Positions 1 to 64,000 of a DNA stretch of 64,000 nucleotides are shown here, piece after piece. Within the stretch, counting starts at the first letter, position 1; each line of letters begins with the position of its first letter. The notes under the pieces were generated by a model. The model worked only from the letters and a program-made list of their open reading frames with translations. It did no database searches and was not told the DNA's origin. The translations under genes and the position numbers were made by a program. The DNA comes from Polaromonas sp. (lineage in GTDB: Bacteria; Pseudomonadota; Gammaproteobacteria; Burkholderiales; Burkholderiaceae_C): assembly GCF_029945895.1 (NCBI RefSeq), contig NZ_JAQSDL010000043.1, positions 62,001-126,000 on the forward strand, read 5' to 3'.

Positions 1-1147
1 CTGGCTCAAGGGCGGCCTGGGCCACGTGAATGTGGTGGGTTCGGTGGTCTTCGCCGGCATGAGCGGCACCGCGATTGCCGATGCCGCCGGCCTGGGCACC
101 ATCGAGATCAAGGCCATGACCGACCACGGCTACAGCAAGGAGTTCGCCGTCGGCGTGACGGCCGCCTCGGCCACGCTCGGGCCCATCATTCCGCCCAGCC
201 TGCCTTTCGTGATCTACGGGATGATGGCCAACGTCAGTGTCGGTGCGCTGTTTCTGGCGGGCATCCTGCCGGGCATCCTGATCGCGGGCCTGATGATGCT
301 GACCGTGGCCTGGTTCGCGCACAAAAACGGGTGGGGCGCAGACATCAAGTTTGAGTGGCCCCGCGTGATCAAGGCCCTGACGGAGACCGTGGTGGTGATC
401 GGCTGGCCGCTGGCCCTCTGGCTGCTGATCACCCAGGCGGGCTTTCCGCCGCAGATCACCGTGTTCGCGGGTTTGATCGTGCTGTTTGCCGCCGACAAGT
501 TTTTCAAATTCCAGGCGGTGCTGCCCATCATGACGCCGGTGCTGCTGATAGGCGGCATGACCACCGGCATTTTCACGCCCACCGAAGGCGCCATTGCCGC
601 CTGCCTCTGGGCCATGGTGTTGGGGCTGGCCTGGTACCGCACCCTGAACTGGAAAATGTTCGTCAAGGTCTGCCTGGACACGGTGGAAACCACCGCCACC
701 GTGCTGTTCATCGTGGCGGCGGCCAGCATCTTCGGCTGGATGCTCACTGCCACCGGTGTCACCGCGGCGATCTCCGAATGGGTGCTCGGGTTCACCAAGG
801 AACCCTGGGTGTTCCTGCTGCTGGCCAACCTGCTGATGCTGTTTGTCGGCTGCTTTCTCGAACCCACGGCCGCCATCACCATCCTGGTGCCGATCCTCGT
901 GCCGATCTGCCAGCAACTGGGCATTGATCTGGTCCACTTCGGCCTGGTGATGGTGCTCAACCTGATGATAGGCCTGCTGCATCCGCCCATGGGCATGGTG
1001 CTGTTTGTGCTGGCACGGGTGGCCAAACTCTCGGTCGAGCGCACCACCATCGCCATCCTGCCCTGGCTGGTGCCCCTGCTCGGATCGCTGGCCATCATTA
1101 CCTACTTTCCGAAACTGGTGCTCTGGCTGCCGAAAATGTTCTATTGA
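1..1147 (+). CDS. TRAP transporter large permease (DctM family), 5' partial
   Basis: This is the C-terminal 381 residues of the large membrane subunit of a TRAP transporter, which moves organic or sugar acids across the inner membrane with a periplasmic binding protein and a small membrane subunit, both outside the window. The frame is open from base 2, so the true start lies upstream. The sequence is a run of hydrophobic segments with the family's conserved stretches (GMSGTAIADAAG near the visible start, PPSLPFVIYG, and LHPPMGMVLF near the end). The next gene starts 14 bases after the stop, so the two are co-transcribed. A substrate such as a hexuronate or aldonate is inferred only from the enzymes downstream. 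Confidence 0.93.
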   Translation, partial: WLKGGLGHVNVVGSVVFAGMSGTAIADAAGLGTIEIKAMTDHGYSKEFAVGVTAASATLGPIIPPSLPFVIYGMMANVSVGALFLAGILPGILIAGLMMLTVAWFAHKNGWGADIKFEWPRVIKALTETVVVIGWPLALWLLITQAGFPPQITVFAGLIVLFAADKFFKFQAVLPIMTPVLLIGGMTTGIFTPTEGAIAACLWAMVLGLAWYRTLNWKMFVKVCLDTVETTATVLFIVAAASIFGWMLTATGVTAAISEWVLGFTKEPWVFLLLANLLMLFVGCFLEPTAAITILVPILVPICQQLGIDLVHFGLVMVLNLMIGLLHPPMGMVLFVLARVAKLSVERTTIAILPWLVPLLGSLAIITYFPKLVLWLPKMFY

Positions 1148-1161
1148 TCGCAGGTATTTTC

Positions 1162-2688
1162 ATGACCCCCTTTATCCGACTCCATCCCGCCGATGATGTG
1201 CTGATTGCCCGCGCCCAGCTGGTGGGCGGCACCCAGGTCGAAAACATCACCGTCAAGGGCCTGATCCCGCCCGGCCACAAGGTTGCCACCCGCGCCATCG
1301 CGACCGGCGAGGCGGTGCGGCGCTACAACCAGATCATCGGTTTTGCCAGCAAGGCGATTCCGCCCGGTGAGCATGTGCACACACACAACCTCGACATGGG
1401 CCCCGACAAGGGCGACTTTGCGCGCGACTATGCCTTTGGTGCCGACGTCAAACCCGCCGCCCCGCTGCGCGAAGCCACCTTCATGGGCATCAAGCGGGCC
1501 GACGGCCGCGTGGCGACGCGCAACTACATCGGCATTCTGTCCAGCGTCAACTGCTCGGCGACTGCGGCGCGTGCCATTGCCGATCATTTTTCGCGGCAAA
1601 CCAACCCGGCCGCGCTGAAGGACTTTCCCAACGTGGACGGTGTGGTGGCGCTGACACACGGCACCGGCTGCGGCATGGCCACCGAGGGCATGGGTATGCA
1701 GATCCTCGAGCGCACGCTGGCCGGTTATGCCACCCATGCCAACTTTGCCGGCGTGCTGGTGGTAGGCCTGGGCTGCGAGGCGAACCAGATCAACGCCTGG
1801 CTGGCGCACAGTGCGCTGCGCGAGGGCGACAACTTCCGCGTTTTCAACATCCAGGACACCGGCGGCACGCGCAAGACGGTGGACAAAGGCATCGCGCTGA
1901 TCAACGAGATGCTGCCGCGCGCCAATGCGGTGAAACGCGAGCCCTGCAGCGCGGCCCACATCACCATCGGCCTGCAGTGCGGCGGCTCGGACGGTTATTC
2001 CGGCATCAGCGCCAACCCTGCGCTGGGCGCGGCGGTGGACCTGCTGGTGGCGCATGGTGGCACCGCCATCCTCAGCGAAACGCCCGAAATCTACGGTGCC
2101 GAGCACCTGCTGACACGCCGCGCCGTGCGGCCCGACATCGCCGAAAAACTGATCGCCCGCATCAAGTGGTGGGAGCACTACACCGAAATCAACGAGGGCG
2201 AGATGAACAACAACCCTTCACCGGGCAACAAGGCCGGCGGCCTGACCACGATTCTTGAAAAATCGCTGGGCGCCGTCGCCAAGGGCGGCACCAGCAACCT
2301 CGAGGCGGTGTACGAATATGCCGAGCCGGTGGACACGCACGGCTTTGTCTACATGGACACGCCAGGCTACGACCCGGTCAGTGCCACCGGCCAGGTGGCT
2401 GGCGGCGCCAACATCATCTGCTTCACCACCGGGCGCGGCTCGGCCTACGGTTGCGCGCCCTCGCCTTCGCTCAAGCTCGCCACCAACTCGGCGCTGTGGC
2501 AACGCCAGGAAGAGGACATGGACATCAACTGCGGCGAGATCATCGACGGCGGTGTGTCTGTGCAGGAGATGGGCCAGCGGATTTTCGAGATGGTGCTGGC
2601 CACCGCCTCGGGTGCGCAGAGCAAAAGCGAGCAACACGGCTACGGGCAAAACGAATTTGTGCCCTGGCAAGTCGGCGCCGTGATGTGA
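1162..2688 (+). CDS. UxaA/GarD-family dehydratase (altronate dehydratase-like)
   Basis: The 508-residue protein has the layout of altronate dehydratase: an N-terminal SAF-type domain (about residues 1-85, with PPGHKVATRAI and GEHVHTHN) followed by the long GarD/UxaA catalytic region. The latter carries HGTGCGM, GLGCEANQI, and near the C-terminus TTGRGSAYGCAPSP and DMDINCGEII. Known members dehydrate D-altronate or D-galactarate to keto-deoxy acids. The ATG at 1162 is chosen because it begins the conserved N-terminus and has AGGT upstream; an earlier TTG at 1144 would overlap the permease stop. Its place between a TRAP permease and two dehydrogenases fits sugar-acid breakdown. The exact substrate cannot be read from sequence. 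Confidence 0.9.
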   Translation: MTPFIRLHPADDVLIARAQLVGGTQVENITVKGLIPPGHKVATRAIATGEAVRRYNQIIGFASKAIPPGEHVHTHNLDMGPDKGDFARDYAFGADVKPAAPLREATFMGIKRADGRVATRNYIGILSSVNCSATAARAIADHFSRQTNPAALKDFPNVDGVVALTHGTGCGMATEGMGMQILERTLAGYATHANFAGVLVVGLGCEANQINAWLAHSALREGDNFRVFNIQDTGGTRKTVDKGIALINEMLPRANAVKREPCSAAHITIGLQCGGSDGYSGISANPALGAAVDLLVAHGGTAILSETPEIYGAEHLLTRRAVRPDIAEKLIARIKWWEHYTEINEGEMNNNPSPGNKAGGLTTILEKSLGAVAKGGTSNLEAVYEYAEPVDTHGFVYMDTPGYDPVSATGQVAGGANIICFTTGRGSAYGCAPSPSLKLATNSALWQRQEEDMDINCGEIIDGGVSVQEMGQRIFEMVLATASGAQSKSEQHGYGQNEFVPWQVGAVM

Positions 2689-2704
2689 TCCTGATTCTTC
2701 TTAT

Positions 2705-3769
2705 ATGCAAAAAACACTTCCAGCCCAAGCACTGCAAGCGCAGGTAGCTACTGTTTTAATAGCAGCCGGAAGCGCTGCCGATGAGGCCGCTGCCGTCGCG
2801 GCCAACCTGGTGCTGGCCAACCTGAGCGGCCATGACTCGCATGGCGTGGGCATGTTGCCGCGTTATGTGGACGCGGTGCTCGAGGGCGGCCTTAAGCCCA
2901 ACACCGGCGTGAAAGTGGTGCTCGATGCCGGTTCGCTGCTCACGCTGGACGGCCAGCGCGGCTACGGCCAGGTCGTCGGCCAGCAAGCCATGGCGCTGGG
3001 CATGGCGCGCGCCAAGACCCATGGCAGCTGCATCATGACGCTGGCGAACGCGCACCACCTGGGGCGCATCGGGCACTTCGCCGAAATGGCGGTGGCCCAG
3101 GGGCTGGTGTCGCTGCATTTTGTCAATGTGTTGTCGCGCCCCGTGGTCGCACCTTTTGGCGGCGCCGACGGGCGTTATGGCACCAACCCTTGCTGCATCG
3201 GCATTCCGCTGAAGGGGCACGAACCCTTCATTCTCGACTTCGCCACCAGCCGCGTGGCGCAGGGCAAGATGCGCGTCGCCCACAACGAAGGCCGGCGCGT
3301 GGCGCCGGGCACGCTGATCGACGAACACGGCCGGCCCACCACCGACCCCGGCGTCGTCGTGGTGCCGCAGGGCAATGGCCTGTTCGGCGCGCTGCTGGCC
3401 TTTGGCGAACACAAGGGTTACGGCATGGCTGTGGCCTGCGAACTGCTGGGCGGCGCGCTGACCGGCAGCGGCACCTGGCACAAGCCGACCGACCCGGCCG
3501 TGCGCGCGGTGATCAACGGCATGCTGACCATCCTGATTGACCCGGCGAAGCTGGGCACCCAGGCCAGTTTTGAGCAGGAAGCCCTGGCTTTTGTCGACTG
3601 GCTGCAGGCCGGGCCGGTGGCGCCGGGATTTGACGCGGTGCAGATCGCCGGTGACCCGGAGCGGGCTTACCGCGCGCAGCGACAGGACCAGGGCATCGCG
3701 GTTGATGCCCAGACCTGGCAGGAGATCGTGGCCGCGGGGCGCAAGGTCGGGGTGTCGCTGCCCGACTGA
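2705..3769 (+). CDS. Ldh2/malate-type NAD(P)-dependent oxidoreductase
   Basis: A 354-residue member of the malate/L-lactate dehydrogenase (Ldh2) family, which reduces 2-keto acids with NAD(P)H. Family signatures include SGHDSHGVGMLPRY near residue 40, YGTNPCCIGIP and GHEPFILDFATS in the middle, and GEHKGYGMAVACELLGGALTG later. It starts 16 bases after the dehydratase stop. Its first 20 or so residues are encoded by an inverted copy of the dispersed repeat also seen at 3813, 5333 and 57870, and there is no clear Shine-Dalgarno before the ATG, so the start is less certain than the family call. The substrate is unknown; reduction of a keto sugar acid would fit the operon. Confidence 0.9.
   Translation: MQKTLPAQALQAQVATVLIAAGSAADEAAAVAANLVLANLSGHDSHGVGMLPRYVDAVLEGGLKPNTGVKVVLDAGSLLTLDGQRGYGQVVGQQAMALGMARAKTHGSCIMTLANAHHLGRIGHFAEMAVAQGLVSLHFVNVLSRPVVAPFGGADGRYGTNPCCIGIPLKGHEPFILDFATSRVAQGKMRVAHNEGRRVAPGTLIDEHGRPTTDPGVVVVPQGNGLFGALLAFGEHKGYGMAVACELLGGALTGSGTWHKPTDPAVRAVINGMLTILIDPAKLGTQASFEQEALAFVDWLQAGPVAPGFDAVQIAGDPERAYRAQRQDQGIAVDAQTWQEIVAAGRKVGVSLPD
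2711..2766 (-). repeat. Dispersed Comamonadaceae-type repeat, copy 1
   Basis: Read on the minus strand this matches the core of the copies at 3813, 5333 and 57870: a GCTATTA...AGTAGCT arm, then CTGCGCTTGC, then a GGGCTGGAA end. It lies inside the start of the Ldh2-type gene and supplies its first codons. The match is by eye and imperfect. Confidence 0.55.
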
Positions 3770-3812
3770 CGCCTTCCGCCTTCCGCCATCGGCTATCGGC
3801 TATCGACCACAG

Positions 3813-3868
3813 AGATACTATGAAATTGATAGCTGTCTGCGCTTGCCTGGTAAGGGCTGAGGGCGAAA
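3813..3868 (+). repeat. Dispersed Comamonadaceae-type repeat, copy 2
   Basis: The stretch ACTATGAAATTGATAGCTG, then TCTGCGCTTGCC, then AAGGGCTGAGGGCG matches the copies at 57870 (same strand) and 5333 (other strand). It fills the gap before the mannitol-dehydrogenase-family gene and ends exactly at its start codon. Confidence 0.6.
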
Positions 3869-5305
3869 ATGACCATGAATTTCGCTGAAGCGGCGACCCC
3901 GCTGGGCAGCGCCTGCCTGCCCGCCCTCGCCGCGCGCGGCATCCCGGTTCCGGCCTACCCACGCCAGGGCGTGCCCGGCGTTGTGCACCTCGGGCTGGGC
4001 GCCTTCCACCGCGCCCACCAGGCGCTGGTTTTTGACACCTTGCTGCGGCGCGGCGACACGCGCTGGGGCGTGCTCGGCGTGGCCATGCGCAGCACGCAGC
4101 TGGCCGATGCCTTGGCCATGCAGGACGGCCTGTACGCGGTGCAGGTGGCCAGCCGCGCCGGCAGCCAATGGCAGGTCGGCGGCGCGATCTGGCAGACCGC
4201 CGTCGCCGCGCGTGAGCCGGCGCAGGTGGTCCAGGCCATCGCCGCGCCGTCCACCCGCTGGCTGACGCTGACGGTCACCGAGAAGGGCTACGGTCCCGAG
4301 CTGGGCCGGCTGATCGCGCAGGGCCTGGCCGCGCGTCATGCCGCCGGCCTGCCGGGCCTGACCATTGCGTCCTGCGACAACCTGGCGCACAACGGCCGCC
4401 AGCTACAGGCCCTGTGTGTGAACGCCGCGCGGCCACGGAGCCCAGCGCTGGCGGACTGGGTTGAGCGTGCCTGCGCCTTTCCCAACAGCATGGTGGACCG
4501 CATCGTCCCCGCCGCCACGCCAGAGCGGCTGGCGGCCGCCGCGCAGGCACTCGGCGTGGCGGACCAGGCAGCGCTGGGCACCGAGGCCTTCTGGGAATGG
4601 GTGATCGAACGGCGTTTTGCCGATCCGGGCGACGCCGAGGTGCTGGCCGCCGCTGGCGTGACCGTGGTGGACGACGTGGCCCCGTTCGAGGACGCCAAGC
4701 TGCGCCTGCTCAACGGCAGCCACACCGCCATGGCCTGCCTGGGCGCGGTGGCGGGCTGGCCGGTGATCGGCGAATGCATCGCGCAGCCGGCCGTGCGCAG
4801 CTTCATCCACGGCCTGATGACCCACGAGGTCGGGCCGCAGCTCAGCCGCCCGGACTGGGCCAGCTACCGGGACGCCCTTCTCGCACGGTTTGGAAACCCT
4901 GCGCTGCAACACAGCGTGCACCAGATCGCCACCGATTCCTCGCAGAAAATTCCCCAGCGCTGGCCGCCGTCCGTGCTGGGTGCGCTGCGCGCCGGCCTAC
5001 CGGTGGACCGTCTGGCGTTTGCGGCCGCGGCCTGGATGCGTTATGTGCGCGGCAGCGACGAGCAGGGAAACGCTTATGCGATGAACGACCCGATGGCCGG
5101 CGAACTGCAGGCGCTGGCGCTTGCCCATGCCGGTGATGCCGCAGCCAGCGTGCAGGCGCTGGGCACATTGCCGGTGATCTGGGGCGAGGTCCTGCCGCAC
5201 AACGCGCGCTGGCTGGCGCTGGTGGCCCGGCAATTGGACCGCATCGACCAGCTCGGGGTTCTGGCAGCGCTGGCGCAGTTGCAGGCCGACCTGGACGACG
5301 CCTGA
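3869..5305 (+). CDS. Mannitol dehydrogenase family (fructuronate reductase-like)
   Basis: A 478-residue polyol-specific long-chain dehydrogenase. The N-terminal nucleotide-binding region starts at VVHLGLGAFHRAHQ, and the catalytic motif KLRLLNGSH (Lys, Asn and His of the family active site) is followed by TAMACLGAVAG. The family covers mannitol dehydrogenase, fructuronate reductase (UxuB) and tagaturonate-type enzymes. With the UxaA-like dehydratase upstream, reduction of a ketouronate to an aldonate is the likeliest role; that is inference. The ATG at 3869 directly follows a repeat copy, and a second in-frame ATG at 3875 is an equal alternative. About 99 bases separate it from the previous gene, so it is probably the last gene of the operon. 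Confidence 0.88.
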   Translation: MTMNFAEAATPLGSACLPALAARGIPVPAYPRQGVPGVVHLGLGAFHRAHQALVFDTLLRRGDTRWGVLGVAMRSTQLADALAMQDGLYAVQVASRAGSQWQVGGAIWQTAVAAREPAQVVQAIAAPSTRWLTLTVTEKGYGPELGRLIAQGLAARHAAGLPGLTIASCDNLAHNGRQLQALCVNAARPRSPALADWVERACAFPNSMVDRIVPAATPERLAAAAQALGVADQAALGTEAFWEWVIERRFADPGDAEVLAAAGVTVVDDVAPFEDAKLRLLNGSHTAMACLGAVAGWPVIGECIAQPAVRSFIHGLMTHEVGPQLSRPDWASYRDALLARFGNPALQHSVHQIATDSSQKIPQRWPPSVLGALRAGLPVDRLAFAAAAWMRYVRGSDEQGNAYAMNDPMAGELQALALAHAGDAAASVQALGTLPVIWGEVLPHNARWLALVARQLDRIDQLGVLAALAQLQADLDDA

Positions 5306-5332
5306 GGCGCTGGCGAGTACCCCGTATTTTTG

Positions 5333-5384
5333 AACAAAATTGGCCCTCAGCCCTTGCGGGGCGGGCGCAAGCCGCTCTTTTTTT
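5333..5384 (-). repeat. Dispersed Comamonadaceae-type repeat, copy 3
   Basis: On the minus strand the segment reads AGCGGCTTGCGCCC...CCGCAAGGGCTGAGGGCC, matching the other copies in TTGCGC and CAAGGGCTGAGG. It lies between two convergent genes and overlaps a hairpin that can act as a terminator. Confidence 0.55.
5353..5384 (+). terminator. Probable rho-independent terminator
   Basis: The stem CTTGCG (5353-5358) pairs with CGCAAG (5366-5371) and is followed after six bases by a run of seven T (5378-5384). It would end the rightward sugar-acid operon just before the convergent slmA gene. The stem is short, so confidence is moderate. Confidence 0.5.
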
Positions 5385-5393
5385 GGGAGTAAG

Positions 5394-6029
5394 TTAACCC
5401 AGCACCACGGCCAGGCTGGCGTCAAGGTGTTCGGTCGGCAAGCGCTTGAAGCCCGAGCGTGCGAAACGTTGCAGGCGGCCCATCATGAAGGCCACAATGA
5501 CCGAGGCCTGCACCTGCGCCTGGACGGTGGGTGTGGCGGCGCCGTCGGCTCCGGCCGCATCGCGCAGGTTCTGCTTGAGGCTGGACTCGAGCTTGTCGAA
5601 AAACTGGTTCATGCGCTCCTGCAGGCGCTCGTTCTCAAACACCAGGGCGTCGCCGGCCATGACGCGGGTCATGCCCGGGTTTTTCTCGGCAAACTGCAGC
5701 AGCATGATGACCAGCCGGCGGGTACGTTGCGCCGGGTCGGTCTCGCGCTCGGCGATCTGGTTGACCAGCGTGAACACGGTCTGCTCGATGAACTCGATCA
5801 GGCCCTCAAACATCTGTGCCTTGCTGGCGAAGTGACGATACAGCGCCGCCTCGCTGACCTCCAGCCGGGCTGCCAGGGCCGAGGTGGTGATGCGCTCCGC
5901 GCCGGGCTGCTCCAGCATGGTCGCCAGCGCCTGCAGGATCTGCACGCGGCGCTCGCCCGGCTTGGGGCGCTTGCGCGGCGCAGCCGGCGTGGAGAGCTCG
6001 GGACTCACATCAGACTCAAACTCGGACAT
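5394..6029 (-). CDS. slmA: Nucleoid occlusion factor SlmA (TetR family)
   Basis: A 211-residue TetR-fold DNA-binding protein matching SlmA, which binds sites on the chromosome and blocks FtsZ ring assembly over the nucleoid. The helix-turn-helix is at about residues 30-70 (ILQALATMLE, TTSALAARLEVSEAALYRHFASK), followed by the SlmA-typical segments FEGLIEFIEQTVF, FAEKNPGMTRVMAGDALVFENERLQERMNQF and a C-terminal FARSGFKRLPTEHL. The ATG at 6029 is chosen because upstream residues do not resemble the family. It sits near argB, an arrangement I know from Comamonadaceae. About 148 bases with no recognisable gene separate it from the histidine kinase. Confidence 0.92.
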   Translation of the reverse strand: MSEFESDVSPELSTPAAPRKRPKPGERRVQILQALATMLEQPGAERITTSALAARLEVSEAALYRHFASKAQMFEGLIEFIEQTVFTLVNQIAERETDPAQRTRRLVIMLLQFAEKNPGMTRVMAGDALVFENERLQERMNQFFDKLESSLKQNLRDAAGADGAATPTVQAQVQASVIVAFMMGRLQRFARSGFKRLPTEHLDASLAVVLG

Positions 6030-6177
6030 AGGGCATGGCGTGCGTTGTTGTAAGAGATGTTTCAAAAAATCGGCGGGCGCTTTGGATTCTCGCACAGGCC
6101 GAGGGGGCTTTCGGACGACGCCAGTCAGGGGCAAACCCGCGTACCCAGCCCTGCAGCAGCGTGTTTTTTTGGCAGGG

Positions 6178-7671
6178 TCAGACCGGCGAACGCATCACCA
6201 GCCGCACCCGCAGGCCGCAGGCGGCGCCGTTCCGGCTGACGGCGGCCTCCAGCGTCAGCTGCGCCCCGTGCGCCCGTGCAATCTCGTCAGCAATGGCCAA
6301 GCCCAGGCCGTTGCCCTCCCCGCCGGTGCCGGGCACCCGGTAAAAACGCTCCAGCACCCGGGCGCGCTCCGCAGCAGGAATGCCCGGCCCATCGTCTTCC
6401 ACCTCGAGAAAAACCTGTTCCTCGCCCGCAGCGCCCTGCGCCTCCAGCGGGCCGCAGCGTATCGTGACCGTACCGCCTGGCGCCGTGTATTTCACAGCGT
6501 TGTCCACCAGATTGCCGAGCAGCTCGCGCAGCAGCCATTCGTGGCCGGAGACCTGGGCAAAACGCACCTCCAGCCCCAGGTCAATGCCTTTGGCCGAGGC
6601 TGCATCCAGGTGCAGGGCCAGCACCGACTCGCACAGGTCTTTGAGGTCCACCCGATGCACCGGCTGACCCGCCATCTGGGAGGCATCTGCCCGCGACAGG
6701 GCCAGCAACTGGTTGGCCAGCTGCGAGGTGCGCCGGGTGGCGCTGCGCAGTGCCATGATCCTGTCGGCCGACAGGGTCAGCTGCCTGCCTGCCGCGGGCG
6801 CCAGGGCCGCCTGCGCCCAGGCTTCCACCTGGGCTTGCAGCCCCGCCAGCGGGGTGCGCAGCTGGTGCGCGGCATCGGCCACAAAGCGGCGCTGGCCCTC
6901 GGCCTGGTCGTTGACCAGCGCAAACAGGCGGTTCAGTGAGGCGACCAGCGGCCGCACTTCGCCTGGCGTGCTCTGCGGGTCGATCGCGCTGAGGTCGCGC
7001 GGGGACCGCCGCTCGACCGCTTCCTTGAGCGCCAGCAGCGGCCGCAGGGCCCGCGTGACGGCCCAGTTGACGGCCAGGGCCGCGGCCAGCACCAGAATCA
7101 GGTTGGGCAACAGCACCTTGACGACGACCGAGCGCACCCACTGCTGGCGCGCATCCGAGCCATCGGCCAACTGCAGGATGAGTTCGCCCGCCGCGGTTTT
7201 GACGCGTTGCACCACCACCCGGTAGGTGACGCCGTTTTCCTCCATGCTGTGAAACTCGGGCTCGCGGGTAGTGGGCACCACCATGCTGATCCAGGCGTCA
7301 CCCCCCAGGAAACGGCCGTCGGCATCCGACACCCGGTAACCGGCAAAGCCGGCACGCGCCTTGAGGAATTCCTCGACCGGTGGCGCCAGCAGCATCACGG
7401 GAATGTCGTCGGCCGAGCGGCCGGGCGCGAGTACCGAGTCGGCCAGCAGGGGCGCCAGGCGCCGCAGTTGCTGGTCTTGTTGCAGGGCGGCATTGCCCGC
7501 CGCTTCGTAGTCGAAGTAGATGCTGATCAGGGCAAACAGGGCCAGGGGCGCCAGCAGCAGCAGCAGCAGGCGGCGTTGCAGACCGGATTTCATGGCTGCT
7601 GGCACGCTCAAGGCGGCGGCTTTTTCCGCGACAGCCGCCGTGGCCGGGTCAGCGCCGGTGTTCTCGGACAT
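6178..7671 (-). CDS. tctE: TctE-like sensor histidine kinase
   Basis: A 497-residue inner-membrane histidine kinase. One membrane segment lies at about residues 30-50 (LLLLLLAPLALFALISIYF), followed by a periplasmic domain of the two-component-sensor N-terminal type, and a second membrane segment near 170-195. The cytoplasmic part has the H box (FVADAAHQLRTPLAG), N box (LLGNLVDNAVKYT), G1 (DDGPGIP) and G2 (GEGNGLGLAIADEI). TctE controls tricarboxylate uptake in known systems. It is encoded 9 bases after the regulator gene, so the two are one unit. No tctCBA transport genes are in the window, so the signal is open. Confidence 0.88.
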   Translation of the reverse strand: MSENTGADPATAAVAEKAAALSVPAAMKSGLQRRLLLLLLAPLALFALISIYFDYEAAGNAALQQDQQLRRLAPLLADSVLAPGRSADDIPVMLLAPPVEEFLKARAGFAGYRVSDADGRFLGGDAWISMVVPTTREPEFHSMEENGVTYRVVVQRVKTAAGELILQLADGSDARQQWVRSVVVKVLLPNLILVLAAALAVNWAVTRALRPLLALKEAVERRSPRDLSAIDPQSTPGEVRPLVASLNRLFALVNDQAEGQRRFVADAAHQLRTPLAGLQAQVEAWAQAALAPAAGRQLTLSADRIMALRSATRRTSQLANQLLALSRADASQMAGQPVHRVDLKDLCESVLALHLDAASAKGIDLGLEVRFAQVSGHEWLLRELLGNLVDNAVKYTAPGGTVTIRCGPLEAQGAAGEEQVFLEVEDDGPGIPAAERARVLERFYRVPGTGGEGNGLGLAIADEIARAHGAQLTLEAAVSRNGAACGLRVRLVMRSPV

Positions 7672-7680
7672 TGAGGCAGT

Positions 7681-8376
7681 TTATCCGGCCGGCGCGTCCA
7701 GCGACTCGCCGCCCACTAGCTCCAGCCGGTAACCGAAGCCGCGAATGGACCGTAGTGCGATGCCGTGCGGCTCCAGCTTGCCCCGCAGGCGTGAAACGTA
7801 AACCTCGATCGCATTGGGGGTGATTTCCTTGTCCCAACCGGTCAGCGCCGCCAGCAGTTTTTCCTTGCTGGCCGGTTTGGGCGCGTGGATCAGCAAATAC
7901 TCCATCACCGTCCATTCGCGCGGCCCCAGGTCAATCAGCTGCCCGTTGGCGCGCGCCTGGCGGTTCGCCGAGTCGAGCTCCAGCGGACCGAAACTCAAGA
8001 TGGCGCTGGTGGCTGCCTGCGAGCGGCGCAGCAACGCGCGCAGACGCGCCAACAGCTCGGGCAGTTCAAAGGGCTTGACCATGTAGTCGTCCGCCCCCAG
8101 GTCCAGGCCCTGCACCCGGTCTTCCAGCGCGTCGCGCGCCGTGAGGATCAGCACCGGCATGGCCAGCCCCCGCACGCGCAGCCGGCGCGTGAGCTCCAGG
8201 CCGTCAATTTTGGGCAGGCCGATGTCGATGATGGCAGCGTCAAAACTCTCGCCCTGCAGCACCTCTTCGGCACGCTCGGCGCTGCCGACCCAGTCGACCG
8301 CGTAACCGGCGTCCGAAAGCCCCAGCTTGATGCCGCTGGCCAGCATGACGTCGTCTTCAACCAGGAGAAGTCTCAT
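7681..8376 (-). CDS. tctD: TctD-like OmpR-family response regulator
   Basis: A 231-residue regulator with an N-terminal receiver domain (acidic pocket VEDD, phospho-acceptor Asp in IIDIGLPKIDGL, conserved Lys in DYMVKPFE) and a C-terminal winged helix (residues about 125-225; LGPREWTVMEYLL, VYVSRLRGKL, IRGFGYRLE). It is the partner of the kinase just downstream. Known TctD proteins activate tricarboxylate transport genes. The start ATG at 8376 begins the conserved MRLLLVEDD. It lies 106 bases after argB with no clear terminator between, so partial read-through is possible. Confidence 0.9.
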   Translation of the reverse strand: MRLLLVEDDVMLASGIKLGLSDAGYAVDWVGSAERAEEVLQGESFDAAIIDIGLPKIDGLELTRRLRVRGLAMPVLILTARDALEDRVQGLDLGADDYMVKPFELPELLARLRALLRRSQAATSAILSFGPLELDSANRQARANGQLIDLGPREWTVMEYLLIHAPKPASKEKLLAALTGWDKEITPNAIEVYVSRLRGKLEPHGIALRSIRGFGYRLELVGGESLDAPAG

Positions 8377-8482
8377 AGATCACGAGCATAGGGGCCGCGG
8401 CAGACCACATTCATGGGGGATTACACCAGCAGCGGCACATCCGACAGCCCGGCGTCAGCAAGGGCAGCCCCCGGGCAAGCCG

Positions 8483-9394
8483 TCAATGCGACCGGATCAT
8501 CGTGCCGTACGCCTGGTCGGTCAGGATCTCCAGCAGCATGGCGTGCGGCACGCGGCCGTCGATGATGTGCACCGAGTTCACCCCACTTTTGGCCGCATCC
8601 AGCGCGCCCTCGATCTTGGGCAGCATGCCGCCCGAGATGGTGCCGTCGGCAAACAGCTCGTCGATTTCACGGGCACTGAGGTCGGTCAGCAGTTCGCCGG
8701 CCTTGTTCAGCACGCCGGGCGTGTTCGTCAGCAGCACCAGCTTTTCGGCCTTCAGCACAATAGCCAGCTTGCCTGCCACGACATCGGCATTGATGTTGTA
8801 GCTCTCGTTGTGCTCGCCAAAGCCAATCGGGCTGATCACGGGGATGAAGGCGTCGTCCTGCAGCGCCTTGACGACGCTGGGGTCGATGCTGAGGATGTCA
8901 CCGACAAAGCCGATGTCGTGCTCTTTGGCCGGGTCGTCCTTGTCGACCATTTTGAGTTTCTGCGCCCGGATCAGCCCACCGTCGCGCCCGGTCAGGCCCA
9001 CCGCCTTGCCGCCGGCCTGGTTGATCAGGCCCACGATGTCCTGCTGCACCTGGCCCGCCAGCACCCACTCGACCACCTCCATGGTTTCTTCGTCGGTCAC
9101 GCGCATGCCCTGCACAAATTCGCCTTTCTTGCCCAGGCGGTTAAGCGCGGTCTCGATCTGCGGCCCGCCGCCATGCACCACCACCGGGTTCATGCCGACC
9201 AGTTTGAGCAGCACCACATCCTCGGCAAAGTCCGCCTGCAAGGCCGGGTCCGTCATGGCATTGCCGCCGTACTTGATGACCAGCGTCTTGCCGTGGAACT
9301 TGCGGATATAGGGCAGCGCCTGCGCCAGGATCTCGGCCTTGTCGCGCGGGCCTACGTGGGAGAGGTCGGGGTCGGGAGAAGAGGTGGTCGTCAT
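8483..9394 (-). CDS. argB: Acetylglutamate kinase
   Basis: A 303-residue enzyme that phosphorylates N-acetylglutamate in arginine biosynthesis. Motifs visible are [12 protein letters not shown] near residue 40 (nucleotide binding Lys and glycines), [10 protein letters not shown], the substrate region [12 protein letters not shown] and SGGMLPKI towards the C-terminus. Length and motif order are normal. The start ATG at 9394 fits the family N-terminus. It is the last intact housekeeping gene before the decayed insertion sequence and the polysaccharide locus. Confidence 0.96.
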
Positions 9395-9581
9395 TGCGGC
9401 TGGCCTTGTGTGAGGAAATAATGGTGGATTGTGCCGGAGACCGATGCATCAGGCCTTGATGTCGGATCCGCACCGCCTTTCGGCCACCTGACAGCTAAGA
9501 AAAGTCTGATCAAGTCATAAATTTGCGCTTGAGATTTCTGCAAGTCTCATTCATTCGCGAAAGTGGCTTTTTGCTGAGGAT

Positions 9582-10595
9582 TTAATGCCGCGGGGCGCAC
9601 TTTCTTGCGTCCCACGCTACGTTCGGACGCATTGCTCCCTGAATCGCCATCAATTGCCGTCGCACCATCCACAGGTCGACAGCGCGAAGAGGATGATGAC
9701 GTGTGCGGTGTTCTTCTGCAGTCCCTTGAAGCGCACCTTCACCAGCCCGAACTGTCTTTTGGTCAGCCGAAACGGATGCTCGACTTTGGCGCGGACGCTG
9801 GCGTTGCCGTGCTCCTGCTTCTGCACTTTGGCCTTGGCTCTGCATTGCGGCATCCTGGCAATGCCGGTGGGCCTAGCCGCGGTGTGCCATTGCAGATCAT
9901 CATGATTGACCCGCCCCGGCGCACTCCGGTAGCACGAGTCGGCATACACGTATTCTTCCTTGCCGTGTAGCAGGTCGGCTACGTGATTCAAATCCGCGTC
10001 GTTGGCCGATGTGGTCGTGACTGTATGCACCAGGCCGCTTTCAGCGTCCACGCCAATGTGGGCCTTCATGCCGAAGTACCACTGCTCACCTTTCTTGGTC
10101 TGGTGCATCCAGGGGTCACGCTCGCCGTCGGCATTCTTGGTGGAGTTGGGCGGCGCGATGATCGTGGCGTCCACGATGCTTCCTCCCCTGAGGAGCGCGC
10201 CTTTGCGGGCCAAGTTCGTGTTCACCGGTTTCAGAATGTCCTCAGCCAGCTCGTACTCTTCCAGCAGATGCCGGAAGTTCAGGACGGTGGTCTCGTCGGG
10301 ATCGCCTCTGCCAGGCTCAATCGCGCAAACGTGCGTAGCGACGCGATTTCATGCAGCGCCTCTTCCATCGCCGGGTCGCGGTACACGAACCAGTTCTGCA
10401 TCAGATGCACCCGCAGGATCGACTCCAGTGGGGGTAGGGCCTGCGACCGCGCCCGGCCACCGGGTAGAACGGCTCAATCAGCTTGAGCAACCGCTTCCAC
10501 GGAATCACCAGATCCATTTCATCCAGGAAGATCTCCCGGCGGGTCTTCTTCCTCTTGCCAGCATATTCGGCATCCGTCAAACTGATCTGATTTAT
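9582..10595 (-). pseudogene. IS5-family transposase, degraded by three frameshifts
   Basis: Reading leftward, the N-terminal part ([32 protein letters not shown]) is in one frame until about 10430-10434, a run of five C on this strand. [19 protein letters not shown] continues in a second frame until about 10297-10302. [14 protein letters not shown] through HQTKKGEQWYFGMKAHIGVD continues in a third. A last shift near 9674-9679 leads to LWMVRRQLMAIQG and the stop at 9582. Each break is repaired by one added base. The usual start Met before NQISLTDAEY reads ATA at 10595-10593. Terminal inverted repeats were not found, so the element ends are unclear. It marks the edge of the polysaccharide locus. 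Confidence 0.9.
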
Positions 10596-11884
10596 CGCTT
10601 CGACTCCTTTGCGCATATCAACGGTTCACAGGCAGGATCGGTGGACTTATTCAGACTTTCCCTAAAGCCGAAGGCCAGCAACACTCCTATAGCTAAGCAA
10701 AAAAAATCACCAATATACGCGTCATATAGAGAAGAATTGAAAAGGCAGGATGCGGCAAACGCCGCCAGCACTGACAAACCAGCCCGGGCAATGGGGCGCT
10801 TCATCTTGAGAAAATCCAGTGCAGTCATAATAAAAAATGCGAAAAAAAGAAAGATTCCACCTACGCCCAACTGAACGCCCCATAACAAAAATTCTTGGTG
10901 AGGATTGCGTACGGTATCAACCCCCCGCCCTGCTGAGGAACTGTTGACGAACTCTATGCGCTGATACTCTGTGGCCCAACTGCCCACGCCTGATCCGAGC
11001 CAAGGCTTTATCCCTATCGCTTGGAGAGAAGTTCTCCAGAGTCGCAGCCGTACGCCCGAAGAAGTGGCCGCTTCTGGGTGAGTGGCGTAAGTATTAACCT
11101 CTGCGGCAACACCTGAAAATCGCTGCGAAACTTTATCAAAGCTAAAGAAAGCCACTACACATATTAGAGGGGGGACTATGACCGCTGCAAGACGATAGCG
11201 CCCGGGCAGCGCCCAGAAAATTGCCAGTGAAACCACTATCACGCCGACGATATGACCAGTGCGGCCCACGAAAAGAATATAAACAGCTCCCAACGCCAAC
11301 AAAGACAACGCGATCGCAGCACAAAAAAGGAACCGATTAGGCGCTAAGCTTTTCAAATGCCAAAAAACTGCGGCAACCACCGCACTAATGATTCCTTGAT
11401 CCAGATAACTCGAAAATACTGAATAAGAGGCTTTGGCCATGTTCGAGGTAGCCCATGGCACCTGAACACCTGCAAAGAGCAGCCAAGAGCCTGCAAGTAA
11501 AAAAATCTGTGCCCCCAAAAATGTTGTCAGAATCCAACTCGCATCCCGGCGGGTGCGCACGAGCACCAGCAAGGCTGGAATCACCAGAAACTTACCGTAT
11601 TTTCCCATCGCACCTAGAGCCTCGGCCATGGTTGCAGTGGTCCACAAAAGGCTGACGGCAAATACGAACAAAATTAACGCCACCAGCCTCGGCGTCCAGA
11701 GAGAACGCAACGGATCAACATATTCCTCGTATCCCTCTGCTCGACTGCCACGCCGCAGTAAAAACACGAGTGCGGTAACCAGCAGAGAGATTTTTGCTAG
11801 GCTAATAATGACAAGGGACAGGCCTGAGGAACCTGCGGAAGTGCATATAGTAATCAATCTCACGCTGACGCGGTCTGTAGTCAT
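10592..11884 (-). CDS. O-antigen ligase / Wzy-like membrane protein
   Basis: A 430-residue polytopic membrane protein of the WaaL/Wzy_C family, which joins or polymerises lipid-linked glycans at the periplasmic face. About ten hydrophobic segments are visible. The signature periplasmic loop includes VRLRLWRTSLQAIGIKPWLGSGVGSW and VRNPHQEFLLWGVQLGVGG, with the PHQEFL His typical of ligases. The ATG at 11884 lacks a clear Shine-Dalgarno. The last codons and the stop at 10592 overlap the decayed transposase region, so the native C-terminus may have been altered by the insertion. Being the last gene of the locus and having the NPH(Q/N)E motif, it is more likely the ligase than the protein at 17870. 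Confidence 0.82.
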   Translation of the reverse strand: MTTDRVSVRLITICTSAGSSGLSLVIISLAKISLLVTALVFLLRRGSRAEGYEEYVDPLRSLWTPRLVALILFVFAVSLLWTTATMAEALGAMGKYGKFLVIPALLVLVRTRRDASWILTTFLGAQIFLLAGSWLLFAGVQVPWATSNMAKASYSVFSSYLDQGIISAVVAAVFWHLKSLAPNRFLFCAAIALSLLALGAVYILFVGRTGHIVGVIVVSLAIFWALPGRYRLAAVIVPPLICVVAFFSFDKVSQRFSGVAAEVNTYATHPEAATSSGVRLRLWRTSLQAIGIKPWLGSGVGSWATEYQRIEFVNSSSAGRGVDTVRNPHQEFLLWGVQLGVGGIFLFFAFFIMTALDFLKMKRPIARAGLSVLAAFAASCLFNSSLYDAYIGDFFCLAIGVLLAFGFRESLNKSTDPACEPLICAKESKR

Positions 11885-12003
11885 TTTCAGCTTGAAAGTT
11901 GAATTGAAGAAAGCAGCAAATGTGGCGAAAATGCCACCGAGCGAACAGCACGGACCTCCCTGTGACGCATCTCAGGTACGTCCCTCGTAAATTTAAAATC
12001 CTG

Positions 12004-13878
12004 CTACGCTGCCGACTCACCGCCATACCCTTGAACGCAGGCGTGAAGAATCAACTTGATTTGCGCTATATTTCCCTGCTCTGCGGCCTGCCATAAGGTC
12101 TTGAGATGGATTTCCAATATCTCCCAAGGCAGGTAATCTTCATGTGCTTTCATAATACGAGAATGCGCTGTGGGCGTCGGATTGTCACCTATGAGCAACT
12201 CTTCATATAGTTTTTCCCCTGGACGCAAGCCGGTGATGGCAATCTCAATATCCCCCGTTGAATTGACGTCATCGCGCACCGTCAGTCCAGACAACTCCAC
12301 CATTCGGCGGGCAAGATCCATGATTCTGACGGGCTCGCCCATGTCCAGCACAAACACTTCCCCGCCCCCAGCCATAGCACCCGCTTGCAGCACCAGCTGA
12401 GCAGCCTCGGGAATGGTCATGAAATACCGGGTGACTTCCGGGTGCGTTACCGTCAACGGGCCGCCACCGGCGAGCTGCCTGCGAAACAGGGGAACCACAC
12501 TGCCGCTGGATCCCAGCACGTTGCCGAAGCGAACCATGCCAAAACATGTAGCCGACTCTCCGGCTTGCCCAGCCAAGGCCTGCAAGACAAGTTCGGCCAT
12601 GCGCTTGCTGGCTCCCATGACGTTTGTGGGGCGCACAGCCTTGTCGGTAGACACGAGTATGAACTGGGCGACTCCGCTCTCCATAGCTGCGCGCGCCATG
12701 TTGAGCGTACCGAACACATTATTGGTAATGCCTTCTGCCGGATTGGACTCCACCATGGGCACATGCTTGTAGGCCGCCGCATGGTAAACCGTAGCAGGTC
12801 GGTAAGTGTGGCAGATTTCCTGCAAGCGCCGGGGGCTGGCCACACTTCCCAACAGCGGCACCAGTTCGCAGCCGAATCCTTGGGCAACACACAGACCCTG
12901 CAATTCCTGGTGAATGCTGTAAAGACCAAACTCGTTATGGTCCAGCAACAGCAACTGACGAGGATACTCAGCCAGAATCTGCCGACACAACTCACTGCCG
13001 ATGCTTCCACCCGCACCAGTCACAAGAACTACCTTGTCTGCCAGATTGCGCGCCAGCAAGTCGGTGTTGGGCGGCACTGTGTCGCGGCCTAGCAGATCTT
13101 CAATGTCAAGTTCCTTGAAATCCTGTACCGTGACGCGCCCAGTAGCCAGATCGGCCAAGCCCGGCAAGGTGCGAATATGAACAGGCACCGAGCGCAGGCT
13201 GTCGATGATCCGGTTGCGCCGTGCGCGCGAGGAACTGGGCAAAGCCAGCAAAATGTCCGTCACCCCCAGCCGGGCCACCAAGCCAGGAACGTCCGGCGGG
13301 GCGAACACCGGCACACCGTTGATGCTACGGCCCACCTTGGCCGCGTCATCATCGACAAAACCCAGCAAGGAAAATTGCCTCGATATTCCCATCGCGGAGG
13401 CTGTTTGCACACCCGCTGTGCCCGCGCCGTAAATCAGGAGGCGGCCTTCGGCCTGCCTTTGTGCACTTCCCAGACCCGCCAGCCAGAATCGGGCCACTGC
13501 CCGGCTGGCTCCCACAAGCAGCAAAAAGATCAATGGCTGTAATACACCCAAGCTACGCGGCACACCAAGCCACTGCTGCCACAAAAGCACAGCCATAAAG
13601 ACCATGCCGAACACAACCACAGCCTGCCCGGTGGCCTTCAACGCCGCTTGCCCTGTGTACCTGAAGATGGCCCGGTAAAGACCAAACTTGACGAATACAG
13701 GGATCGCCAGCAGCGGCGCCAGTCCATACACCCACCATTGCGCATCGCGGGGGGAATGCAATTCATCCAGTCTGAGCGTGAACGCGATCCAGGTGGAAAG
13801 CAATGCCAAAACAACGTCGACCGCAATAACCACCGCCAGCTTGACCACCCGTGGCCAGCCTAAAATTGTGCTCTGCAT
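12004..13878 (-). CDS. Membrane-bound nucleotide-sugar 4,6-dehydratase (WbpM/CapD/FlaA1 family)
   Basis: A 624-residue protein with four N-terminal membrane segments (about residues 10-140), a first Rossmann-like domain (IYGAGTAGVQTASA near 150) and a catalytic SDR domain starting at VVLVTGAGGSIGSELCRQI near 285. Catalytic-region signatures are AAAYKHVPMVE, VSTDKAVRPTNVMGASKRMAE and GLRPGEKLYEELL. Family members (WbpM, PglF, WreV) convert UDP-GlcNAc to UDP-4-keto-6-deoxy-GlcNAc, the first step to QuiNAc, FucNAc or bacillosamine. The reductase/epimerase and phosphoglycosyltransferase at 14312-15819 would use its product. Confidence 0.92.
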   Translation of the reverse strand: MQSTILGWPRVVKLAVVIAVDVVLALLSTWIAFTLRLDELHSPRDAQWWVYGLAPLLAIPVFVKFGLYRAIFRYTGQAALKATGQAVVVFGMVFMAVLLWQQWLGVPRSLGVLQPLIFLLLVGASRAVARFWLAGLGSAQRQAEGRLLIYGAGTAGVQTASAMGISRQFSLLGFVDDDAAKVGRSINGVPVFAPPDVPGLVARLGVTDILLALPSSSRARRNRIIDSLRSVPVHIRTLPGLADLATGRVTVQDFKELDIEDLLGRDTVPPNTDLLARNLADKVVLVTGAGGSIGSELCRQILAEYPRQLLLLDHNEFGLYSIHQELQGLCVAQGFGCELVPLLGSVASPRRLQEICHTYRPATVYHAAAYKHVPMVESNPAEGITNNVFGTLNMARAAMESGVAQFILVSTDKAVRPTNVMGASKRMAELVLQALAGQAGESATCFGMVRFGNVLGSSGSVVPLFRRQLAGGGPLTVTHPEVTRYFMTIPEAAQLVLQAGAMAGGGEVFVLDMGEPVRIMDLARRMVELSGLTVRDDVNSTGDIEIAITGLRPGEKLYEELLIGDNPTPTAHSRIMKAHEDYLPWEILEIHLKTLWQAAEQGNIAQIKLILHACVQGYGGESAA

Positions 13879-13902
13879 TTTATTTCCGCCCCGCGATGCC
13901 CA

Positions 13903-14265
13903 TTAGCTTTTAATGGCAAATTCTTCTTTGGTTTTCCCCTGCGCCAGAAGCGAGGACAGCCAACGCGGCGTCAGACCCCGGCCACTCCAAGTTTCCCCCG
14001 CCGGCCCCTGATATTTGGGCGAAATAGTCTTATCCTGCTTTTTGGCCTGCGAACGCGACTTTTCGTTAGTATCTCCCGCCTTGGGTTTCTGCTTTGCCTT
14101 GCTGGTACCCGTGTTATTAGGGCGCAAGTCCTTTATCGTGATGCCATATGCATGCATCTTGGCACGGATTTCCTCAACGGTTTTCTGAAACTCCTTCACC
14201 TTGATGTCGGATGCCTTTTTTTGAAGCTCTTCGATCTGTTTTTGAATATCAATCAAATTGTTCAT
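13903..14265 (-). CDS. H-NS-like nucleoid-associated protein
   Basis: A 120-residue small basic protein. Residues 1-45 form a charged helical (coiled-coil) oligomerisation region, residues 50-80 are a Lys/Ser/Gln-rich linker, and the C-terminus has the H-NS DNA-binding signature (YQGPAGETWSGRGLTPRWL), as in beta-proteobacterial H-NS family proteins. Known relatives silence AT-rich acquired DNA. A strong Shine-Dalgarno (TAGGAGA) precedes the ATG at 14265. The gene sits in the same direction between the phosphoglycosyltransferase and the 4,6-dehydratase genes, 46 and 24 bases from each, which is unusual company for a regulator and suggests control of this locus. Confidence 0.88.
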   Translation of the reverse strand: MNNLIDIQKQIEELQKKASDIKVKEFQKTVEEIRAKMHAYGITIKDLRPNNTGTSKAKQKPKAGDTNEKSRSQAKKQDKTISPKYQGPAGETWSGRGLTPRWLSSLLAQGKTKEEFAIKS

Positions 14266-14311
14266 ATTTTCTCCTAGGTATAAAGAAAATCAGCCATGGA
14301 TTATTGCCCCG

Positions 14312-14872
14312 TCAATGGGCAATGCTATCCTGCTTGATGACCTTGATGGCGGTGCAAAATATTATCTTCATGTCAAACCAGAATGATTGCCGCCGAACAT
14401 ACTCTGCGTCCAACTGGACTTTCTGGGGGAGGGGTAATCCGTCACGGCCGTTGACCTGGGCCCAGCCCGTCAGGCCAGGCACGAGTTCATGCACACCATA
14501 CTGCATCCGCAGAGCGATCAGGTCATGTTGATTGAAAAGCGCGGGGCGCGGGCCGACAAAACTCATATCGCCTTTGATAATGCTCCACAGTTGCGGCAGT
14601 TCATCCAGGCTGGTTTTTCGCAATATGCTACCCACTGGCGTGAGGAATCTGTCCGGGTTGTTCAGCAAATGGGTTGCCACCGCCGGTGTGTCCAGTTTCA
14701 TGGTGCGGAATTTGGGCATCCTGAAAATGACATTGCGGCGTCCCACGCGGTCAGACCAATATAGCACCGGTCCCCTGGACGTGGCTCGGACGAGCAAGGC
14801 CACGAGTAACAGGGGCAACAGCAGGCACAAGCCCGCCACCAGCCCCAGCACGAGGTCAAACAGACGTTTCAC
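14312..14872 (-). CDS. Small monotopic phosphoglycosyltransferase (initiating sugar transferase)
   Basis: A 186-residue sugar transferase of the PglC/WcaJ catalytic-domain type, which moves a sugar-1-phosphate from a UDP-sugar to undecaprenyl phosphate to start a glycan. One hydrophobic re-entrant segment spans residues about 6-28. Motifs are FRMPKFRTMK, RKTSLDELPQLW (the Asp-Glu pair of the family) and MSFVGPRPALF, then PGLTGWAQVNGRDGL. It lacks the long N-terminal membrane region of WcaJ, so it is the minimal PglC-like form. A GTG start at 14872 is chosen because it overlaps the upstream stop as GTGA, giving tight translational coupling with the epimerase/reductase gene. Confidence 0.92.
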   Translation of the reverse strand: MKRLFDLVLGLVAGLCLLLPLLLVALLVRATSRGPVLYWSDRVGRRNVIFRMPKFRTMKLDTPAVATHLLNNPDRFLTPVGSILRKTSLDELPQLWSIIKGDMSFVGPRPALFNQHDLIALRMQYGVHELVPGLTGWAQVNGRDGLPLPQKVQLDAEYVRRQSFWFDMKIIFCTAIKVIKQDSIAH

Positions 14873-15819
14873 GATCCCTTCCTTCCCGCAACCGTTTGTT
14901 GAAGTGCGTCTGCCACCCCTAGCGGAGGCGCCCAATCCAGAACATGACGCGCCTTGGAAATATCAAGCTGCAGATTTCCGCAAAGACGCTCGAGGGCGTC
15001 CCTTTTTCCAAGCAGCGCGGCGCCCGCCTGCAAGGCCCACAGCGGCACCGACGGCACCCGCGCAGACACGCCTGCCGCTCTTGCAAGACCATGGACCAGC
15101 CCGGGAGTGGAAAGATCGTGTCCGTCACTGACAAAAAAGGTCTCGTTGGCGGCCAGCGGATGGTCCGCGCAAGTGAAAATAAAATCCACCAGATTGTCAA
15201 TTGCCACGAAGCTGCGGAGGTTTTGCACCGCTCCCAGGGGCAGGAGCCGTCCCTTTTGGATGGCGCCCAGAAGCGCGGCAAAGTTAGCCTTTACCCCCGG
15301 CCCGTAAACGAGTGGGGGGCGGATGATCGTCACCTCCATACCTGTCCGGACCGCCAGTTCGCGCAAACCCTGTTCGGCCTCCAATTTTGATACACCATAA
15401 GCGTCGGCAGGCAACGGGGCATCGCTTTCGGAAAACGGTTTTCCCGGCGGTGTAGCCTCCCCGTTGACCTTGATTGAGCTGACAAAGACAAAACGTCGCA
15501 CACCAGCAGCGGCCGCCTGGCGCGCCAGATTCAGTGTGCCCTCCACATTGACGCGGCGAAAACTGCCCAAGGGGTCAGCGGAAGACTCGCGCATCACGTG
15601 GACCCTGGCGGCTAGGTGAACCAGGACATCACAATTCACAAGGGATGGCCCCCACTCTGTCGCGCCATCGATATTCCCCACAACAACATGGTCGATCCCC
15701 GGCGACATGTCACACGCCGCGCGGGTGACGGCGCGCACATCACGCCTGCGAGCCACGGCCTCCGTGCACGCGGCCCGTCCGACAAAGCCTGTGGCACCGG
15801 TGATTGTCAGGAAAGGCAT
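14869..15819 (-). CDS. NAD-dependent epimerase/4-ketoreductase (WbpV/WreQ/GalE-like SDR)
   Basis: A 316-residue extended short-chain dehydrogenase with the cofactor motif TGATGFVG at the N-terminus, FVSSIKVNGE, and the catalytic YGVSK pair. The family includes UDP-QuiNAc-forming 4-reductases (WbpV, WreQ) and UDP-GlcNAc epimerases. Because it lies directly before a small phosphoglycosyltransferase and near a 4,6-dehydratase, production of UDP-QuiNAc (or UDP-FucNAc) for chain initiation is the best inference. The start overlaps the end of the glycosyltransferase gene upstream by 13 bases. Confidence 0.85.
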   Translation of the reverse strand: MPFLTITGATGFVGRAACTEAVARRRDVRAVTRAACDMSPGIDHVVVGNIDGATEWGPSLVNCDVLVHLAARVHVMRESSADPLGSFRRVNVEGTLNLARQAAAAGVRRFVFVSSIKVNGEATPPGKPFSESDAPLPADAYGVSKLEAEQGLRELAVRTGMEVTIIRPPLVYGPGVKANFAALLGAIQKGRLLPLGAVQNLRSFVAIDNLVDFIFTCADHPLAANETFFVSDGHDLSTPGLVHGLARAAGVSARVPSVPLWALQAGAALLGKRDALERLCGNLQLDISKARHVLDWAPPLGVADALQQTVAGRKGS

Positions 15820-17057
15820 GTGTCGACCATGTTTTTGCCCCGCAACAGCGCACCGTATTCCTGCGCAACCTGCAAATTGACTTTCTCAGCATCGAACAGC
15901 GCCTGCGCCCGCCGCCTGGCGGCCTCGCCCATGCCTGTCCGCAAGGACTTGCTTTCTAGCATGCGATGGAGCGCAGTCGCGAGCTCCCCGAAATTTTTGG
16001 GAGGCACCAGCAATCCCGTTTCCCCATTGACAACGGCATCTGTCAGACCGTAAATAGCACTTCCGACCGTCGGCACCCCCATGGCGGCGGCTTCAATAAC
16101 CACGGTTCCGAAGCCCTCCCGGTAGCTCGGCAGGCAAAGAACATCAGCAATGGCCATATAGCTTTCCGGACAATCCGTGTACCCGACGCAATGCACATCT
16201 TCAAGCTGCGAGAGATCCTCATGCGAGAGGCTGCCGCCCACCCCGCTTTCTTCATCCGCAGGACCAACAAGAACCAAGTGGACCTCAGGAAACCCGGGCT
16301 TGAGTGCACCAAATGCCTGCAACAGCTCCCTAACACCCTTTTCCTGGGTGATGCGTCCTACAAACAGAAGCACGCAGGCGACCTCGGGAATCCCAAGCGA
16401 ACGTTTCAGAGAGGCCCTGTCTGCCGGAGAGAACCGTGTGCGGTCGAAGCGGCGCATATCAACGCCTGCCAGCGAGCCGGCGCCGATGACAGCCAGCCGG
16501 TCAGCACCCATGATTTTCTGGTCGATTAGGAATTCCCGCTGGCTTGCACTGTCGGCATAACATCGTGTGTTGAGCCTGCCCACAAGTACATCGCTCCATC
16601 GCGCGACTCGCCCCTTGACACCCCTCATGCCGACCCAAGGCTGTCCCGTGAAGGTATGCAACCGAACCGGCACACGCGCCAGAAACGCAGCGATGGCCGT
16701 CAACAGCCCCGCCTTTGGCGTGGTTGAATGCGCGATTTGCGTGCGGTTTTTCCGGAAGAAAAGAAACAGCCGCAACAGCGCCACCGCGTCATGCCCCGGG
16801 GATATGGCGCGCCGGATGTCGATGATCTCGCAACGAACGCTGCCCATGCTCCTGAGCACCTCCATCCCGGCGCCGGCGCTGGTGGCCACCGTCACTAGCG
16901 CGCCAGACTGCGCAAGCATGGCGATCTGGTGCTTGAGCTGTGTCACAACAAAAAAAGGGACGGTGGATATCCTGGCAATTCGTATGCCGGACAACGCCAA
17001 AACGTTCGCAGGAGGGGCCGAGATCGGCATGTTGATCAACTCCCTGGGGTCGCGCAT
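15807..17057 (-). CDS. GT4-family glycosyltransferase
   Basis: A 416-residue GT-B glycosyltransferase. The C-terminal half holds the family 4 hallmarks: LLFVGRITQEKGVRELLQAF (donor-binding domain start near residue 230), PSYREGFGTVVIEAAAMGVPTV with the E-x7-E motif, and GLLVPP. An N-terminal ISTVPFFVVTQL and HSTTPKAGLL match the O-antigen GT4 subgroup that often acts early in the repeat unit. Two starts are possible, ATG 17057 (AAGG upstream) and ATG 17030 (AGGGAG upstream). The end overlaps the next gene by 13 bases. Donor and linkage cannot be told. Confidence 0.9.
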   Translation of the reverse strand: MRDPRELINMPISAPPANVLALSGIRIARISTVPFFVVTQLKHQIAMLAQSGALVTVATSAGAGMEVLRSMGSVRCEIIDIRRAISPGHDAVALLRLFLFFRKNRTQIAHSTTPKAGLLTAIAAFLARVPVRLHTFTGQPWVGMRGVKGRVARWSDVLVGRLNTRCYADSASQREFLIDQKIMGADRLAVIGAGSLAGVDMRRFDRTRFSPADRASLKRSLGIPEVACVLLFVGRITQEKGVRELLQAFGALKPGFPEVHLVLVGPADEESGVGGSLSHEDLSQLEDVHCVGYTDCPESYMAIADVLCLPSYREGFGTVVIEAAAMGVPTVGSAIYGLTDAVVNGETGLLVPPKNFGELATALHRMLESKSLRTGMGEAARRRAQALFDAEKVNLQVAQEYGALLRGKNMVDTCLS

Positions 17058-17094
17058 GATCGCCTTGTCGTGTTCGCCTGCCTGATCGTCAATA

Positions 17095-17838
17095 TCACCT
17101 GGTCTCCCACCAGTTCATCAGCCGCCTGAGGTAAACCCGGCCGATCTGGAGTGCGAGTGCAGTTACAAAGGCAAGGCGATCCAGAATGATGGGAACGATG
17201 CTCCTTCTCTGGAGCGTCGAAGCATTCCCTCCATGCCTGATGAAGTCCATCAAGGGCACGGGCACGAAGCTGATCTTGTACCCAAAATATTGGGCCAGCA
17301 CCCCAATCCAGGCGTCGTGGAATATACCGATATGCGGGGAGATCGGCAGCACATCCCGGAGGATATTCCGCCTGAAAGCCATGCAACACCCGGTGAAAGT
17401 ATTGCTGACGATGTTCTTGATCACGCCCGGTGAACTGCCAGCCATCTCAAAGAGAGAAGCGTGAAGAACCTGCCCGCCGCGCATCACCACCGCATCGTGA
17501 ACGACCAGGTCGAGCTTGCCGGCTTCCAGCATTTTCACCACCGTGGCGACCTTTCCATCGTGCCAGCGATCATCCTGATCACTGAGAAAAACAATATCTC
17601 CGCCGGCTTCCTGCAACGCGCGATTAAACGTCAGCGCGGCTCCCACGTTTATCGGGTTGATGATTAGCTGGATGCGTGCATCTCTGAAATTCCCGATGAT
17701 TTCCACCGTGTTATCGGTCGACTTGTCATCCACAACAATCAGCTGATCTGCGTCATTGAGCTGTTTGAGAATGGAAGATATCTGGGTCTCGACATGCGCC
17801 GCACCATTATAAGTAGCCATGCACACGGATATTTTCAT
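17095..17838 (-). CDS. GT2-family glycosyltransferase
   Basis: A 247-residue family 2 (GT-A) glycosyltransferase of the rhamnosyltransferase-like subgroup. It has SVCMATYNGA at the N-terminus, VVDDKSTDNT, and LSDQDDRW, with the metal-binding acidic residues near residue 85. FTGCCMAFRRN and HDAWIG are also typical of the subgroup. The LSDQDD form is common in predicted rhamnosyltransferases, which would fit the rml genes at 48.5-52 kb, but acceptor and donor are unproven. It begins 31 bases after the polymerase gene. Confidence 0.9.
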   Translation of the reverse strand: MKISVCMATYNGAAHVETQISSILKQLNDADQLIVVDDKSTDNTVEIIGNFRDARIQLIINPINVGAALTFNRALQEAGGDIVFLSDQDDRWHDGKVATVVKMLEAGKLDLVVHDAVVMRGGQVLHASLFEMAGSSPGVIKNIVSNTFTGCCMAFRRNILRDVLPISPHIGIFHDAWIGVLAQYFGYKISFVPVPLMDFIRHGGNASTLQRRSIVPIILDRLAFVTALALQIGRVYLRRLMNWWETR

Positions 17839-17869
17839 GGGCTTCCTTCAACTGCAAAAGGAATCTCGG

Positions 17870-19090
17870 TCACACGCGATCGTGCAGGGGACGCGCATCG
17901 TTTTCCTGGGCCCTGCGGTCAGGCTTGTCTGCTTTACCGCTCAGGTAATAAAAGATGAAGAAATACACCAGGAAATCCCATGATTCGAAAAAGATGCCCG
18001 TGTCCGTCGACCACCGGATAATCACGGCGGAAAAAAGCACGAAGAACAGCTTGTTGTTTTTCCAGAATTTGAGCAGCGAAAACCCGACCAGGGCAATGAC
18101 CACCAACCCCATCAGTCCGGTCTGCGAGTGAAGGCTGATCCAGGAGTTGTGATAGTTGTACCCAAACTCCTCTCCTTGCGGCCATGGGTCCGTGAAGATG
18201 TTTGCCCCGAAAACAAGCCGGAAAAAATCCAGATTGTTCAGGTAATTGCCCCACATCACCAATCGCGGAGATTCCTCATCGGCGCTTCTTGCTGAATAAT
18301 TGTCAACCGCATTTCCGAGAAGGACATTGTCTTCAGACAGTGATCCCAGATTATCGAAAAACAGGTATGCAAAAAAGAACACCAATCCCAAGACGAAGAT
18401 GTAGACATAGCGACTACGGATCCGTCCCTGCAGAGTGATCAGCGCGAGTCCTCCCAGCAAAAAAACACTTGAAAGAATGCCGGAGCGTCCGATGGCCCAG
18501 ATGCAGAGTAAGGCAGTGACCAGCGCTGGCTTTAGATCAATTTTCCCGCCGTCCACTCCAAGCACGATGTACAGAGAGATACAGGCCGCGAGCAGCATCA
18601 TGGAAATCCCGTTGTAGCTGGTCGCTGTCAGCGCGTCCCTCGCATCGACGCCGGTAACAATCAGGGCAACAAAACAGACGGCTAGGGTATAAAAAACAAA
18701 ATACGCGCCTGCACGCGGCACGCAGCCCTTGACCAGGAGCAGCGCTATTCCCGCATTGGCAAGAATGAATAGGACAACATGACCCAGGCGGTCTGTCCTC
18801 GCCGACACAAACAGGGATGAGACCAGAAACGAAAAAAGGAACAAACCAATAAATGAATATATTTTGAGATATTTTTCCTCGATGGTTTTGCTCGTCAGCA
18901 CAAGGGCAAGCAGTCCCAGGGTAGACAACACAAATGACATCAATAGCTGGGCCGGCCACACGAAGCGCGCCAGAGACAATGCAAGATAGAACGAAAACAG
19001 CAGGCCGAAGAGCAGCTTGTTCGGTCTATGACCTACGGCTTGGCCTTGCCGGGGGTACAAGACAACGGGTGATTGCTGATCGAGACTCAT
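17870..19090 (-). CDS. Predicted O-antigen polymerase (Wzy-like)
   Basis: A 406-residue polytopic membrane protein with about eleven hydrophobic segments and a large loop before the C-terminal ones (RLVMWGNYLNNLDFFRLVFGA, YNYHNSWISLHSQTGLMGL). The HNSWI loop pattern is typical of Wzy-like polymerases. It would polymerise the undecaprenyl-linked repeat unit in the periplasm. The ATG at 19090 is preferred to an upstream start because the extra residues are not hydrophobic and it sits at a normal distance from the N-terminal membrane segment. Such proteins are too divergent for assignment by motif alone, so the call rests on topology and context. Confidence 0.8.
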   Translation of the reverse strand: MSLDQQSPVVLYPRQGQAVGHRPNKLLFGLLFSFYLALSLARFVWPAQLLMSFVLSTLGLLALVLTSKTIEEKYLKIYSFIGLFLFSFLVSSLFVSARTDRLGHVVLFILANAGIALLLVKGCVPRAGAYFVFYTLAVCFVALIVTGVDARDALTATSYNGISMMLLAACISLYIVLGVDGGKIDLKPALVTALLCIWAIGRSGILSSVFLLGGLALITLQGRIRSRYVYIFVLGLVFFFAYLFFDNLGSLSEDNVLLGNAVDNYSARSADEESPRLVMWGNYLNNLDFFRLVFGANIFTDPWPQGEEFGYNYHNSWISLHSQTGLMGLVVIALVGFSLLKFWKNNKLFFVLFSAVIIRWSTDTGIFFESWDFLVYFFIFYYLSGKADKPDRRAQENDARPLHDRV

Positions 19091-19159
19091 GGTGTCACCA
19101 CATAACAATAGGGAAGCGTGTTTCGGGCAGACGGCATGGCACTGGCCAATTCGCGAAGT

Positions 19160-20188
19160 TTATTTGGTCGCTGCAAAAAAACGCTTCCAGTTGAACTTGC
19201 TGTTTTCCAGATCAACGAGGGTCAACCGGGCATTGGGGCGCCTTCTGCCAAGAGAGGAGAAATACATGGAAAACAACAGGTTGAAAAACGTGGCCGAAAT
19301 CCTGGAGATCGCGAAGGCGACCAAGCGCTGTGCAGTGGTCATGCGGTCTTTGAGGAATTTTTGATACTCACGTGCCGAATACAAGCCCCTGGCGCGGTAA
19401 AGCATCAGCCTGGCCTTATTGCGCCACGGTTCCCGCTCGCAGACTTGCGCTTTGGCCGCATCGGCAATACCGGCAAAAGACCATACCAGTTCTGGCCATT
19501 TGAAGAGTGACACCTCAAACCCCTTGTCCGTCCACATGGCATTGCCGTATCTGATGGCAATCATCGGAGCGGCCAGAACGATGGCGCCCTCGGCGATGGG
19601 CTGCTGGAATATGACGCCCATGTGTACAAACAGGGTGCCGTAGTAGGACTTTTTATCTCTGGCGCCCCACATGGAACGCCTGACAACCACACAACCAATG
19701 AACGAAAGAAAATTTCCTGTGTCCCGAAACAGCCGGTCGGCCTCATCTTTGGTGTAGGTGGTGTTTTCCGTAAGGTCAAGGCTGCCCGGCTTGAGGGTTT
19801 GAGTGAGATCGGCATTTTGAATCTCTGCATTCACAATCACCAATCCCGGGCTGGTTTGCAAAACGCCTAAAACAGCTTCAATCGCTCCCGCCTTTATGAT
19901 GTCGTCATCAGAGAAAAGCCAGCAGTACTCACCATTCGCCAGTTCCACGGCGCGCGAGTAGTCTTGATCCACCCCACCCTTCTGCGCAAGGCGCGTATAA
20001 CGCACGTTGGCATATCGTTGCCGGTAGGATAGGACGACCTCCTCGGTGTTGTCGGTGGAGGCGCCATCCACAATGACAATTTCCACCTGCTCGGTCAGTT
20101 GGGAAACGATGCTGTCGAGTGTCTGTCCTATCAGCGCGCCGCGGTTTAAGGTCGCTATACAAATCGACAGCTTGATCATGGAATCCAT
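19160..20188 (-). CDS. GT2-family glycosyltransferase (abequosyltransferase-like)
   Basis: A 342-residue GT-A glycosyltransferase with LSICIATLNRG near the N-terminus, IVIVDGASTDNTEE and the acidic WLFSDDDIIK motif. The SDDD form and the C-terminal GLYSAREYQKFL region resemble the WbaV-type (abequosyl/dideoxyhexosyl transferase-like) subgroup; the donor is not predictable. It starts one base after the stop of the upstream gene (ATG 20188, with ATG 20179 an alternative), so the pair is coupled. The C-terminus has a hydrophobic stretch, consistent with membrane association. Confidence 0.88.
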   Translation of the reverse strand: MDSMIKLSICIATLNRGALIGQTLDSIVSQLTEQVEIVIVDGASTDNTEEVVLSYRQRYANVRYTRLAQKGGVDQDYSRAVELANGEYCWLFSDDDIIKAGAIEAVLGVLQTSPGLVIVNAEIQNADLTQTLKPGSLDLTENTTYTKDEADRLFRDTGNFLSFIGCVVVRRSMWGARDKKSYYGTLFVHMGVIFQQPIAEGAIVLAAPMIAIRYGNAMWTDKGFEVSLFKWPELVWSFAGIADAAKAQVCEREPWRNKARLMLYRARGLYSAREYQKFLKDRMTTAQRLVAFAISRISATFFNLLFSMYFSSLGRRRPNARLTLVDLENSKFNWKRFFAATK

Positions 20189-20189
20189 C

Positions 20190-21773
20190 TTATTTTTCTG
20201 TTCCGGCCATTTCCAGGACCAGTTTTTCAATACGCGCAGAAGCCAAGCCATCGGGTTGGTGGGAAATCTCCTGGAGATATGCACTGCGCGCGCCACCCAG
20301 CTCGGCTTTTTCCTTCAGCAGATTCCCGGTTTCCAGCTTCCTGAAGAGTGCCATTAGGTCCTCCCCTGATTGTGGCACCAGAACCGCACCGGAATCCCTG
20401 AATACGTCGCTGAAGGGCCAGCCGGGAAAGATGGGGCACACAGTCAGCTTGTCAGCGATCAGTGCATCGATCGTCGCCGTCGAGCCGAATGAAATAAAGG
20501 CATCGCAAACGGCAATCACCGCGCGAATATCCGATGTTTGCTCCGCGAACACCACATTTTGACAGTTCCCACACAGTGCGCGGGTTTCATCGACGTTCTC
20601 ATGTGGATGGGGTTTGACGATAAGCAGCAGCCCCGGCGAGCAGTCCGCAGCCCTGAATATCGCAAGCTTCATTCCCCGAAGAATGCCTGGGTCGGTGTAG
20701 TCACCGTGAGCGCTGTCGGTGTAGGTAGAAGCCAGGACCACGATTTTCCGGGTCCCTGTCTGGCCAAATGTGGCGCGAAAAGAATCAAACGCTGCGGCAG
20801 GCGGGTTCACTAAAATGTCGTGACGGGGCGAACCCGTGACATGAATTTTTTCTTCAGCAACACCATGTTTGATCAGAAATCTCTTCGAACTGTCGCCCCA
20901 TACGGCAACGCGGCTTGCGGCAAAAAAACGCCACTCTATCGCCTCATCGCCGGTCAATCCGAATTGGACATCCAGACAAGGGATTCCCATCCTTTCACAA
21001 AGCAGGGCATACACCCTCGTACGCGAGTCAGCCGTATCGGGTGAAAGGACGATGGCCGGTCGATGCTTTTCCAGGATATGCCTTGCCAGCACGGCTTGCG
21101 GTGCCATCAGGGGGATATGCCCCTTGAACAGAAGATGGAACAACTGCTCCACTGCAGAGCTCAGGCTGGAATCAAGGCCCACCTGCAATGCGGCAAGCGC
21201 CCCGGAGCTTTTGAACCGCTTCTCCAGCTGGGCCAACGCGCGCGTGAGATGCCGAAGCCGGTCTTCCACATGCACATCCCAATGCTGGGACGTAGTCTGG
21301 TAGACGCGTACACCCGCCGAACCGGAACGCTTTCCGGATTGAGCAAGCTCCGCCAGCACCACGGCACCGAAAGCGTTGTGTGTGATGACACGCTCAACCA
21401 CCGGCTCCAGTACATCACGGTACATGCGCTCGGTAAATCCAAGGCACAGCATGGTGTTTCCTGCAGGCCAGCTTGAGCAGCCCTCGGCCGTCCGGCGCCT
21501 GCTTGCGGCCTTGATCCAGTGCCTCAGCCGGAGAAGGTAGGGCCGCAAGCCCTGTTTGGTTCTTGCCAGGGGGCCGACTGACGCTACAGCGGTCGTCAAA
21601 TGGCGATAAGCCAGTTCAGTGGCAAAAATCTCCCAAAAGGGCAGATCGTCGACAGTCAGGGCTTCAGAAAGTGTTTTCCCCCAGGGGAGCGTAGTCGCGC
21701 CGAGACCTTTGATCAAGGAAGCGTACCCGGTCTGGGTTTCCGTAAATGTTGGCGAGGTGCCTTTGGAATTCAT
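20190..21773 (-). CDS. Predicted GT-B glycosyl/glycerophosphotransferase-like protein
   Basis: A 527-residue protein I cannot assign firmly. The C-terminal half has features shared by CDP-glycerol glycerophosphotransferases and related surface polysaccharide transferases: IHVTGSPRHDILVNPP, LLIVKPHPHENVDE, and ISFGSTATIDALIADKLTVCPIFPG. These are the KPHP and ST-type loops that bind phosphates. The N-terminal 150 residues show no motif I recognise. It could add a phosphate-linked residue or act as an ordinary glycosyltransferase. The ATG at 21773 is preferred over an upstream start with poor context. It is followed directly by a GT2 gene. Confidence 0.65.
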   Translation of the reverse strand: MNSKGTSPTFTETQTGYASLIKGLGATTLPWGKTLSEALTVDDLPFWEIFATELAYRHLTTAVASVGPLARTKQGLRPYLLRLRHWIKAASRRRTAEGCSSWPAGNTMLCLGFTERMYRDVLEPVVERVITHNAFGAVVLAELAQSGKRSGSAGVRVYQTTSQHWDVHVEDRLRHLTRALAQLEKRFKSSGALAALQVGLDSSLSSAVEQLFHLLFKGHIPLMAPQAVLARHILEKHRPAIVLSPDTADSRTRVYALLCERMGIPCLDVQFGLTGDEAIEWRFFAASRVAVWGDSSKRFLIKHGVAEEKIHVTGSPRHDILVNPPAAAFDSFRATFGQTGTRKIVVLASTYTDSAHGDYTDPGILRGMKLAIFRAADCSPGLLLIVKPHPHENVDETRALCGNCQNVVFAEQTSDIRAVIAVCDAFISFGSTATIDALIADKLTVCPIFPGWPFSDVFRDSGAVLVPQSGEDLMALFRKLETGNLLKEKAELGGARSAYLQEISHQPDGLASARIEKLVLEMAGTEK

Positions 21774-21867
21774 ATCACAGTATTTTCGGTTCCTGCCGGC
21801 AGAAACAGAACCCACCCGTTCTGATCACTTACCAGCGCAACGAAATCGTTTTTTAATGTGGAGACTT

Positions 21868-22839
21868 TTAATGCTGAAACGTATTTGTTGCCAGTGCCAA
21901 GTCATGGGCCACCATCTGGCAGACCATCTCCTGAAACGTTATCTGCGGTGTCCAACCGAGTTGCCTGCGCGCCTTGCCTGCATCGCCTACAAGCAACAAG
22001 GGCTCGCTCGGGCGAAACAAGGCCGGATCCTCACGAACATAATCCCGATAATCGAGATCCAGTTCTTCAAACGCAATGCTGCAAACTTCCCGCACAGAAT
22101 GCGACGCCCCTGAAGCCAGCACATAATCGTCTGGCTGCGGTTGCTGCACCATCAACCACATCCCGCGTACATAGTCAGCTGCGTGGCCCCAATCTCTACG
22201 CGCATCCAGATTGCCAAGCGTCAGTTCCTGCGCCAGCCCGAGTTTGATATTGACCGCGGCGTGAGTGATTTTTCGTGTGATGAAAGAAAGGCCTCGCCGT
22301 GGACTCTCATGGTTGAAAAGAATTGCAGAGCTTGCGAACAGTCCATACCGTTGCCGATAAATGCGGATCATCGCATCTGCGTACATCTTTGCGGCGCCAT
22401 AAGGGCTGCGCGGGTTTAACGCTGTCAGTTCCGTTTGGGGACTTTCAGTTGCTTCACCAAAAACTTCACGGCTCGAGGCCTGGCAAAAGCGAATGGCCGT
22501 ATCCACCCCGAGGATGGCCTCCAGTATTTTCACCACTGCAAGGCCGTTGACCTCTCCGATGCCTACCGGGTCGTCGTACATTCCGCCGCCCGTTGAATAA
22601 GCTGCGAAGTTGAAGATTTTCGCCGGTCGATGTGCCTCCAGGATGCCTCGAATGGCCGCCGGATCGGCAAAGTTCCAGTACGTCAACTCGACGCCGCGCT
22701 CAAGCAAGTCCGGTAATTGCGATCTTGCACGGGAGAGGTCCCTGGCGACACCGACAACGCGATAGCCTTCGGAAAGCGCGAGTTCTGCCAAATACGAGCC
22801 GTCTTGGCCGGTTATTCCAGTAATACAGACCGTCTTCAT
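21868..22839 (-). CDS. GDP-mannose 4,6-dehydratase-like SDR (divergent paralogue)
   Basis: A 323-residue extended SDR with the Gmd-type N-terminus ([17 protein letters not shown]) and Gmd-like FNHESPRRG, FITRKIT, LGNLDARRDWGHAADYV and WTPQITFQEMV segments. Compared with the canonical Gmd at 43365, the active-site stretch reads ASSREVFG instead of ASTSELYG, so Thr-Ser become Ser-Arg while Glu and the YGAAK pair remain, and the second strand region differs. It is shorter than usual Gmd. It may act on another GDP- or NDP-sugar, as a dehydratase, epimerase or reductase. The ATG at 22839 begins the cofactor fold. Confidence 0.75.
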   Translation of the reverse strand: MKTVCITGITGQDGSYLAELALSEGYRVVGVARDLSRARSQLPDLLERGVELTYWNFADPAAIRGILEAHRPAKIFNFAAYSTGGGMYDDPVGIGEVNGLAVVKILEAILGVDTAIRFCQASSREVFGEATESPQTELTALNPRSPYGAAKMYADAMIRIYRQRYGLFASSAILFNHESPRRGLSFITRKITHAAVNIKLGLAQELTLGNLDARRDWGHAADYVRGMWLMVQQPQPDDYVLASGASHSVREVCSIAFEELDLDYRDYVREDPALFRPSEPLLLVGDAGKARRQLGWTPQITFQEMVCQMVAHDLALATNTFQH

Positions 22840-22940
22840 CACCCACCACGGCACCAGCGCCAACAAATAAACACACCCATGGCCCGTCCGGACCATGGCC
22901 AGAAGGCAGCCAGCATAATGAATCTGGGGGAAAGGACTTG

Positions 22941-23900
22941 CTACGCCTTCTTACGCGCAACCATGACCCGTTCAAATCCCTTGACGATACCGAGCTTGCA
23001 CAAGAATCTGTCAATTCCGACAACCACCTTGGCAGCCGCATAGCGAAATCCGTCCGAGCCGCTTATCCTCATGACCGGCGTACCGGCAAATGCATTGTGG
23101 CGCAAACTCAAAATGACCTCGAATTTATTATTGAACACATCTGCAATTTCATCCACAGCAGAATGTTTTGCCTCTTCCATGGGACTAAATATCTCTTCCC
23201 GATATTTTCTCTTACCCGTCAGCAGATTAAAAACGGTGCTTATCTTTTGGGGATAGGAGAGCGAATAAGTTGGCAAAATAAACTCGAAGAAATATTCCAG
23301 CCCCTGTTCCAGCCGGCCTCGCGGCATGTCATCCATGGTGGCCACAATGCCACCTGGCTTCAAGGCGTGAAAAACCCTGTCCATGAAGACAGGAACGTCA
23401 GGCATATGATGAAATGCCGACCAGCCGGATACCGCGTCATACTTGTCCAAGCCCAGATCCAGTTCGCTGACATCCTGCAGGTGATAAGTTACAGATCCAA
23501 ATCCTTCTTTGTACGGATTTTCTTCAAGCATTTTTCTCGCCAGCGCAATGGCTTTTGGCGATATGTCGTAGGCATCGACATGGCATCCATTTCGGGCGAG
23601 TTCCAGCGCCAGCCAGCCTGATCCGCAACCTATATCGAGTACCCGCGAACCCGGTTTGTGCGATACCCATTTGATATATTGGTCACGGGCTCCGCCCTCG
23701 AGTATTTCCGTCATTTTGGGATCGATGAGGAATCTCTTTTCGCCACGCTGGGGAATGTACTTCGTGGCCCGGCGGATGTCCGCTTCCATCGCGATCTGCT
23801 CGGATTTTGAAGTGCGTATATCGGCAATTTGGTCGAAAAAATCGGCTTCAGCCTTTTTCAATTGGTCAAGGTTTTCTTGTTGCATATATCCATTCCCCAT
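22941..23900 (-). CDS. Class I SAM-dependent methyltransferase
   Basis: A 319-residue protein with the Rossmann methyltransferase motif RVLDIGCGSGWLALELA near residue 85, an acidic AYDIS post-motif strand end, and VSGWSAFHHMPDVPVFMDRVFHALKPGG. The N-terminal 60 residues are charged and probably helical (ENLDQLKKAEADFFDQIA). It probably methylates a sugar or a lipid-linked intermediate. It lies 62 bases after an FAD oxidoreductase gene. The substrate is unknown. Confidence 0.85.
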   Translation of the reverse strand: MGNGYMQQENLDQLKKAEADFFDQIADIRTSKSEQIAMEADIRRATKYIPQRGEKRFLIDPKMTEILEGGARDQYIKWVSHKPGSRVLDIGCGSGWLALELARNGCHVDAYDISPKAIALARKMLEENPYKEGFGSVTYHLQDVSELDLGLDKYDAVSGWSAFHHMPDVPVFMDRVFHALKPGGIVATMDDMPRGRLEQGLEYFFEFILPTYSLSYPQKISTVFNLLTGKRKYREEIFSPMEEAKHSAVDEIADVFNNKFEVILSLRHNAFAGTPVMRISGSDGFRYAAAKVVVGIDRFLCKLGIVKGFERVMVARKKA

Positions 23901-23962
23901 CTAATTTACGTATCAAATTTGTCTTCAAAAAAAGACAGCTTTATTTCTCTCATGACCCGGTT

Positions 23963-25072
23963 TTACAAGGAAAACCTGTTTTTCAGCAGGCCCATGAGAT
24001 CCTCTGCCACCCAAATGCTGTGATCAATCTTTCCTGCAAACACCGAGAAATAGCCATCATCATAATTCGTCACCATCGAAGGGCGGGCATCAGACGCATC
24101 TTTTTTTGCCAGGACCATTCTCGGGCCCTCGAGAAACCCCACAAGCTCCGCATTACCAAGGGACGGCATGTACTCACTGCACATGCGTACCATCTTCTTG
24201 AAAAAAGCACTCTTGTCCATCCCGGAAAATGGCGCCGTTTCGGGCGAAAGCCACCTTGAATCCAGAAGTCTGGCAACACTGCTGGCGACGACGCTTTGAG
24301 CAACGTTGTACAGGAGGAAATTTTCGGATTTTCCGTGCGGGAGAACCGTCATGAACGGGCCATCCATGATGGTTACTCCAACCCGCGGCATATCCATTTT
24401 GATGATCGGCACCGCAGTATATTCATAGAGATTTTCGTCCACCACATGACCGAGCCCTTCGGTCAAACGATTGATGTCACCGTAGGATGCGTTGATCACA
24501 GCATCGGCAAAAATGGTTGTTTGGCCGAGGGTTTCCAGTCGATAACGCCCCCCCTGCCTGGAAAGTTTGGTGACTCTTTCTCCCAGAGACACCTCAACAT
24601 GTTTTTGCCGGAGTTTTTGCTTCACCAGATCACGCAATATGGCGCAGTCATAAACGACTTCTTCGCACAAAATGCCGGTATCAGCTCCGCGGATGGGAAC
24701 AGAAAAATTCTTGGCGTCGATTTTCTGGAAGGGGACACCGAGTTCTTTGCAAAATTGCAAATATGAAGCCGGAGTTGTCAGCGATCCGCTGTTGGCTATG
24801 AAATAAGCATTCAGAAAATCACTTTGAATGCACTCTGCATAGTTCTGCCTGAAAGCATCAAACCCCCGTATGGATTGCCGTCCGGTTTCCAGATCACGGG
24901 GATAATGAAATCCCAAGTGCAGCCGGTTTTGATTGTTCATGGAAGCGCCGGATAAGATATCGGATTTCGCCTCCAGAACCTTGACGCTCAGCCCACATGC
25001 GCTTGCTTTAAGTGCAATCTCTGCACCAAATATGCCACAGCCGATCACGGCCACATTGAAAACGTTAGTCAT
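23963..25072 (-). CDS. FAD-dependent oxidoreductase (DAO fold)
   Basis: A 369-residue flavoprotein with the N-terminal dinucleotide-binding motif AVIGCGIFGAEIAL and its acidic strand end (VLEAKSD), then SGASMNNQNRLHLGFHYPRD, and a C-terminal FAD-contact region (SVFAGKIDHSIWVAEDL). The fold is that of D-amino-acid oxidase-like enzymes. In polysaccharide loci such proteins are rarely characterised; oxidation of a sugar hydroxyl or amine is possible. It starts 9 bases after the SDR gene at 25082, so the two probably act in one pathway. Confidence 0.78.
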   Translation of the reverse strand: MTNVFNVAVIGCGIFGAEIALKASACGLSVKVLEAKSDILSGASMNNQNRLHLGFHYPRDLETGRQSIRGFDAFRQNYAECIQSDFLNAYFIANSGSLTTPASYLQFCKELGVPFQKIDAKNFSVPIRGADTGILCEEVVYDCAILRDLVKQKLRQKHVEVSLGERVTKLSRQGGRYRLETLGQTTIFADAVINASYGDINRLTEGLGHVVDENLYEYTAVPIIKMDMPRVGVTIMDGPFMTVLPHGKSENFLLYNVAQSVVASSVARLLDSRWLSPETAPFSGMDKSAFFKKMVRMCSEYMPSLGNAELVGFLEGPRMVLAKKDASDARPSMVTNYDDGYFSVFAGKIDHSIWVAEDLMGLLKNRFSL

Positions 25073-25081
25073 GAATAGGCG

Positions 25082-25852
25082 CTATATGGAAAATCCGTCA
25101 TCTACGACAAGATTTTGCCCGGTCAAATATTTTGAGGCATCTGACAACAAAAACAACAACACGCTGGAAATATCTTTACCCTCCAGCATTCCCTTTGAAC
25201 TGCAAAACGCCCTGTAATTCCGAAGGAATGACTCCGGCTGCTGATCGAGCACGCCTCCCGGGCTCAGGCTATTTACCCGGATGTGATCGTTCTTGAAATA
25301 TTGCGCGAAGTAGCGCGTCAAATGAATGACCGCTGATTTAATCGCGGCATACTCGACGGGCATGGTCATTTGGGTGTCGGAATATATCTCGAAGCGCGGA
25401 GCCATGACCCCATAAATGGACGCCATGTTAATGATATTTCCCTTCTGCTGGTTCCGGAAAAACAGCCCGAACTGCTGCGCCACAAGGAAATAGCCGCCCA
25501 AATGAAGCGACAAGTTCTGGCAGAAATCCTCATAGGTCACATTTTCCAGCTTGCGCCCATAGTGGGAATTGCGCGGATAGGCATTGTTTACAACGGAATC
25601 AATCCGGCCAAACCGCTCAAAGGCGGCGGATATAAGCGCGGCCACGGATGCCGTATCGGTTATATCCAGCTGCATTGCATACGCACGATCCGCGTATTGT
25701 TCAGGCAACTCGCTTACAAACTTTACGGCAGCGGCCATATCGATGTCGGCGACAACTGCGATTCCTCCGTGCTGCACAATATCGCGCACAAAAACGCGCC
25801 CGAGCAGTCCGGCACCACCGGTCACAACGACAACGGTTTCGTCAAGCATCAT
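25082..25852 (-). CDS. Short-chain dehydrogenase, PtmA-like
   Basis: A 256-residue classical SDR: TGGAGLLGRVF cofactor loop, NNAYPRNSHYGRK, ASIYGVMAPRFEIY, and the catalytic VEYAAIKSAVIHLTRYFA (Tyr-x3-Lys). The stretches YPRN, IYGV.APRFEIY and TMPVEYAAIK match what I recall of Campylobacter PtmA, an oxidoreductase in the legionaminic acid (ptm) locus. That match is from memory. Its reaction in the pathway is not something I can state. It begins 2 bases after the gene at 25855, so it is in the same unit as the UDP-xylose synthase-like gene. Confidence 0.85.
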   Translation of the reverse strand: MMLDETVVVVTGGAGLLGRVFVRDIVQHGGIAVVADIDMAAAVKFVSELPEQYADRAYAMQLDITDTASVAALISAAFERFGRIDSVVNNAYPRNSHYGRKLENVTYEDFCQNLSLHLGGYFLVAQQFGLFFRNQQKGNIINMASIYGVMAPRFEIYSDTQMTMPVEYAAIKSAVIHLTRYFAQYFKNDHIRVNSLSPGGVLDQQPESFLRNYRAFCSSKGMLEGKDISSVLLFLLSDASKYLTGQNLVVDDGFSI

Positions 25853-25854
25853 TT

Positions 25855-26793
25855 CTAACCGACAACTTTCTTGAAGTAGGCGATGGTTTTCTGCAAGCCT
25901 TCATCGAGTTCCACTTTTGGGGACCAGTCAAGTTTCGCCCGGGTCCTCGATATATCCGGCTGACGTTGCCTGGGGTCATCCTGAGGCAAGGGCAGAAAAA
26001 CAAGCTTGGACGTTGAACCGGTGAAGTGAAGCACTTTTTCAGCCAGTTCCAGCATCGTAAATTCACCGGGGTTTCCCAGATTCAGGGGTCCGGTGGTTTC
26101 TGCAGCAGAGTTCATCATTCGGATCAGACCGTCTACCAAATCATCCACGTAACAGAAACTGCGTGTTTGCTGGCCACTACCGTAGATGGTGATGTCCTCG
26201 CCCCTCAGCGCCTGGACAATGAAGTTGCTGACGACCCTGCCATCATTGGGATGCATGCGCGGGCCATATGTGTTGAAAATACGCACTACCTTGATCGGGA
26301 GCTGATATTGACGGTAGTAATCAAAAAATAGGGTTTCGGCACAGCGCTTGCCCTCGTCATAACAACTTCTTATACCGATGGGGTTGACCCGGCCCCAATA
26401 GTCCTCGGTTTGAGGGTGGACTTCAGGATCACCGTAGACCTCGGAGGTGGAGGCCTGAAGAATACGGGCTTTGGTCCGCTTGGCAAGTCCAAGCATATTT
26501 ATTGCTCCGATCACCGACGTTTTTGTAGTCTGTACGGGATCCATTTGATAATGGACAGGACTGGCCGGACATGCCAGGTTGTAGATCTGATCGACTTCGA
26601 CGTATAGCGGAAAAGTTATCTCGTGACGAACCGCCTCAAAGTATGGGTTACTGAGCAGGTGCGCTATATTTTCCTTGCTGCCTGTGAAATAGTTGTCAAC
26701 ACAAACGACATCATTTTCCTCCCGCAGCAGCCGCTCACACAAATGTGACCCGACAAAGCCGGCACCACCAGTCACCAGAATCCGCTTTTTCAT
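25855..26793 (-). CDS. UDP-glucuronate decarboxylase (UDP-xylose synthase-like)
   Basis: A 312-residue extended SDR with [62 protein letters not shown], and RSCYDEGKR with the catalytic Tyr. These are the signatures of UXS, which makes UDP-xylose from UDP-glucuronate. The precursor would come from the UDP-glucose dehydrogenase at 46015. The ATG at 26793 is chosen, with another start three codons upstream. It is separated from the glycosyltransferase before it by about 109 bases of A+T-rich sequence. Confidence 0.9.
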
Positions 26794-26902
26794 AATCACC
26801 ATTCTTTATTTTTTAGATCTTTGGTGAGCCAAGGCCCACGATGTGATCACAGGTCGACGACAACAATACCAGCCCAAGCCCTTATTGACAGGCCAGGGGA
26901 AT

Positions 26903-27802
26903 TCATTTTTCAAACTTGTACATTTCAAGTTTTTCCGATTCGGTCAGCTTGTAAGCTTCCAGTCCCACGGAAGTCTCTCCGGGACGCGGCAAGACATAGG
27001 CGACAACTTCGTCCAAAAAACCCATCCGAACGCCTGCGCCGTGAATGCGCAGGGATAAATCCACATCCCAAACCCTGTTCCATTCCTTGCGCCAGCAATT
27101 GACGTTGTAACGCATGAAGCGCAAGTAGGATCGATACAACCAGGTGGATACGCCGCCAATCTTTGGGCTGTCATCTACACCGGCCACGGGGCGGCGGGTG
27201 TAGTAAGGGTCGAGCGCTCTGACGCCATCCACAACTTTTCGCTCTCCGAATCGCTCTTCCTCGTATAAGCCCGACACGAACTCATACTGTCCCTGCTGGG
27301 CGAAGCGGAGAAGCTTCTCGATATGATCCGGCGACCAGGTGTCGTCGTCGTCCACACGGGCAATCCACTGACCGCGCGCCAGCTCCATGGCCGTGTTTGC
27401 GGGCGTGGCGCCGCCGACAAACCAGTGGTTCTCCACCGTTTGCCGGTAATTCCTGCTGCGACTTGGCAGGTTATAAAAACGCAGGCGGGGGTCTTTAATT
27501 TCAGCAAGCAACTCCGCCGTATTGTCGCTGCAGTGATCACCAACGATCATCAATTCAAGATTGGTGTAAGTTTGCGACAGCACTGAAGCAACCGCCCGCT
27601 CTATCAGCAAGGGACCACGATTGTAAGTTGGCACGCAAACCGTGACCAGCGGCTCCTGATGGGGGTGATCGTATTCTCGCGCGTGTTTCAAGCGCGCAAT
27701 CTGCAGTTGCACGGGCTCAATAAGGGCGAATCTGCTGCTGTTAAATCCCGCGATGACGCGATCTTCCATCGTTCGCGCATGAGTTGACGGGCTATCGGAC
27801 AT
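26903..27802 (-). CDS. GT2-family glycosyltransferase
   Basis: A 299-residue GT-A glycosyltransferase. It has TVCVPTYNRGPLLIERAVASVL, LMIVGDHCSDNT, and WIARVDDDDTWSPDH, with the DDDD run as the metal-binding motif. The ATG at 27802 is chosen because GGAGGGC stands at ideal spacing; it overlaps the upstream SDR gene by 11 bases. The first 50 residues precede the GT-A core and are not recognised. It could transfer the nonulosonic acid-associated or neighbouring sugar, but nothing in the sequence decides. Confidence 0.88.
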   Translation of the reverse strand: MSDSPSTHARTMEDRVIAGFNSSRFALIEPVQLQIARLKHAREYDHPHQEPLVTVCVPTYNRGPLLIERAVASVLSQTYTNLELMIVGDHCSDNTAELLAEIKDPRLRFYNLPSRSRNYRQTVENHWFVGGATPANTAMELARGQWIARVDDDDTWSPDHIEKLLRFAQQGQYEFVSGLYEEERFGERKVVDGVRALDPYYTRRPVAGVDDSPKIGGVSTWLYRSYLRFMRYNVNCWRKEWNRVWDVDLSLRIHGAGVRMGFLDEVVAYVLPRPGETSVGLEAYKLTESEKLEMYKFEK

Positions 27803-28499
27803 ATTGCCCTCCATTCAGGTCGATGCAGGCTCCGTTGAGATGCGCCCAGTGAGGCTGACATATGTCGAAAACAATGTCGGCTAGGGCCTGCTGGCCGAGC
27901 AACTGTTGTGAGGGCACTTGTTTTCGATGAAACTCCTGCCTTTGCACTGCCATCTCGACGAACATAGCACTGTCTTGTATCAATCCCGGAGCAACCGCAT
28001 TGATGCGCGCGCCGGAGGGTAATTGGGTACACACCGATTTGACGAATGAAAGCAATGCCCCCTTCGAGGCCGCATAAATTGGATCAAAACTGCCACGCTG
28101 GGCAGAGATTGAGGAAAACATCAGTAAGCGCGAGCGTTCCGTCAGGAGAGGCAGCATTCTCATAAGCACTTTGGCCTGTCCGCTGAAATTCACCGCCATC
28201 ACCTCATCCACTTCCTCAAACGCATATCCTTTCAAGTCCTTGCCTGGCAGTATTCCAGACAAGAAAATAACAACATCGATCCGCAAAGAGATTTTCTTGA
28301 GTTGCTCTACGAACCGCTCGATGCTCAAATCTTCACGCAAGTCCAAGTGGAAGGCATTGTGCTCGTCCGACCCTTCGGGCATTCGGGAGGTATACGTCGT
28401 AATGACGCGATCAGCCACTGAAAACCGTGAAGATATCGCCCGGCCAATGCTTGAGGACGCCCCAACAATGACAACCGTCTCCATTGCGCCCGAGCTCAC
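27792..28499 (-). CDS. Short-chain dehydrogenase
   Basis: A 235-residue classical SDR with VVIVGASSSIGRAIS near the N-terminus, FSSISAQRG, and YAASKGALLSFVKS (Tyr-x3-Lys), and a C-terminal GACIDLNGGQYVR. It is FabG-like in length but sits within the nonulosonic acid block after a methyltransferase gene. The GTG at 28499 overlaps the upstream stop (GTGA) and has GGAGA ahead of it; ATG 28484 is an alternative. It may be a reductase for a keto-sugar precursor. It is a second SDR beside the PtmA-like one at 25082. Confidence 0.85.
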   Translation of the reverse strand: MSSGAMETVVIVGASSSIGRAISSRFSVADRVITTYTSRMPEGSDEHNAFHLDLREDLSIERFVEQLKKISLRIDVVIFLSGILPGKDLKGYAFEEVDEVMAVNFSGQAKVLMRMLPLLTERSRLLMFSSISAQRGSFDPIYAASKGALLSFVKSVCTQLPSGARINAVAPGLIQDSAMFVEMAVQRQEFHRKQVPSQQLLGQQALADIVFDICQPHWAHLNGACIDLNGGQYVR

Positions 28500-29713
28500 G
28501 TCAGCGTCTCCCCGGAAGGGCCAGATCCCAGAACCACCAGTTCAGACCCGGAGAATGTCTTTCCTGTTTGTTGCCTTATCCACTCGATAATTTCAGCTTT
28601 GTAGCGCGGCGCACAAATGACCAGCAACTCGCTGTTCCTGATGTGCTCAATGGAATTTTTGGGTTCCAACACGCCCAGCCCATCGTTCTCAAGATGGTTT
28701 TGACGGCGCGGATCGGAGTCAACCACCGTCACCGACTCCGGCAGGGTGAAGCCGGCCAGCAGACGGCGAAGGAAATCCGTCACCGCCCACAAGGTCACTT
28801 TTTTTCCGCTTTTTCCCATGATGGCAAGTTGTTGCCTCACGATCTCAATCTGCAGCTCTGCACGCCGGATCTGCTCCAGCCCGCCGCGAACGCACGCCAG
28901 AGCATCAATAAATTCACAGCGGCCTCCAGTGTCGGGCACGACGTCCAAACCCTCCTTGCGAAATACCGAAAGAAATCCATAGGGCCGGCTGCAAACATGA
29001 CCGAGTTCTATGAGGCTGAGGCCCGCTTTTTCGGCAATCGCATTGAGCGTTGCAGCTGAAAAGTGATTGACGTGTTCAAACTCAAGCAACAGCAGATTGC
29101 GCGGATACAGCCGGAGATCGGGCACTTCACAGATCATGACGCCGCCCGGACGCAATGCGCGACAACAAGCGACCAGGAATTCCGTAACCTCTGACACATG
29201 TTCCAGCACGTCGTAGTGCGCCAATACATCGACGGAGTTTTCGGGCAGATCATGCACACTACGGAGTTCTGCTGGTGTATCTTCTGAAATTTCGACGACA
29301 AGCTGTTTTCCGAAAAGCGGCGAACAACGTCGGTGGAACTCACCCGGCTGGTCACCACCAATTTCTGCGAATACGCCGTCGGGCGCGCTATAGCGCTCAA
29401 GTACCGCCATTCGTGCATCCACAGAGTACGGAAGCCCGATCTCCTTGTGGCCAGCCAACCCGTCTGCATGGTAACGCGCAAGATCATCACGCTTGGGCCC
29501 GGGGGAGGCGAAGCAAAAACCGCAGTGGCGGCATACCGCAACATTAAAAGGAAATTTCCACGTATTCGTGGCGCGGGTCACGATGCTCTGGCTGGACCAC
29601 ACAGGTTCCAGATCGTTGCCGCCGCAACACTCGCACGAACGTGGTTCAAGGGATATCTCAAGCACTTTTTTTCCAGTAATTCTCAAAGGGATCAACGTAA
29701 AGCCAGAAGGCAC
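28496..29713 (-). CDS. Sugar C-methyltransferase-like protein with Zn-binding N-terminus
   Basis: A 405-residue protein with the three-part layout of NDP-sugar C-methyltransferases. The N-terminal cysteine cluster (CECCGG, CRHCGFCF) probably binds zinc. A divergent SAM-binding domain lies in the middle (VFAEIGGDQPGEF, VDVLAHYDVLEHVSEV). The C-terminal domain includes KVTLWAVTDFLRRLLAG. The SAM loop (EIGGDQPG) differs from the usual DIGSN.. form. The GTG at 29713 overlaps the legF-like gene by 22 bases; a GTG at 29665, after GGAAAAAAA, would give 389 residues and may be the real start. A relative with more typical motifs is at 42089. Confidence 0.75.
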   Translation of the reverse strand: MPSGFTLIPLRITGKKVLEISLEPRSCECCGGNDLEPVWSSQSIVTRATNTWKFPFNVAVCRHCGFCFASPGPKRDDLARYHADGLAGHKEIGLPYSVDARMAVLERYSAPDGVFAEIGGDQPGEFHRRCSPLFGKQLVVEISEDTPAELRSVHDLPENSVDVLAHYDVLEHVSEVTEFLVACCRALRPGGVMICEVPDLRLYPRNLLLLEFEHVNHFSAATLNAIAEKAGLSLIELGHVCSRPYGFLSVFRKEGLDVVPDTGGRCEFIDALACVRGGLEQIRRAELQIEIVRQQLAIMGKSGKKVTLWAVTDFLRRLLAGFTLPESVTVVDSDPRRQNHLENDGLGVLEPKNSIEHIRNSELLVICAPRYKAEIIEWIRQQTGKTFSGSELVVLGSGPSGETLT

Positions 29714-30384
29714 TCTGCAATTCGGAAGTCCAGAAGTGTGTCTATATCCAGTGCGCGTTCCACTGGGACGTGGACTTGACGCACCCTTCCCTCAAAAGCG
29801 GCACTGCGCGCGATAACAAACTCCGGCCGGGCGACATATGCCACGGTGGTCATGTCGAAAACTTGTGGGGCATCCTGCCGGCGCGACACCGCCGACTCCG
29901 GCGGGATGACCAGGCCGACTGTTCCGTCAGGATGAATTTTCACCATATTGAAATACGGACTGCGATGCGCATCGGTCACAGTGATGACTATGTCCGCATC
30001 GCCCTTCTCGTATTCATCCAGGCAATTTTCGATGTCTTCAGGCAGCCTCAACGGTGCCGTGGTGGGCACGGACACCATTGCATCAGGCAACACCCCATCG
30101 CTGTCCAGCAGGTAATTGAGCCCATGTCGCCAGGCCAACCATTCCGGACTGTCATCGCCTGCCAGCTCGCTTGGTCTGATAAAAGGCACTTCTGCGCCAT
30201 GCGCACGAGCCACTTCGGCTATTTCAATGGAGTCGGTTGACACTATCACCCGCGTTATGCGTTTGACAGCCAGTGCGTGTTCAATCGCCCAGGCTATCAA
30301 AGGTTTCCCGCCGAGAGACCGGATGTTCTTCCCGGGCAAGCCCTTGGAGCCGCCCCGGGCGAAAATGAAGGCTATCGCTTTCAA
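29692..30384 (-). CDS. legF: CMP-nonulosonate cytidylyltransferase (LegF/NeuA family)
   Basis: A 230-residue acylneuraminate cytidylyltransferase-type enzyme, which activates a nonulosonic acid as its CMP form. Signatures are FIFARGGSKGLPGKNIRSL at the N-terminus, RVIVSTDS, and VPTTAPLRLPEDIE in place of the usual QPTSPLR. The C-terminus ERALDIDTLLDF matches the family. A TTG at 30384 is the likely start: it overlaps the upstream stop as TTGA and has GAGGGG six bases ahead. The LegF name rests on the LegB/LegC genes of the same operon, since sequence motifs alone do not separate LegF from NeuA or PseF. Confidence 0.85.
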   Translation of the reverse strand: MKAIAFIFARGGSKGLPGKNIRSLGGKPLIAWAIEHALAVKRITRVIVSTDSIEIAEVARAHGAEVPFIRPSELAGDDSPEWLAWRHGLNYLLDSDGVLPDAMVSVPTTAPLRLPEDIENCLDEYEKGDADIVITVTDAHRSPYFNMVKIHPDGTVGLVIPPESAVSRRQDAPQVFDMTTVAYVARPEFVIARSAAFEGRVRQVHVPVERALDIDTLLDFRIAECLLALR

Positions 30385-31415
30385 GCTTTCCCCTCTGTCG
30401 CTGCATGGTCCTTGATGACAATTCGGCCACCCGTCCCCGATGCCTGGCGAACAGCGTCAATGATCTGCATCACCTTGAAACCGTCTTCCCCACTGACGAA
30501 CGGTTTCGATTTTCCTTCTACACAAGCCAAAAAATTTCCCCACTGCGCACGATAGCTGTCCTCGCGTTGATGCTGATAGCGGAAAAGCTCACGCCAGTTC
30601 TTCGCCCCTGCTTCAAACAACTCCACCGTACCTGTCAATCCGTCCCAGCGCAGGCTGCCCAGTTCTCCGATGGAGGTACACAGCCGTGTTGTATCGTGAC
30701 GCACCAGATCCATGCTCAAGGTTCCAATCAGTTGATGACTGTCTGCCTCCGGAGCAAAACCCAGCATCAGATGGACCGTATCTTCGACATCAATTTCCAG
30801 GCGACTCTGTCGAGACAGACAAGCTTCCACCCAATCGATCTCACCAAAAATCCAGCGGAGATAATCCAGTTCATGGCTGAGCTCAAGCAATGCGCCGCCG
30901 CCCAGATCATGTCGTGCCGACACCCCCTGCCTATAGTCAACGTCCGCGCGCCAAGACGGCAGATATTGCCCGATCTCACAACGCACGGAGAGAACCTTTC
31001 CGATCACATTCTGCTTTAAGAGATCGCGAAAACGTTGCAATGAAGGCAGGAAGCGCAGGTTGTAGCCGGTCAGCAGGACCAGCCCACCTGAGCGACAGGA
31101 ATCAATCAGGCCCTGCACTCCTTCAGCGGCAATTGACAAAGGTTTCTCAACCATCAGATGCACGCCTGCATCTGCCAGTGATTGGGCCGCGCTGAGGTGA
31201 AATGGAGCCGGATTGGCGATGACCGCCATTTGCGGCCGAAAAGCAATGGCCTGATCCATTCTGGAAAAGCCCCCATTGGCCTGCTCTGCAAGCAACGCCC
31301 CTTCTTCACGGCGCAGGACCCTTATATCCGCATGGGGAAGAAGTTCCCTGGCCAAGCGCAAATGAAGCTTGCCAATGCTCCCCAACCCCACGACAAGGAC
31401 ACGACTAACTGACAC
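30381..31415 (-). CDS. Gfo/Idh/MocA-family oxidoreductase (PtmF-like position)
   Basis: A 344-residue NAD(P)-dependent oxidoreductase. The N-terminal Rossmann region reads VLVVGLGSIGKLHLRLA, followed by VMVEKPLS-type sequence (LMVEKPLSIAAEGV, catalytic Lys) and a C-terminal substrate domain with ALLELSHELDYLRWIFGE. Between a PtmE-like and a LegF gene it occupies the place I recall for PtmF in Campylobacter ptm loci. Its exact step is not established here. The GTG at 31415 overlaps HisH by 11 bases with weak AAGG ahead; the 3' end overlaps legF by 4. Confidence 0.85.
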   Translation of the reverse strand: MSVSRVLVVGLGSIGKLHLRLARELLPHADIRVLRREEGALLAEQANGGFSRMDQAIAFRPQMAVIANPAPFHLSAAQSLADAGVHLMVEKPLSIAAEGVQGLIDSCRSGGLVLLTGYNLRFLPSLQRFRDLLKQNVIGKVLSVRCEIGQYLPSWRADVDYRQGVSARHDLGGGALLELSHELDYLRWIFGEIDWVEACLSRQSRLEIDVEDTVHLMLGFAPEADSHQLIGTLSMDLVRHDTTRLCTSIGELGSLRWDGLTGTVELFEAGAKNWRELFRYQHQREDSYRAQWGNFLACVEGKSKPFVSGEDGFKVMQIIDAVRQASGTGGRIVIKDHAATEGKA

Positions 31416-32052
31416 AGAACCTTCGAAGGATCTTCAAGCCCACTTCCCCGCTCTTTTCAGGGTGAAACTGGCAGCCGGTTATCTGGTCGCGGCCAATCAC
31501 GGCTGGAATTCCATGCCCTCCATACATGCAATCGGCAATGCGATGCACAGGATCGGTGGGGACGGCCATAAAGGAGTGCACGAAATAGGAAGCGTCACCC
31601 GGACGGTTATCCTGCAGCAAGGTCCCATTCCAATCAAGGCGTGTACTCGATGGCAACATGGCGTTCCAGCCGATGTGGGGTACCTTTTGAGCATCGCCTG
31701 ATGTCGATTGAACCGGAACAGCGACGACACGACCTGGAATCAAACCCAGTCCGGCAGTAATTCCAAACTCATCGCTTTCGTCAAGCAGGAGTTGCATCCC
31801 CAGGCAAATACCAAGCAGAGGCGTCTCTCGCCGGCCAACCTCCTTGATCACGCCAACCAGATTGAGTGCGCCCAGGGCCATCATGGCATTTTCAAACGCC
31901 CCAACCCCAGGCAATACGACCCGCTTGGCAGAAAGAATTCGCTCCGGATCTGCAGTCAATGTGACTTTGGCGCCGCAATGCTCAAGCCCGCGCTGCACGC
32001 TCAACAAGTTACCCACACCGTAATCAATGACGGTGACTTCAGGTGCGCTCAT
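31405..32052 (-). CDS. HisH-like glutamine amidotransferase (specialised paralogue)
   Basis: A 215-residue class I glutaminase of the HisH type. The nucleophile is Cys83 in LLGICLGMQ, and His and Glu are in QFHPEKSG near the C-terminus. HisH frees ammonia from glutamine and passes it through HisF. Here the partner is the HisF-like protein encoded upstream with a 14-base overlap, and the probable ammonia user is the WbpG/PseA-type enzyme before that. No other histidine gene is present, so a role in sugar amidination is more likely than in histidine synthesis. Confidence 0.88.
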   Translation of the reverse strand: MSAPEVTVIDYGVGNLLSVQRGLEHCGAKVTLTADPERILSAKRVVLPGVGAFENAMMALGALNLVGVIKEVGRRETPLLGICLGMQLLLDESDEFGITAGLGLIPGRVVAVPVQSTSGDAQKVPHIGWNAMLPSSTRLDWNGTLLQDNRPGDASYFVHSFMAVPTDPVHRIADCMYGGHGIPAVIGRDQITGCQFHPEKSGEVGLKILRRFCVS

Positions 32053-32809
32053 AATTTCTCACTCCCAAGCCCTCTGCCATGGCCACAGCCCTGATAATCC
32101 CAACTTCCGAGCGCTTGTAATGCAGGATGTCCGCCATGGCCACAGCATCTGCGCCACCCTCTCGAACAACGTCCACCAAGTCCTCCGGCTTGCCCATGCC
32201 TCCGCTCGCAATGAGCGGGACAGACACCTCCGCCGCAACAGCTCGTACCAGCGATATATCAAAACCTTTGCGAGTGCCTTCACGGTCGACTGATGTGAGC
32301 AAAACCTCCCCAGCTCCCAAGGCCACGCCACGTTTTACCCACTCGACCACATCAAGTCCTGTGCGCTCGCGGCCATTGTCGGTGTAAACCTCCCAGCGCT
32401 CATGGCCCACCTGCTTGGCCTCCACCGAGAGCACCATGCACTGGCTCCCAAAACGGCGAGCTATGTCCGTAACGAGTTGGGGATTGCTGACTGCTGCGGT
32501 ATTGATGGCGACCTTGTCCGCCCCGGCCCGCAGAATCTGTGTGGCATCTTCCACCGAACGAATTCCACCACCTACAGTCATCGGTACAAAGATATCCTTG
32601 GCTGCGGCGCTGACTATGCTTCCCAGGTGGTTACGGCCATAAAGGCTCGCCACGCAATCCATATAAATCAACTCATCAATACCTTGCAGGTAATAGCGTA
32701 AGGCATGCTCGCCCGGCGATCCGATAACCCGCAAACCTTCGAGATGGATGCCTTTGATCAGGTTTGGACCTTTGATATCCAGACGAGCAATGATGCGAAC
32801 GTTCCTCAC
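32039..32809 (-). CDS. HisF-like cyclase subunit (specialised paralogue)
   Basis: A 256-residue TIM-barrel protein of the HisF family. Asp11 (RIIARLD) and the phosphate-binding loops (VGGGIRS, ASGGMGK) remain. Position 130, Asp in the IDAK motif of Thermotoga HisF, is Glu here (SVEAK), a change to one of the two catalytic acids. [19 protein letters not shown] and [17 protein letters not shown] keep the barrel and ammonia-channel regions. The GTG at 32809 follows AGAGGATACG. It probably channels ammonia from HisH to the amidotransferase encoded 9 bases upstream, like HisF2 in Pseudomonas O-antigen loci. Confidence 0.9.
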
Positions 32810-32818
32810 CGTATCCTC

Positions 32819-34153
32819 TTATTCTTTTTCGTTTGAAACTGGGTGGCGCAACTTCCATTCGCCATTTTCCTGATACCAAAGATGAGGGGACCGAAACTGA
32901 TCCGTCAGCAGGCGGAAATACTCACGATCCATCAACGGCTTTTCGAACATCTTGCTGGCTTCCGGGAACTCCTTCTCCGGCAAGCTCAAATATTGAAACA
33001 TTTCCTCAATAAATCGCTCGGGGTACTCATGGTCAAAGCGCTTGACCAAGGCAACCCCTTCCTCGCGATTGATGTCCCTTGAGCGGATCTCCTGCGCCGC
33101 ATCATAGCTGGCCCGTCCAATACCGAATTTCGTCCCCGTGGTGTAGTAATGAAGATCATCAATGCGGTCATCAATGCTGTTGTACTTCGAGTAAGTTCCG
33201 GGTGTCCGTTCAGGGGAGGCCTGAAAACCTCCGTGTTCGACCGCATAGTAATAACAGGACTGCGGGTGCCATTTCAGATAGTAGCCAAGATAATGCACCT
33301 CAATATTCTTTTCGGAGATCTGGTTGGGGTCGGCTGGCAGATAAGGCTGCAGGTCATTCTGATCCAATCCAAAATTCCCTTTCAAATCTGCGACGGAAAC
33401 ACCGCCGAGATAGATTTTCGACTGATCTTCTGCCGCGAAATAAGACCAGTCACGTTTTGCGGTATCCGTGTCCCCAATCGGGTTACCATATTCCGCTTCA
33501 TTTTCGCCGTAGAAGACCAGGGGAATGTTAAACAGCAGCGCCATTTTGGGGGCAAGTGCCTTTTGCCCAAACATGAACGCCTGGAAGGGATGGAAAAGCA
33601 GTTCCGTCGAGAGCCGCGTTAACAACCTGTGCACGCGGCCATTGGGCGTCATCAGATAATTGTCGTGTCCAGCATGGAGCCAGGACTGGAAGTTCTTCCA
33701 GCCCCATTCGGTGTAGACGTGGGGCGCCCAAGTGACAGTGAGCGGGTGCATGCCGTATTTGGTCTTCAGGATATGGGATGCGTAAAAGCTGTCCTTTCCC
33801 CCTGAACCGGGGACGATGCAATCATAGGAACCGTCATTTTTGCGATGCTTGTCGCAAAGGTCCCGCAATTGCTTTTCACGTTCAGCCCAATCAATGCCGT
33901 GATGCTTGCGCTCGGCAAAGTTACAGGCGTCGCAAACACCATTTTCGTCAAAATGGATGGTCGCCTTCTTGGTGTCTTTGGTGTGCTTGTACTCCACTGC
34001 AGAGTTTGGACGCTGGTTGGAGATGACGCACTTCTTGCAGTAACTAACCGTTTCCGGCAGTCCATAACGAGCGCTTGGATTTTTTGCATCTTTTGCGAAC
34101 AGGCTCAAATCGACAGGCTGGGGATACTTTATTTTTTCCATTTCTGAATCCAT
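32819..34153 (-). CDS. N-acetyl sugar amidotransferase (WbpG/PseA family)
   Basis: A 444-residue PP-loop ATP pyrophosphatase-like enzyme. The N-terminus has two CxxC pairs (Cys39/Cys42 in SYCKKC, Cys74/Cys77 in CDAC), probably for zinc. The PP-loop SGGKDS is at 117-122, then VTWAPHVYTEWGWKNF and ENEAEYGNP. WbpG converts an N-acetyl group on a sugar to an acetamidine using ammonia from HisH2/HisF2; PseA does a similar step on pseudaminic acid. Here hisF and hisH follow directly. In this operon the target is probably the legionaminic acid-type sugar. The ATG at 34153 is clear. Confidence 0.92.
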   Translation of the reverse strand: MDSEMEKIKYPQPVDLSLFAKDAKNPSARYGLPETVSYCKKCVISNQRPNSAVEYKHTKDTKKATIHFDENGVCDACNFAERKHHGIDWAEREKQLRDLCDKHRKNDGSYDCIVPGSGGKDSFYASHILKTKYGMHPLTVTWAPHVYTEWGWKNFQSWLHAGHDNYLMTPNGRVHRLLTRLSTELLFHPFQAFMFGQKALAPKMALLFNIPLVFYGENEAEYGNPIGDTDTAKRDWSYFAAEDQSKIYLGGVSVADLKGNFGLDQNDLQPYLPADPNQISEKNIEVHYLGYYLKWHPQSCYYYAVEHGGFQASPERTPGTYSKYNSIDDRIDDLHYYTTGTKFGIGRASYDAAQEIRSRDINREEGVALVKRFDHEYPERFIEEMFQYLSLPEKEFPEASKMFEKPLMDREYFRLLTDQFRSPHLWYQENGEWKLRHPVSNEKE

Positions 34154-34161
34154 GTTTAAGT

Positions 34162-35214
34162 TTAATTACTATTTTCGGTGTTTGCGCGATTCAAATCGTC
34201 CGGGCGGCCTACATCCAGCCAGGGTTCGTGCATGGGGTATGCAACTGTGCGCATGGCCTTCGCCTGAAGGCGTTCAAACAGGGTAGGCATGTCGCAGTGT
34301 GCGTCTTGGCTCAGCAGATTTAACGCGACCGGCTCGAGTGCATAAACGCCTGCATTGATGTGGCTGCGGGCCACCGGTTTTTCCTCGAATCCTACAATTT
34401 CGATACCCCGAGTCTGCACAACACCAAAAGGGTGCTGCCATTCGTGCATGCGAACCGCCATGGTCGCCATGGCGTTATGACGGATGTGGAAGTCCAGCAA
34501 TTCACCATAGTGGATATCGGTAATGACATCCCCATTTGTCACAACAAAAGGGGCCCCCGGCCGCGGACTCAGAAGACCCAGTGCACCGGCGGTTCCCAAC
34601 GGCGATTTCTCGTTCAGATAGTCTATCTGTACCCCCAGCTGCCCTCCATTGCCAAAATGACTTTGAATCATATGCCCCAGGTAATGAACAGCGAGCACGA
34701 AATGACTAAAACCCTCGAGTTTGGCTCGCTCGATGATATGTTCGAGCATCGGTTTGCCCGCTACGGGCAATAACGGCTTTGGGCAGGTCTCCGTGTAGGG
34801 GCGCAGACGTGTGCCCATGCCGCCCGCCATGATGATCATCAGATTGGAGCGCGCCGGCAACGTGGTGATCTCGTCCCAAAGGTGCACACCCACTACCTGA
34901 CGCAACTCATTCACGATAGGTATCTGCTGTATCTTGTTGGCGCCCATAAGCTGGAGCACCACATCGCGCCCCATTTCTGGAGTAACCACCAGGGCATTCC
35001 GATGGATGACGCTGGCAATAGGACTGCTGAGGTCAAGCCCCTTGAGCAAACCGCGCCTTATGTCGCCATCGGAAATCGTACCTTCCAGTTCGCCGGCCTC
35101 ATTAACAACCATGACAATTTTGATGGACGCCTGGTCAAGGCTGCGTATCGCATGCTGTATGGAGGTTTTGACAGGGAGAATGGCTTGGCGCCAGCGTTCT
35201 TCAGTGGGGCTCAC
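34162..35214 (-). CDS. CBS-domain sugar-phosphate nucleotidyltransferase (PtmE-like)
   Basis: A 350-residue protein with two CBS domains in the first 115 residues (VVNEAGELEGTISDGDIRRGLL, VVGVHLWDEI). A nucleotidyltransferase domain begins at about 128 (IIMAGGMGTRLRPYT) with CPKPLLPVAGKPMLEHI, FVVTNGDVITDI and VGRPDDLNRA. Campylobacter PtmE, with the same architecture, makes GDP-GlcNAc in the GDP route to legionaminic acid. The GTG at 35214 starts 3 bases after the LegG stop and has AAGG ahead. The CBS pair may sense a nucleotide. The GDP-sugar specificity is by analogy. Confidence 0.87.
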   Translation of the reverse strand: MSPTEERWRQAILPVKTSIQHAIRSLDQASIKIVMVVNEAGELEGTISDGDIRRGLLKGLDLSSPIASVIHRNALVVTPEMGRDVVLQLMGANKIQQIPIVNELRQVVGVHLWDEITTLPARSNLMIIMAGGMGTRLRPYTETCPKPLLPVAGKPMLEHIIERAKLEGFSHFVLAVHYLGHMIQSHFGNGGQLGVQIDYLNEKSPLGTAGALGLLSPRPGAPFVVTNGDVITDIHYGELLDFHIRHNAMATMAVRMHEWQHPFGVVQTRGIEIVGFEEKPVARSHINAGVYALEPVALNLLSQDAHCDMPTLFERLQAKAMRTVAYPMHEPWLDVGRPDDLNRANTENSN

Positions 35215-35217
35215 TTG

Positions 35218-36390
35218 TCACACCTTGCTTGGTTGCTGCAGATCATGAAAAAACTTCTTTGCAATGTGTCCGATGGGATGCTCCTTGAGAATTCTGAGCA
35301 CCTTCTCGCTGGCGCCACCCTCCCCGTAGGGATTGCGTACCTGCCTCAAGCTCGTTTGGAAGCCTGCGGAATACAGCCGCTCCAGCGCGGCCGTAATATC
35401 CCCTCGCTCAGGTGCGCAGTTGATGATGCTCGCCGCCTGCAGCCTCCCGCGCTGGCGGTCGCCAATGTTGACTGTTCCCTTTTTGAAACTGGGAACCTCC
35501 GCCAAGCCGCTGGATGAGTTGCCCACCACACCATCAACCTGGGCAATGCAAGATAAATACCGCAATTGGCCAAGCGATACATAAAGGCGAGCATTGGCGT
35601 GCCGTTCAACAAATTGCGTCACCATCTGGATAAGAACCCGGCCCTCGGTATCTGCATTTGGCAAGGTAAAAACAAGCTGGGTATCGTGCAGTTCATCCAG
35701 TGAGGCCAACAGTTCCGCCATTTGATCGGCCGCTGCGTGGGTCTCAAGAGTGGCTGGATGAAAGGTAATGAGCAAGCTCTTCTCGCCAAGGCTGAACTCG
35801 AGCGATGCTTCAAGTGCAGCTCTGTCCAGAAGATGGATTCGTTTGATGCTATCGACGCCAAGACCGCCGACCAGAAACACGCGGTCTGGCTGTTCCCCCA
35901 GCTGAATCACTCGTTGCCTGTACTCTTCCGCTGCCACAAAATGCAAATGAGACATCTTGGTGATGGAATGGCGAAGGGCTTCGTCAAAAGCGCCCTCGGT
36001 GAGTTCGCCGCCATGCAAATGTGCAACCGGCACGCGCGCAACCAGGGCAGCGGCTACCGCAGCAAAAATCTCAAACCGATCGCCGAGCACCACGATCAAA
36101 TCGGGCCGCAATTCGCTCAGCGCCTGACCGAACCCGATCAAGCCCAGGCCCATGGACTTGGCAATCGCAGCCGGCGTATCGGCGCCCACAAGGATCTCGA
36201 TCTTGCGATCAATCTGGAATCCATGTTGCTCGATCTCTCGATAGGTGAGGCCGAACTCGGGAGACAGGTGCGTACCCGTAGCGACGACCTGAAGCACCAG
36301 ATCAGGATCGTCCTTGATGCCTTGCATTACCCAGCGCAGCAAGCCGTATTCGGCCCGGGTGCCGGTAATGACACAGATTTTGCGGCTCAT
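35218..36390 (-). CDS. legG: Hydrolysing nucleotide-sugar 2-epimerase (LegG/NeuC family)
   Basis: A 390-residue UDP-GlcNAc 2-epimerase-fold enzyme of the hydrolysing NeuC group: ICVITGTRAEYGLLRWVM at the N-terminus, VVLGDRFEIFAAVAAAL, HLHGGELTEGAFDEALRHSITKMSHLHF, and VVGNSSSGLAEVPSFKKGTVNIGDRQRGR. In the legionaminic pathway it turns NDP-diNAc-bacillosamine into free 2,4-diacetamido-6-deoxymannose. The ATG overlaps the LegI stop (ATGA). The NeuC group contains both sialic and legionaminic enzymes; LegB and LegC in the same operon favour LegG. Confidence 0.9.
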   Translation of the reverse strand: MSRKICVITGTRAEYGLLRWVMQGIKDDPDLVLQVVATGTHLSPEFGLTYREIEQHGFQIDRKIEILVGADTPAAIAKSMGLGLIGFGQALSELRPDLIVVLGDRFEIFAAVAAALVARVPVAHLHGGELTEGAFDEALRHSITKMSHLHFVAAEEYRQRVIQLGEQPDRVFLVGGLGVDSIKRIHLLDRAALEASLEFSLGEKSLLITFHPATLETHAAADQMAELLASLDELHDTQLVFTLPNADTEGRVLIQMVTQFVERHANARLYVSLGQLRYLSCIAQVDGVVGNSSSGLAEVPSFKKGTVNIGDRQRGRLQAASIINCAPERGDITAALERLYSAGFQTSLRQVRNPYGEGGASEKVLRILKEHPIGHIAKKFFHDLQQPSKV

Positions 36391-37394
36391 AACTCGATCA
36401 ATTCGTCTGCGGAATAATCACGCGCCGCGCGGCGCCCGATGACCTCATCCCAGCGCATGGGGGATATGCCGGTACCGGGCCGCTTGGCAGTGATATTTTC
36501 TGCGCTGAACAATTCACCTGCCTTGATGGACCGGTTGCTCACCAGCGATTTGCGTGCGATGGGCTTGTTTCTGAGTTCGCTGGAAGTCAGCCGTTTTATC
36601 CCGTCACCCAACGCCACTTCGATGTTGCGAATTGCCGTGACCATCGCCTTGAATTCGCCGGGCTCCAAGCTGGCCTTGTGATCAGGACCTGGCAGATGGT
36701 GGTCCACGGTCAAGTGCTTTTCGATGACGAGCGCACCCATGGCGACCGCGGCAATAGCCACCTCGATGCCGGCCGTATGGTCTGAATACCCGACCGCCAC
36801 ACCAAACGCAGCTTGAATACTTTGCATGGCGCGCAGGTTCACTTCGGCCATGGGCGTAGGGTATTCCGTGGTGCAATGCAACACCGTGATGTTGGCACGC
36901 GGCGTTCCGGCCTGTTCGAGCACGGCGATAGCGGCCTCGATATCACCCAAAGTTGCCATGCCAGTCGAAAGAATAACCGCCTTGCCAAGGCGGCCGACGT
37001 GGCGCAAATATGGCAAATTGGTAATTTCCCCGGATGGGATCTTGAAGTGATCCTGCCCCAAACTCAAAAGCAGGTCGATGCTCTCATTATCGAATCCGGT
37101 AGAAAAGAAACCGATATGGGACTTGGCACAGTGTGCGACGAGCTCCTGGTGCATTTCAGGACTGAGTTCCAAACGGCGCAGCATTTCATGCTGTGACTCC
37201 TGACTGTCGGTGGTCTTGTTCTGATAGTCGGCTTTTTTCGCACCACGCGTGACCAGGCGGTTTGCATTGAAGGTCTGGAACTTCACCAGGTCGGCGCCGG
37301 CTGCCGCAGCAGCCTCAATCAGCTGCCTGGCCAGATCGAGATCGCCGTTGTGATTCACGCCCGCTTCAGCAATGATGAGAGTTCGTTGTTTCAT
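36387..37394 (-). CDS. legI: Nonulosonic acid synthase (LegI/NeuB family)
   Basis: A 335-residue synthase that condenses a six-carbon amino sugar with phosphoenolpyruvate. The NeuB barrel has LIIAEAGVNHNGDLDLARQLI, DLVKFQTF, FFSTGFDNESIDLLL, KIPSGEITNLPYLRHVG, LHCTTEYPTPMAEVNLRAM and GYSDHTAGIEVAIAAVAMGA, and the C-terminal SAF antifreeze-like domain is from about 275 (RKSLVSNRSIKAGELF, KRPGTGISP). LegI is preferred to NeuB because the operon has LegB, LegC and an acetyltransferase. It is coupled to legG by a 4-base overlap. Confidence 0.92.
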   Translation of the reverse strand: MKQRTLIIAEAGVNHNGDLDLARQLIEAAAAAGADLVKFQTFNANRLVTRGAKKADYQNKTTDSQESQHEMLRRLELSPEMHQELVAHCAKSHIGFFSTGFDNESIDLLLSLGQDHFKIPSGEITNLPYLRHVGRLGKAVILSTGMATLGDIEAAIAVLEQAGTPRANITVLHCTTEYPTPMAEVNLRAMQSIQAAFGVAVGYSDHTAGIEVAIAAVAMGALVIEKHLTVDHHLPGPDHKASLEPGEFKAMVTAIRNIEVALGDGIKRLTSSELRNKPIARKSLVSNRSIKAGELFSAENITAKRPGTGISPMRWDEVIGRRAARDYSADELIEL

Positions 37395-37401
37395 GATCTG
37401 T

Positions 37402-38019
37402 CTATCCTACGAAGCGGGTTCCACTTGCTTGACTGTGCCGCACGGACAGCCCCATGCCGACCATGCAACCCTCGCCCAGCGCAATGCCCTCCCTGATGAC
37501 GCTGCCACTGCCAACATAGCTCCCTGCGCCAACGCGGGTATTGCCATTAAGAATGGCACCGGTCGAAATATGGCAGTTGGCCTCCACTATCGCGTCATGC
37601 TCAACAAGCGCCCGGGAGTTGATGATGCAGTTGTCCCCCACCTCGGCGCCGGCATTGACGACTGCACCGTGCATAACGATGCTGCCCACGCCAATAGTGG
37701 CATGACGAGAGACATAAGCCGCTGGCGAAATGACGGTCGGCAGTTGAAAGCCCAATTCAAGGAGCCGGAAATAAAGTCTGATGCGGACATCGGGGGACCG
37801 AATCTGGCCAACGCTGATAAAGGCATGCCGATATTGCCCGGCCAGTTCATGCAGATCGGCGTCAGTTGCGATAACAGAATACCCAATATGCAAGGAATCC
37901 ACTTCGTCGGGCATGCCGATCAATCCCGCAATCTGGTAACGCCCCTGCTGCTCGATGACGTCAATGCACGCGTGCGCGTGCCCACCCGCACCAACGAGGA
38001 TGAGGCCGGGCTTGCTCAT
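37402..38019 (-). CDS. NeuD/LegH-type sugar O/N-acetyltransferase
   Basis: A 205-residue left-handed beta-helix acetyltransferase. The N-terminal Rossmann-like PglD_N region (ILVGAGGHAHACIDVIEQQG) is followed by hexapeptide repeats from about residue 105 (ATIGVGSIVMHGAVVNAGAEVGDNCIIN, with H117-type catalytic His in the H.. region). In this setting it would acetylate the 4-amino group of the NDP-sugar made by LegC, that is LegH, although NeuD-type proteins can also O-acetylate sialic acids. The start overlaps the LegC stop (ATGA). Confidence 0.87.
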   Translation of the reverse strand: MSKPGLILVGAGGHAHACIDVIEQQGRYQIAGLIGMPDEVDSLHIGYSVIATDADLHELAGQYRHAFISVGQIRSPDVRIRLYFRLLELGFQLPTVISPAAYVSRHATIGVGSIVMHGAVVNAGAEVGDNCIINSRALVEHDAIVEANCHISTGAILNGNTRVGAGSYVGSGSVIREGIALGEGCMVGMGLSVRHSQASGTRFVG

Positions 38020-39194
38020 GGACCGACGGGCACCAGACCCGCGCTGCTCGGAATGTTGATCAGGCGCTGTGCCAGCGAAAGGGCACCAGACAGATCCATA
38101 CGCTGGCTATCCTTGAACGGCGTCAACTCATGCATGAGAATCCAGACCGGGCGCGTCATGAGACCCGCGTCATTGGTTGCCTTCAATATCAGATCGCGTT
38201 GATCCGATTGCGCCACGTCCAGCAACAAGGCCTGCAACCAGTAGTTGCTACGACATTGTTCAGGCTCCTTCACCAGTTCGACACCGGGCACCTGCGAAAA
38301 AGCGGCTTGGTACCTTTCAAACAATGCCCTCTTTGAAGAAAGCATGTCGGGCAATTTTTCCAGCTGAGCACAACCCAGGGCCGCGTTCAGGTTGGGCATT
38401 CGGTAGTTGTACCCCACCTCGTCATGCCGATACTCCCACGCGTGCGGCACCTTGGCAGTTGTGGTCAGGTGCTTGGCACGAACCGCGAGTTCTGCGTCGT
38501 TGGTCAGAATCGCGCCTCCTCCGCCGGTAGTGATCGTCTTGTTGCCGTTAAAGCTCAAGGTTCCCAATTTTCCAAACGTCCCGGTATGTTGTCCGTGGTA
38601 ATAACTTCCCAGCGACTCGGCTGCATCTTCCACCAGTGCAAGATTGAAGTCGGATGCAACGGAAAGAACGCCATCCAGGTCAACCGGATGACCAAAAGTG
38701 TGCATTGGCACCAACGCCCTGATAATGCGACCAGTAGCACGATTAACGCATTGGCCGAGGCGTTGATCGGTGTGATTGCGAAGGTACTCTCTGAGTTTTG
38801 CGGCATCTACGCCCAGGTTTCGGACATCGCTATCGATCAAATGGGGGGTGGCCCCACAATAGGTTACCGCGTTGGCAGTAGCTGCAAAGGTAAGAGCCGG
38901 GATCAGGACCTCATCGTCGGCTTTGACACCGGCCAGCTTCAAGGCGATATGCAGAGCCGCGGTCCCATTGACAACCGCGACCGCGTGCTTGGCGCCTGTA
39001 AACGCCGCCAGCTCAACCTCAAATCGGTCAACAAACTTTCCCACCGAGGAAACGAATGTGGAATCGAGACACTCCTTGAGATATTGCCATTCGTTTCCGG
39101 AAAAGCTGGGCTCGTGCAGGACCGCAGGCCGGGCTCCGACAACGCTCTTAATGGCAGCAACAATTTCCTCAGCAAGAAGCGGCGATGTGCTCAT
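38016..39194 (-). CDS. legC: LegC-family PLP aminotransferase
   Basis: A 392-residue DegT/DnrJ/EryC1-fold aminotransferase. The signatures are those of LegC: LHEPSFSGNEWQYLKECLDSTFVSSVGKFVDRFE in the N-terminal region (quoted in part), VNGTAALHIALKLAGV, VPMHTFGHPVDLDGV, LVEDAAESLGSYY, FNGNKTITTGGGG with the PLP Lys, and YRMPNLNAALGCAQLE. It adds the 4-amino group to the 4-keto-6-deoxy sugar from LegB. The ATG at 39194 is chosen because the alternative upstream codon is TTG inside legB. This gene and legB are the best evidence for a legionaminic rather than sialic or pseudaminic product. Confidence 0.92.
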   Translation of the reverse strand: MSTSPLLAEEIVAAIKSVVGARPAVLHEPSFSGNEWQYLKECLDSTFVSSVGKFVDRFEVELAAFTGAKHAVAVVNGTAALHIALKLAGVKADDEVLIPALTFAATANAVTYCGATPHLIDSDVRNLGVDAAKLREYLRNHTDQRLGQCVNRATGRIIRALVPMHTFGHPVDLDGVLSVASDFNLALVEDAAESLGSYYHGQHTGTFGKLGTLSFNGNKTITTGGGGAILTNDAELAVRAKHLTTTAKVPHAWEYRHDEVGYNYRMPNLNAALGCAQLEKLPDMLSSKRALFERYQAAFSQVPGVELVKEPEQCRSNYWLQALLLDVAQSDQRDLILKATNDAGLMTRPVWILMHELTPFKDSQRMDLSGALSLAQRLINIPSSAGLVPVGP

Positions 39195-39199
39195 GTCAT

Positions 39200-40216
39200 T
39201 CAAAGGTTGTAAATGTCCGTCTTGTAAGCACGCAGATTGTCTGGCTTTGTGAACCAGACGGCAGTCTCAGCCAGACCGCGCTTGAATCCCTCGCGCCCTC
39301 CGTATTCAGGTTGCCAGCCAAAGAGTGCCTTTGCCTTGGCGTTGCCGGCCCATAGTCGCTCGACTTCCGAGTTTTCGGGGCGCAAGCGGGCTTCGTCAGT
39401 CAGAATCTCGATCTCCGCATTCATGACTTCGGCGATTAGCCGGGCGGTCTCACCAATAGAGATTTCGAAATTACTGCCGAGGTTGACAACCTCGCCCAAG
39501 CCCTGATCTGAATTGAGTATGGCGATAAAACCCGCGACCGTGTCCTGCACGAAATTGAAATCGCGCGTAGGAGACACCGCACCCAGCTTAATCTGCCGTT
39601 GCCCTTTGGCGATCTGAGTAATGATTGTCGGAATTACGGCGCGCGCGGACTGGCGCGGTCCATACGTGTTGAAAGGCCGCGCAATAACCACGGGCAGCCC
39701 GAAGGATGCGTAGAACGAATACGCCAGCTGATCTGCTGCTATCTTGGTGGCAGAGTACGGCGACTGACCTTGCAGTGGATGCTCCTCGGTGATGGGTACA
39801 AAACGTGCTGTGCCATAGACTTCGCTGGTTGATGTATGGACCACCCTTTTGACGCCAAGCTCGCGCGCCGCCTGCAGCACGTTCAGAGTTCCCTTGATAT
39901 TGGTATCCACATAGGTGTCAGGCGAGTGATAGGAATAAGGGATCGCGATAAGGGCTGCCAGATGAAGTACCACGTCACAATCCGTCATTGCCATTTTGAC
40001 GCCGTGCGGGTCACGAATATCACCGGAAAAAACTTCGATCTTGTCTTTTACATCCGGCGCGCACTGATCAAGCCAGCCCCAGGAATTGAAGGAGTTATAG
40101 AGAACGAAAGCGCGCACCGTATGTCCCTGCCGCACCAGCTCCTCGGTCAGGTGGGATCCGATGAAACCGTCCGCGCCGGTGACGAGAATTCTTGATGTTT
40201 TAGACTGGATGTTCAT
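39200..40216 (-). CDS. legB: LegB-family NDP-N-acetylglucosamine 4,6-dehydratase
   Basis: A 338-residue extended SDR. Signatures are ILVTGADGFIGSHLTEELV, LAALIAIPYSYHSPDTYVDTN, TSTSEVYGTARFVPI, and QSPYSATKIAADQL (Tyr-x3-Lys). ARPFNTYGPRQSARAVIPT then DFNFVQDTVAGF complete the LegB pattern. It removes water from UDP- or GDP-GlcNAc keeping C5 configuration, the first committed step to legionaminic acid. With the PtmE-like gene in the operon the GDP-sugar is the likelier substrate. Its start overlaps the end of the ABC transporter gene by 17 bases. Confidence 0.92.
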   Translation of the reverse strand: MNIQSKTSRILVTGADGFIGSHLTEELVRQGHTVRAFVLYNSFNSWGWLDQCAPDVKDKIEVFSGDIRDPHGVKMAMTDCDVVLHLAALIAIPYSYHSPDTYVDTNIKGTLNVLQAARELGVKRVVHTSTSEVYGTARFVPITEEHPLQGQSPYSATKIAADQLAYSFYASFGLPVVIARPFNTYGPRQSARAVIPTIITQIAKGQRQIKLGAVSPTRDFNFVQDTVAGFIAILNSDQGLGEVVNLGSNFEISIGETARLIAEVMNAEIEILTDEARLRPENSEVERLWAGNAKAKALFGWQPEYGGREGFKRGLAETAVWFTKPDNLRAYKTDIYNL

Positions 40217-41999
40217 TTGTACTTACTGTCTGCTCGACAATATCCTGATAACTGCCGCTGCGCTTGATTTGGCCGTCGCTCAAGTCGACGACATGGGTGC
40301 AGTTCTGGAGAGTTGTAAGGCGATGGGCAACGATGAGCACCGTAATTTCTTCACCCAGATTCTCGATTGCTTCCATAACCGCCAATTCGGTCTCGTTGTC
40401 AAGCGCACTCGTAGCCTCGTCAAACACGATAACGTCAGCCTTCTTATAAAGTGCACGGGCAATGCCTATGCGCTGCCGCTGCCCTCCTGACAGACGCACG
40501 CCCCGCTCACCGACGACCGTGTTGTATTGCTGGCTCCAGGAATCGATGTCCTGGGCAATCTGGGCTTTCTGCGCTGCTTGCCTAACTCGGGCGTGATCAA
40601 TTTGATCCAGCGGCATCCCAAAGGCAATATTCTCCGCAATGGTGGCGTCAGCCAGAAAGATGGCTTGAGGCACATGCGCAATATGCGACTGCCAGGCGCG
40701 GTGATTTTGAGCGGTTATGTTCACACCGTCGACGGCCAGGCTGCCCGCGACAGGATGGAGCAAACCCATGATGAGGTCCAGCAAGGTGCTTTTCCCACTT
40801 CCCGTAGTCCCCATGAATCCAATGCGACTTCCTTTCGGGATATCGAGATCCACGCCCCGCAATACCCACGGTGTCCCGAGCGTGTAACGAAAGGCCAGCT
40901 GGTTCAGCGTAATTCTGTCCCTGAATGCAAGAGGCGAAACGGGCGGTGCATCGGCATGCGCGGGAAGCGGTTGATCAAGCAAGTCCAGCGCATCACTCAG
41001 CGAAGCCTGGGCACCAAGCATGGAGGTCCAACTGGAATAGGCTTGCTGCAATACAGGCAACAGGCGCTGCGCGCCAAGCGCGAGTGCGCCAAGAACAGGG
41101 ATGGCATTGGCAATACCGCCCGGCCGGCCAACCATCGAAAAGGCAAGCGCGGAAATGAGAACCATCCCCAACGCTTCAATGGCGAAGCGAGGACTGCTGC
41201 TTATGATTTGCACGTTTGCAGTGGCGCGGCGTAGCGGCAAGTCCGCACTACGATAAATATTGCAATATGCAGCTTGCGTGCCGTCGATAAGAACGTCACG
41301 AATTCCACCCAAGCCCTCCTGCAAAGCCTTGACAACTTGATTCTGCTCACGGCTGATGCGTTGCCCATCTCGCATGAGGCGTTTCTTGGTGACAAGAATT
41401 ACCAAGGCATAAATGACGCCAAAACCCACAAAGGCGGCAAAAGCAATCAGCGGTTCAATTGCAAGCAAGGCAACCAAAATGGTGAAGAGCATCAAGCTGG
41501 AGCTGAGGATGGTGAGTGCGGGAAGCACCATCTGATGGACGACGATGTTTGCCTTGTTGGTAATTCCTGCGATGACCTCACTGCTATTGCGTGCGACATG
41601 CACTGCATAGGGTTGATACAAGGTTCTTCGGTAAATGCTGATGCTGAAGTCTGCCCCGACGGCATGACCCAGCCGGATTTGGGCCCACAACAAAACCAGT
41701 CGTATGACACCTGAAAAAAGTGCTCCCATGGCAAAGGCGATGGTCAGGGGCAGCAGCAGTTGTTTTGGCTCGGTAAGGCCCAGGGCCTGGATAAACGGTT
41801 GGGTAAGCGGGTGAGCGAACACCCTCTCCGGTGCTGTGAGCACCCCCAAAAAGGGCAGCACGGCACCAATGCTCACGGCCTCGGCAAAGGATGCCAGGAT
41901 CATGAGCAAAAACAACAAGCAGAATTGCACGCGACGCCGCGGATCAATGTGATGCCAAAGGCGACGGAGCAACGCGGAAATGGGGTGAAAGTGCTGCAA
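40200..41999 (-). CDS. ABC transporter, fused permease and ATPase (PglK-like flippase)
   Basis: A 599-residue half-transporter. Six membrane segments lie in the first 320 residues (for example FCLLFLLMILASFAEAVSIG). The ATPase has Walker A GTTGSGKSTLL near 400, signature LSGGQRQR and Walker B VIVFDEATSALD. The overall plan and the N-terminus (SFAEAVSIGAVLPFL, then a short periplasmic helix) resemble Campylobacter PglK, which flips lipid-linked oligosaccharides. As no Wzx-type protein was found in the locus it is the best flippase candidate. The TTG start at 41999 lacks a clear Shine-Dalgarno and is tentative. It may instead be a general lipid exporter. Confidence 0.85.
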   Translation of the reverse strand: MQHFHPISALLRRLWHHIDPRRRVQFCLLFLLMILASFAEAVSIGAVLPFLGVLTAPERVFAHPLTQPFIQALGLTEPKQLLLPLTIAFAMGALFSGVIRLVLLWAQIRLGHAVGADFSISIYRRTLYQPYAVHVARNSSEVIAGITNKANIVVHQMVLPALTILSSSLMLFTILVALLAIEPLIAFAAFVGFGVIYALVILVTKKRLMRDGQRISREQNQVVKALQEGLGGIRDVLIDGTQAAYCNIYRSADLPLRRATANVQIISSSPRFAIEALGMVLISALAFSMVGRPGGIANAIPVLGALALGAQRLLPVLQQAYSSWTSMLGAQASLSDALDLLDQPLPAHADAPPVSPLAFRDRITLNQLAFRYTLGTPWVLRGVDLDIPKGSRIGFMGTTGSGKSTLLDLIMGLLHPVAGSLAVDGVNITAQNHRAWQSHIAHVPQAIFLADATIAENIAFGMPLDQIDHARVRQAAQKAQIAQDIDSWSQQYNTVVGERGVRLSGGQRQRIGIARALYKKADVIVFDEATSALDNETELAVMEAIENLGEEITVLIVAHRLTTLQNCTHVVDLSDGQIKRSGSYQDIVEQTVSTNEHPV

Positions 42000-42019
42000 G
42001 TTAATTAGGAGATGTAAAT

Positions 42020-42034
42020 TAGTCTGACTCCGTC
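42020..42034. other. Small inverted repeat between genes
   Basis: In the 89-base gap between the methyltransferase and flippase genes the sequence TCTGAC-TCC-GTCAGA forms a perfect six-base stem with a three-base loop. A second CTGACGCGTCA lies a few bases on. There is no T run, so it is not a standard terminator. It may be a protein-binding site or mRNA hairpin. Coordinates are approximate to a few bases. Confidence 0.3.
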
Positions 42035-42088
42035 AGAACGCACTGCTCTGACGCGTCAAGACCCATACGAAGCAAGCCTGCGCCGCAA

Positions 42089-43327
42089 TCAGATTTTAAC
42101 AATCTCAAATTTGGGTAATGGGAAAACGAGACTCCTGCCTTTCATCGATGGCAGGGATTCAAAAAAAGCTCTGAAATGCCAGGGCAGTACCAGCAGGTAA
42201 TCAGGGTCCGATGCCAGCACCTGCTGCTCCGGCACCAGCGGAATATGAGTCCCGGGAGTAAAAGACCCGAACTTGTCCTCATTGACTTCACCAATTTCGC
42301 GGACCAGGTTTTCATCTATTCCAAAATACTGCAGCAGGACATTTCCTTTGGTGGACGCACCCAATCCACAAACCGTTTTACCGCTTCTTTGAGCTTCCTC
42401 AAGGAAACTCATCAGGGCAGCACGTGCCTCCTCCACACGAAGCTTGAACGCATCAAACGCCTGGGTGCTGTCAAGTCCCAGAGCCACTTCATCCTCCAAA
42501 ATCTTGTTGAGCCACTCGGCATTGACCGGGCGTTGCGAGTCACGCTTGGCTGCCACGATGGAAAAGCTGCCGCCGTTGACCTCATTGAACTCAACATCCA
42601 GAACCTTGAGACCCGCTTTGTCGGCTATCCAGTTGATCTGCTTCAGTGCATAAAACTCAAGGTGTTCGTGGCAAATGGTGTCGAAGGAATTGGTTCGGAG
42701 CATCGCCGGCAAGTAACTTTGCTCGAATATCCAGACTCCCTCGTCTGCAAGCGATCCTTCAATTTCACGGGCAAAGGCAATGGGATCCTCCAGGTCATAA
42801 AACATGGAGAATGAAGTGATGACTTTGGCCTTTTTGTCAGCCAGTTTGGCAGCGATTGCCTTGGCGGAAAAGAAATCGGCGATGAGTGTTATTTCAGCGG
42901 GGTAATACGAAGCGAACTTGATGCCCGTCGGGTCCACCCCGATGAGGCGGTATTGATCCTGCGGATAGGCGAGCAGGGTTGTGGCGTCGTTGCTGCCGAT
43001 GTCAACGACCATGTCACCGGGTTCCAGGACTCCCATTGCCAGAATTTTTTTAACCTTTGAATGCAGGTGGCGAACCATGCTTGCATTCAATCCCGAGCGA
43101 TAGCCGTAATTGAGGCCATACATTTCGCTGAGATCGTAGCTTTGCTTGAGCTGCACCAGGCCGCATCCATCCACGGCAGAGCACTTGACCAGTTCAACCG
43201 GACCAGATGTAACGCTCTCAGAGCGGGAATTGGGAAACACACCAGTCAAGGCTTGCTCCCCCAAAGTCATCACTGTCGTCAACTGCGCGCCGCCACAGAT
43301 ACGGCACTTCGAAATGGTTGTAAACAT
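42089..43327 (-). CDS. NDP-sugar C-methyltransferase (TylCIII-like)
   Basis: A 412-residue protein with the three-domain layout of sugar C-methyltransferases: an N-terminal zinc-binding region (CRICGG, then GCGLVQL), a SAM-binding domain at about 95-200 (VVDIGSNDATTLLAYP), EHLEFYALKQINWIA, and a C-terminal domain (VCGLGASTKGNVLLQYFGI). TylCIII-type enzymes methylate C3 of a 4-keto-6-deoxy sugar. Lying just after gmd it may act on GDP-4-keto-6-deoxymannose or a derivative, giving a branched sugar; that is inference. ATG at 43327. It is followed by the flippase gene after 89 bases. Confidence 0.88.
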   Translation of the reverse strand: MFTTISKCRICGGAQLTTVMTLGEQALTGVFPNSRSESVTSGPVELVKCSAVDGCGLVQLKQSYDLSEMYGLNYGYRSGLNASMVRHLHSKVKKILAMGVLEPGDMVVDIGSNDATTLLAYPQDQYRLIGVDPTGIKFASYYPAEITLIADFFSAKAIAAKLADKKAKVITSFSMFYDLEDPIAFAREIEGSLADEGVWIFEQSYLPAMLRTNSFDTICHEHLEFYALKQINWIADKAGLKVLDVEFNEVNGGSFSIVAAKRDSQRPVNAEWLNKILEDEVALGLDSTQAFDAFKLRVEEARAALMSFLEEAQRSGKTVCGLGASTKGNVLLQYFGIDENLVREIGEVNEDKFGSFTPGTHIPLVPEQQVLASDPDYLLVLPWHFRAFFESLPSMKGRSLVFPLPKFEIVKI

Positions 43328-43364
43328 CGCTTAATTCCTAAAATTGATGGCAGCAGAAGATGAT

Positions 43365-44453
43365 TTATTCATGGTAGTCCAGCGACTGGTAGCCATGACG
43401 CTTGACCAGTTCGTCCCGTTCTGCCGATTTGAGATCTTCCCTGACCATCTCTGCTACAAGTTCTTTAAATGTGATTTTGGGTGTCCAGCCGAGCTTTTCC
43501 TTTGCTTTGGAGGCATCACCAAGCAAAGTTTCCACCTCGGTAGGTCGGAAGTAACGGGGGTCCACCGCCACGATGCACTTTCCAGTGGCGTCGTAGCCCT
43601 TTTCCTCCACACCCTCCCCCTCCCAACGCACATTGATACCAAGTTCCTCGGCTGCAAAATTCACAAAATCCCGCACGCTGTACTGCATGCCGGTGGCAAT
43701 GACGAAGTCCTCAGCCGTATCCTGCTGCAACATCAGCCACTGCATTTCTATGTAATCTTTTGCGTGCCCCCAATCCCGCTTTGCATCGAGGTTTCCCAGA
43801 TACATTCGGTCCTGCAAACCCAGCTTGATGCGGGCCATGGCTCGCGTGATTTTCCGGGTAACGAAATTTTCGCCACGTACCGGTGATTCATGGTTGAAAA
43901 GGATTCCGTTGCACGCGTAAATTCCATATGCTTCGCGGTAATTGACGGTGATCCAGTAGGCATAGAGTTTGGCCACGGCATAGGGGCTGCGCGGATAAAA
44001 CGGCGTCGTCTCACGCTGCGGAATCTCCTGAACCAATCCGTACAGTTCGGAAGTGGAAGCTTGGTAAAACCGCGTTTTACGCTCCAGGCCCAGAATGCGA
44101 ATCGCCTCAAGAATGCGAAGCGTGCCAATTCCATCGACATCTGCCGTGTACTCAGGACTTTCAAAGCTCACGGCCACATGGCTTTGCGCAGCCAGGTTGT
44201 AGATTTCATCGGGCTGAGTCTGCTGAATAATCCGGATCAAGTTAGACGAGTCAGTCAGATCACCATGATGCAGAAACAGGCGCACCCCTTGCGTGTGAGG
44301 ATCCCGATATAGATGATCTATGCGCGCTGTATTGAAGGAAGAGGCCCGGCGCTTGATGCCGTGCACGATATAGCCCTTCTCCAGAAGAAATTCCGTCAGA
44401 TACGATCCGTCCTGCCCGGTGATGCCCGTGATCAGCGCGATCTTTGGTTTCAT
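43365..44453 (-). CDS. gmd: GDP-mannose 4,6-dehydratase
   Basis: A 362-residue Gmd with [84 protein letters not shown] (catalytic Tyr-x3-Lys), [17 protein letters not shown] and [17 protein letters not shown]. It makes GDP-4-keto-6-deoxymannose from the GDP-mannose of ManC. The ATG at 44453 has AGGTGA ahead; a GTG nine bases upstream is less likely. Neither fucose synthase (fcl), perosamine aminotransferase nor rmd was clearly found, so the fate of the intermediate is open, but the methyltransferase at 42089 and the divergent SDR at 21868 are candidates. Confidence 0.95.
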
Positions 44454-44465
44454 GTCATTCACCTT

Positions 44466-45914
44466 TTAGTTTCGTCCGTAAGTATCTTCAAACCGCAAAA
44501 TATCATCCTCACCCAAATAACTGCCGGACTGAACTTCGATTATTTCCAAAGGGATACTCCCGGGGTTGACCAACCTGTGCATCTCACCCAGGGGGATATA
44601 GGTCGACTGGTTCTCTGTGAGGAGAACGACCTTGTTGCCGCAGGTCACCTCTGCAGTTCCCTTGACCACAATCCAGTGCTCAGCCCGATGGTGGTGTTTT
44701 TGCAAGCTCAGACTCGCACCCGGCTTGACCATGATGCGTTTGACTTTAAAGCGTTGGGCTTCGTCGATGCTGTCAAACCAGCCCCAAGGGCGGTGAACCT
44801 TTCGATGCAGGCCAAGTTCAGCACGTTTTTGGGCATCCAGCAGTCCCACAATTTTCTTGACATCCTGGCTTTGTTTGCGATCTGCCACCAGCACAGCGTC
44901 GGCAGTTTCGATAATGACGAGGTCGCTGACACCGACTGCGGTCACCAGCCGGTTGCTGGCGTGGACAAGCGTGTTGCTGGTATCTACCAGCAGGGTATCC
45001 CCTTGAGTTACATTGCCATGTGCATCCTGGACACCGACTTGCCAAACGGCATTCCAGGCTCCCAGATCGCTCCAGCCGGCATTGAGCGGAACCATGTGCG
45101 CCGGAAAGGCCGAGCCAGGGCATTTCTCCATCACCGCGTAGTCGATTGAATCACCGGGAACTGCCGTAAAAAGGGATTTGTCCGGGCGAATAAAACGCGA
45201 GTCTATCGTTCTGCCTGACCACGCCCTCTGGGTTGACTCGGCAATATCTGGCCGGAAATGCGTCAGCGCCTTGAGCCAGACACTCGCTCTCAGCACAAAC
45301 ATGCCACTATTCCAGAAGAAATTGCCGCTCGCCAGATAGCTGATGGCAGTTTCGATATCTGGCTTTTCTACAAATTTGGCCACCCGATATCCACCCTGAG
45401 TGCTCGCCACTTCTTCATGCTGGATATAGCCGTACCCGGTTTCGGGTGTATCCGGTGTGACGCCAAGCACAACAATAGCGCCATCGGCAGCGGCACGAAT
45501 GCCCTGCTGCAATGCAGTCGTAAAGGCAACCATGTCGGTCACGGCTTGATCGGCCGGGCTCACCACCAAAATGGGATCGTGTCCATTTTGCGAAGCCTCC
45601 AGGGCGGCCAGCGTTAACGCGGGTGCAGTATTTCTGCCCGCTGGCTCAAGCAACAAGGTGGCGTCATTTTGTTCAATGTCGCGCAATTGATCCAGCGCGA
45701 GAAATCGGTGCTCTTCATTGGTGACAACCAACGCTTGCCCTAGGAGAATATCGTCCGCCTGTAGTTCGTTGATACGCAGAAGTGCTTGCTGAAACAGGCT
45801 GTGAGTCCCCGAGAGAACCAGGAACTGTTTGGGAAAGCCTGCGCGCGATAAAGGCCAAAGACGAGTACCCGAACCACCACAGAGTACAACCGGCCTTACT
45901 GAAAGAACTGTCAT
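44466..45914 (-). CDS. manC: Mannose-1-phosphate guanylyltransferase / mannose-6-phosphate isomerase
   Basis: A 482-residue bifunctional-type enzyme: nucleotidyltransferase domain with LCGGSGTRLWPLSRAGFPKQFL at the N-terminus, VSPADQAVTD and FVEKPDIETAISYL, and a C-terminal cupin isomerase domain from about 360 (RPWGWFDSI, LQKHHHRAEHWIVVKG, NQSTYIPLGEMHRL). It produces GDP-mannose for gmd, whose ATG is 12 bases after the stop. The ATG at 45914 is chosen since further upstream sequence is a GC-rich, palindrome-bearing leader and not protein-like. Confidence 0.94.
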   Translation of the reverse strand: MTVLSVRPVVLCGGSGTRLWPLSRAGFPKQFLVLSGTHSLFQQALLRINELQADDILLGQALVVTNEEHRFLALDQLRDIEQNDATLLLEPAGRNTAPALTLAALEASQNGHDPILVVSPADQAVTDMVAFTTALQQGIRAAADGAIVVLGVTPDTPETGYGYIQHEEVASTQGGYRVAKFVEKPDIETAISYLASGNFFWNSGMFVLRASVWLKALTHFRPDIAESTQRAWSGRTIDSRFIRPDKSLFTAVPGDSIDYAVMEKCPGSAFPAHMVPLNAGWSDLGAWNAVWQVGVQDAHGNVTQGDTLLVDTSNTLVHASNRLVTAVGVSDLVIIETADAVLVADRKQSQDVKKIVGLLDAQKRAELGLHRKVHRPWGWFDSIDEAQRFKVKRIMVKPGASLSLQKHHHRAEHWIVVKGTAEVTCGNKVVLLTENQSTYIPLGEMHRLVNPGSIPLEIIEVQSGSYLGEDDILRFEDTYGRN

Positions 45915-45929
45915 AGGGTCATTTTTTTC

Positions 45930-45980
45930 AACTCGGCGCCCCGACGGCCCCCCCGAGCGCCCACCGGCGCCGGTGCGCAC
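45930..45980. other. GC-rich palindromic leader before manC
   Basis: Within the 100 bases between the UDP-glucose dehydrogenase stop codon region and manC there is a short GC-rich island containing a perfect 14-base palindrome, CACCGGCGCCGGTG (45962-45975). A further imperfect hairpin lies between CTCGG and CCGAG (about 45931-45956), with seven T nearby on the plus strand. It stands out from the A+T-rich locus. It may act as an mRNA structure or attenuator in either direction; no standard class matches. Confidence 0.35.
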
Positions 45981-46014
45981 TCGTTTGATCGGCCAGCTTC
46001 GCTTGTAAAAATTG

Positions 46015-47187
46015 TCATGAATCGCTCCCAAACAAGTCGCGGGTGAAAACTTTAGCCTTCACATCCGATAGCATAGGCGTCATCCGATTAGCAATTATTA
46101 CATCCGACTCGCGCTTGAAAGCCTCCAAATCATTTACCACGCGGGAATGAAAGAACTCGGTTTGCTTGAGTACGGGCTCATGCACGATGACCTCAACGCC
46201 CTTGGCCTTGATTCGCTTCATGACGCCCTGGATGCTGGAGGACCGGAAGTTGTCCGATCCCGACTTCATGGTCAGGCGATATATGCCAACAGTTTTCGGA
46301 TTTTTCCGGAGAATCGAATCAGCGATGAAATCTTTCCGCGTGGTATTCGACTCAACGATGGCGTGGATAAGACTCTGCGGCACATCGCGGTAATTCGCCA
46401 AAAGCTGCTTGGTGTCTTTGGGCAAGCAGTAGCCCCCATAGCCAAACGACGGGTTGTTATAGTGAGTACCAATGCGTGGATCTAAACCCACTCCGTCAAT
46501 AATCTGCCGCGTGTCCAGCCCATGCATCGCCGCATAGGTGTCCAGCTCGTTAAAGTAGGCAACGCGCATGGCGAGGAAAGTGTTGGCAAACAGTTTGATT
46601 GCCTCCGCCTCCGTACTGTCTGTCAATAACACTGCGATATCGGTTTTTAGCGCCCCTTGTTTCAACAGGCCGGCAAAGGTTTGGGCTCTTGCAGACTTTT
46701 CCCCCACGACAATGCGCGACGGATATAAATTGTCGTACAAGGCGGTGCCTTCACGAAGGAATTCGGGGGAGAAAATTATGTTTTCACAGTTAAATCGAAC
46801 CTTGACGCCGGAGGTGTACCCGACGGGCACCGTGGATTTCACAATCATCACTGCCGTCGGATTGATAGCCATCACATCCCGGATGACTGATTCGATGGAT
46901 TCGGTATTGAAGTAATTGGTTTCTGGATCGTAGTCTGTGGGAGTTGCAATAACCACAAAATCCGCATCCTTATAAGCATCATTTTTGTCGAGTGTGGCGC
47001 GAAGGTTGAGAGAATGGTTTTGCAGGTAGCTTTCAATTTCGACGTCCTCAATCGGTGACAATCTTCGATTGAGAAAATCCACTTTAGACGCAACAATATC
47101 CAGCGCAACGACTTCGTTGTGCTGAGCCAATAAAACAGCGTTGGCCAATCCAACGTAACCGGTTCCAGCAATGGCGATTTTCATCAT
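46015..47187 (-). CDS. ugd: UDP-glucose 6-dehydrogenase
   Basis: A 390-residue nucleotide-sugar dehydrogenase that oxidises UDP-glucose to UDP-glucuronate. The N-terminal Rossmann motif is [18 protein letters not shown], followed by [54 protein letters not shown], and the catalytic Cys in [19 protein letters not shown]. The form is the shorter Ugd type of enteric and Burkholderiales polysaccharide loci. Start ATG 47187 (next codon also ATG). Its product feeds the UXS-like enzyme at 25855 or is used directly as glucuronate. It is the first gene after a 426-base non-coding gap. Confidence 0.93.
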
Positions 47188-47613
47188 TGATTCTTTGTTT
47201 GAGTTCGCCAAATAGGTTTGTGCAATCCCTTTGGGTAAAAACTTCGATTTTCGCGAATAAATCCAAAAATCGCGCCTTTGTCGCGGATGGTCGCTTTGCC
47301 ACGCATGTCACCCTTGGGCTCGCACACCACCGGCAGTGCTGATTCCATTAAGAGACTGATATCGCGCCACGCTAGAGCGGTGCAATGCAGAAACGCGGAA
47401 ACCGCCCGAGAAAAAACAGTAACGTCACTCACCAGATTAACGACTCATATATGTGTCAGCGGCAACTCAGACTGCCAAGAGCCAGATAAGGGACTAAGTG
47501 AATGAGTACTGAATTTGCCGGCATAGACACCGCATTCGAAGCAACTCACTTTGCAGCTGGCACCGGCATTACATATGGGCATCATGAAAACGACAGACGC
47601 CCCACTTCATGAT
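47188..47613. other. Non-coding gap between wzz and ugd
   Basis: No convincing gene is seen in these 426 bases on either strand; the short open frames give low-complexity or unfamiliar peptides. There is an inverted repeat ATCATGAA...TTCATGAT (about 47582-47614) just after the wzz stop, with an eight-base stem and long loop but no T run. It probably holds the promoter for the ugd-to-flippase genes, but no clear -35/-10 pair or ops/JUMPStart element was recognised. Confidence 0.4.
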
Positions 47614-48489
47614 TTATTTACTCAGCCCCAACGAAGCAAGAAGGCGCATTTGTTTTTTTGCCACCTCCGGATCTTTCGCAGCCTCGCGCCAAGCATGAAG
47701 CAAGAAAATCCACAGCAACAATGCAACTCCGCTTCCAAGCGCCGCGAGCACTGCCATCACGCTCTTTTTCGGTGCGACAGGATGCGTGGGTAATGTAGGC
47801 GGCTGTACCACCGTGTCACGCGTAAACCCCTTGAGAGACCGGGTAAAGGTGAGCACATCTGCTTGATAACGTGCCTGCAACTCACCCACCGCCACCATGC
47901 CGAGTCCGGCCTCACCAAACGTCAGAGGTTTATTCAAGGCGGTAGCCCCCTGCGCAGTTAGCCTACCTAGAAGGTTGTTAACCGACTTCAGCGACTCGTT
48001 CGCAAATACCAGTCGCCGCTCCAGCTCAGCGCGCTCCTGCTCTCCTGGCACGCTACTTTTAAGCCAGCTGTCAATAACCGCATTTGCGATGCCTTGCGCA
48101 CCGCTGGGTTTATTGGCAGTCACTTCGAGGCGAAGCAATCCATCCTTGCCTACCGTAGTCTTAATTTGACCCGCCAAGTCCGCTCTGGCAAATTGCAGCG
48201 GTTGTCCAGCGTATAACTTAAGCGACTCAATGACCGGATCCAATACTACCGGCGAAACCATAAGCGCGGCGGCTTGCGTAGTCTGTGCTGCCGTCACTGC
48301 CGCGCTTGCTGTTGGCGTAGCTAGAGACAAGATCGCCTGACTGGTAAAGCTCTGCGGCAACGTGTAACCAAAACCCAACGTCAAAAGCCCAACAGCAATA
48401 GGCCCCAAAATCAACAACTTGAGATTTTTTGATGCCACGATCAATAAATCAAGCAGGCTCAGACCTTCTTTTTCTGTATCCAATTCCAT
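47614..48489 (-). CDS. Wzz-like chain length determinant
   Basis: A 291-residue inner-membrane protein with one membrane segment near residues 28-48 (LLILGPIAVGLLTLGFGYTLP), a long periplasmic region with helical, charged stretches (GEQERAELERRLVFANESLKSVNN) and a second segment near 245-265 (VMAVLAALGSGVALLLWIFLLH), followed by a short basic tail. The PTLPTHPVAPKKSVMAVLA proline-rich part before the second segment is the Wzz signature. It sets the number of repeat units added by Wzy. No C-terminal tyrosine kinase is fused. Confidence 0.87.
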   Translation of the reverse strand: MELDTEKEGLSLLDLLIVASKNLKLLILGPIAVGLLTLGFGYTLPQSFTSQAILSLATPTASAAVTAAQTTQAAALMVSPVVLDPVIESLKLYAGQPLQFARADLAGQIKTTVGKDGLLRLEVTANKPSGAQGIANAVIDSWLKSSVPGEQERAELERRLVFANESLKSVNNLLGRLTAQGATALNKPLTFGEAGLGMVAVGELQARYQADVLTFTRSLKGFTRDTVVQPPTLPTHPVAPKKSVMAVLAALGSGVALLLWIFLLHAWREAAKDPEVAKKQMRLLASLGLSK

Positions 48490-48531
48490 TATTCACCCCT
48501 AACTGCTTATTATCTACGGAAACCAGATCAC

Positions 48532-49077
48532 TCAAACACTCGAGACTCCGCTGAGAGAGGTGCCCTCCTGATCTTTGATCGACAGCTTTGGAAGGCTACC
48601 ACCCAAAGGCCACTCGATAGCCAAAACAGGATCATTCCAAGCGATGCAGCGTTCATGACGTGGGTTGTAGTAGTCACTGGTTTTATACAAAAAATCTGCT
48701 GTGTTGCTCAAAGTAAAAAATCCGTGCGCAAAGCCTGGAGGAATCCAGAGTTGGCGGCGATTTGCTTCCGACAGCTCTACGCCCACCCACCGCCCAAACG
48801 TGGCCGATGACCTGCGCAGGTCGACCGCCACATCGAACACAGCGCCACTTACAACCCTCACCAATTTTCCCTGTGATTGCTCTACCTGGTAGTGCAAGCC
48901 ACGCAGCACGCCCCTCCCTGACCGCGAGTGATTGTCTTGCACGAACTGAACGCCCATCCCCGTGGCGTCTTCAAATGTCTTCTGATTGAAGCTCTCGAAG
49001 AAGAACCCGCGCTCGTCACTAAATACTTGGGGCTCAAGAATCAGAACATCTGCGAGACAGGTCGCTGTCACTCTCAT
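48532..49077 (-). CDS. rmlC: dTDP-4-dehydrorhamnose 3,5-epimerase
   Basis: A 181-residue cupin enzyme of dTDP-L-rhamnose synthesis. Signatures are [45 protein letters not shown] with the catalytic His, [33 protein letters not shown] and [14 protein letters not shown]. Length is normal. The ATG at 49077 overlaps the rmlA stop (ATGA). It is the last of the rml genes. Confidence 0.96.
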
Positions 49078-49961
49078 ACCGGCTCACCCTCCCGAAGCAG
49101 CCCGGTCAAATATTGCCCATACCCGCTTTTGGCGAGAGGCTCGGCCAGCCTTTCGAGTTGTGCGTTGTCAATAAATCCGTTGCGCCAGGCTATTTCCTCT
49201 ATGCAGGCAATTTTGAGACCCTGCCGATGCTCCAGCGTTGCAATGAACTGCCCAGCCTCCATCAGGCTGTCGTGGGTTCCCGTGTCCAGCCACGCGTAGC
49301 CCCGCTGCATGATTTGCACCTTGAGCTGAGCCCGCTCGAGATAGGCCTGATTGACGGAGGTGATTTCAAGTTCGCCGCGCGCACTGGGTTTAATCGATTT
49401 GGCGATCTCGACAACCTGATGATCGTAGAAGTACAGGCCGGTGACGGCGTAATTACTTTTCGGTCGCAGCGGTTTTTCCTCGATGCTAACCGCCTTTCCG
49501 GCCGCATCGAAAGATACGACGCCGTAGCGTTGGGGGTCCTGTACGTGATAGGCAAAGACCGTGGCGCCAACTTCCTGCAGGTCGGCATTCATCAGCAATT
49601 TGTGCAGGTCGTGTCCATAAAAAATATTATCGCCGAGCACGAGCGCGCTGGGCGCGCCAGACAGAAACTCTTCGCCAAGGACGAAGGCCTGCGCCAGTCC
49701 GTCGGGACTCGGTTGTACAGCATATTGAAGCTTCATGCCCCATTGCGAACCATCACCCAGCAGTTGCTCGAAGCGCGGGGTGTCCTGCGGCGTACTGACG
49801 ATGAGCACCTCGCGGATACCCGCAATCATCAGCGTGCTCAGCGGGTAATACACCATGGGCTTGTCGTAGACCGGCAGCAACTGCTTGCTGATGGCTAGGG
49901 TGGCCGGGTGAAGGCGGGTGCCGGAGCCGCCGGCGAGGACAATGCCTTTGCGTTGAGTCAT
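49074..49961 (-). CDS. rmlA: Glucose-1-phosphate thymidylyltransferase
   Basis: A 295-residue enzyme that makes dTDP-glucose from glucose-1-phosphate. Motifs are [38 protein letters not shown] (start of the nucleotide-binding region), [34 protein letters not shown] and [15 protein letters not shown]. The ATG at 49961 begins the conserved N-terminus; upstream codons overlap rmlD and are not conserved. The start is 10 bases after the rmlD stop. Confidence 0.96.
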
Positions 49962-49971
49962 GGATAGGTCG

Positions 49972-50868
49972 TCAGATAATTTCTGCCAGCATGCGGGCAA
50001 CACCTTGCTGCCACGCGGGAAGCTGCAGGTCAAAGCTGGCCTGAAGTTTAGCGGTGTTCAGGCGGGAATTACGCGGACGCATGGCCGGCGTCGGAAAAGC
50101 TGTGGTTGGAACCGGGGCCACCGCGGAAGATGGTGCCTTGAGAGCCAAGCCGGATTTCGACGCGTAATCAATGACGAAGCGCGCGTAACCGTGCCATGAA
50201 GTTTCACCGGCAGCCGCCGCATGATACGTCCCCGCAAAATCACTCACACCGTCGCGCAGTGCGCTGCGCACCATGTGAGCCGTGACATCAGCAAGCAAAT
50301 CTGCGCCGGTTGGCGCACCGTACTGGTCATTGATGACAGACAGCTGATCGCGCTCAGCAGCCAGACGCAGCATTGTTTTTGCAAAGTTGCCACCCTTCGC
50401 CGCATAAACCCAACTAGTGCGCAAAATCAGGTGCTTCGCGCAACGGGCTGTAATGCGCTGCTCGCCTTCGAGCTTGGTCCGGCCATACACATTGAGCGGC
50501 CCAGTTGGGTCGTTTTCTTCCCACGGCTTGCTGCCGGTACCGTCAAAAACGTAATCGGTCGAATAATGAACCAGCCACGCACCGACGGCGCTGGCGGCGT
50601 CGGCGAGCGCTCCCGGGGCTTCTGCGTTTACCAGATGTGCGGTCGCCGCATCGCTTTCCGCTTTGTCAACCGCAGTGTAGGCGGCGGCATTGACAATGAC
50701 ATCAGGCCGCACTTGGCGCACTGTGGCGCTGATTCCGGCCAGATCAGCGAGATCACCGCACAAATCCATGCTGCGCCGGTCCAGTGCGATGATTTCACCC
50801 AGAGGCGCCAGGCTGCGCTGCAACTCCCAGCCAACCTGGCCGCTTTTTCCAAGAAGCAGGATTTTCAT
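49972..50868 (-). CDS. rmlD: dTDP-4-dehydrorhamnose reductase
   Basis: A 298-residue SDR that carries out the last step to dTDP-L-rhamnose. It has [46 protein letters not shown], and [12 protein letters not shown] with the Tyr-x3-Lys pair. [13 protein letters not shown] near the C-terminus is also typical. The ATG at 50868 overlaps the end of rmlB by 4 bases (ATGA). Confidence 0.96.
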
Positions 50869-51968
50869 GCGGCGGTCACGCCGGCGTAATGGGCGTCCAC
50901 CCAGTCCCTGTATACCCCGCTTTGAACATGCGCCACCCACTCTGCGTGGGCCAGGTACCACAGCACAGTCTTGCGTATGCCGGTTTCAAATGTTTCTGCA
51001 GGCGTCCAGCCGAGCTCACGCTGGATTTTTCCGGCGTCGATGGCGTAGCGGCGGTCATGGCCCGGGCGGTCCTTGACATAGCTGATCTGCTCACGGTAAT
51101 GCTTTCCATCGGAACGCGGCCGAAGTTCGTCGAGCAGGTCGCAGACGATGTTCACAATGGCGATGTTGGGCTTCTCATTCCAGCCGCCGACGTTGTAGAC
51201 CTCGCCCGACTTGCCGGCTTCGAGCACACGGCGGATTGCGCTGCAATGGTCTTTCACGTAAAGCCAGTCGCGCACCTGCATGCCGTCGCCATAGACCGGC
51301 AGGGGTTTGCCGGCCAGCGCATTCACAATCATCAGGGGAATCAGTTTTTCGGGGAAATGACAGGGGCCGTAGTTGTTGCTGCAGTTGGTAGTGAGCACCG
51401 GCAAACCATAGGTATGGTGGTAGGCACGTACCAGATGGTCGCTGGCGGCCTTGCTGGCGGAATAGGGGCTGTTGGGCTCGTATCGGTGCGTTTCCGTAAA
51501 GGCGGCCTCACCTGGTGCAAGTGAGCCGTATACCTCGTCAGTGGAGACATGCAGGAAGCGGAAAGCCGCTTGGTCAACGCCCTCACCCCCAGCCCCTCTC
51601 CCGCTTGCAGGCGAGGGGAGCGAATTCCAATAGGCCCGAACAGCCTCCAGCAAGCGGAAGGTGCCCACAATGTTGGTCTGGATGAAATCTTCCGGGCTTG
51701 AGATGGACCGGTCGACATGGGATTCGGCCGCAAAATTGATGATGGCGCGCGGCTGGTGCCGCACCAGTAGCTCACCCACCAGCGCGCTGTCACCAATGTC
51801 ACCTTTGACAAAAATATGCCGCGGATCGTCCCGCAATGTCGCCAGGGTTTCCATGTTGCCGGCATAAGTGAGTTTGTCCAGGTTGATGACCGGTTCGTCG
51901 CGCCCGGCCAGCCAGTCAAGAACAAAATTGCCGCCAATGAAGCCCGCGCCGCCCGTAACCACAATCAT
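50865..51968 (-). CDS. rmlB: dTDP-glucose 4,6-dehydratase
   Basis: A 367-residue SDR with [42 protein letters not shown], and [22 protein letters not shown] (catalytic Tyr-x3-Lys). Residues about 117-130 ([13 protein letters not shown]) are not part of the usual protein; they are encoded by a GC-rich palindromic repeat inserted in frame between YWNSL and [10 protein letters not shown]. The frame is kept and motifs on both sides are intact, so the enzyme is probably active. It starts the rmlBDAC operon, downstream of a terminator. Confidence 0.95.
51579..51620. repeat. REP-like palindromic element inside rmlB
   Basis: CCTCACCCCCAGCCCCTCTC followed by CCGC, a short spacer, and GCGAGGGGAG forms an imperfect hairpin. 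Its sequence resembles the CCCTCACCCC...GGGAGAGGGGAG elements that are dispersed between genes in many beta- and gamma-proteobacteria. Here it lies in frame within rmlB and codes for about 14 extra residues. Only one copy is seen in the window. Confidence 0.75.
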
Positions 51969-52074
51969 GAGCCAGTCCCTCTATCTCTCCATACACCTGC
52001 GCCGCTTGACGCCCGATTGCATTATGCCTTTGGCGCTCACGCCAACACCTGTCTTCGCCGCCGGCTGCACAAAC

Positions 52075-52105
52075 AAAAAAATCGCTCACCTGGAGCGATT
52101 TTTTC
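52075..52105 (-). terminator. Rho-independent terminator
   Basis: ATCGCTC (52081-52087) pairs with GAGCGAT (52093-52099) around a five-base loop. It is flanked by six A on one side and six T on the other, so it can work in both directions. On the minus strand it ends the fatty acyl-CoA reductase transcript and insulates rmlB. Confidence 0.85.
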
Positions 52106-52123
52106 GGGCAGTCGCCAGAGCCG

Positions 52124-54121
52124 TCAGAAATGTATCCCGCGCATCATCTGCTGCAAAGCCACAGCTTCGGGTGACAGCGTCTGCTTCACCGGCTTGTCAC
52201 CCGGCTTCGCGCCCTTGGCGGCCGATGAGTCAGGGAACATGCGAAAGCTGGTGTTCATGGCGATCTGCGCCACGCGCGGCAACAGCGCGTGCAATACCTG
52301 GCCAGCAATACCCAGTCGGGTGGCGATGCGTACCGGCTTGAAGATGCAGGCCTGGGCGACCAGGTCGGCGGCTTCCTCCGGGCTCAGGGTCGGGACGTTG
52401 TTGTACAAGCCGGTTGGCGCAATCATGGGGGTGCGCACCAGCGGCATGTTGATAGTGGTAAAGGTGATGCCTTGGTCGGCGAATTCGCTGGACGCGCAAC
52501 GCGTCCAGGCATCCAGTGCCGATTTGGACGCCACATAGGCCGAAAAGCGCGGCGCATTGGTCAACACACCGATCGAGCTGATGTTAACCACATGGCCCTT
52601 GTGTCTGGCGACCATGCCGGGCAAAAATCCCATGGTGACGCGCAGGCAGCCGAAGTAGTTGAGCTGCATGGTGCGTTCGAAGTCATGAAAGCGGTCATAA
52701 CTGGCTTCGATGGCGCGGCGAATCGACCGGCCCGCGTTGTTGATCAGGAAATCAACGCCACCGTGTTTTTCGATCAGCGTCTGCACAAATCGGTCGCAAT
52801 CGGCCATGTCGGCAATATCGACCGGGTAGGCGATGAAGTGGTAACCCTTGGCCCGGGCCTCCTTGCAGGCTTCGTCGAGCTTGTCCTGGTCGCGCCCGCA
52901 GATGAGGGTGATGGCGCCGGCTTCCGCAAATTTGTGGGCCGCCGCCAGACCGATGCCGGAGGACCCGCCGGTGATCAGCACCACCTTGCCGCTGACGGTA
53001 CCCTTGAGCGAGCGGTCGATGTGCAGATCGGGGTCAAGGTGACGCTCCCAATAGTCCCACACGCGCCAGGCGTAGTCTTTCAGGTTGGGACATTCGACAC
53101 CCGAGCCCTTGAGTGCGGCCAGGGTTTCGCGGCAGTCAAAACGCGTGGGGTAGTTCACAAAGGTCAGCATGTCCTCGGGCAGGCCGAGGTCGGCCATGAT
53201 GGCATTGCGTACGCGGCGTACCGGTGCCAGGGCCATCAGGCTTTTCTTGACACTGCGCGGGATGAAGCCGAGCAGGGCCGCATTGACGAACAGGTTCATC
53301 TTGGGCGCATGCGCAGCCCGGCTGAAAATGTCGAGCACATCGCCGACGCGGTAGCCCACCGGGTCGACGAGGTGAAAGCACTTCTTGGCAATGCTGGTCT
53401 TGTGACTGATGACGTCCAGCGCATCGACCACAAAATCGACCGGCACAATGTTGATGCGTCCACCTTCCAGGCCGACAGCCGGCATCCACGGCGGCAACAG
53501 CTGGCGCATGCGCTGGATCAGCTTGAAGAAATAATAAGGTCCGTCGATCTTGTCCATCTCGCCGGTCGTGCTGTCGCCCACCACCATGGCAGGGCGGAAC
53601 ACGGTCCAGGGCACCTTGCACTCCTTGCGCACGATTTTTTCGCTCTCGTGCTTGGTCATGAAATACGGGTGTTCGTAGTTCTCGGCCTCCTCGAACATGT
53701 CCTCGCGGAACACGCCTTCGTACAGGCCAGCTGCGGCGATGGAACTCACATGGTGGAAATGCCCGGCCTCAATGGCCTTGGCGAACTCGACCGTGTGGCG
53801 GGTGCCGTCCACATTGACGGCAATCTGGCTTTCCTCGTCGGCACTCAGATCGTAAACAGCCGCGAGGTGGTAGAAGTGGTCGATCTGGCTCTTGAGCTTT
53901 TTGACATCGTCGGCCGAGACGCCCAGTTTCTTCGCCGTCAGGTCGCCATGGACAGCCACGGCTCTGGCGGCGCTGACACCCCAATAGTCAAGCAAGGCTT
54001 CGACCTTGCCGGCACTTTCCTTGCGGATGAGGAAATACACCGTCGCACCCTTGCGCGCCAGAAGCTTCTTGACCAGCCGTTTACCGATGAAGCCGGTGGC
54101 TCCGGTGACGAAATACTGCAT
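52124..54121 (-). CDS. Fatty acyl-CoA reductase, alcohol-forming (two-domain)
   Basis: A 665-residue protein with two fused reductase domains. The N-terminal half (1 to about 370) is a male-sterility/NAD_binding_4 domain: YFVTGATGFIGKRLVKKLL, HHVSSIAAAGLYEG, and YFMTKHESEK with the catalytic pair. The C-terminal half (from about 375) is a classical SDR: VVLITGGSSGIGLAAA, LINNAGRS, SSIGVLTNAPRFSAYVASK. The length, order and FRMFPDS / MRGIHF end closely match Marinobacter two-domain reductases that turn acyl-CoA into fatty alcohols for wax esters. ATG at 54121. No wax synthase gene is near, so the end product is open. Confidence 0.88.
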   Translation of the reverse strand: MQYFVTGATGFIGKRLVKKLLARKGATVYFLIRKESAGKVEALLDYWGVSAARAVAVHGDLTAKKLGVSADDVKKLKSQIDHFYHLAAVYDLSADEESQIAVNVDGTRHTVEFAKAIEAGHFHHVSSIAAAGLYEGVFREDMFEEAENYEHPYFMTKHESEKIVRKECKVPWTVFRPAMVVGDSTTGEMDKIDGPYYFFKLIQRMRQLLPPWMPAVGLEGGRINIVPVDFVVDALDVISHKTSIAKKCFHLVDPVGYRVGDVLDIFSRAAHAPKMNLFVNAALLGFIPRSVKKSLMALAPVRRVRNAIMADLGLPEDMLTFVNYPTRFDCRETLAALKGSGVECPNLKDYAWRVWDYWERHLDPDLHIDRSLKGTVSGKVVLITGGSSGIGLAAAHKFAEAGAITLICGRDQDKLDEACKEARAKGYHFIAYPVDIADMADCDRFVQTLIEKHGGVDFLINNAGRSIRRAIEASYDRFHDFERTMQLNYFGCLRVTMGFLPGMVARHKGHVVNISSIGVLTNAPRFSAYVASKSALDAWTRCASSEFADQGITFTTINMPLVRTPMIAPTGLYNNVPTLSPEEAADLVAQACIFKPVRIATRLGIAGQVLHALLPRVAQIAMNTSFRMFPDSSAAKGAKPGDKPVKQTLSPEAVALQQMMRGIHF

Positions 54122-54353
54122 TGTGTTCTCCGCAAGACAACTTTGGACCAGCGTCGATTCTTGCCCAAGCCCTGCCCTCTGCCGGTCAGCAGAAACCCGC
54201 GATCGGCCTGTTTCCCGTTGTTTTCCAAGAGGGCTGGCTACTGGCGTTTTAGGAGCGAACACCTAAACCTGTACGACCGCAACGCTTATATTTTGCTGTA
54301 CCCGTCGCCGATGGCGACACCCCCGCCATCCACCTATCGACAGGAGTCTCCCC
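54122..54353. other. Divergent control region, acyl-CoA reductase / phasin
   Basis: These 232 bases separate two divergent genes and must hold both promoters. A TATATT at about 54289-54294 could be a -10 box for the phasin gene, but no matching -35 is convincing. The phasin Shine-Dalgarno is AGGAG at about 54341-54345. Confidence 0.35.
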
Positions 54354-54878
54354 ATGGTCAAGAAACTGCAAAAAATGAGCGCCGACAAAAAATCCGGCCC
54401 CCAACTCTCGGGCGCCGTGAAGGAATCGGCCCAGCAGATCTGGCTGGCCGGCCTGGGTGCTTTCTCCAAGGCTCAGGAAGAAGGCGGCAAGGTTTTCGAG
54501 ACCCTGGTCAAGGAAGGCCTGTCCATCCAGCGCAAGACGCAGGCTGTTGCCGAAGAGAAAATTTCCACCGCCACCAACAAGATGGCGTCCATGGCGACGG
54601 ACATCACCTCGAAAGCCGGCACCCAGTGGGACAAGCTGGAAAACATTTTTGAAGAGCGTGTCGCCAAAGCCCTGAACAAGCTGGGCGTGCCCTCTGCGAA
54701 GGATGTGGATGCACTGATCGCGCGGATCGATGAGCTCAACAAGAATGTGCAGCAGATGGGCGCCAAGTCGGCCGCCCCCAAGGCAGCGCCACGCGCCGCA
54801 GCAAAAACCGCCGTCGCGGGAAAAACCGCAGCACGCAAGCCAGCCGCCAAACGTGCGCCGGCTCGCAAGTCGGCCTGA
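54354..54878 (+). CDS. Phasin-family PHA granule-associated protein (PhaF/PhaI-like)
   Basis: A 174-residue protein with an N-terminal helical phasin domain (QLSGAVKESAQQIWLAGLGAF, then alternating charged and hydrophobic helix) and a C-terminal tail rich in Ala, Lys and Pro (AAPKAAPRAAAKT, KPAAKRAPARKSA). That tail resembles the histone-like DNA-binding tail of PhaF. A leucine-zipper-like segment (DVDALIARIDELNKNVQQM) sits between. Such proteins coat polyhydroxyalkanoate granules and tie them to the nucleoid. A good Shine-Dalgarno precedes the ATG, and a strong terminator follows, so it is a single-gene transcript. Confidence 0.88.
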   Translation: MVKKLQKMSADKKSGPQLSGAVKESAQQIWLAGLGAFSKAQEEGGKVFETLVKEGLSIQRKTQAVAEEKISTATNKMASMATDITSKAGTQWDKLENIFEERVAKALNKLGVPSAKDVDALIARIDELNKNVQQMGAKSAAPKAAPRAAAKTAVAGKTAARKPAAKRAPARKSA

Positions 54879-54898
54879 CACCTGATGCCTTGAGCCCC

Positions 54899-54926
54899 AA
54901 AAGGACGTTGATGCGTCCTTTTTTTT
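54899..54926 (+). terminator. Rho-independent terminator after phasin gene
   Basis: AAAAGGACG (54899-54907) pairs with CGTCCTTTT (54914-54922) around TTGATG, and a T run continues to 54926. It ends the phasin transcript. Confidence 0.88.
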
Positions 54927-54998
54927 CGTCCACGCCTCTCCGGAGGATTGCTGCATCGCAGCAAATTCACGAGAACCCCCGGTCTACACTTCCGATCC

Positions 54999-56339
54999 AT
55001 GACTTCAGCCAGGCATCCCAGACAGCGTCAACCAGCCACCAAAGTGAATAGAGCGGCTCGGACCGCCACCGCGCCGCGTATCGCTCTGGCCTTGGCCGGC
55101 GGCGGGCCGTTGGGCGCGATTTATGAAATCGGTGCGCTGTGTGCGCTCGACGAATCGCTGCAAGGTTTGTCGCTGACCAAATTGCATCACTACGTGGGCG
55201 TATCGGCCGGTGGTTTTATCGCGGCGGGCCTGGCCAACGGCATGACACCACGCGAGCTGTGTGCCGCTTTCATTGAAAACGATCACCAAGCCTCCGAAGT
55301 GTTCGATCCGGCCTGGCTGATGGTGCCGGCCTACGGCGAATTCTTGCGGCGCAGCATCATGCTGCCCGGCCTGGCGGCGCAAGCCCTGTGGCGCGCCACT
55401 GTCGGGCGCAAGCCCCTGCTGAGCGCGCTCGAAAAGCTCGGCCCGGCACTGCCGACGGGCGTGTTCTCCAACGAAGAGGTCGACAGACGCCTGGCCCTCC
55501 TGTTTTCCAAGGCGGGGCGAACCAACGACTTCCGCCAGCTCAAGACGCGGCTCACGCTGGTGGCCACCAATCTGGACAGCGGCGACGCCGCGCCTTTTGG
55601 CCAGCCTGGCTGGGACCATGTACCGATCTCCAGGGCGGTACAGGCCAGCTCGGCCTTGCCGGGGCTGTTTCCCCCGGTGGAGATCGACAATCACTACTAC
55701 GTGGACGGTGCGCTGAAGAAAACCCTGCACGCCGGGGTGGCCATGGACGGCGGCATTGACCTGATGTTGTGCCTCAATCCGCTGGTGCCATTTGACGCGA
55801 CCAGCCCGCCCGGGCTGTCGATGGGGCAACGCGTGATGCAGCGCGGCTTGCCCAGGGAAAGGCAGGGCATCCCGCGCATCGTCGATGGCGGCCTGCCGGC
55901 GGTGCTGAGCCAGACCTTCCGTTCCATGATCCATTCCCGACTGGAGCTGGGCATGAAACACTACGAACACGCCTATCCCGACACAGACATTGTTCTGATC
56001 GAGCCGGACCACCGCGACGCCGAGCTGTTCCTGGCCAACACCTTCAGTTATGCCCAGCGCCGCCAGCTGGCAGAACACGCCTATCAGAAGACCCGCGACA
56101 TGTTGCGCTCGCGCAAAACCACGCTCTCGGCCAAGCTCGCACGCCACGGCATCTCGCTCAACCTCAAGGTGCTGGAAGACTCGCGCCGCCATCTGGTCAA
56201 CGAACGCCCCCCAGCCTCCCGGTTTGGGCGCGCCATCCATTCCCTGGAGGAAATCATGGAGGACCTGAGCCACGCCCTGCAGGCACCTGCGGCCCGTGCC
56301 GCCAGACGCTCGACTTCCCTACTTCCAACCCCCGGATGA
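54999..56339 (+). CDS. Patatin-like phospholipase
   Basis: A 446-residue patatin-fold hydrolase. The oxyanion loop is LAGGGPLGAIYEIGAL, the nucleophile elbow GVSAGGFIAAG (GxSxG) and the dyad Asp is in VDGALK near residue 235. RAVQASSALPGLFPPVEI is also typical. The C-terminal 150 residues extend past the usual domain and may bind membranes. The ATG at 54999 is preferred over a TTG upstream; the first 30 residues are basic and poorly conserved in appearance. Next to a phasin it might act on PHA or membrane lipids, but this is only context. The TetR gene follows after 37 bases. Confidence 0.9.
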   Translation: MTSARHPRQRQPATKVNRAARTATAPRIALALAGGGPLGAIYEIGALCALDESLQGLSLTKLHHYVGVSAGGFIAAGLANGMTPRELCAAFIENDHQASEVFDPAWLMVPAYGEFLRRSIMLPGLAAQALWRATVGRKPLLSALEKLGPALPTGVFSNEEVDRRLALLFSKAGRTNDFRQLKTRLTLVATNLDSGDAAPFGQPGWDHVPISRAVQASSALPGLFPPVEIDNHYYVDGALKKTLHAGVAMDGGIDLMLCLNPLVPFDATSPPGLSMGQRVMQRGLPRERQGIPRIVDGGLPAVLSQTFRSMIHSRLELGMKHYEHAYPDTDIVLIEPDHRDAELFLANTFSYAQRRQLAEHAYQKTRDMLRSRKTTLSAKLARHGISLNLKVLEDSRRHLVNERPPASRFGRAIHSLEEIMEDLSHALQAPAARAARRSTSLLPTPG

Positions 56340-56376
56340 GTGGGTTAGAGTCGAACAAAAATACGAGGTAGACACC

Positions 56377-57036
56377 ATGGCGAAAAAAGCGCCGCGCCGA
56401 ACTGCTGAACGCATCCTGGAAGTGACGCTTGATCTGTTCAACCGTTTTGGCGAACCCAATGTCTCGACCACGCTGATCTCGGCCGAGCTGGGCATCAGCC
56501 CCGGCAACCTCTACTACCACTACCCCGCCAAAGACGAGCTGATCAACTCCCTCTTTGACCGCTACGAACGCGCCCTGAGCGAGCTGCTCAATGCCAGCGA
56601 CAGCGTGCGCGATGTCGAGGACGCCTGGTTTTTCATGCACACGCTGTTCGAGCTGATCTGGCAATACCGCTTTCTGTACCGCGATCTCAACGACCTGCTC
56701 AGCAAGAACCGGCGGCTTGAGACCCATTTCCAGTGGGTACTGAAAAACAAGACCCGCTCGGTCAAGACCATGCTCGACAGCATGAGCCGGGCCAACACCG
56801 TCAGCATCGACTCGCGCGAAGTCGAGGCCACCGCCACCAGCATGGTGGTCGTGCTGACCTACTGGCTGAGTTTTGAATACGTGCGGGATCCGCGCAATGC
56901 ACTGGAGCCGGAAAACGCCCAGGCGGCCCTGCTGCGAGGTGCGCACCATGTCCTCAACCTGCTGATTCCCTACCTCGAGCAGGGCCAGCGCATGCACTTG
57001 CAGGCCCTGGTGGGCGCCTACACCAGCCCGGCCTGA
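56377..57036 (+). CDS. TetR/AcrR-family transcriptional regulator
   Basis: A 219-residue regulator with an N-terminal helix-turn-helix at about residues 10-55 (RTAERILEVTLDLFNRFGEPNVS, ELGISPGNLYYHYPAKDELI) and an all-helical ligand-binding domain with FMHTLFELIWQYRFLYRDLNDLL, a pattern seen in regulators near lipid or PHA genes. The ATG at 56377 has GAGGTA ahead. It probably controls its neighbours; no operator palindrome was identified. Confidence 0.9.
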   Translation: MAKKAPRRTAERILEVTLDLFNRFGEPNVSTTLISAELGISPGNLYYHYPAKDELINSLFDRYERALSELLNASDSVRDVEDAWFFMHTLFELIWQYRFLYRDLNDLLSKNRRLETHFQWVLKNKTRSVKTMLDSMSRANTVSIDSREVEATATSMVVVLTYWLSFEYVRDPRNALEPENAQAALLRGAHHVLNLLIPYLEQGQRMHLQALVGAYTSPA

Positions 57037-57079
57037 CCCCTTCTTTCAGCCGACCAACAATAAATTCAGGAGACGACCG

Positions 57080-57853
57080 ATGCCCAAATGGACTGCCTTC
57101 CCTCACGCTGGTGACTATGAATTTGATGCCGCCAGCCTGAAGAAAAACTGGGCCCGACTGCATCAGGGGGACTGCGAGCCCCTGCCCAGGGACGCCGCCG
57201 TGCTGCAGGCCTGGGTGCTGTTTCACAATGGCGAATTCCAGAAGGCTGCCGAAGCGGGCCTCAAGGCGGGCGGCGCGGGCATCACCGTGGCCAACAAGGC
57301 CACGTCGATCTACGCCAACTACCTCGAGAACAGGGAAAAGACAAAACTCGAGCTGTTCATGGAAGTCGCCCAGCGCGCCGAGGCCCAGCAGGCCGCCGAC
57401 CCCCAGAACGCCAACGCCTGGTACTGGCAGGCCTACGCTCTCGGGCGCTACAGCCAGGGCATCAGTGTGGCCAAAGCCCTCGCACAGGGTCTGGGCACCA
57501 AGGTGAAAAATGCCCTTGAGCAAGCCATCAAGCTCTGCCCCAAACATGCTGACGCGCACATTGCGCTGGCCGCCTTTCATGCCGAGGTGATTGACAAGGT
57601 CGGCTCCCTGATTGGCGGCATGACCTACGGTGCCAAGAAAGACGCGGGCCTGTCCCTGTTCAAGGAGTCCCTCAAGCTCAACCCCGGCTCAGCCATCGCC
57701 ATGATCGAATATGCCAACGGCATGGTGATGCTCGAGGGCGACAAGCGCATGAAAGAAGCCACCAAGCTCTACGAACAGGCCGCCGCCAGCACACCGATGG
57801 ACGCGATGGAGCGGCTTGACGTGGAGATGGCCAAGGCTGAACTGGAAGACTGA
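57080..57853 (+). CDS. TPR-like protein of unknown function
   Basis: A 257-residue soluble protein made largely of helix pairs resembling tetratricopeptide repeats (LQAWVLFHNGEFQKAAEAGLKAG; NANAWYWQAYALGRYS; ADAHIALAAFHAEVIDKVG; GSAIAMIEYANGMVMLEG). There is no signal peptide. Related hypothetical proteins occur in Comamonadaceae, to my memory. It starts 43 bases after the TetR gene with CAGGAG upstream and ends at a terminator-like repeat. A scaffold or assembly role is typical of the fold; no partner is evident. Confidence 0.8.
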   Translation: MPKWTAFPHAGDYEFDAASLKKNWARLHQGDCEPLPRDAAVLQAWVLFHNGEFQKAAEAGLKAGGAGITVANKATSIYANYLENREKTKLELFMEVAQRAEAQQAADPQNANAWYWQAYALGRYSQGISVAKALAQGLGTKVKNALEQAIKLCPKHADAHIALAAFHAEVIDKVGSLIGGMTYGAKKDAGLSLFKESLKLNPGSAIAMIEYANGMVMLEGDKRMKEATKLYEQAAASTPMDAMERLDVEMAKAELED

Positions 57854-57857
57854 GCCA

Positions 57858-57899
57858 CAAAAAAAGCGCAACCGCTATATTTTTGATAGCTGGTTGCGC
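57858..57899 (-). terminator. Terminator formed in part by the dispersed repeat
   Basis: GCGCAACC (57866-57873) plus GCTAT pairs with ATAGC plus GGTTGCGC (57892-57899), a 13-base stem with one bulge. On the minus strand it is followed by seven T, so it ends the leftward peptidase transcript. Confidence 0.75.
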
Positions 57900-57925
57900 C
57901 CGCACATCAAGGGCTGAGGCCCGAA
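57870..57925 (+). repeat. Dispersed Comamonadaceae-type repeat, copy 4
   Basis: GCTATATTTTTGATAGCTG, then GTTGCGCCCGC, then CAAGGGCTGAGGCCCG matches the copies at 3813 and 5333 across the whole unit. It lies between two convergent genes and one arm is part of a terminator. Confidence 0.65.
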
Positions 57926-57929
57926 AAGA

Positions 57930-59027
57930 CTATGAAGTCAGGCCATCCACCGCCTGGAACAGCGACTCCCGCGCCTGGCTGATGATCTGTTCTTTCCACG
58001 CGTCGGTGTCCACGTAAAACGCATCCATCATCTGCTGCTTGATCTGCGCAGCCAGCGCCGGTGGCGCGTCGCGGTGGACATTGAGCCAGTGTTCGGCGCG
58101 CAGGGCCTGCATCATCTCGAAGGGAGGCAAGGTGCCGTACTCCATCGCAATGCCGGTGTATTCCGCGTCGGGGCACTCGTCGTAGATCGAGGTCCACATC
58201 AGACCCGTCAGGAAGGCCGAGCTCGACGATCCGTCGTAAATCGAGGTCACCGGGGTCGCACCGCCGCCGCCCCACCAGGTGCGTGCCCGGGCCAGCGCTT
58301 CCTTGTCATCGCGGCAGGCGCAGATGCGTTCACCAACACCGCTGGGGCCCAGGCCGGTGTGGATGTCAATCCATGCCACGCGACTGGCCTGGCGGGCATA
58401 GGTCCGCAACACGTCGCGCAGGGTCTGGTTGCTCCAGGTCGGCGCGGTACCGCCGAAAAACAGGCCCTCGGGAAATTCATGCTGGCCGCGCGTGATGGCC
58501 GCCTGGTAGGCATCCATGCCGCGGCTGCCGATGTAGTGGTCGGTGGCCACCTTGTTGTCGTCGTTGGGCGGCCACTGCTCGGGCAGCAACAGCGGCTGCA
58601 GTTCGCGGTAGGCCTCGTTGACGGGCAAGGTCTGCGAGAAGTCATGGAAGTTGCGGTTCAGATCCACGTTTTCATGGGTGGTGCGACGGATATGCGAAAA
58701 GCCATAAGGGTTGAGCGCATGCACATACAGCACCGCCACGCCCTGCGCCCTGGCCTTGGCGCGCCACTCGGTGTCCTGCAGGGCAGCCACCTGCACGCCG
58801 GAGCCGCAATAACCTTCGACGCCATGGCAGGCGCTGGTGAGAATGAGCAGCGAACGGGCATCGGCCGGGCCGTCCAGCACCACGTCCATGGCCAGCACTT
58901 CCCCCTCGCGGCCGGCTTCGGGGTGCCGGTGGGAATCGACCTGCAGGCCGGCCGCAGCGGCCGCGGTCAGAAATTTGCCGCGCGCCTCGGCATAAGTGCC
59001 GGAAAAAGCTTCAGTGACTACGCTCAT
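57930..59027 (-). CDS. M14-type metallopeptidase (DUF2817)
   Basis: A 365-residue zinc carboxypeptidase-like protein. The likely metal and substrate residues are in SACHGVEGYCGSG (His and Glu), NPYGFSHIRRTTHENVDLNRNF and AWIDIHTGLG; MEYGTLPPFEM near the C-terminus supplies the catalytic Glu region. No signal peptide is seen. Its ATG overlaps the stop of the M20 gene (ATGA), so the two peptidase/amidase genes are coupled and probably work in peptide or amide breakdown. Confidence 0.85.
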   Translation of the reverse strand: MSVVTEAFSGTYAEARGKFLTAAAAAGLQVDSHRHPEAGREGEVLAMDVVLDGPADARSLLILTSACHGVEGYCGSGVQVAALQDTEWRAKARAQGVAVLYVHALNPYGFSHIRRTTHENVDLNRNFHDFSQTLPVNEAYRELQPLLLPEQWPPNDDNKVATDHYIGSRGMDAYQAAITRGQHEFPEGLFFGGTAPTWSNQTLRDVLRTYARQASRVAWIDIHTGLGPSGVGERICACRDDKEALARARTWWGGGGATPVTSIYDGSSSSAFLTGLMWTSIYDECPDAEYTGIAMEYGTLPPFEMMQALRAEHWLNVHRDAPPALAAQIKQQMMDAFYVDTDAWKEQIISQARESLFQAVDGLTS

Positions 59028-60220
59028 GCTGCGTCCCTGGCCAGCCAGCTTTCGCTCAGGCGCACCCAGAAGGTGGCGCCCAGCGGGATCAGGTCGTCGT
59101 TGAAGTCATAACTCGGGTTATGCAGCATGCACGGCCCGCCGCCATGGCCCATCTCGCGGTGCGCGCCGTCGCCGTTGGCGATGAAGACATAACTGCCAGG
59201 CTTGGCCTGCAGCATGTAGGAAAAGTCTTCGGCTCCCATGGTCGGCTCCTGGGCGATCACGTTGGCCTCGCCCACGATCTCGGCCATCACCTTGCGCGCG
59301 AACTCGGTTTCCTTCGCGTGGTTGATGGTGGGCGGGTAGTTGCGCACAAACTCGAATTCGCACTGGGCATCATGGGCCGCGCAGAGGTGCTCGGCGATCT
59401 GCTTCATGCGTTTTTCGATCAGGTCCAGCACCTCCAGCGTGAAGGTGCGCACCGTGCCCTGCAGCTCGCAGCTGTCGGGGATCACATTGGTGGCCTCGCC
59501 GGCATGGATCATGGTGACTGAAATCACGCCGGCATCCACCGGCTTCTTGTTGCGGCTGATGATGGTCTGGAAGGCCTGCACCATCTCGCAGGCCACCGGC
59601 ACCGGGTCGATCCCGTTGTGCGGCAGCGCGGCATGGCCGCCCTTGCCGCGAATGGTGATCTTGAACTCATTGCTCGAGGCCATCACCGGGCCGGTGCTGG
59701 CGGCAAACTTGCCGACCTGCGTGCCCGGCCAGTTGTGCATGCCGAAGACCGCGTCCATGGGGAACTTGTCGAACAGGCCGTCCTTGATCATCTCGCGCGC
59801 ACCGCCGCCGCCCTCCTCGGCCGGCTGGAAAATCAGGTAGACCGTGCCGTCAAAATTGCGGTTTTTTGCAAAGTGCTGCGCGGCGGCCAGCAGCATGGCG
59901 GTGTGGCCGTCATGGCCGCAGGCGTGCATCTTGCCCTGGGTCTTGCTGGCGTGTTCAAAGGTGTTGAACTCCTGCATCGGCAGCGCGTCCATGTCGGCAC
60001 GCAGGCCGATGGCGCGGCTGGAGGTGCCGTTCTTGATGATGCCGACCACACCGGTGGTACCCATGCCGCGGTGGATGGGAATGCCCCACTCGGTCAATTT
60101 TTGCGCCACCACATCGGCAGTGCGGACTTCTTCGAAACACAGCTCGGGGTGAGCGTGGATATCGCGGCGCACAGCGGCAATGCCAGCGGCCTGGGTGACG
60201 ATGGAATCAATGACTTTCAT
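59024..60220 (-). CDS. M20-family amidohydrolase (hippurate hydrolase-like)
   Basis: A 398-residue M20D metal-dependent amidohydrolase. Motifs are DIHAHPELCFEE, GLRADMDALPM, KMHACGHDGHTAMLL with metal ligands, FQPAEEGGGGAREM, MHNWPGTQVG, and the C-terminal EPTMGAEDFSYML. Members cleave N-acyl amino acids, hippurate or indole-acetyl conjugates. The ATG at 60220 begins the family N-terminus; upstream codons overlap the HAD gene region and are not conserved. It is coupled to the DUF2817 peptidase downstream. Confidence 0.93.
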   Translation of the reverse strand: MKVIDSIVTQAAGIAAVRRDIHAHPELCFEEVRTADVVAQKLTEWGIPIHRGMGTTGVVGIIKNGTSSRAIGLRADMDALPMQEFNTFEHASKTQGKMHACGHDGHTAMLLAAAQHFAKNRNFDGTVYLIFQPAEEGGGGAREMIKDGLFDKFPMDAVFGMHNWPGTQVGKFAASTGPVMASSNEFKITIRGKGGHAALPHNGIDPVPVACEMVQAFQTIISRNKKPVDAGVISVTMIHAGEATNVIPDSCELQGTVRTFTLEVLDLIEKRMKQIAEHLCAAHDAQCEFEFVRNYPPTINHAKETEFARKVMAEIVGEANVIAQEPTMGAEDFSYMLQAKPGSYVFIANGDGAHREMGHGGGPCMLHNPSYDFNDDLIPLGATFWVRLSESWLARDAA

Positions 60221-60236
60221 GAAAACCTTTGGGTGA

Positions 60237-60917
60237 TCAGGCTCGCCCTGCCGGCCGGTTTCCGGATGGTGGGCGAGCCCAGGGTTGACCTTGGTAGTGC
60301 GCATAGTCTGCCAGATTTAGCAGCGGCACGTCGCCGCGCGAATCGCCATAGGCATGCAACACGACCGACTCAGCAGCGACGCCGCGGCCCGCCAGCCAGG
60401 CCTGCAGGCGCAGCACTTTTTCCTCGCCGTGGCAGTTGCGCGTCGCCATGCGACCGGTGAGCGTGCCGTCCCGGACCTCCAGCTCGGTGCAGAGCACCGC
60501 ATCGATGCGCAGTACCTCACCCACACCGTGCAGGTAAATGCCGGGCGAGGCGCTGACGATCACGCAGGCATGGCCCTGCTGCTGGTGCCAGCGCAACCGT
60601 GCCAGCGTCTTTTCCTGCCATTGCCGGGGCAGGTAATGCGTTACAAAGTCGGCCGACCAACGCTGGATCTGCGCCGCGCTGCACCCGCCCAGACTGGCCT
60701 GCAACAAGCACGCCTTCGCCCGGTGATTGCTGATGAGCCGGCAGGCGTAGGCCGCCAGCCAGGGGCTGCTGCGCAGCACGGCGAGCAGAAACCGCGGCCA
60801 GCCCAGGCTGCGGCGCAGGTAGGGAAGCAGGGTGTCGCGCCGGGTGAGCGTGCCGTCGAAATCAAAAGCCGCGACTTCGACGACCGGGGGTTTGCCTGCG
60901 GCCCCTATTTCGTGCAT
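60237..60917 (-). CDS. HAD-superfamily phosphatase (HAD-IB type)
   Basis: A 226-residue HAD hydrolase with the nucleophile motif AFDFDGTLTRRDTLLPYLRRSL, motif II VIVSASPGIYL, and motif III/IV around EKVLRLQAWL and HAYGDSRGDVPLL. In the set with a UbiA-type transferase, a flippase-like protein and a GT-C enzyme, a plausible substrate is polyprenyl-phosphoryl-ribose 5-phosphate. Phosphoserine-type phosphatases share the fold. The ATG at 60917 overlaps the GT-C gene by 13 bases. Confidence 0.88.
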   Translation of the reverse strand: MHEIGAAGKPPVVEVAAFDFDGTLTRRDTLLPYLRRSLGWPRFLLAVLRSSPWLAAYACRLISNHRAKACLLQASLGGCSAAQIQRWSADFVTHYLPRQWQEKTLARLRWHQQQGHACVIVSASPGIYLHGVGEVLRIDAVLCTELEVRDGTLTGRMATRNCHGEEKVLRLQAWLAGRGVAAESVVLHAYGDSRGDVPLLNLADYAHYQGQPWARPPSGNRPAGRA

Positions 60918-62452
60918 CGCACCTGGCCGCACAGGCGCTCGCAGAACGGGCAGCCGGTCATGGGCAACCAGACCGGGATGTTGTAGTAGCGGCTGTAAAT
61001 GCTGGCCAGCACGCCGGTTTTGTAGGCAGCGTACTTGAAGCCCCGGCCCTCGACCGCGTAAAAGGGCACGCCGTCCTGCGAAAAGCTGAGCACCTGCACG
61101 CTGTCGAAGTAAGGCTGATACTCTTCAATGCGCGGCGCGTCCATGCGCAGGATGCGCACGGTTTTCCCCTGGTACAGGGAAAAATCCACCAGCATGTCGT
61201 CCTGCCGCGCATGGAAATTGCCCGGGCCGAACACCGGCACGTACTTGCGCAGCGAGTAGCCATAAATCGACGCGGGCGTGTAGGCACTGGCCATCAGTTC
61301 CACGCCGGGGGCTGCCACCTGCTGCAGCATCTCGGCGGTTTTGTAGCTGCGGATGATTTGCGGATAAAGCCGGGTGCTTTTCCAGTTTTCGAGCGAACTG
61401 GCGTAAAGGCCGGCGACCACCAGCACATGCAGGCCCGCGAACACGGCCATGCCCAGTGCACATGTCTTGAGCTTGTCGCGCGGCAGGGCAAAGGCCAGCA
61501 GCGCAAAACCGAAGGGATAAAACGACAGCACCCAGTGCAGTCCCACCACCTTTTTCAGCGACAGCAATGCAAAAAACAGCAGCGGCACGACCACCACGCA
61601 GGCCAGCAGCCGTTGCTGCCGCGCAGCGGCGGCCAACGCCCCGCGCTGCTTCCAGGCCAGCCAGGCCGCCACCGGCGTAACCAGGTAGACCAGCATGGCC
61701 AGGTAGAGCAGCGGCTTGTTCCAGGCAAAACTCTCGCCTTCGTTCCGGTTGTAGAGGTTGAACATGATGTTCGACCAGCCGTGCGACATGTTGTAGGCAA
61801 TGTTGATGGCGGGGCCGGGCAAGGCGCACAGCACCAGCAGTGCAAACGCGCCCCAGCGTTCGCGGCGGTAGACCGCGAAATACACGAAATAGGTCAAGCC
61901 CAGCACGACAGAAAAGTACTTGGACAGGAAGGCACAACCCAGCGCCAGGCCTGACAACGCGTACAGCCCCCAGGCCGTGCGGTCCATGCGCCCGCGCCGC
62001 TCGGCACGCAGCAGCAGGGCCACCGACAGCACCGACCAGAAGATCAGCGGGGTGTCGGTGGTGATCAGCACATTGAGCCAGTTGATCGGGGCCAGCCAGA
62101 AAAACAGCACGGCCCAGGCCGCACGCACGCGGTCCAGCGGAGCCAGCGCCCACCCGACCAGGCCGCCGAGGGCCAGCGGCAGCAGGACCACCGGCAGGCG
62201 TATCGCCCAGGTGGTGTCGCCCAGCGTCGCGCGCAGCAGCGCAATCAGCCAGCCGACCATGGGCGGATGGTCGTAGTAGCCCCAGTCGGGGTAGACGCCC
62301 CACCAGTAGAAAAAGGCTTCATCGCCGGTGATCGGGAAGGTGGCGGAGATCCACAGCCGCAAAGCCAGCGAAAGCGCACCGGCGGCGACCAGCCAGCGCA
62401 CCAGGAAAGGGGAAAGAAGGGGGGCAGCCGGGGCGGCGGAGCGTTCAAGCAT
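60905..62452 (-). CDS. GT-C glycosyltransferase (ArnT/PMT, family 39/83-like)
   Basis: A 515-residue polytopic membrane enzyme. The first periplasmic loop has the acidic motif ITGDEAFFYWW and YYDHPPMVGWLIA, as in ArnT-like lipid-linked sugar transferases. About ten membrane segments fill residues 20-370, and the C-terminal 130 residues form a periplasmic domain. It would move a sugar from a polyprenyl-phosphate carrier to a periplasmic acceptor. The linked UbiA and HAD genes suggest a pentose donor. ATG at 62452, 12 bases after the flippase-like gene. Confidence 0.9.
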   Translation of the reverse strand: MLERSAAPAAPLLSPFLVRWLVAAGALSLALRLWISATFPITGDEAFFYWWGVYPDWGYYDHPPMVGWLIALLRATLGDTTWAIRLPVVLLPLALGGLVGWALAPLDRVRAAWAVLFFWLAPINWLNVLITTDTPLIFWSVLSVALLLRAERRGRMDRTAWGLYALSGLALGCAFLSKYFSVVLGLTYFVYFAVYRRERWGAFALLVLCALPGPAINIAYNMSHGWSNIMFNLYNRNEGESFAWNKPLLYLAMLVYLVTPVAAWLAWKQRGALAAAARQQRLLACVVVVPLLFFALLSLKKVVGLHWVLSFYPFGFALLAFALPRDKLKTCALGMAVFAGLHVLVVAGLYASSLENWKSTRLYPQIIRSYKTAEMLQQVAAPGVELMASAYTPASIYGYSLRKYVPVFGPGNFHARQDDMLVDFSLYQGKTVRILRMDAPRIEEYQPYFDSVQVLSFSQDGVPFYAVEGRGFKYAAYKTGVLASIYSRYYNIPVWLPMTGCPFCERLCGQVRCTK

Positions 62453-62464
62453 GGGCAGGAAGAA

Positions 62465-63391
62465 TTATCTGAAACTGATGTCGCGAATGGCGGCACTATA
62501 GGCCAGCGCCAACGCACCGATGGCCACGGCCAGCCACAGGGTCAGCACCCGGACCAGCACGGTGATGCCCAGCGCCTGCGCCGCACCGGCGCCATGGAGC
62601 ACCAGGAGGCCGGTCAACAGCGCCTCCATGCCGCCCAGGCCTGCCGGCAACAGGGAAAGCGCGCCGCCGACCATGGCGACGGCATAAAAACCGGCGGCCT
62701 GCAACATGCCAATGGACAGGCCCGCCTCACGGCACAGCAGCCAGACGGCCAGGCCCTGCGCGGCCCAGGCCACGCCGGTCAGCGCCAACCAGGTAGCGGG
62801 ACGGGTCGCCAGGCACTGCCAGGCATCACGCAGCCAGGACAGCCGCAGCAACAGGCGCCGCCGGAACACAAAAAGAAACACCAGCAGGACGAGTGCAGCA
62901 ACGCCGCTGCCCAGCGCCAGGCGGTAAGCCATCGGGCTGCCCAGCGCCGCCAGCCACCAGGCCACCGGCAGGCACATCAGCAGCAGGCAGAGCAGGTCAG
63001 CCAGGCGTTCCGCACCAAAAATCGCCAGGCTTTGCGCGGCGCCCAGCGGATGGCGGGCCAGCATCAGACCACGCGCCGCCTCGCCGATGTTGCCGGGCGT
63101 CGGTGTGAAGGTGTATCCCGCCAGGTACAGGCGCAGTCCTTCCGCAAGACCGAGTACACGGCCGTAGCGGGCCATCCACATGCGCCAGCGCAGGCCGCGC
63201 AGCAGGTAGTTGAGCAGGCACAGGGCGGCCGCCTGCAGGCCCGCGAGCGAACCCAGCCGCTGCAGGGTCGCCAGGGCGCTGCCTTCGCCAAACACCGCCA
63301 GGGCCACCGCATACGCGGTGGCGGCCAGCCCCAGAATCAGCAACAGCGGTTTGAGCGACAGGCGCGGCGCCGGCCCGGCCGGCGGCTTCAA
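62465..63391 (-). CDS. Flippase-like integral membrane protein (LPG_synthase_TM/UPF0104)
   Basis: A 308-residue membrane protein with about eight hydrophobic segments. It shows GYTFTPTPGNIGEAARGLML and LLPAGLGGMEALLTGLLVL, which are the two conserved re-entrant-type motifs of this family (P.GN.GE and G..GG.E). Members include putative flippases for polyprenyl-linked sugars and the membrane part of MprF. A TTG start at 63391 overlaps the UbiA stop (TTGA). Confidence 0.87.
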   Translation of the reverse strand: MKPPAGPAPRLSLKPLLLILGLAATAYAVALAVFGEGSALATLQRLGSLAGLQAAALCLLNYLLRGLRWRMWMARYGRVLGLAEGLRLYLAGYTFTPTPGNIGEAARGLMLARHPLGAAQSLAIFGAERLADLLCLLLMCLPVAWWLAALGSPMAYRLALGSGVAALVLLVFLFVFRRRLLLRLSWLRDAWQCLATRPATWLALTGVAWAAQGLAVWLLCREAGLSIGMLQAAGFYAVAMVGGALSLLPAGLGGMEALLTGLLVLHGAGAAQALGITVLVRVLTLWLAVAIGALALAYSAAIRDISFR

Positions 63392-64000
63392 AAGCGGCGC
63401 CCCAGAAACACCAGCAGCCAGACCGCCAGCGCCGCCAGAATCCAGGGGTCTCGCACCAGGTCGCGCGAGACGTCTTCACCGCGCCCCCTGTGCACCTGGT
63501 AGGCGTAGCGCAACATGGCAAAAACGACAATCGGCACGCTGTAAACCAGCCGGTTGCCGTGCTGCAGTTGCGCTTCGGCGCTGGTGGCAAACAGGCCATA
63601 GGTCATGAGGCTGGCCGTCATGGTCACGGCCATGAACATGTCCAGCAGGGCCGGTGGATAGTGATCAAGCACGGCGCGCTGGGCGGTCTCGTCCTGAAAG
63701 GTTTCGGCCTTGCGTTTTGAAAACCCCAGGAACAAGGCCACAAACAGGCCCGCCAGCAGTAACCAGCGCGAAGGCGGAATCCCCACCGCCAGGGTGCCGG
63801 CCAGCAGCCTGAGCATGAAACCCGAGGCAATGATGGACACATCGACCACCGGCACCTGTTTGAGGCGCAGGGAATAGGCCAGGTTCAGCGCCACGTAGAG
63901 GCCCAGCAGCACCAGCAGGGTCACGTTGCCGGCGGCAAAGGCCAGGCCCGCAGCCAGCAGCAGCGCTGCCAGCGCCAGCGCCATGGCGGGCGACACGGCA
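63388..64000 (-). CDS. UbiA-family polyprenyl-phosphate phosphoribosyltransferase-like, 5' partial
   Basis: About 204 C-terminal residues of a UbiA prenyltransferase-fold protein that continues past the window end. The visible part has YSLRLKQVPVVDVSIIASGF and MLRLLAGTLAVG, then LFVALFLGFSKRKAE, the pattern of decaprenyl-phosphate phosphoribosyltransferase (DprA/Rv3806c-type) rather than of quinone or haem enzymes. It would join phosphoribosyl pyrophosphate to a polyprenyl phosphate. Four or so membrane segments are visible. It heads the operon with the flippase-like, GT-C and HAD genes. Confidence 0.87.
   Translation of the reverse strand, partial: AVSPAMALALAALLLAAGLAFAAGNVTLLVLLGLYVALNLAYSLRLKQVPVVDVSIIASGFMLRLLAGTLAVGIPPSRWLLLAGLFVALFLGFSKRKAETFQDETAQRAVLDHYPPALLDMFMAVTMTASLMTYGLFATSAEAQLQHGNRLVYSVPIVVFAMLRYAYQVHRGRGEDVSRDLVRDPWILAALAVWLLVFLGRRF

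Follow-up and report, generated by a model that had tools for sequence, protein, structure and literature searches.

A candidate operon for amidinated legionaminic acid with a Legionella-type amidination cassette in a Polaromonas-like bacterium

Gene content of the locus

The window, a stretch of 64,000 nucleotides from a Polaromonas sp., had been read from sequence alone as encoding LegB to LegF and a PtmA-like dehydrogenase at 25082..40216, and all of these genes are present there on the minus strand. They belong to one tightly packed run from 41999 to 26903, in the order ABC exporter, legB-legC-legH-legI-legG, ptmE, wbuX-hisF-hisH, ptmF-like gene, legF, methyltransferase, SDR and glycosyltransferase, with a UXS-like gene and ptmA following after a further 100 bp. 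Within the run, from the ABC gene down to the glycosyltransferase (26903), neighbouring genes are spaced by −23 to +9 bp; the next junction is 100 bp, and the last two are +2 and +9. Family cut-offs are those of the curated NCBIfam models and domains are from Pfam.

40200..41999, minus: ABC exporter, MsbA/PglK-like, candidate flippase (MsbA 256 and PglK 255 bits, both below cut-off)
39200..40216, minus: legB, NDP-GlcNAc 4,6-dehydratase (TIGR04180, 536.5 bits, cut-off 475)
38016..39203, minus: legC, aminotransferase (TIGR04181, 542.2, cut-off 420)
37402..38019, minus: legH, NeuD-family N-acetyltransferase (TIGR03570, 175.8, cut-off 160.8)
36387..37394, minus: legI, legionaminic acid synthase (NeuB model TIGR03569, 507.4, cut-off 399.65; motif KIPSGE)
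35218..36390, minus: legG, hydrolysing 2-epimerase of the NeuC family (TIGR03568, 471.3, cut-off 235.9)
34162..35214, minus: ptmE (LegX), CBS plus nucleotidyltransferase, predicted GlcN/GlcNAc-1-P guanylyltransferase (Pfam NTP_transferase and CBS; PtmE tree)
32819..34153, minus: wbuX, N-acetyl sugar amidotransferase, Legionella type (TIGR03573, 392, cut-off 203.2)
32039..32809, minus: hisF-like (wbuZ), predicted ammonia channel (WbuZ match 280.2, below cut-off 299.7)
31405..32052, minus: hisH-like (wbuY), glutaminase (TIGR01855, 189.7, cut-off 105.4; GICLG and HPE motifs)
30381..31415, minus: ptmF-like Gfo/Idh oxidoreductase, gfoF (Pfam; position in L181, L182 and L193)
29692..30384, minus: legF, CMP-sugar synthetase (position and identity to genes in the LegF position)
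28496..29713, minus: methyltransferase, mt28 (sugar C-methyltransferase fold, predicted model, pLDDT 75)
27792..28499, minus: SDR oxidoreductase, sdr27 (profile search)
26903..27814, minus: glycosyltransferase family 2, gt26 (Pfam)
25855..26802, minus: UXS-like NAD-dependent decarboxylase/epimerase (77% identical to its positional counterpart in L076)
25082..25852, minus: ptmA-like SDR dehydrogenase (PRK09186, 349.7, cut-off 255)
23963..25072, minus: FAD-dependent oxidoreductase, fad23 (Pfam DAO; same place in L076, 55%)

The set LegB, LegC, LegH, LegI, LegG and LegF of the CMP-legionaminic acid pathway is thus encoded in full, LegF by position and identity only; the genome has no other LegB above cut-off. 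As judged from its sequence, the nonulosonate synthase is of the Leg type and not of the Pse type: the PseI model scores 291.5 on LegI, under its cut-off of 340.25, and KIPSGE recurs in LegI of three Campylobacterales loci (L181, L182 and L193), whereas four Pse-like relatives (L107, L183, L184 and L187) read KIASFE. Since two leg-operon rows (L098 and L117) read KIGSGE, it is mainly LegB and LegC that speak for Leg rather than Neu. No family model exceeds its cut-off on LegF (PseF 136.1 against 205.7); its identity is 34–37% to the genes in the LegF position of L181, L182 and L193 and 31–79% across ten loci.

The ABC exporter gene overlaps legB by 17 bp, and an ABC gene also precedes legB in L045, L067, L071 and L076. 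After legF, a methyltransferase had been reported in the sequence-only reading; it is there and was considered as a PtmH-type N-methyltransferase acting on the amidine, yet its predicted fold is that of sugar C-methyltransferases (Foldseek ranks 1–18 are TcaB9, KijD1 and MtmC), and it probably lies outside the pathway and acts on another sugar. Membership of the pathway is putative for the SDR at 27792, the glycosyltransferase at 26903 and the gene at 25855, all inside the block 25082..40216. No sdr27 match was found in L076 and no family above cut-off for the gene 25855..26802, which we call UXS-like. At 12004-15819 the window also has genes for a 4,6-dehydratase-like protein, a sugar transferase and an epimerase. 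Housekeeping HisF of the host shares 96.5% identity with its counterpart in a Polaromonas MAG, in keeping with the betaproteobacterial host proposed earlier. Most likely, these genes form the sugar-nucleotide part of an O-antigen-type locus in a Polaromonas-like bacterium, the O-antigen use being presumed.

The wbuX-hisF-hisH cassette

Between ptmE and the ptmF-like gene, where a WbpG/PseA-type enzyme with HisF and HisH had been claimed, stands wbuX-hisF-hisH. Over 438 residues, WbuX shares 72.4% identity with the L. pneumophila enzyme of solved structure (PDB 8WEX), and both fall in one 18-row clade with support of 100/98, which supports the Legionella-like amidination suggested before; identity to the Campylobacterales type is about 30%. 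The enzyme carries the PP-loop SGGKDS (pattern SGGxDS), a pattern missing in its strict form from 11 of 44 WbuX relatives, and the tetracysteine CKKC..CDAC. We recognised the LpNASAT subtype by a gap between the cysteine pairs that is longer by about 15 residues, together with a place in the 8WEX clade. A 29-residue spacer occurs in 23 of the 44 rows, including the window and 8WEX, and also in a sister clade (L044, L072, L073, L078 and L127). By spacer and clade, the window's WbuX is assigned to the LpNASAT subtype.

The cassette hisF and hisH are second copies, with housekeeping hisF and hisH elsewhere in the genome. Cassette HisF keeps D11 and has E at 130, and so lacks one of D11 and D130, which we take to be the two catalytic aspartates and whose joint presence we used to recognise histidine synthesis. 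At least one of them is lost in all 35 cassette HisF and both are kept in all 15 housekeeping HisF; the lost aspartate differs between two clades of cassette HisF. The HisH motifs are present in 34 of 34 cassette copies.

As WbuX is 72% identical to the L. pneumophila amidotransferase, the product is likely CMP-Leg5Am7Ac. The O-chains of L. pneumophila carry a 5-acetamidino sugar, according to PMC3766260, and position 5 is therefore a better guess than 7 for the amidine; by analogy with this Legionella product, we infer that WbuX acts on N5 of legionaminic acid.

PtmE, the sugar nucleotide and the proposed pathway

PtmE had been described as carrying two CBS domains. Pfam matches only one, and the predicted model (pLDDT 87) supplies a second unit built of the same succession of helix, two strands and helix. 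Sequence comparison found full-length relatives, and no NCBIfam family exceeds its cut-off (best, a mannose-1-phosphate guanylyltransferase model, 139.5 against 440). The four best PDB sequence relatives are GDP-mannose pyrophosphorylases (one of them, 7whr, identified through its sister entry). A fold search with the model ranked tlr0611, named a UTP-glucose-1-P uridylyltransferase, first and MurU, which uses UTP, third, leaving the base used by PtmE between GTP and UTP. Identity to PtmE from Campylobacterales (loci L178-L182 and L193) is 32–34%, and PtmE of the window falls in a separate clade. The gene starts 3 bp after legG, and 110 of the 120 PtmE loci that were fetched contain members of at least two among five leg families, a nearness partly built in because most loci were found through PtmE. 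None of the five was found in the stretches at hand of L077 and L080, two of the 21 loci of the window's clade, so that PtmE of this clade can serve something else. The ptmF-like gene is 24–38% identical to Campylobacterales genes (24–30% to those in the same place in L181, L182 and L193), and the PtmA model NF050062 scores 268.2 on the ptmA-like SDR, below its cut-off of 350. GDP is the likely carrier of the leg precursors, as judged from these sequences, since there would be no point in a dedicated nucleotidyltransferase if the pathway drew on housekeeping UDP-GlcNAc.

We consider it probable that the operon makes amidinated legionaminic acid by a GDP-linked leg route with PtmE, followed by WbuX-HisF-HisH amidination to CMP-Leg5Am7Ac, with a cassette exchangeable after ptmE. 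PtmE, helped by PtmF and PtmA, would supply a dedicated GDP-GlcNAc pool, which LegB would dehydrate; LegC would then add an amino group and LegH acetylate it. LegG would free and epimerise the sugar, LegI would join it with phosphoenolpyruvate to give Leg5Ac7Ac, and LegF would convert this to CMP-Leg5Ac7Ac. HisH would split glutamine and ammonia would pass via HisF to WbuX, which with ATP would turn the 5-N-acetyl into an acetimidoyl group, giving CMP-Leg5Am7Ac. Gene order, tight packing, family membership, WbuX kinship with the Legionella enzyme and the catalytic motifs kept or lost are direct observations; the reactions, nucleotide, amidine position, isomer (Leg rather than an epimer) and O-antigen use are deduced from them.

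The same pathway might instead run on UDP-linked sugars, as in L. pneumophila and B. subtilis, with PtmE making another nucleotide sugar or being a relic. UDP-type legionaminic pathways are known (PMC3766260 and PMC7439481), and the distance of PtmE from the Campylobacterales leg-locus enzyme (about 33% identity), the presence of MurU and a uridylyltransferase among its nearest folds and the two clade members without leg genes all fit such a route. It is nevertheless unlikely given the place of ptmE directly behind legG, its company in the fetched loci and the use of GTP by its four best solved sequence relatives.

Another N-acetyl sugar of the O-unit might also be the substrate of the cassette, whose position within the leg operon would then be incidental. 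WbpG acts on ManNAc3NAcA and WbuX of E. coli O145 on L-FucNAc (PMC10607449), the proteins encoded at 12004-15819 could make other N-acetyl sugars, and one plasmid record holds a 64% identical WbuX with no leg genes found there. Against this, which we regard as quite improbable, the WbuX clade includes the enzyme of L. pneumophila, whose O-chain is 5-acetamidino legionaminic acid, and five of seven plasmid records found by WbuX alone (at least 40% identity) hold nonulosonate genes in the stretch read. In the Azospirillum lipoferum record wbuX has only ptmE next to it, the two flanked by recombinase and transposase genes, and in the Subdoligranulum record sequence comparison of the stretch read found no leg gene. 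Nor do we expect the nonulosonic acid to be an epimer (8-epi- or 4-epi-legionaminic acid), although PtmE-type clusters also serve such sugars and 8eLeg5Am7Ac is the product in Aliivibrio salmonicida, whose cluster contains PtmE (PMC7371886): KIPSGE of LegI matches the Campylobacterales ptm-locus LegI, a motif whose power to separate epimers is putative, and no additional gene from legB through legF could be recognised as an epimerase.

Related loci and exchange of the cassette

The GDP-linked CMP-legionaminic acid pathway of the Campylobacter ptm/leg locus was reportedly described by Schoenhofen in 2009. The comparison with ptm and Legionella loci proposed earlier shows that the Campylobacterales order is shared and is interrupted by the cassette: L181, L182 and L193 (from the order of Sulfurimonas) read legI legG ptmE gfoF(ptmF) legF ptmA, followed by a gene 621-639 codons long, which we take to be maf-like. 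Also common to Campylobacter and the window are the LegB/LegC/LegH families and an amidotransferase gene within the locus or close to it. The window differs in the low identity of PtmE and WbuX to the fetched Campylobacterales genes, in having within the operon a cassette that brings hisF and hisH of its own, and in being an O-antigen-type locus rather than one ending in such a long gene. Campylobacter is not alone in keeping such an order, since consecutive Leptospira accessions run legB-C-H-I-G-ptmE (Table 1 of PMC3438082).

The LPS locus of Legionella pneumophila (ORF 21-28; LpNASAT) resembles the window in its WbuX, in O-antigen use (PMC3766260) and, for the species, in hisF and hisH within an O-antigen cluster (PMC3694923); it differs by a UDP-linked route with the dehydratase outside the LPS locus (PMC3766260), and the available parts name no PtmE for it. 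Rows 2-9 of Table 5 of PMC4481668 give PtmA, LegF, PtmF, PtmE, LegH, LegI, LegG and LegC for a Plesiomonas shigelloides flagellar cluster, where legH, not legG, lies beside ptmE, the use is flagellar and no amidotransferase appears in those rows. A Rhizobium sp. WL3 plasmid (NZ_CP042825.1) shares LegB, LegC, NeuC, NeuB, an acetyltransferase, PtmE-like, Gfo/Idh, cytidylyltransferase, SDR, WbuX (73%), WbuZ, HisH and an ABC transporter, but has its cassette after the SDR instead of after ptmE, and its PtmE is 42% identical. Nearly the whole operon occurs in Methylophilaceae bacterium AH-229-A22 (L076), as abc-legBCHIG-ptmE-wbuX-hisF-hisH-gfoF-legF-mt28-gt26-uxs-ptmA-fad23 at 46–77% identity, differing by a formyltransferase and a PIG-L deacetylase between legG and ptmE and the lack of sdr27. 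With the same gene set also in loci from several phyla, the parts are already known and their combination is found in many sequenced bacteria, not in the window alone.

New here are the variability of the cassette after ptmE and the clade-specific loss of a HisF catalytic aspartate. L067 is 65–87% identical to the window in legB, C, H and I, 71% in ptmE and 64/79% in gfoF/legF, against 33/26/39% in wbuX/hisF/hisH; Azonexus L138 shows the reverse, with ptmE at 41% and wbuX at 84%. Within the window's PtmE clade, the site after ptmE is empty or holds one of several deeply different amidination cassettes, and the neighbouring genes on at least one flank remain orthologous. Judged from these sequences, the cassette seems to be an exchangeable module, swapped as a unit just after ptmE. 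More tentatively, at a little under an even chance, the junction would be a module slot in which diverged glutamine-dependent cassettes (Legionella-type wbuX-hisF-hisH, hisH-hisF types or none) are swapped as units between orthologous neighbours, even among near Polaromonas relatives, with two HisF-HisH lines freed from histidine synthesis by loss of different catalytic aspartates.

The surprise is limited, as the gene set is common in sequenced bacteria. Even so, one betaproteobacterial operon joins the PtmE supply of Campylobacter, probably GDP-linked, with a Legionella-type amidotransferase and its own HisF-HisH, routes described apart before, and offers an enzyme source for amidinated legionaminic acid outside known pathogens. 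Exchange of the cassette at a single site opens the evolution of amidine decoration to direct tests, and a true slot would let bacteria change both charge and antigenicity of a surface sialic acid analogue in a single step.

The low-G+C locus and its legionaminic genes

The window, positions 62001-126000 of contig C43 in an assembly of 4.1 Mb, has a G+C content of 50-58% at about 10-50 kb versus 60-70% outside; lowered G+C is usual in surface polysaccharide loci. The minus-strand genes between about 52 and 10 kb start with rhamnose-type genes, a sugar dehydrogenase, manC, gmd and a C-methyltransferase (names at 47-52 kb were assigned by eye). An MsbA/PglK-like ABC exporter, the legionaminic block and glycosyltransferases follow on the same strand, and the run closes toward 10 kb with two Wzy_C-domain proteins, a sugar transferase and a 4,6-dehydratase-like protein. 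Between the ABC gene and the glycosyltransferase gene at 26903 all junctions measure -23 to +9 bp; downstream come a 100 bp gap and then junctions of +2 and +9 bp to ptmA and an FAD oxidoreductase gene. Four of these genes are discussed individually:

40200-41999, minus strand, MsbA/PglK-like ABC exporter
32039-32809, minus strand, HisF of the amidination cassette wbuX-hisF-hisH
28496-29713, minus strand, methyltransferase (mt28)
20190-21815, minus strand, glycosyltransferase

Against a Polaromonas MAG, the genome's housekeeping HisF shows 96.5% identity and its flanking DNA 82-88%, which makes the host a Polaromonas-like betaproteobacterium; no 16S match was found in the assembly. Nonulosonic acid genes, including legionaminic ones, are also reported for the betaproteobacterium Accumulibacter (PMC8053191, PMC12925313).

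LegB, LegC, NeuD/LegH, NeuB/LegI and NeuC/LegG all exceed curated NCBIfam cut-offs, which bears out the sequence-only reading that a legionaminic-type gene set is present; WbuX does so too, and HisF, PtmA and LegF fall short of the cut-offs set for their most specific models. LegI scores 507 with the NeuB family versus 291 with PseI, and it carries the motif KIPSGE, as does LegI of the Campylobacterales ptm loci. Among its weak relatives, four Pse-like proteins read KIASFE and three, taken for Neu-like, read KIGSGE. Because two leg-operon rows (L098, L117) also read KIGSGE, the proline cannot serve as a strict marker. The discriminating site of NeuB-type synthases at this motif is Gly versus Phe, according to PMC7371886, and among 96 LegI rows it is G in 92, M in one, A in one and unread in two. 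The same paper states that Leg synthases carry Tyr at NeuB position 184; contrary to this, the alignment places Thr there in the window, and the 56 of the 96 LegI rows readable by pattern (40 unread) have T in 46 and S in 10. On the family scores together with the LegI motif, a pseudaminic or a plain sialic acid pathway is rejected.

The amidination module and the nucleotide carrier

The WbuX of the window is 72.4% identical over 438 residues to PDB 8WEX, the L. pneumophila enzyme (PMC10607449), and the PP-loop, tetracysteine and extra residues of 8WEX are all present. In the WbuX tree it falls within the 18-row clade of 8WEX (100/98), with Methylophilaceae and Azonexus sequences nearest, and the Campylobacterales amidotransferases group apart in a clade of their own. 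The L. pneumophila relative is said, by homology with PtmG, to convert CMP-Leg5Ac7Ac to CMP-Leg5Am7Ac (PMC3766260). Scanning viral contigs with the one WbuX sequence of the window brought up no relative.

The HisF and HisH of the cassette are second copies, the other pair lying on contig C107. The nucleophile and HPE motifs are kept in 34/34 cassette HisH. The 35 cassette HisF, that of the window included, form two clades of 25 rows (support 99) and 10 rows (98), which join at support 90 (not starred) on long branches, so that one recruitment or two may lie behind them. Each clade lacks a different one of the two catalytic aspartates. In the larger clade D11 is kept in 24/24 readable rows and D130 is replaced by E (24) or Q (1); in the smaller, D11 is replaced by L, V, I or F and D130 is kept. 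Both residues, essential in HisF, are present in 15/15 housekeeping proteins.

In Campylobacter, PtmE (LegX) marks the GDP route (PMC13317340). The PtmE of the window is 32-34% identical to those of Campylobacterales loci L178-L182 and L193, and a 119-row tree groups it in a clade of 22 (23 if L140 is counted) at support 100; nine Campylobacterales ptm-type rows make up another clade. Its four closest solved sequences are GDP-mannose pyrophosphorylases, and the folds closest to its model are a mix of uridylyltransferase, MurU and GDP-mannose pyrophosphorylases. Judged from these comparisons, GTP is the likely substrate. At least two of the five leg families scored occur in 110/120 PtmE loci; in two of the 21 loci of the window's PtmE clade, L077 and L080, no gene of the five was found in the stretch examined. 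The PtmE proteins of these two loci are 56% and 51% identical, respectively, to that of the window.

The main points of the sequence-only interpretation are supported, including a Legionella-like amidination module, for which the identity of WbuX to 8WEX and its place in that clade speak; GDP as carrier, the isomer and the amidine position stay predictions from sequence.

Methyltransferase, glycosyltransferase and exporter

mt28 is over the cut-off for no specific family. When its model (pLDDT 75) was compared with known folds, places 1-18 went to the sugar C-methyltransferases TcaB9 and KijD1, and MtmC, at E 9e-18 to 5e-16, followed by a gap to 2e-9. Because the predicted fold is that of a sugar C-methyltransferase, mt28 would act on another sugar of the glycan. 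The same predicted fold speaks against mt28 as the N-methyltransferase of the amidine, in a comparison that included no PtmH. Of 349 genomes sampled from the order and 369 from the class, the window's own alone has mt28 at E 1e-40; besides the window, it was found in L076, a locus of Methylophilaceae AH-229-A22, where the UXS-like, glycosyltransferase and FAD oxidoreductase genes also occupy the same places.

The glycosyltransferase at 20190-21815 matches the BFO_1060 family and TIGR04396, both under cut-off. Among 120 loci it has a single weak match, and a 28% relative adjoins hisH in locus L236; we regard it as a candidate legionaminyl transferase. The ABC exporter gene overlaps legB. No Wzx gene was recognised among the window genes looked at, so the exporter may be the flippase. 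PADLOC, run on two genes, gave no lead.

Spread of the operon and probable exchange of the cassette

No true PtmE was found in 24 other genomes of the genus (best match E 8e-17) or in 16 genomes of other families of the order (best match E 6e-26); since these matches are limited to the nucleotidyltransferase part, they are paralogues. A scan of species genomes (genome_contigs) by PtmE alignment confirmed at least 509 matches; the 80 best of these comprise 19 at 51-82% identity and 61 at <=45%. PtmE matches at E 1e-45 or better occur in 32 of 369 genomes sampled from the class, a count that takes in the window's genome; two of the 32 are at 58 and 66% identity. Of 199 Campylobacterales genomes, 42 have a match. 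L076 holds the operon nearly whole, with the ABC and FAD oxidoreductase genes at its two ends, at 46-77% identity; it differs in an additional formyltransferase and PIG-L deacetylase before ptmE and in having no sdr27. Other carriers of leg operons that combine PtmE with a WbuX from the clade of the window include Geotalea, Methyloversatilis, Gallionellaceae, Rhodocyclaceae, Nitrospira, Cohnella, Magnetospirillum and Azonexus. A Rhizobium plasmid has, besides wbuX, wbuZ and hisH, nine genes whose annotation or position matches leg/ptm genes. With L076, many other taxa and this plasmid holding it, the kind is widespread, which rules out a gene set unique to the window; the combination is common in public genomes. 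The open-licence literature, as far as covered, names no operon with wbuX-hisF-hisH after ptmE.

As a control independent of PtmE, a tblastn search of plasmids with WbuX gave 11 records, of which the seven at >=40% were covered over stretches of 19-25 kb and the four at <40% set aside. Genes for a nonulosonate synthase and a cytidylyltransferase are present in 5/7: Rhizobium WL3, Roseovarius, Pseudohalocynthiibacter and two Azospirillum, with Roseovarius and Pseudohalocynthiibacter non-independent, as they carry the same proteins. The A. lipoferum plasmid (L233:4861-18692) has ptmE beside wbuX between recombinase and transposase genes, and no leg genes were found there besides this pair. Comparison revealed no nonulosonate genes in the unannotated Subdoligranulum record.

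Some loci carry other insertions or rearrangements. In L067:5683-9939, between legI and ptmE, the usual legG is replaced by ORF6N, 3-hydroxyacyl-CoA dehydrogenase-like and GNAT-like genes, a gene starting like PIG-L (by eye) and a divergent legG (29%). Pseudomonas laurentiana (L127:1181-11038) has a leg and amidination operon with only a short ptmE-like frame (4616-4927), and a full-length ptmE (41%) nearby on the opposite strand. The formyltransferase and PIG-L pair of L076 (6747-8287) lies between legG and ptmE. Gene pairs of similar length are present in L081, L055, L137 and L140; such pairs may be a second exchangeable N-acyl module.

wbuX directly follows ptmE in 9/19 readable loci of the window's PtmE clade versus 4/79 other PtmE loci (Fisher p 2.7e-5, kinship not corrected for), and it lies within five genes of ptmE in 20/79 of the latter. 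The 19 are the 21 clade loci, window excluded, minus two contig ends (L066, L081); the count leaves aside 20 Campylobacterales regions (L178-L197) and places L140, which joins the clade on a long branch, among the others. For L127 the full-length ptmE was used and not the short frame with wbuX after it, and L139, where hisF-hisH directly follow ptmE and wbuX comes further on, was scored as a miss. The window and L076 share the Legionella-type cassette; L044, L072, L073 and L078 have a sister type, L070 a further type, and L045, L067 and L064 types with hisH before hisF; L065, L068, L069, L071, L074, L075, L077, L079, L080 and L082 have no wbuX within five genes of ptmE.

Compared with the window, L067 has identities of 87% for legB, 75% for legC, 65% for legH, 78% for legI, 29% for legG and 71% for ptmE before the cassette, 33, 26 and 39% for wbuX, hisF and hisH within it, and 64 and 79% for gfoF, the ptmF-like gene, and legF after it. 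The Polaromonas locus L064 is 70-82% identical from legB to ptmE, 30, 39 and 39% in the cassette and 33% in legF. L065 has ptmE at 79%, no cassette, gfoF at 67% and legF at 75%, and Azonexus L138 has ptmE at 41%, wbuX at 84%, hisF at 74%, hisH at 64% and legF at 31%. These patterns are best read as exchange at one junction, in which the cassette, or everything after ptmE, would have been swapped.
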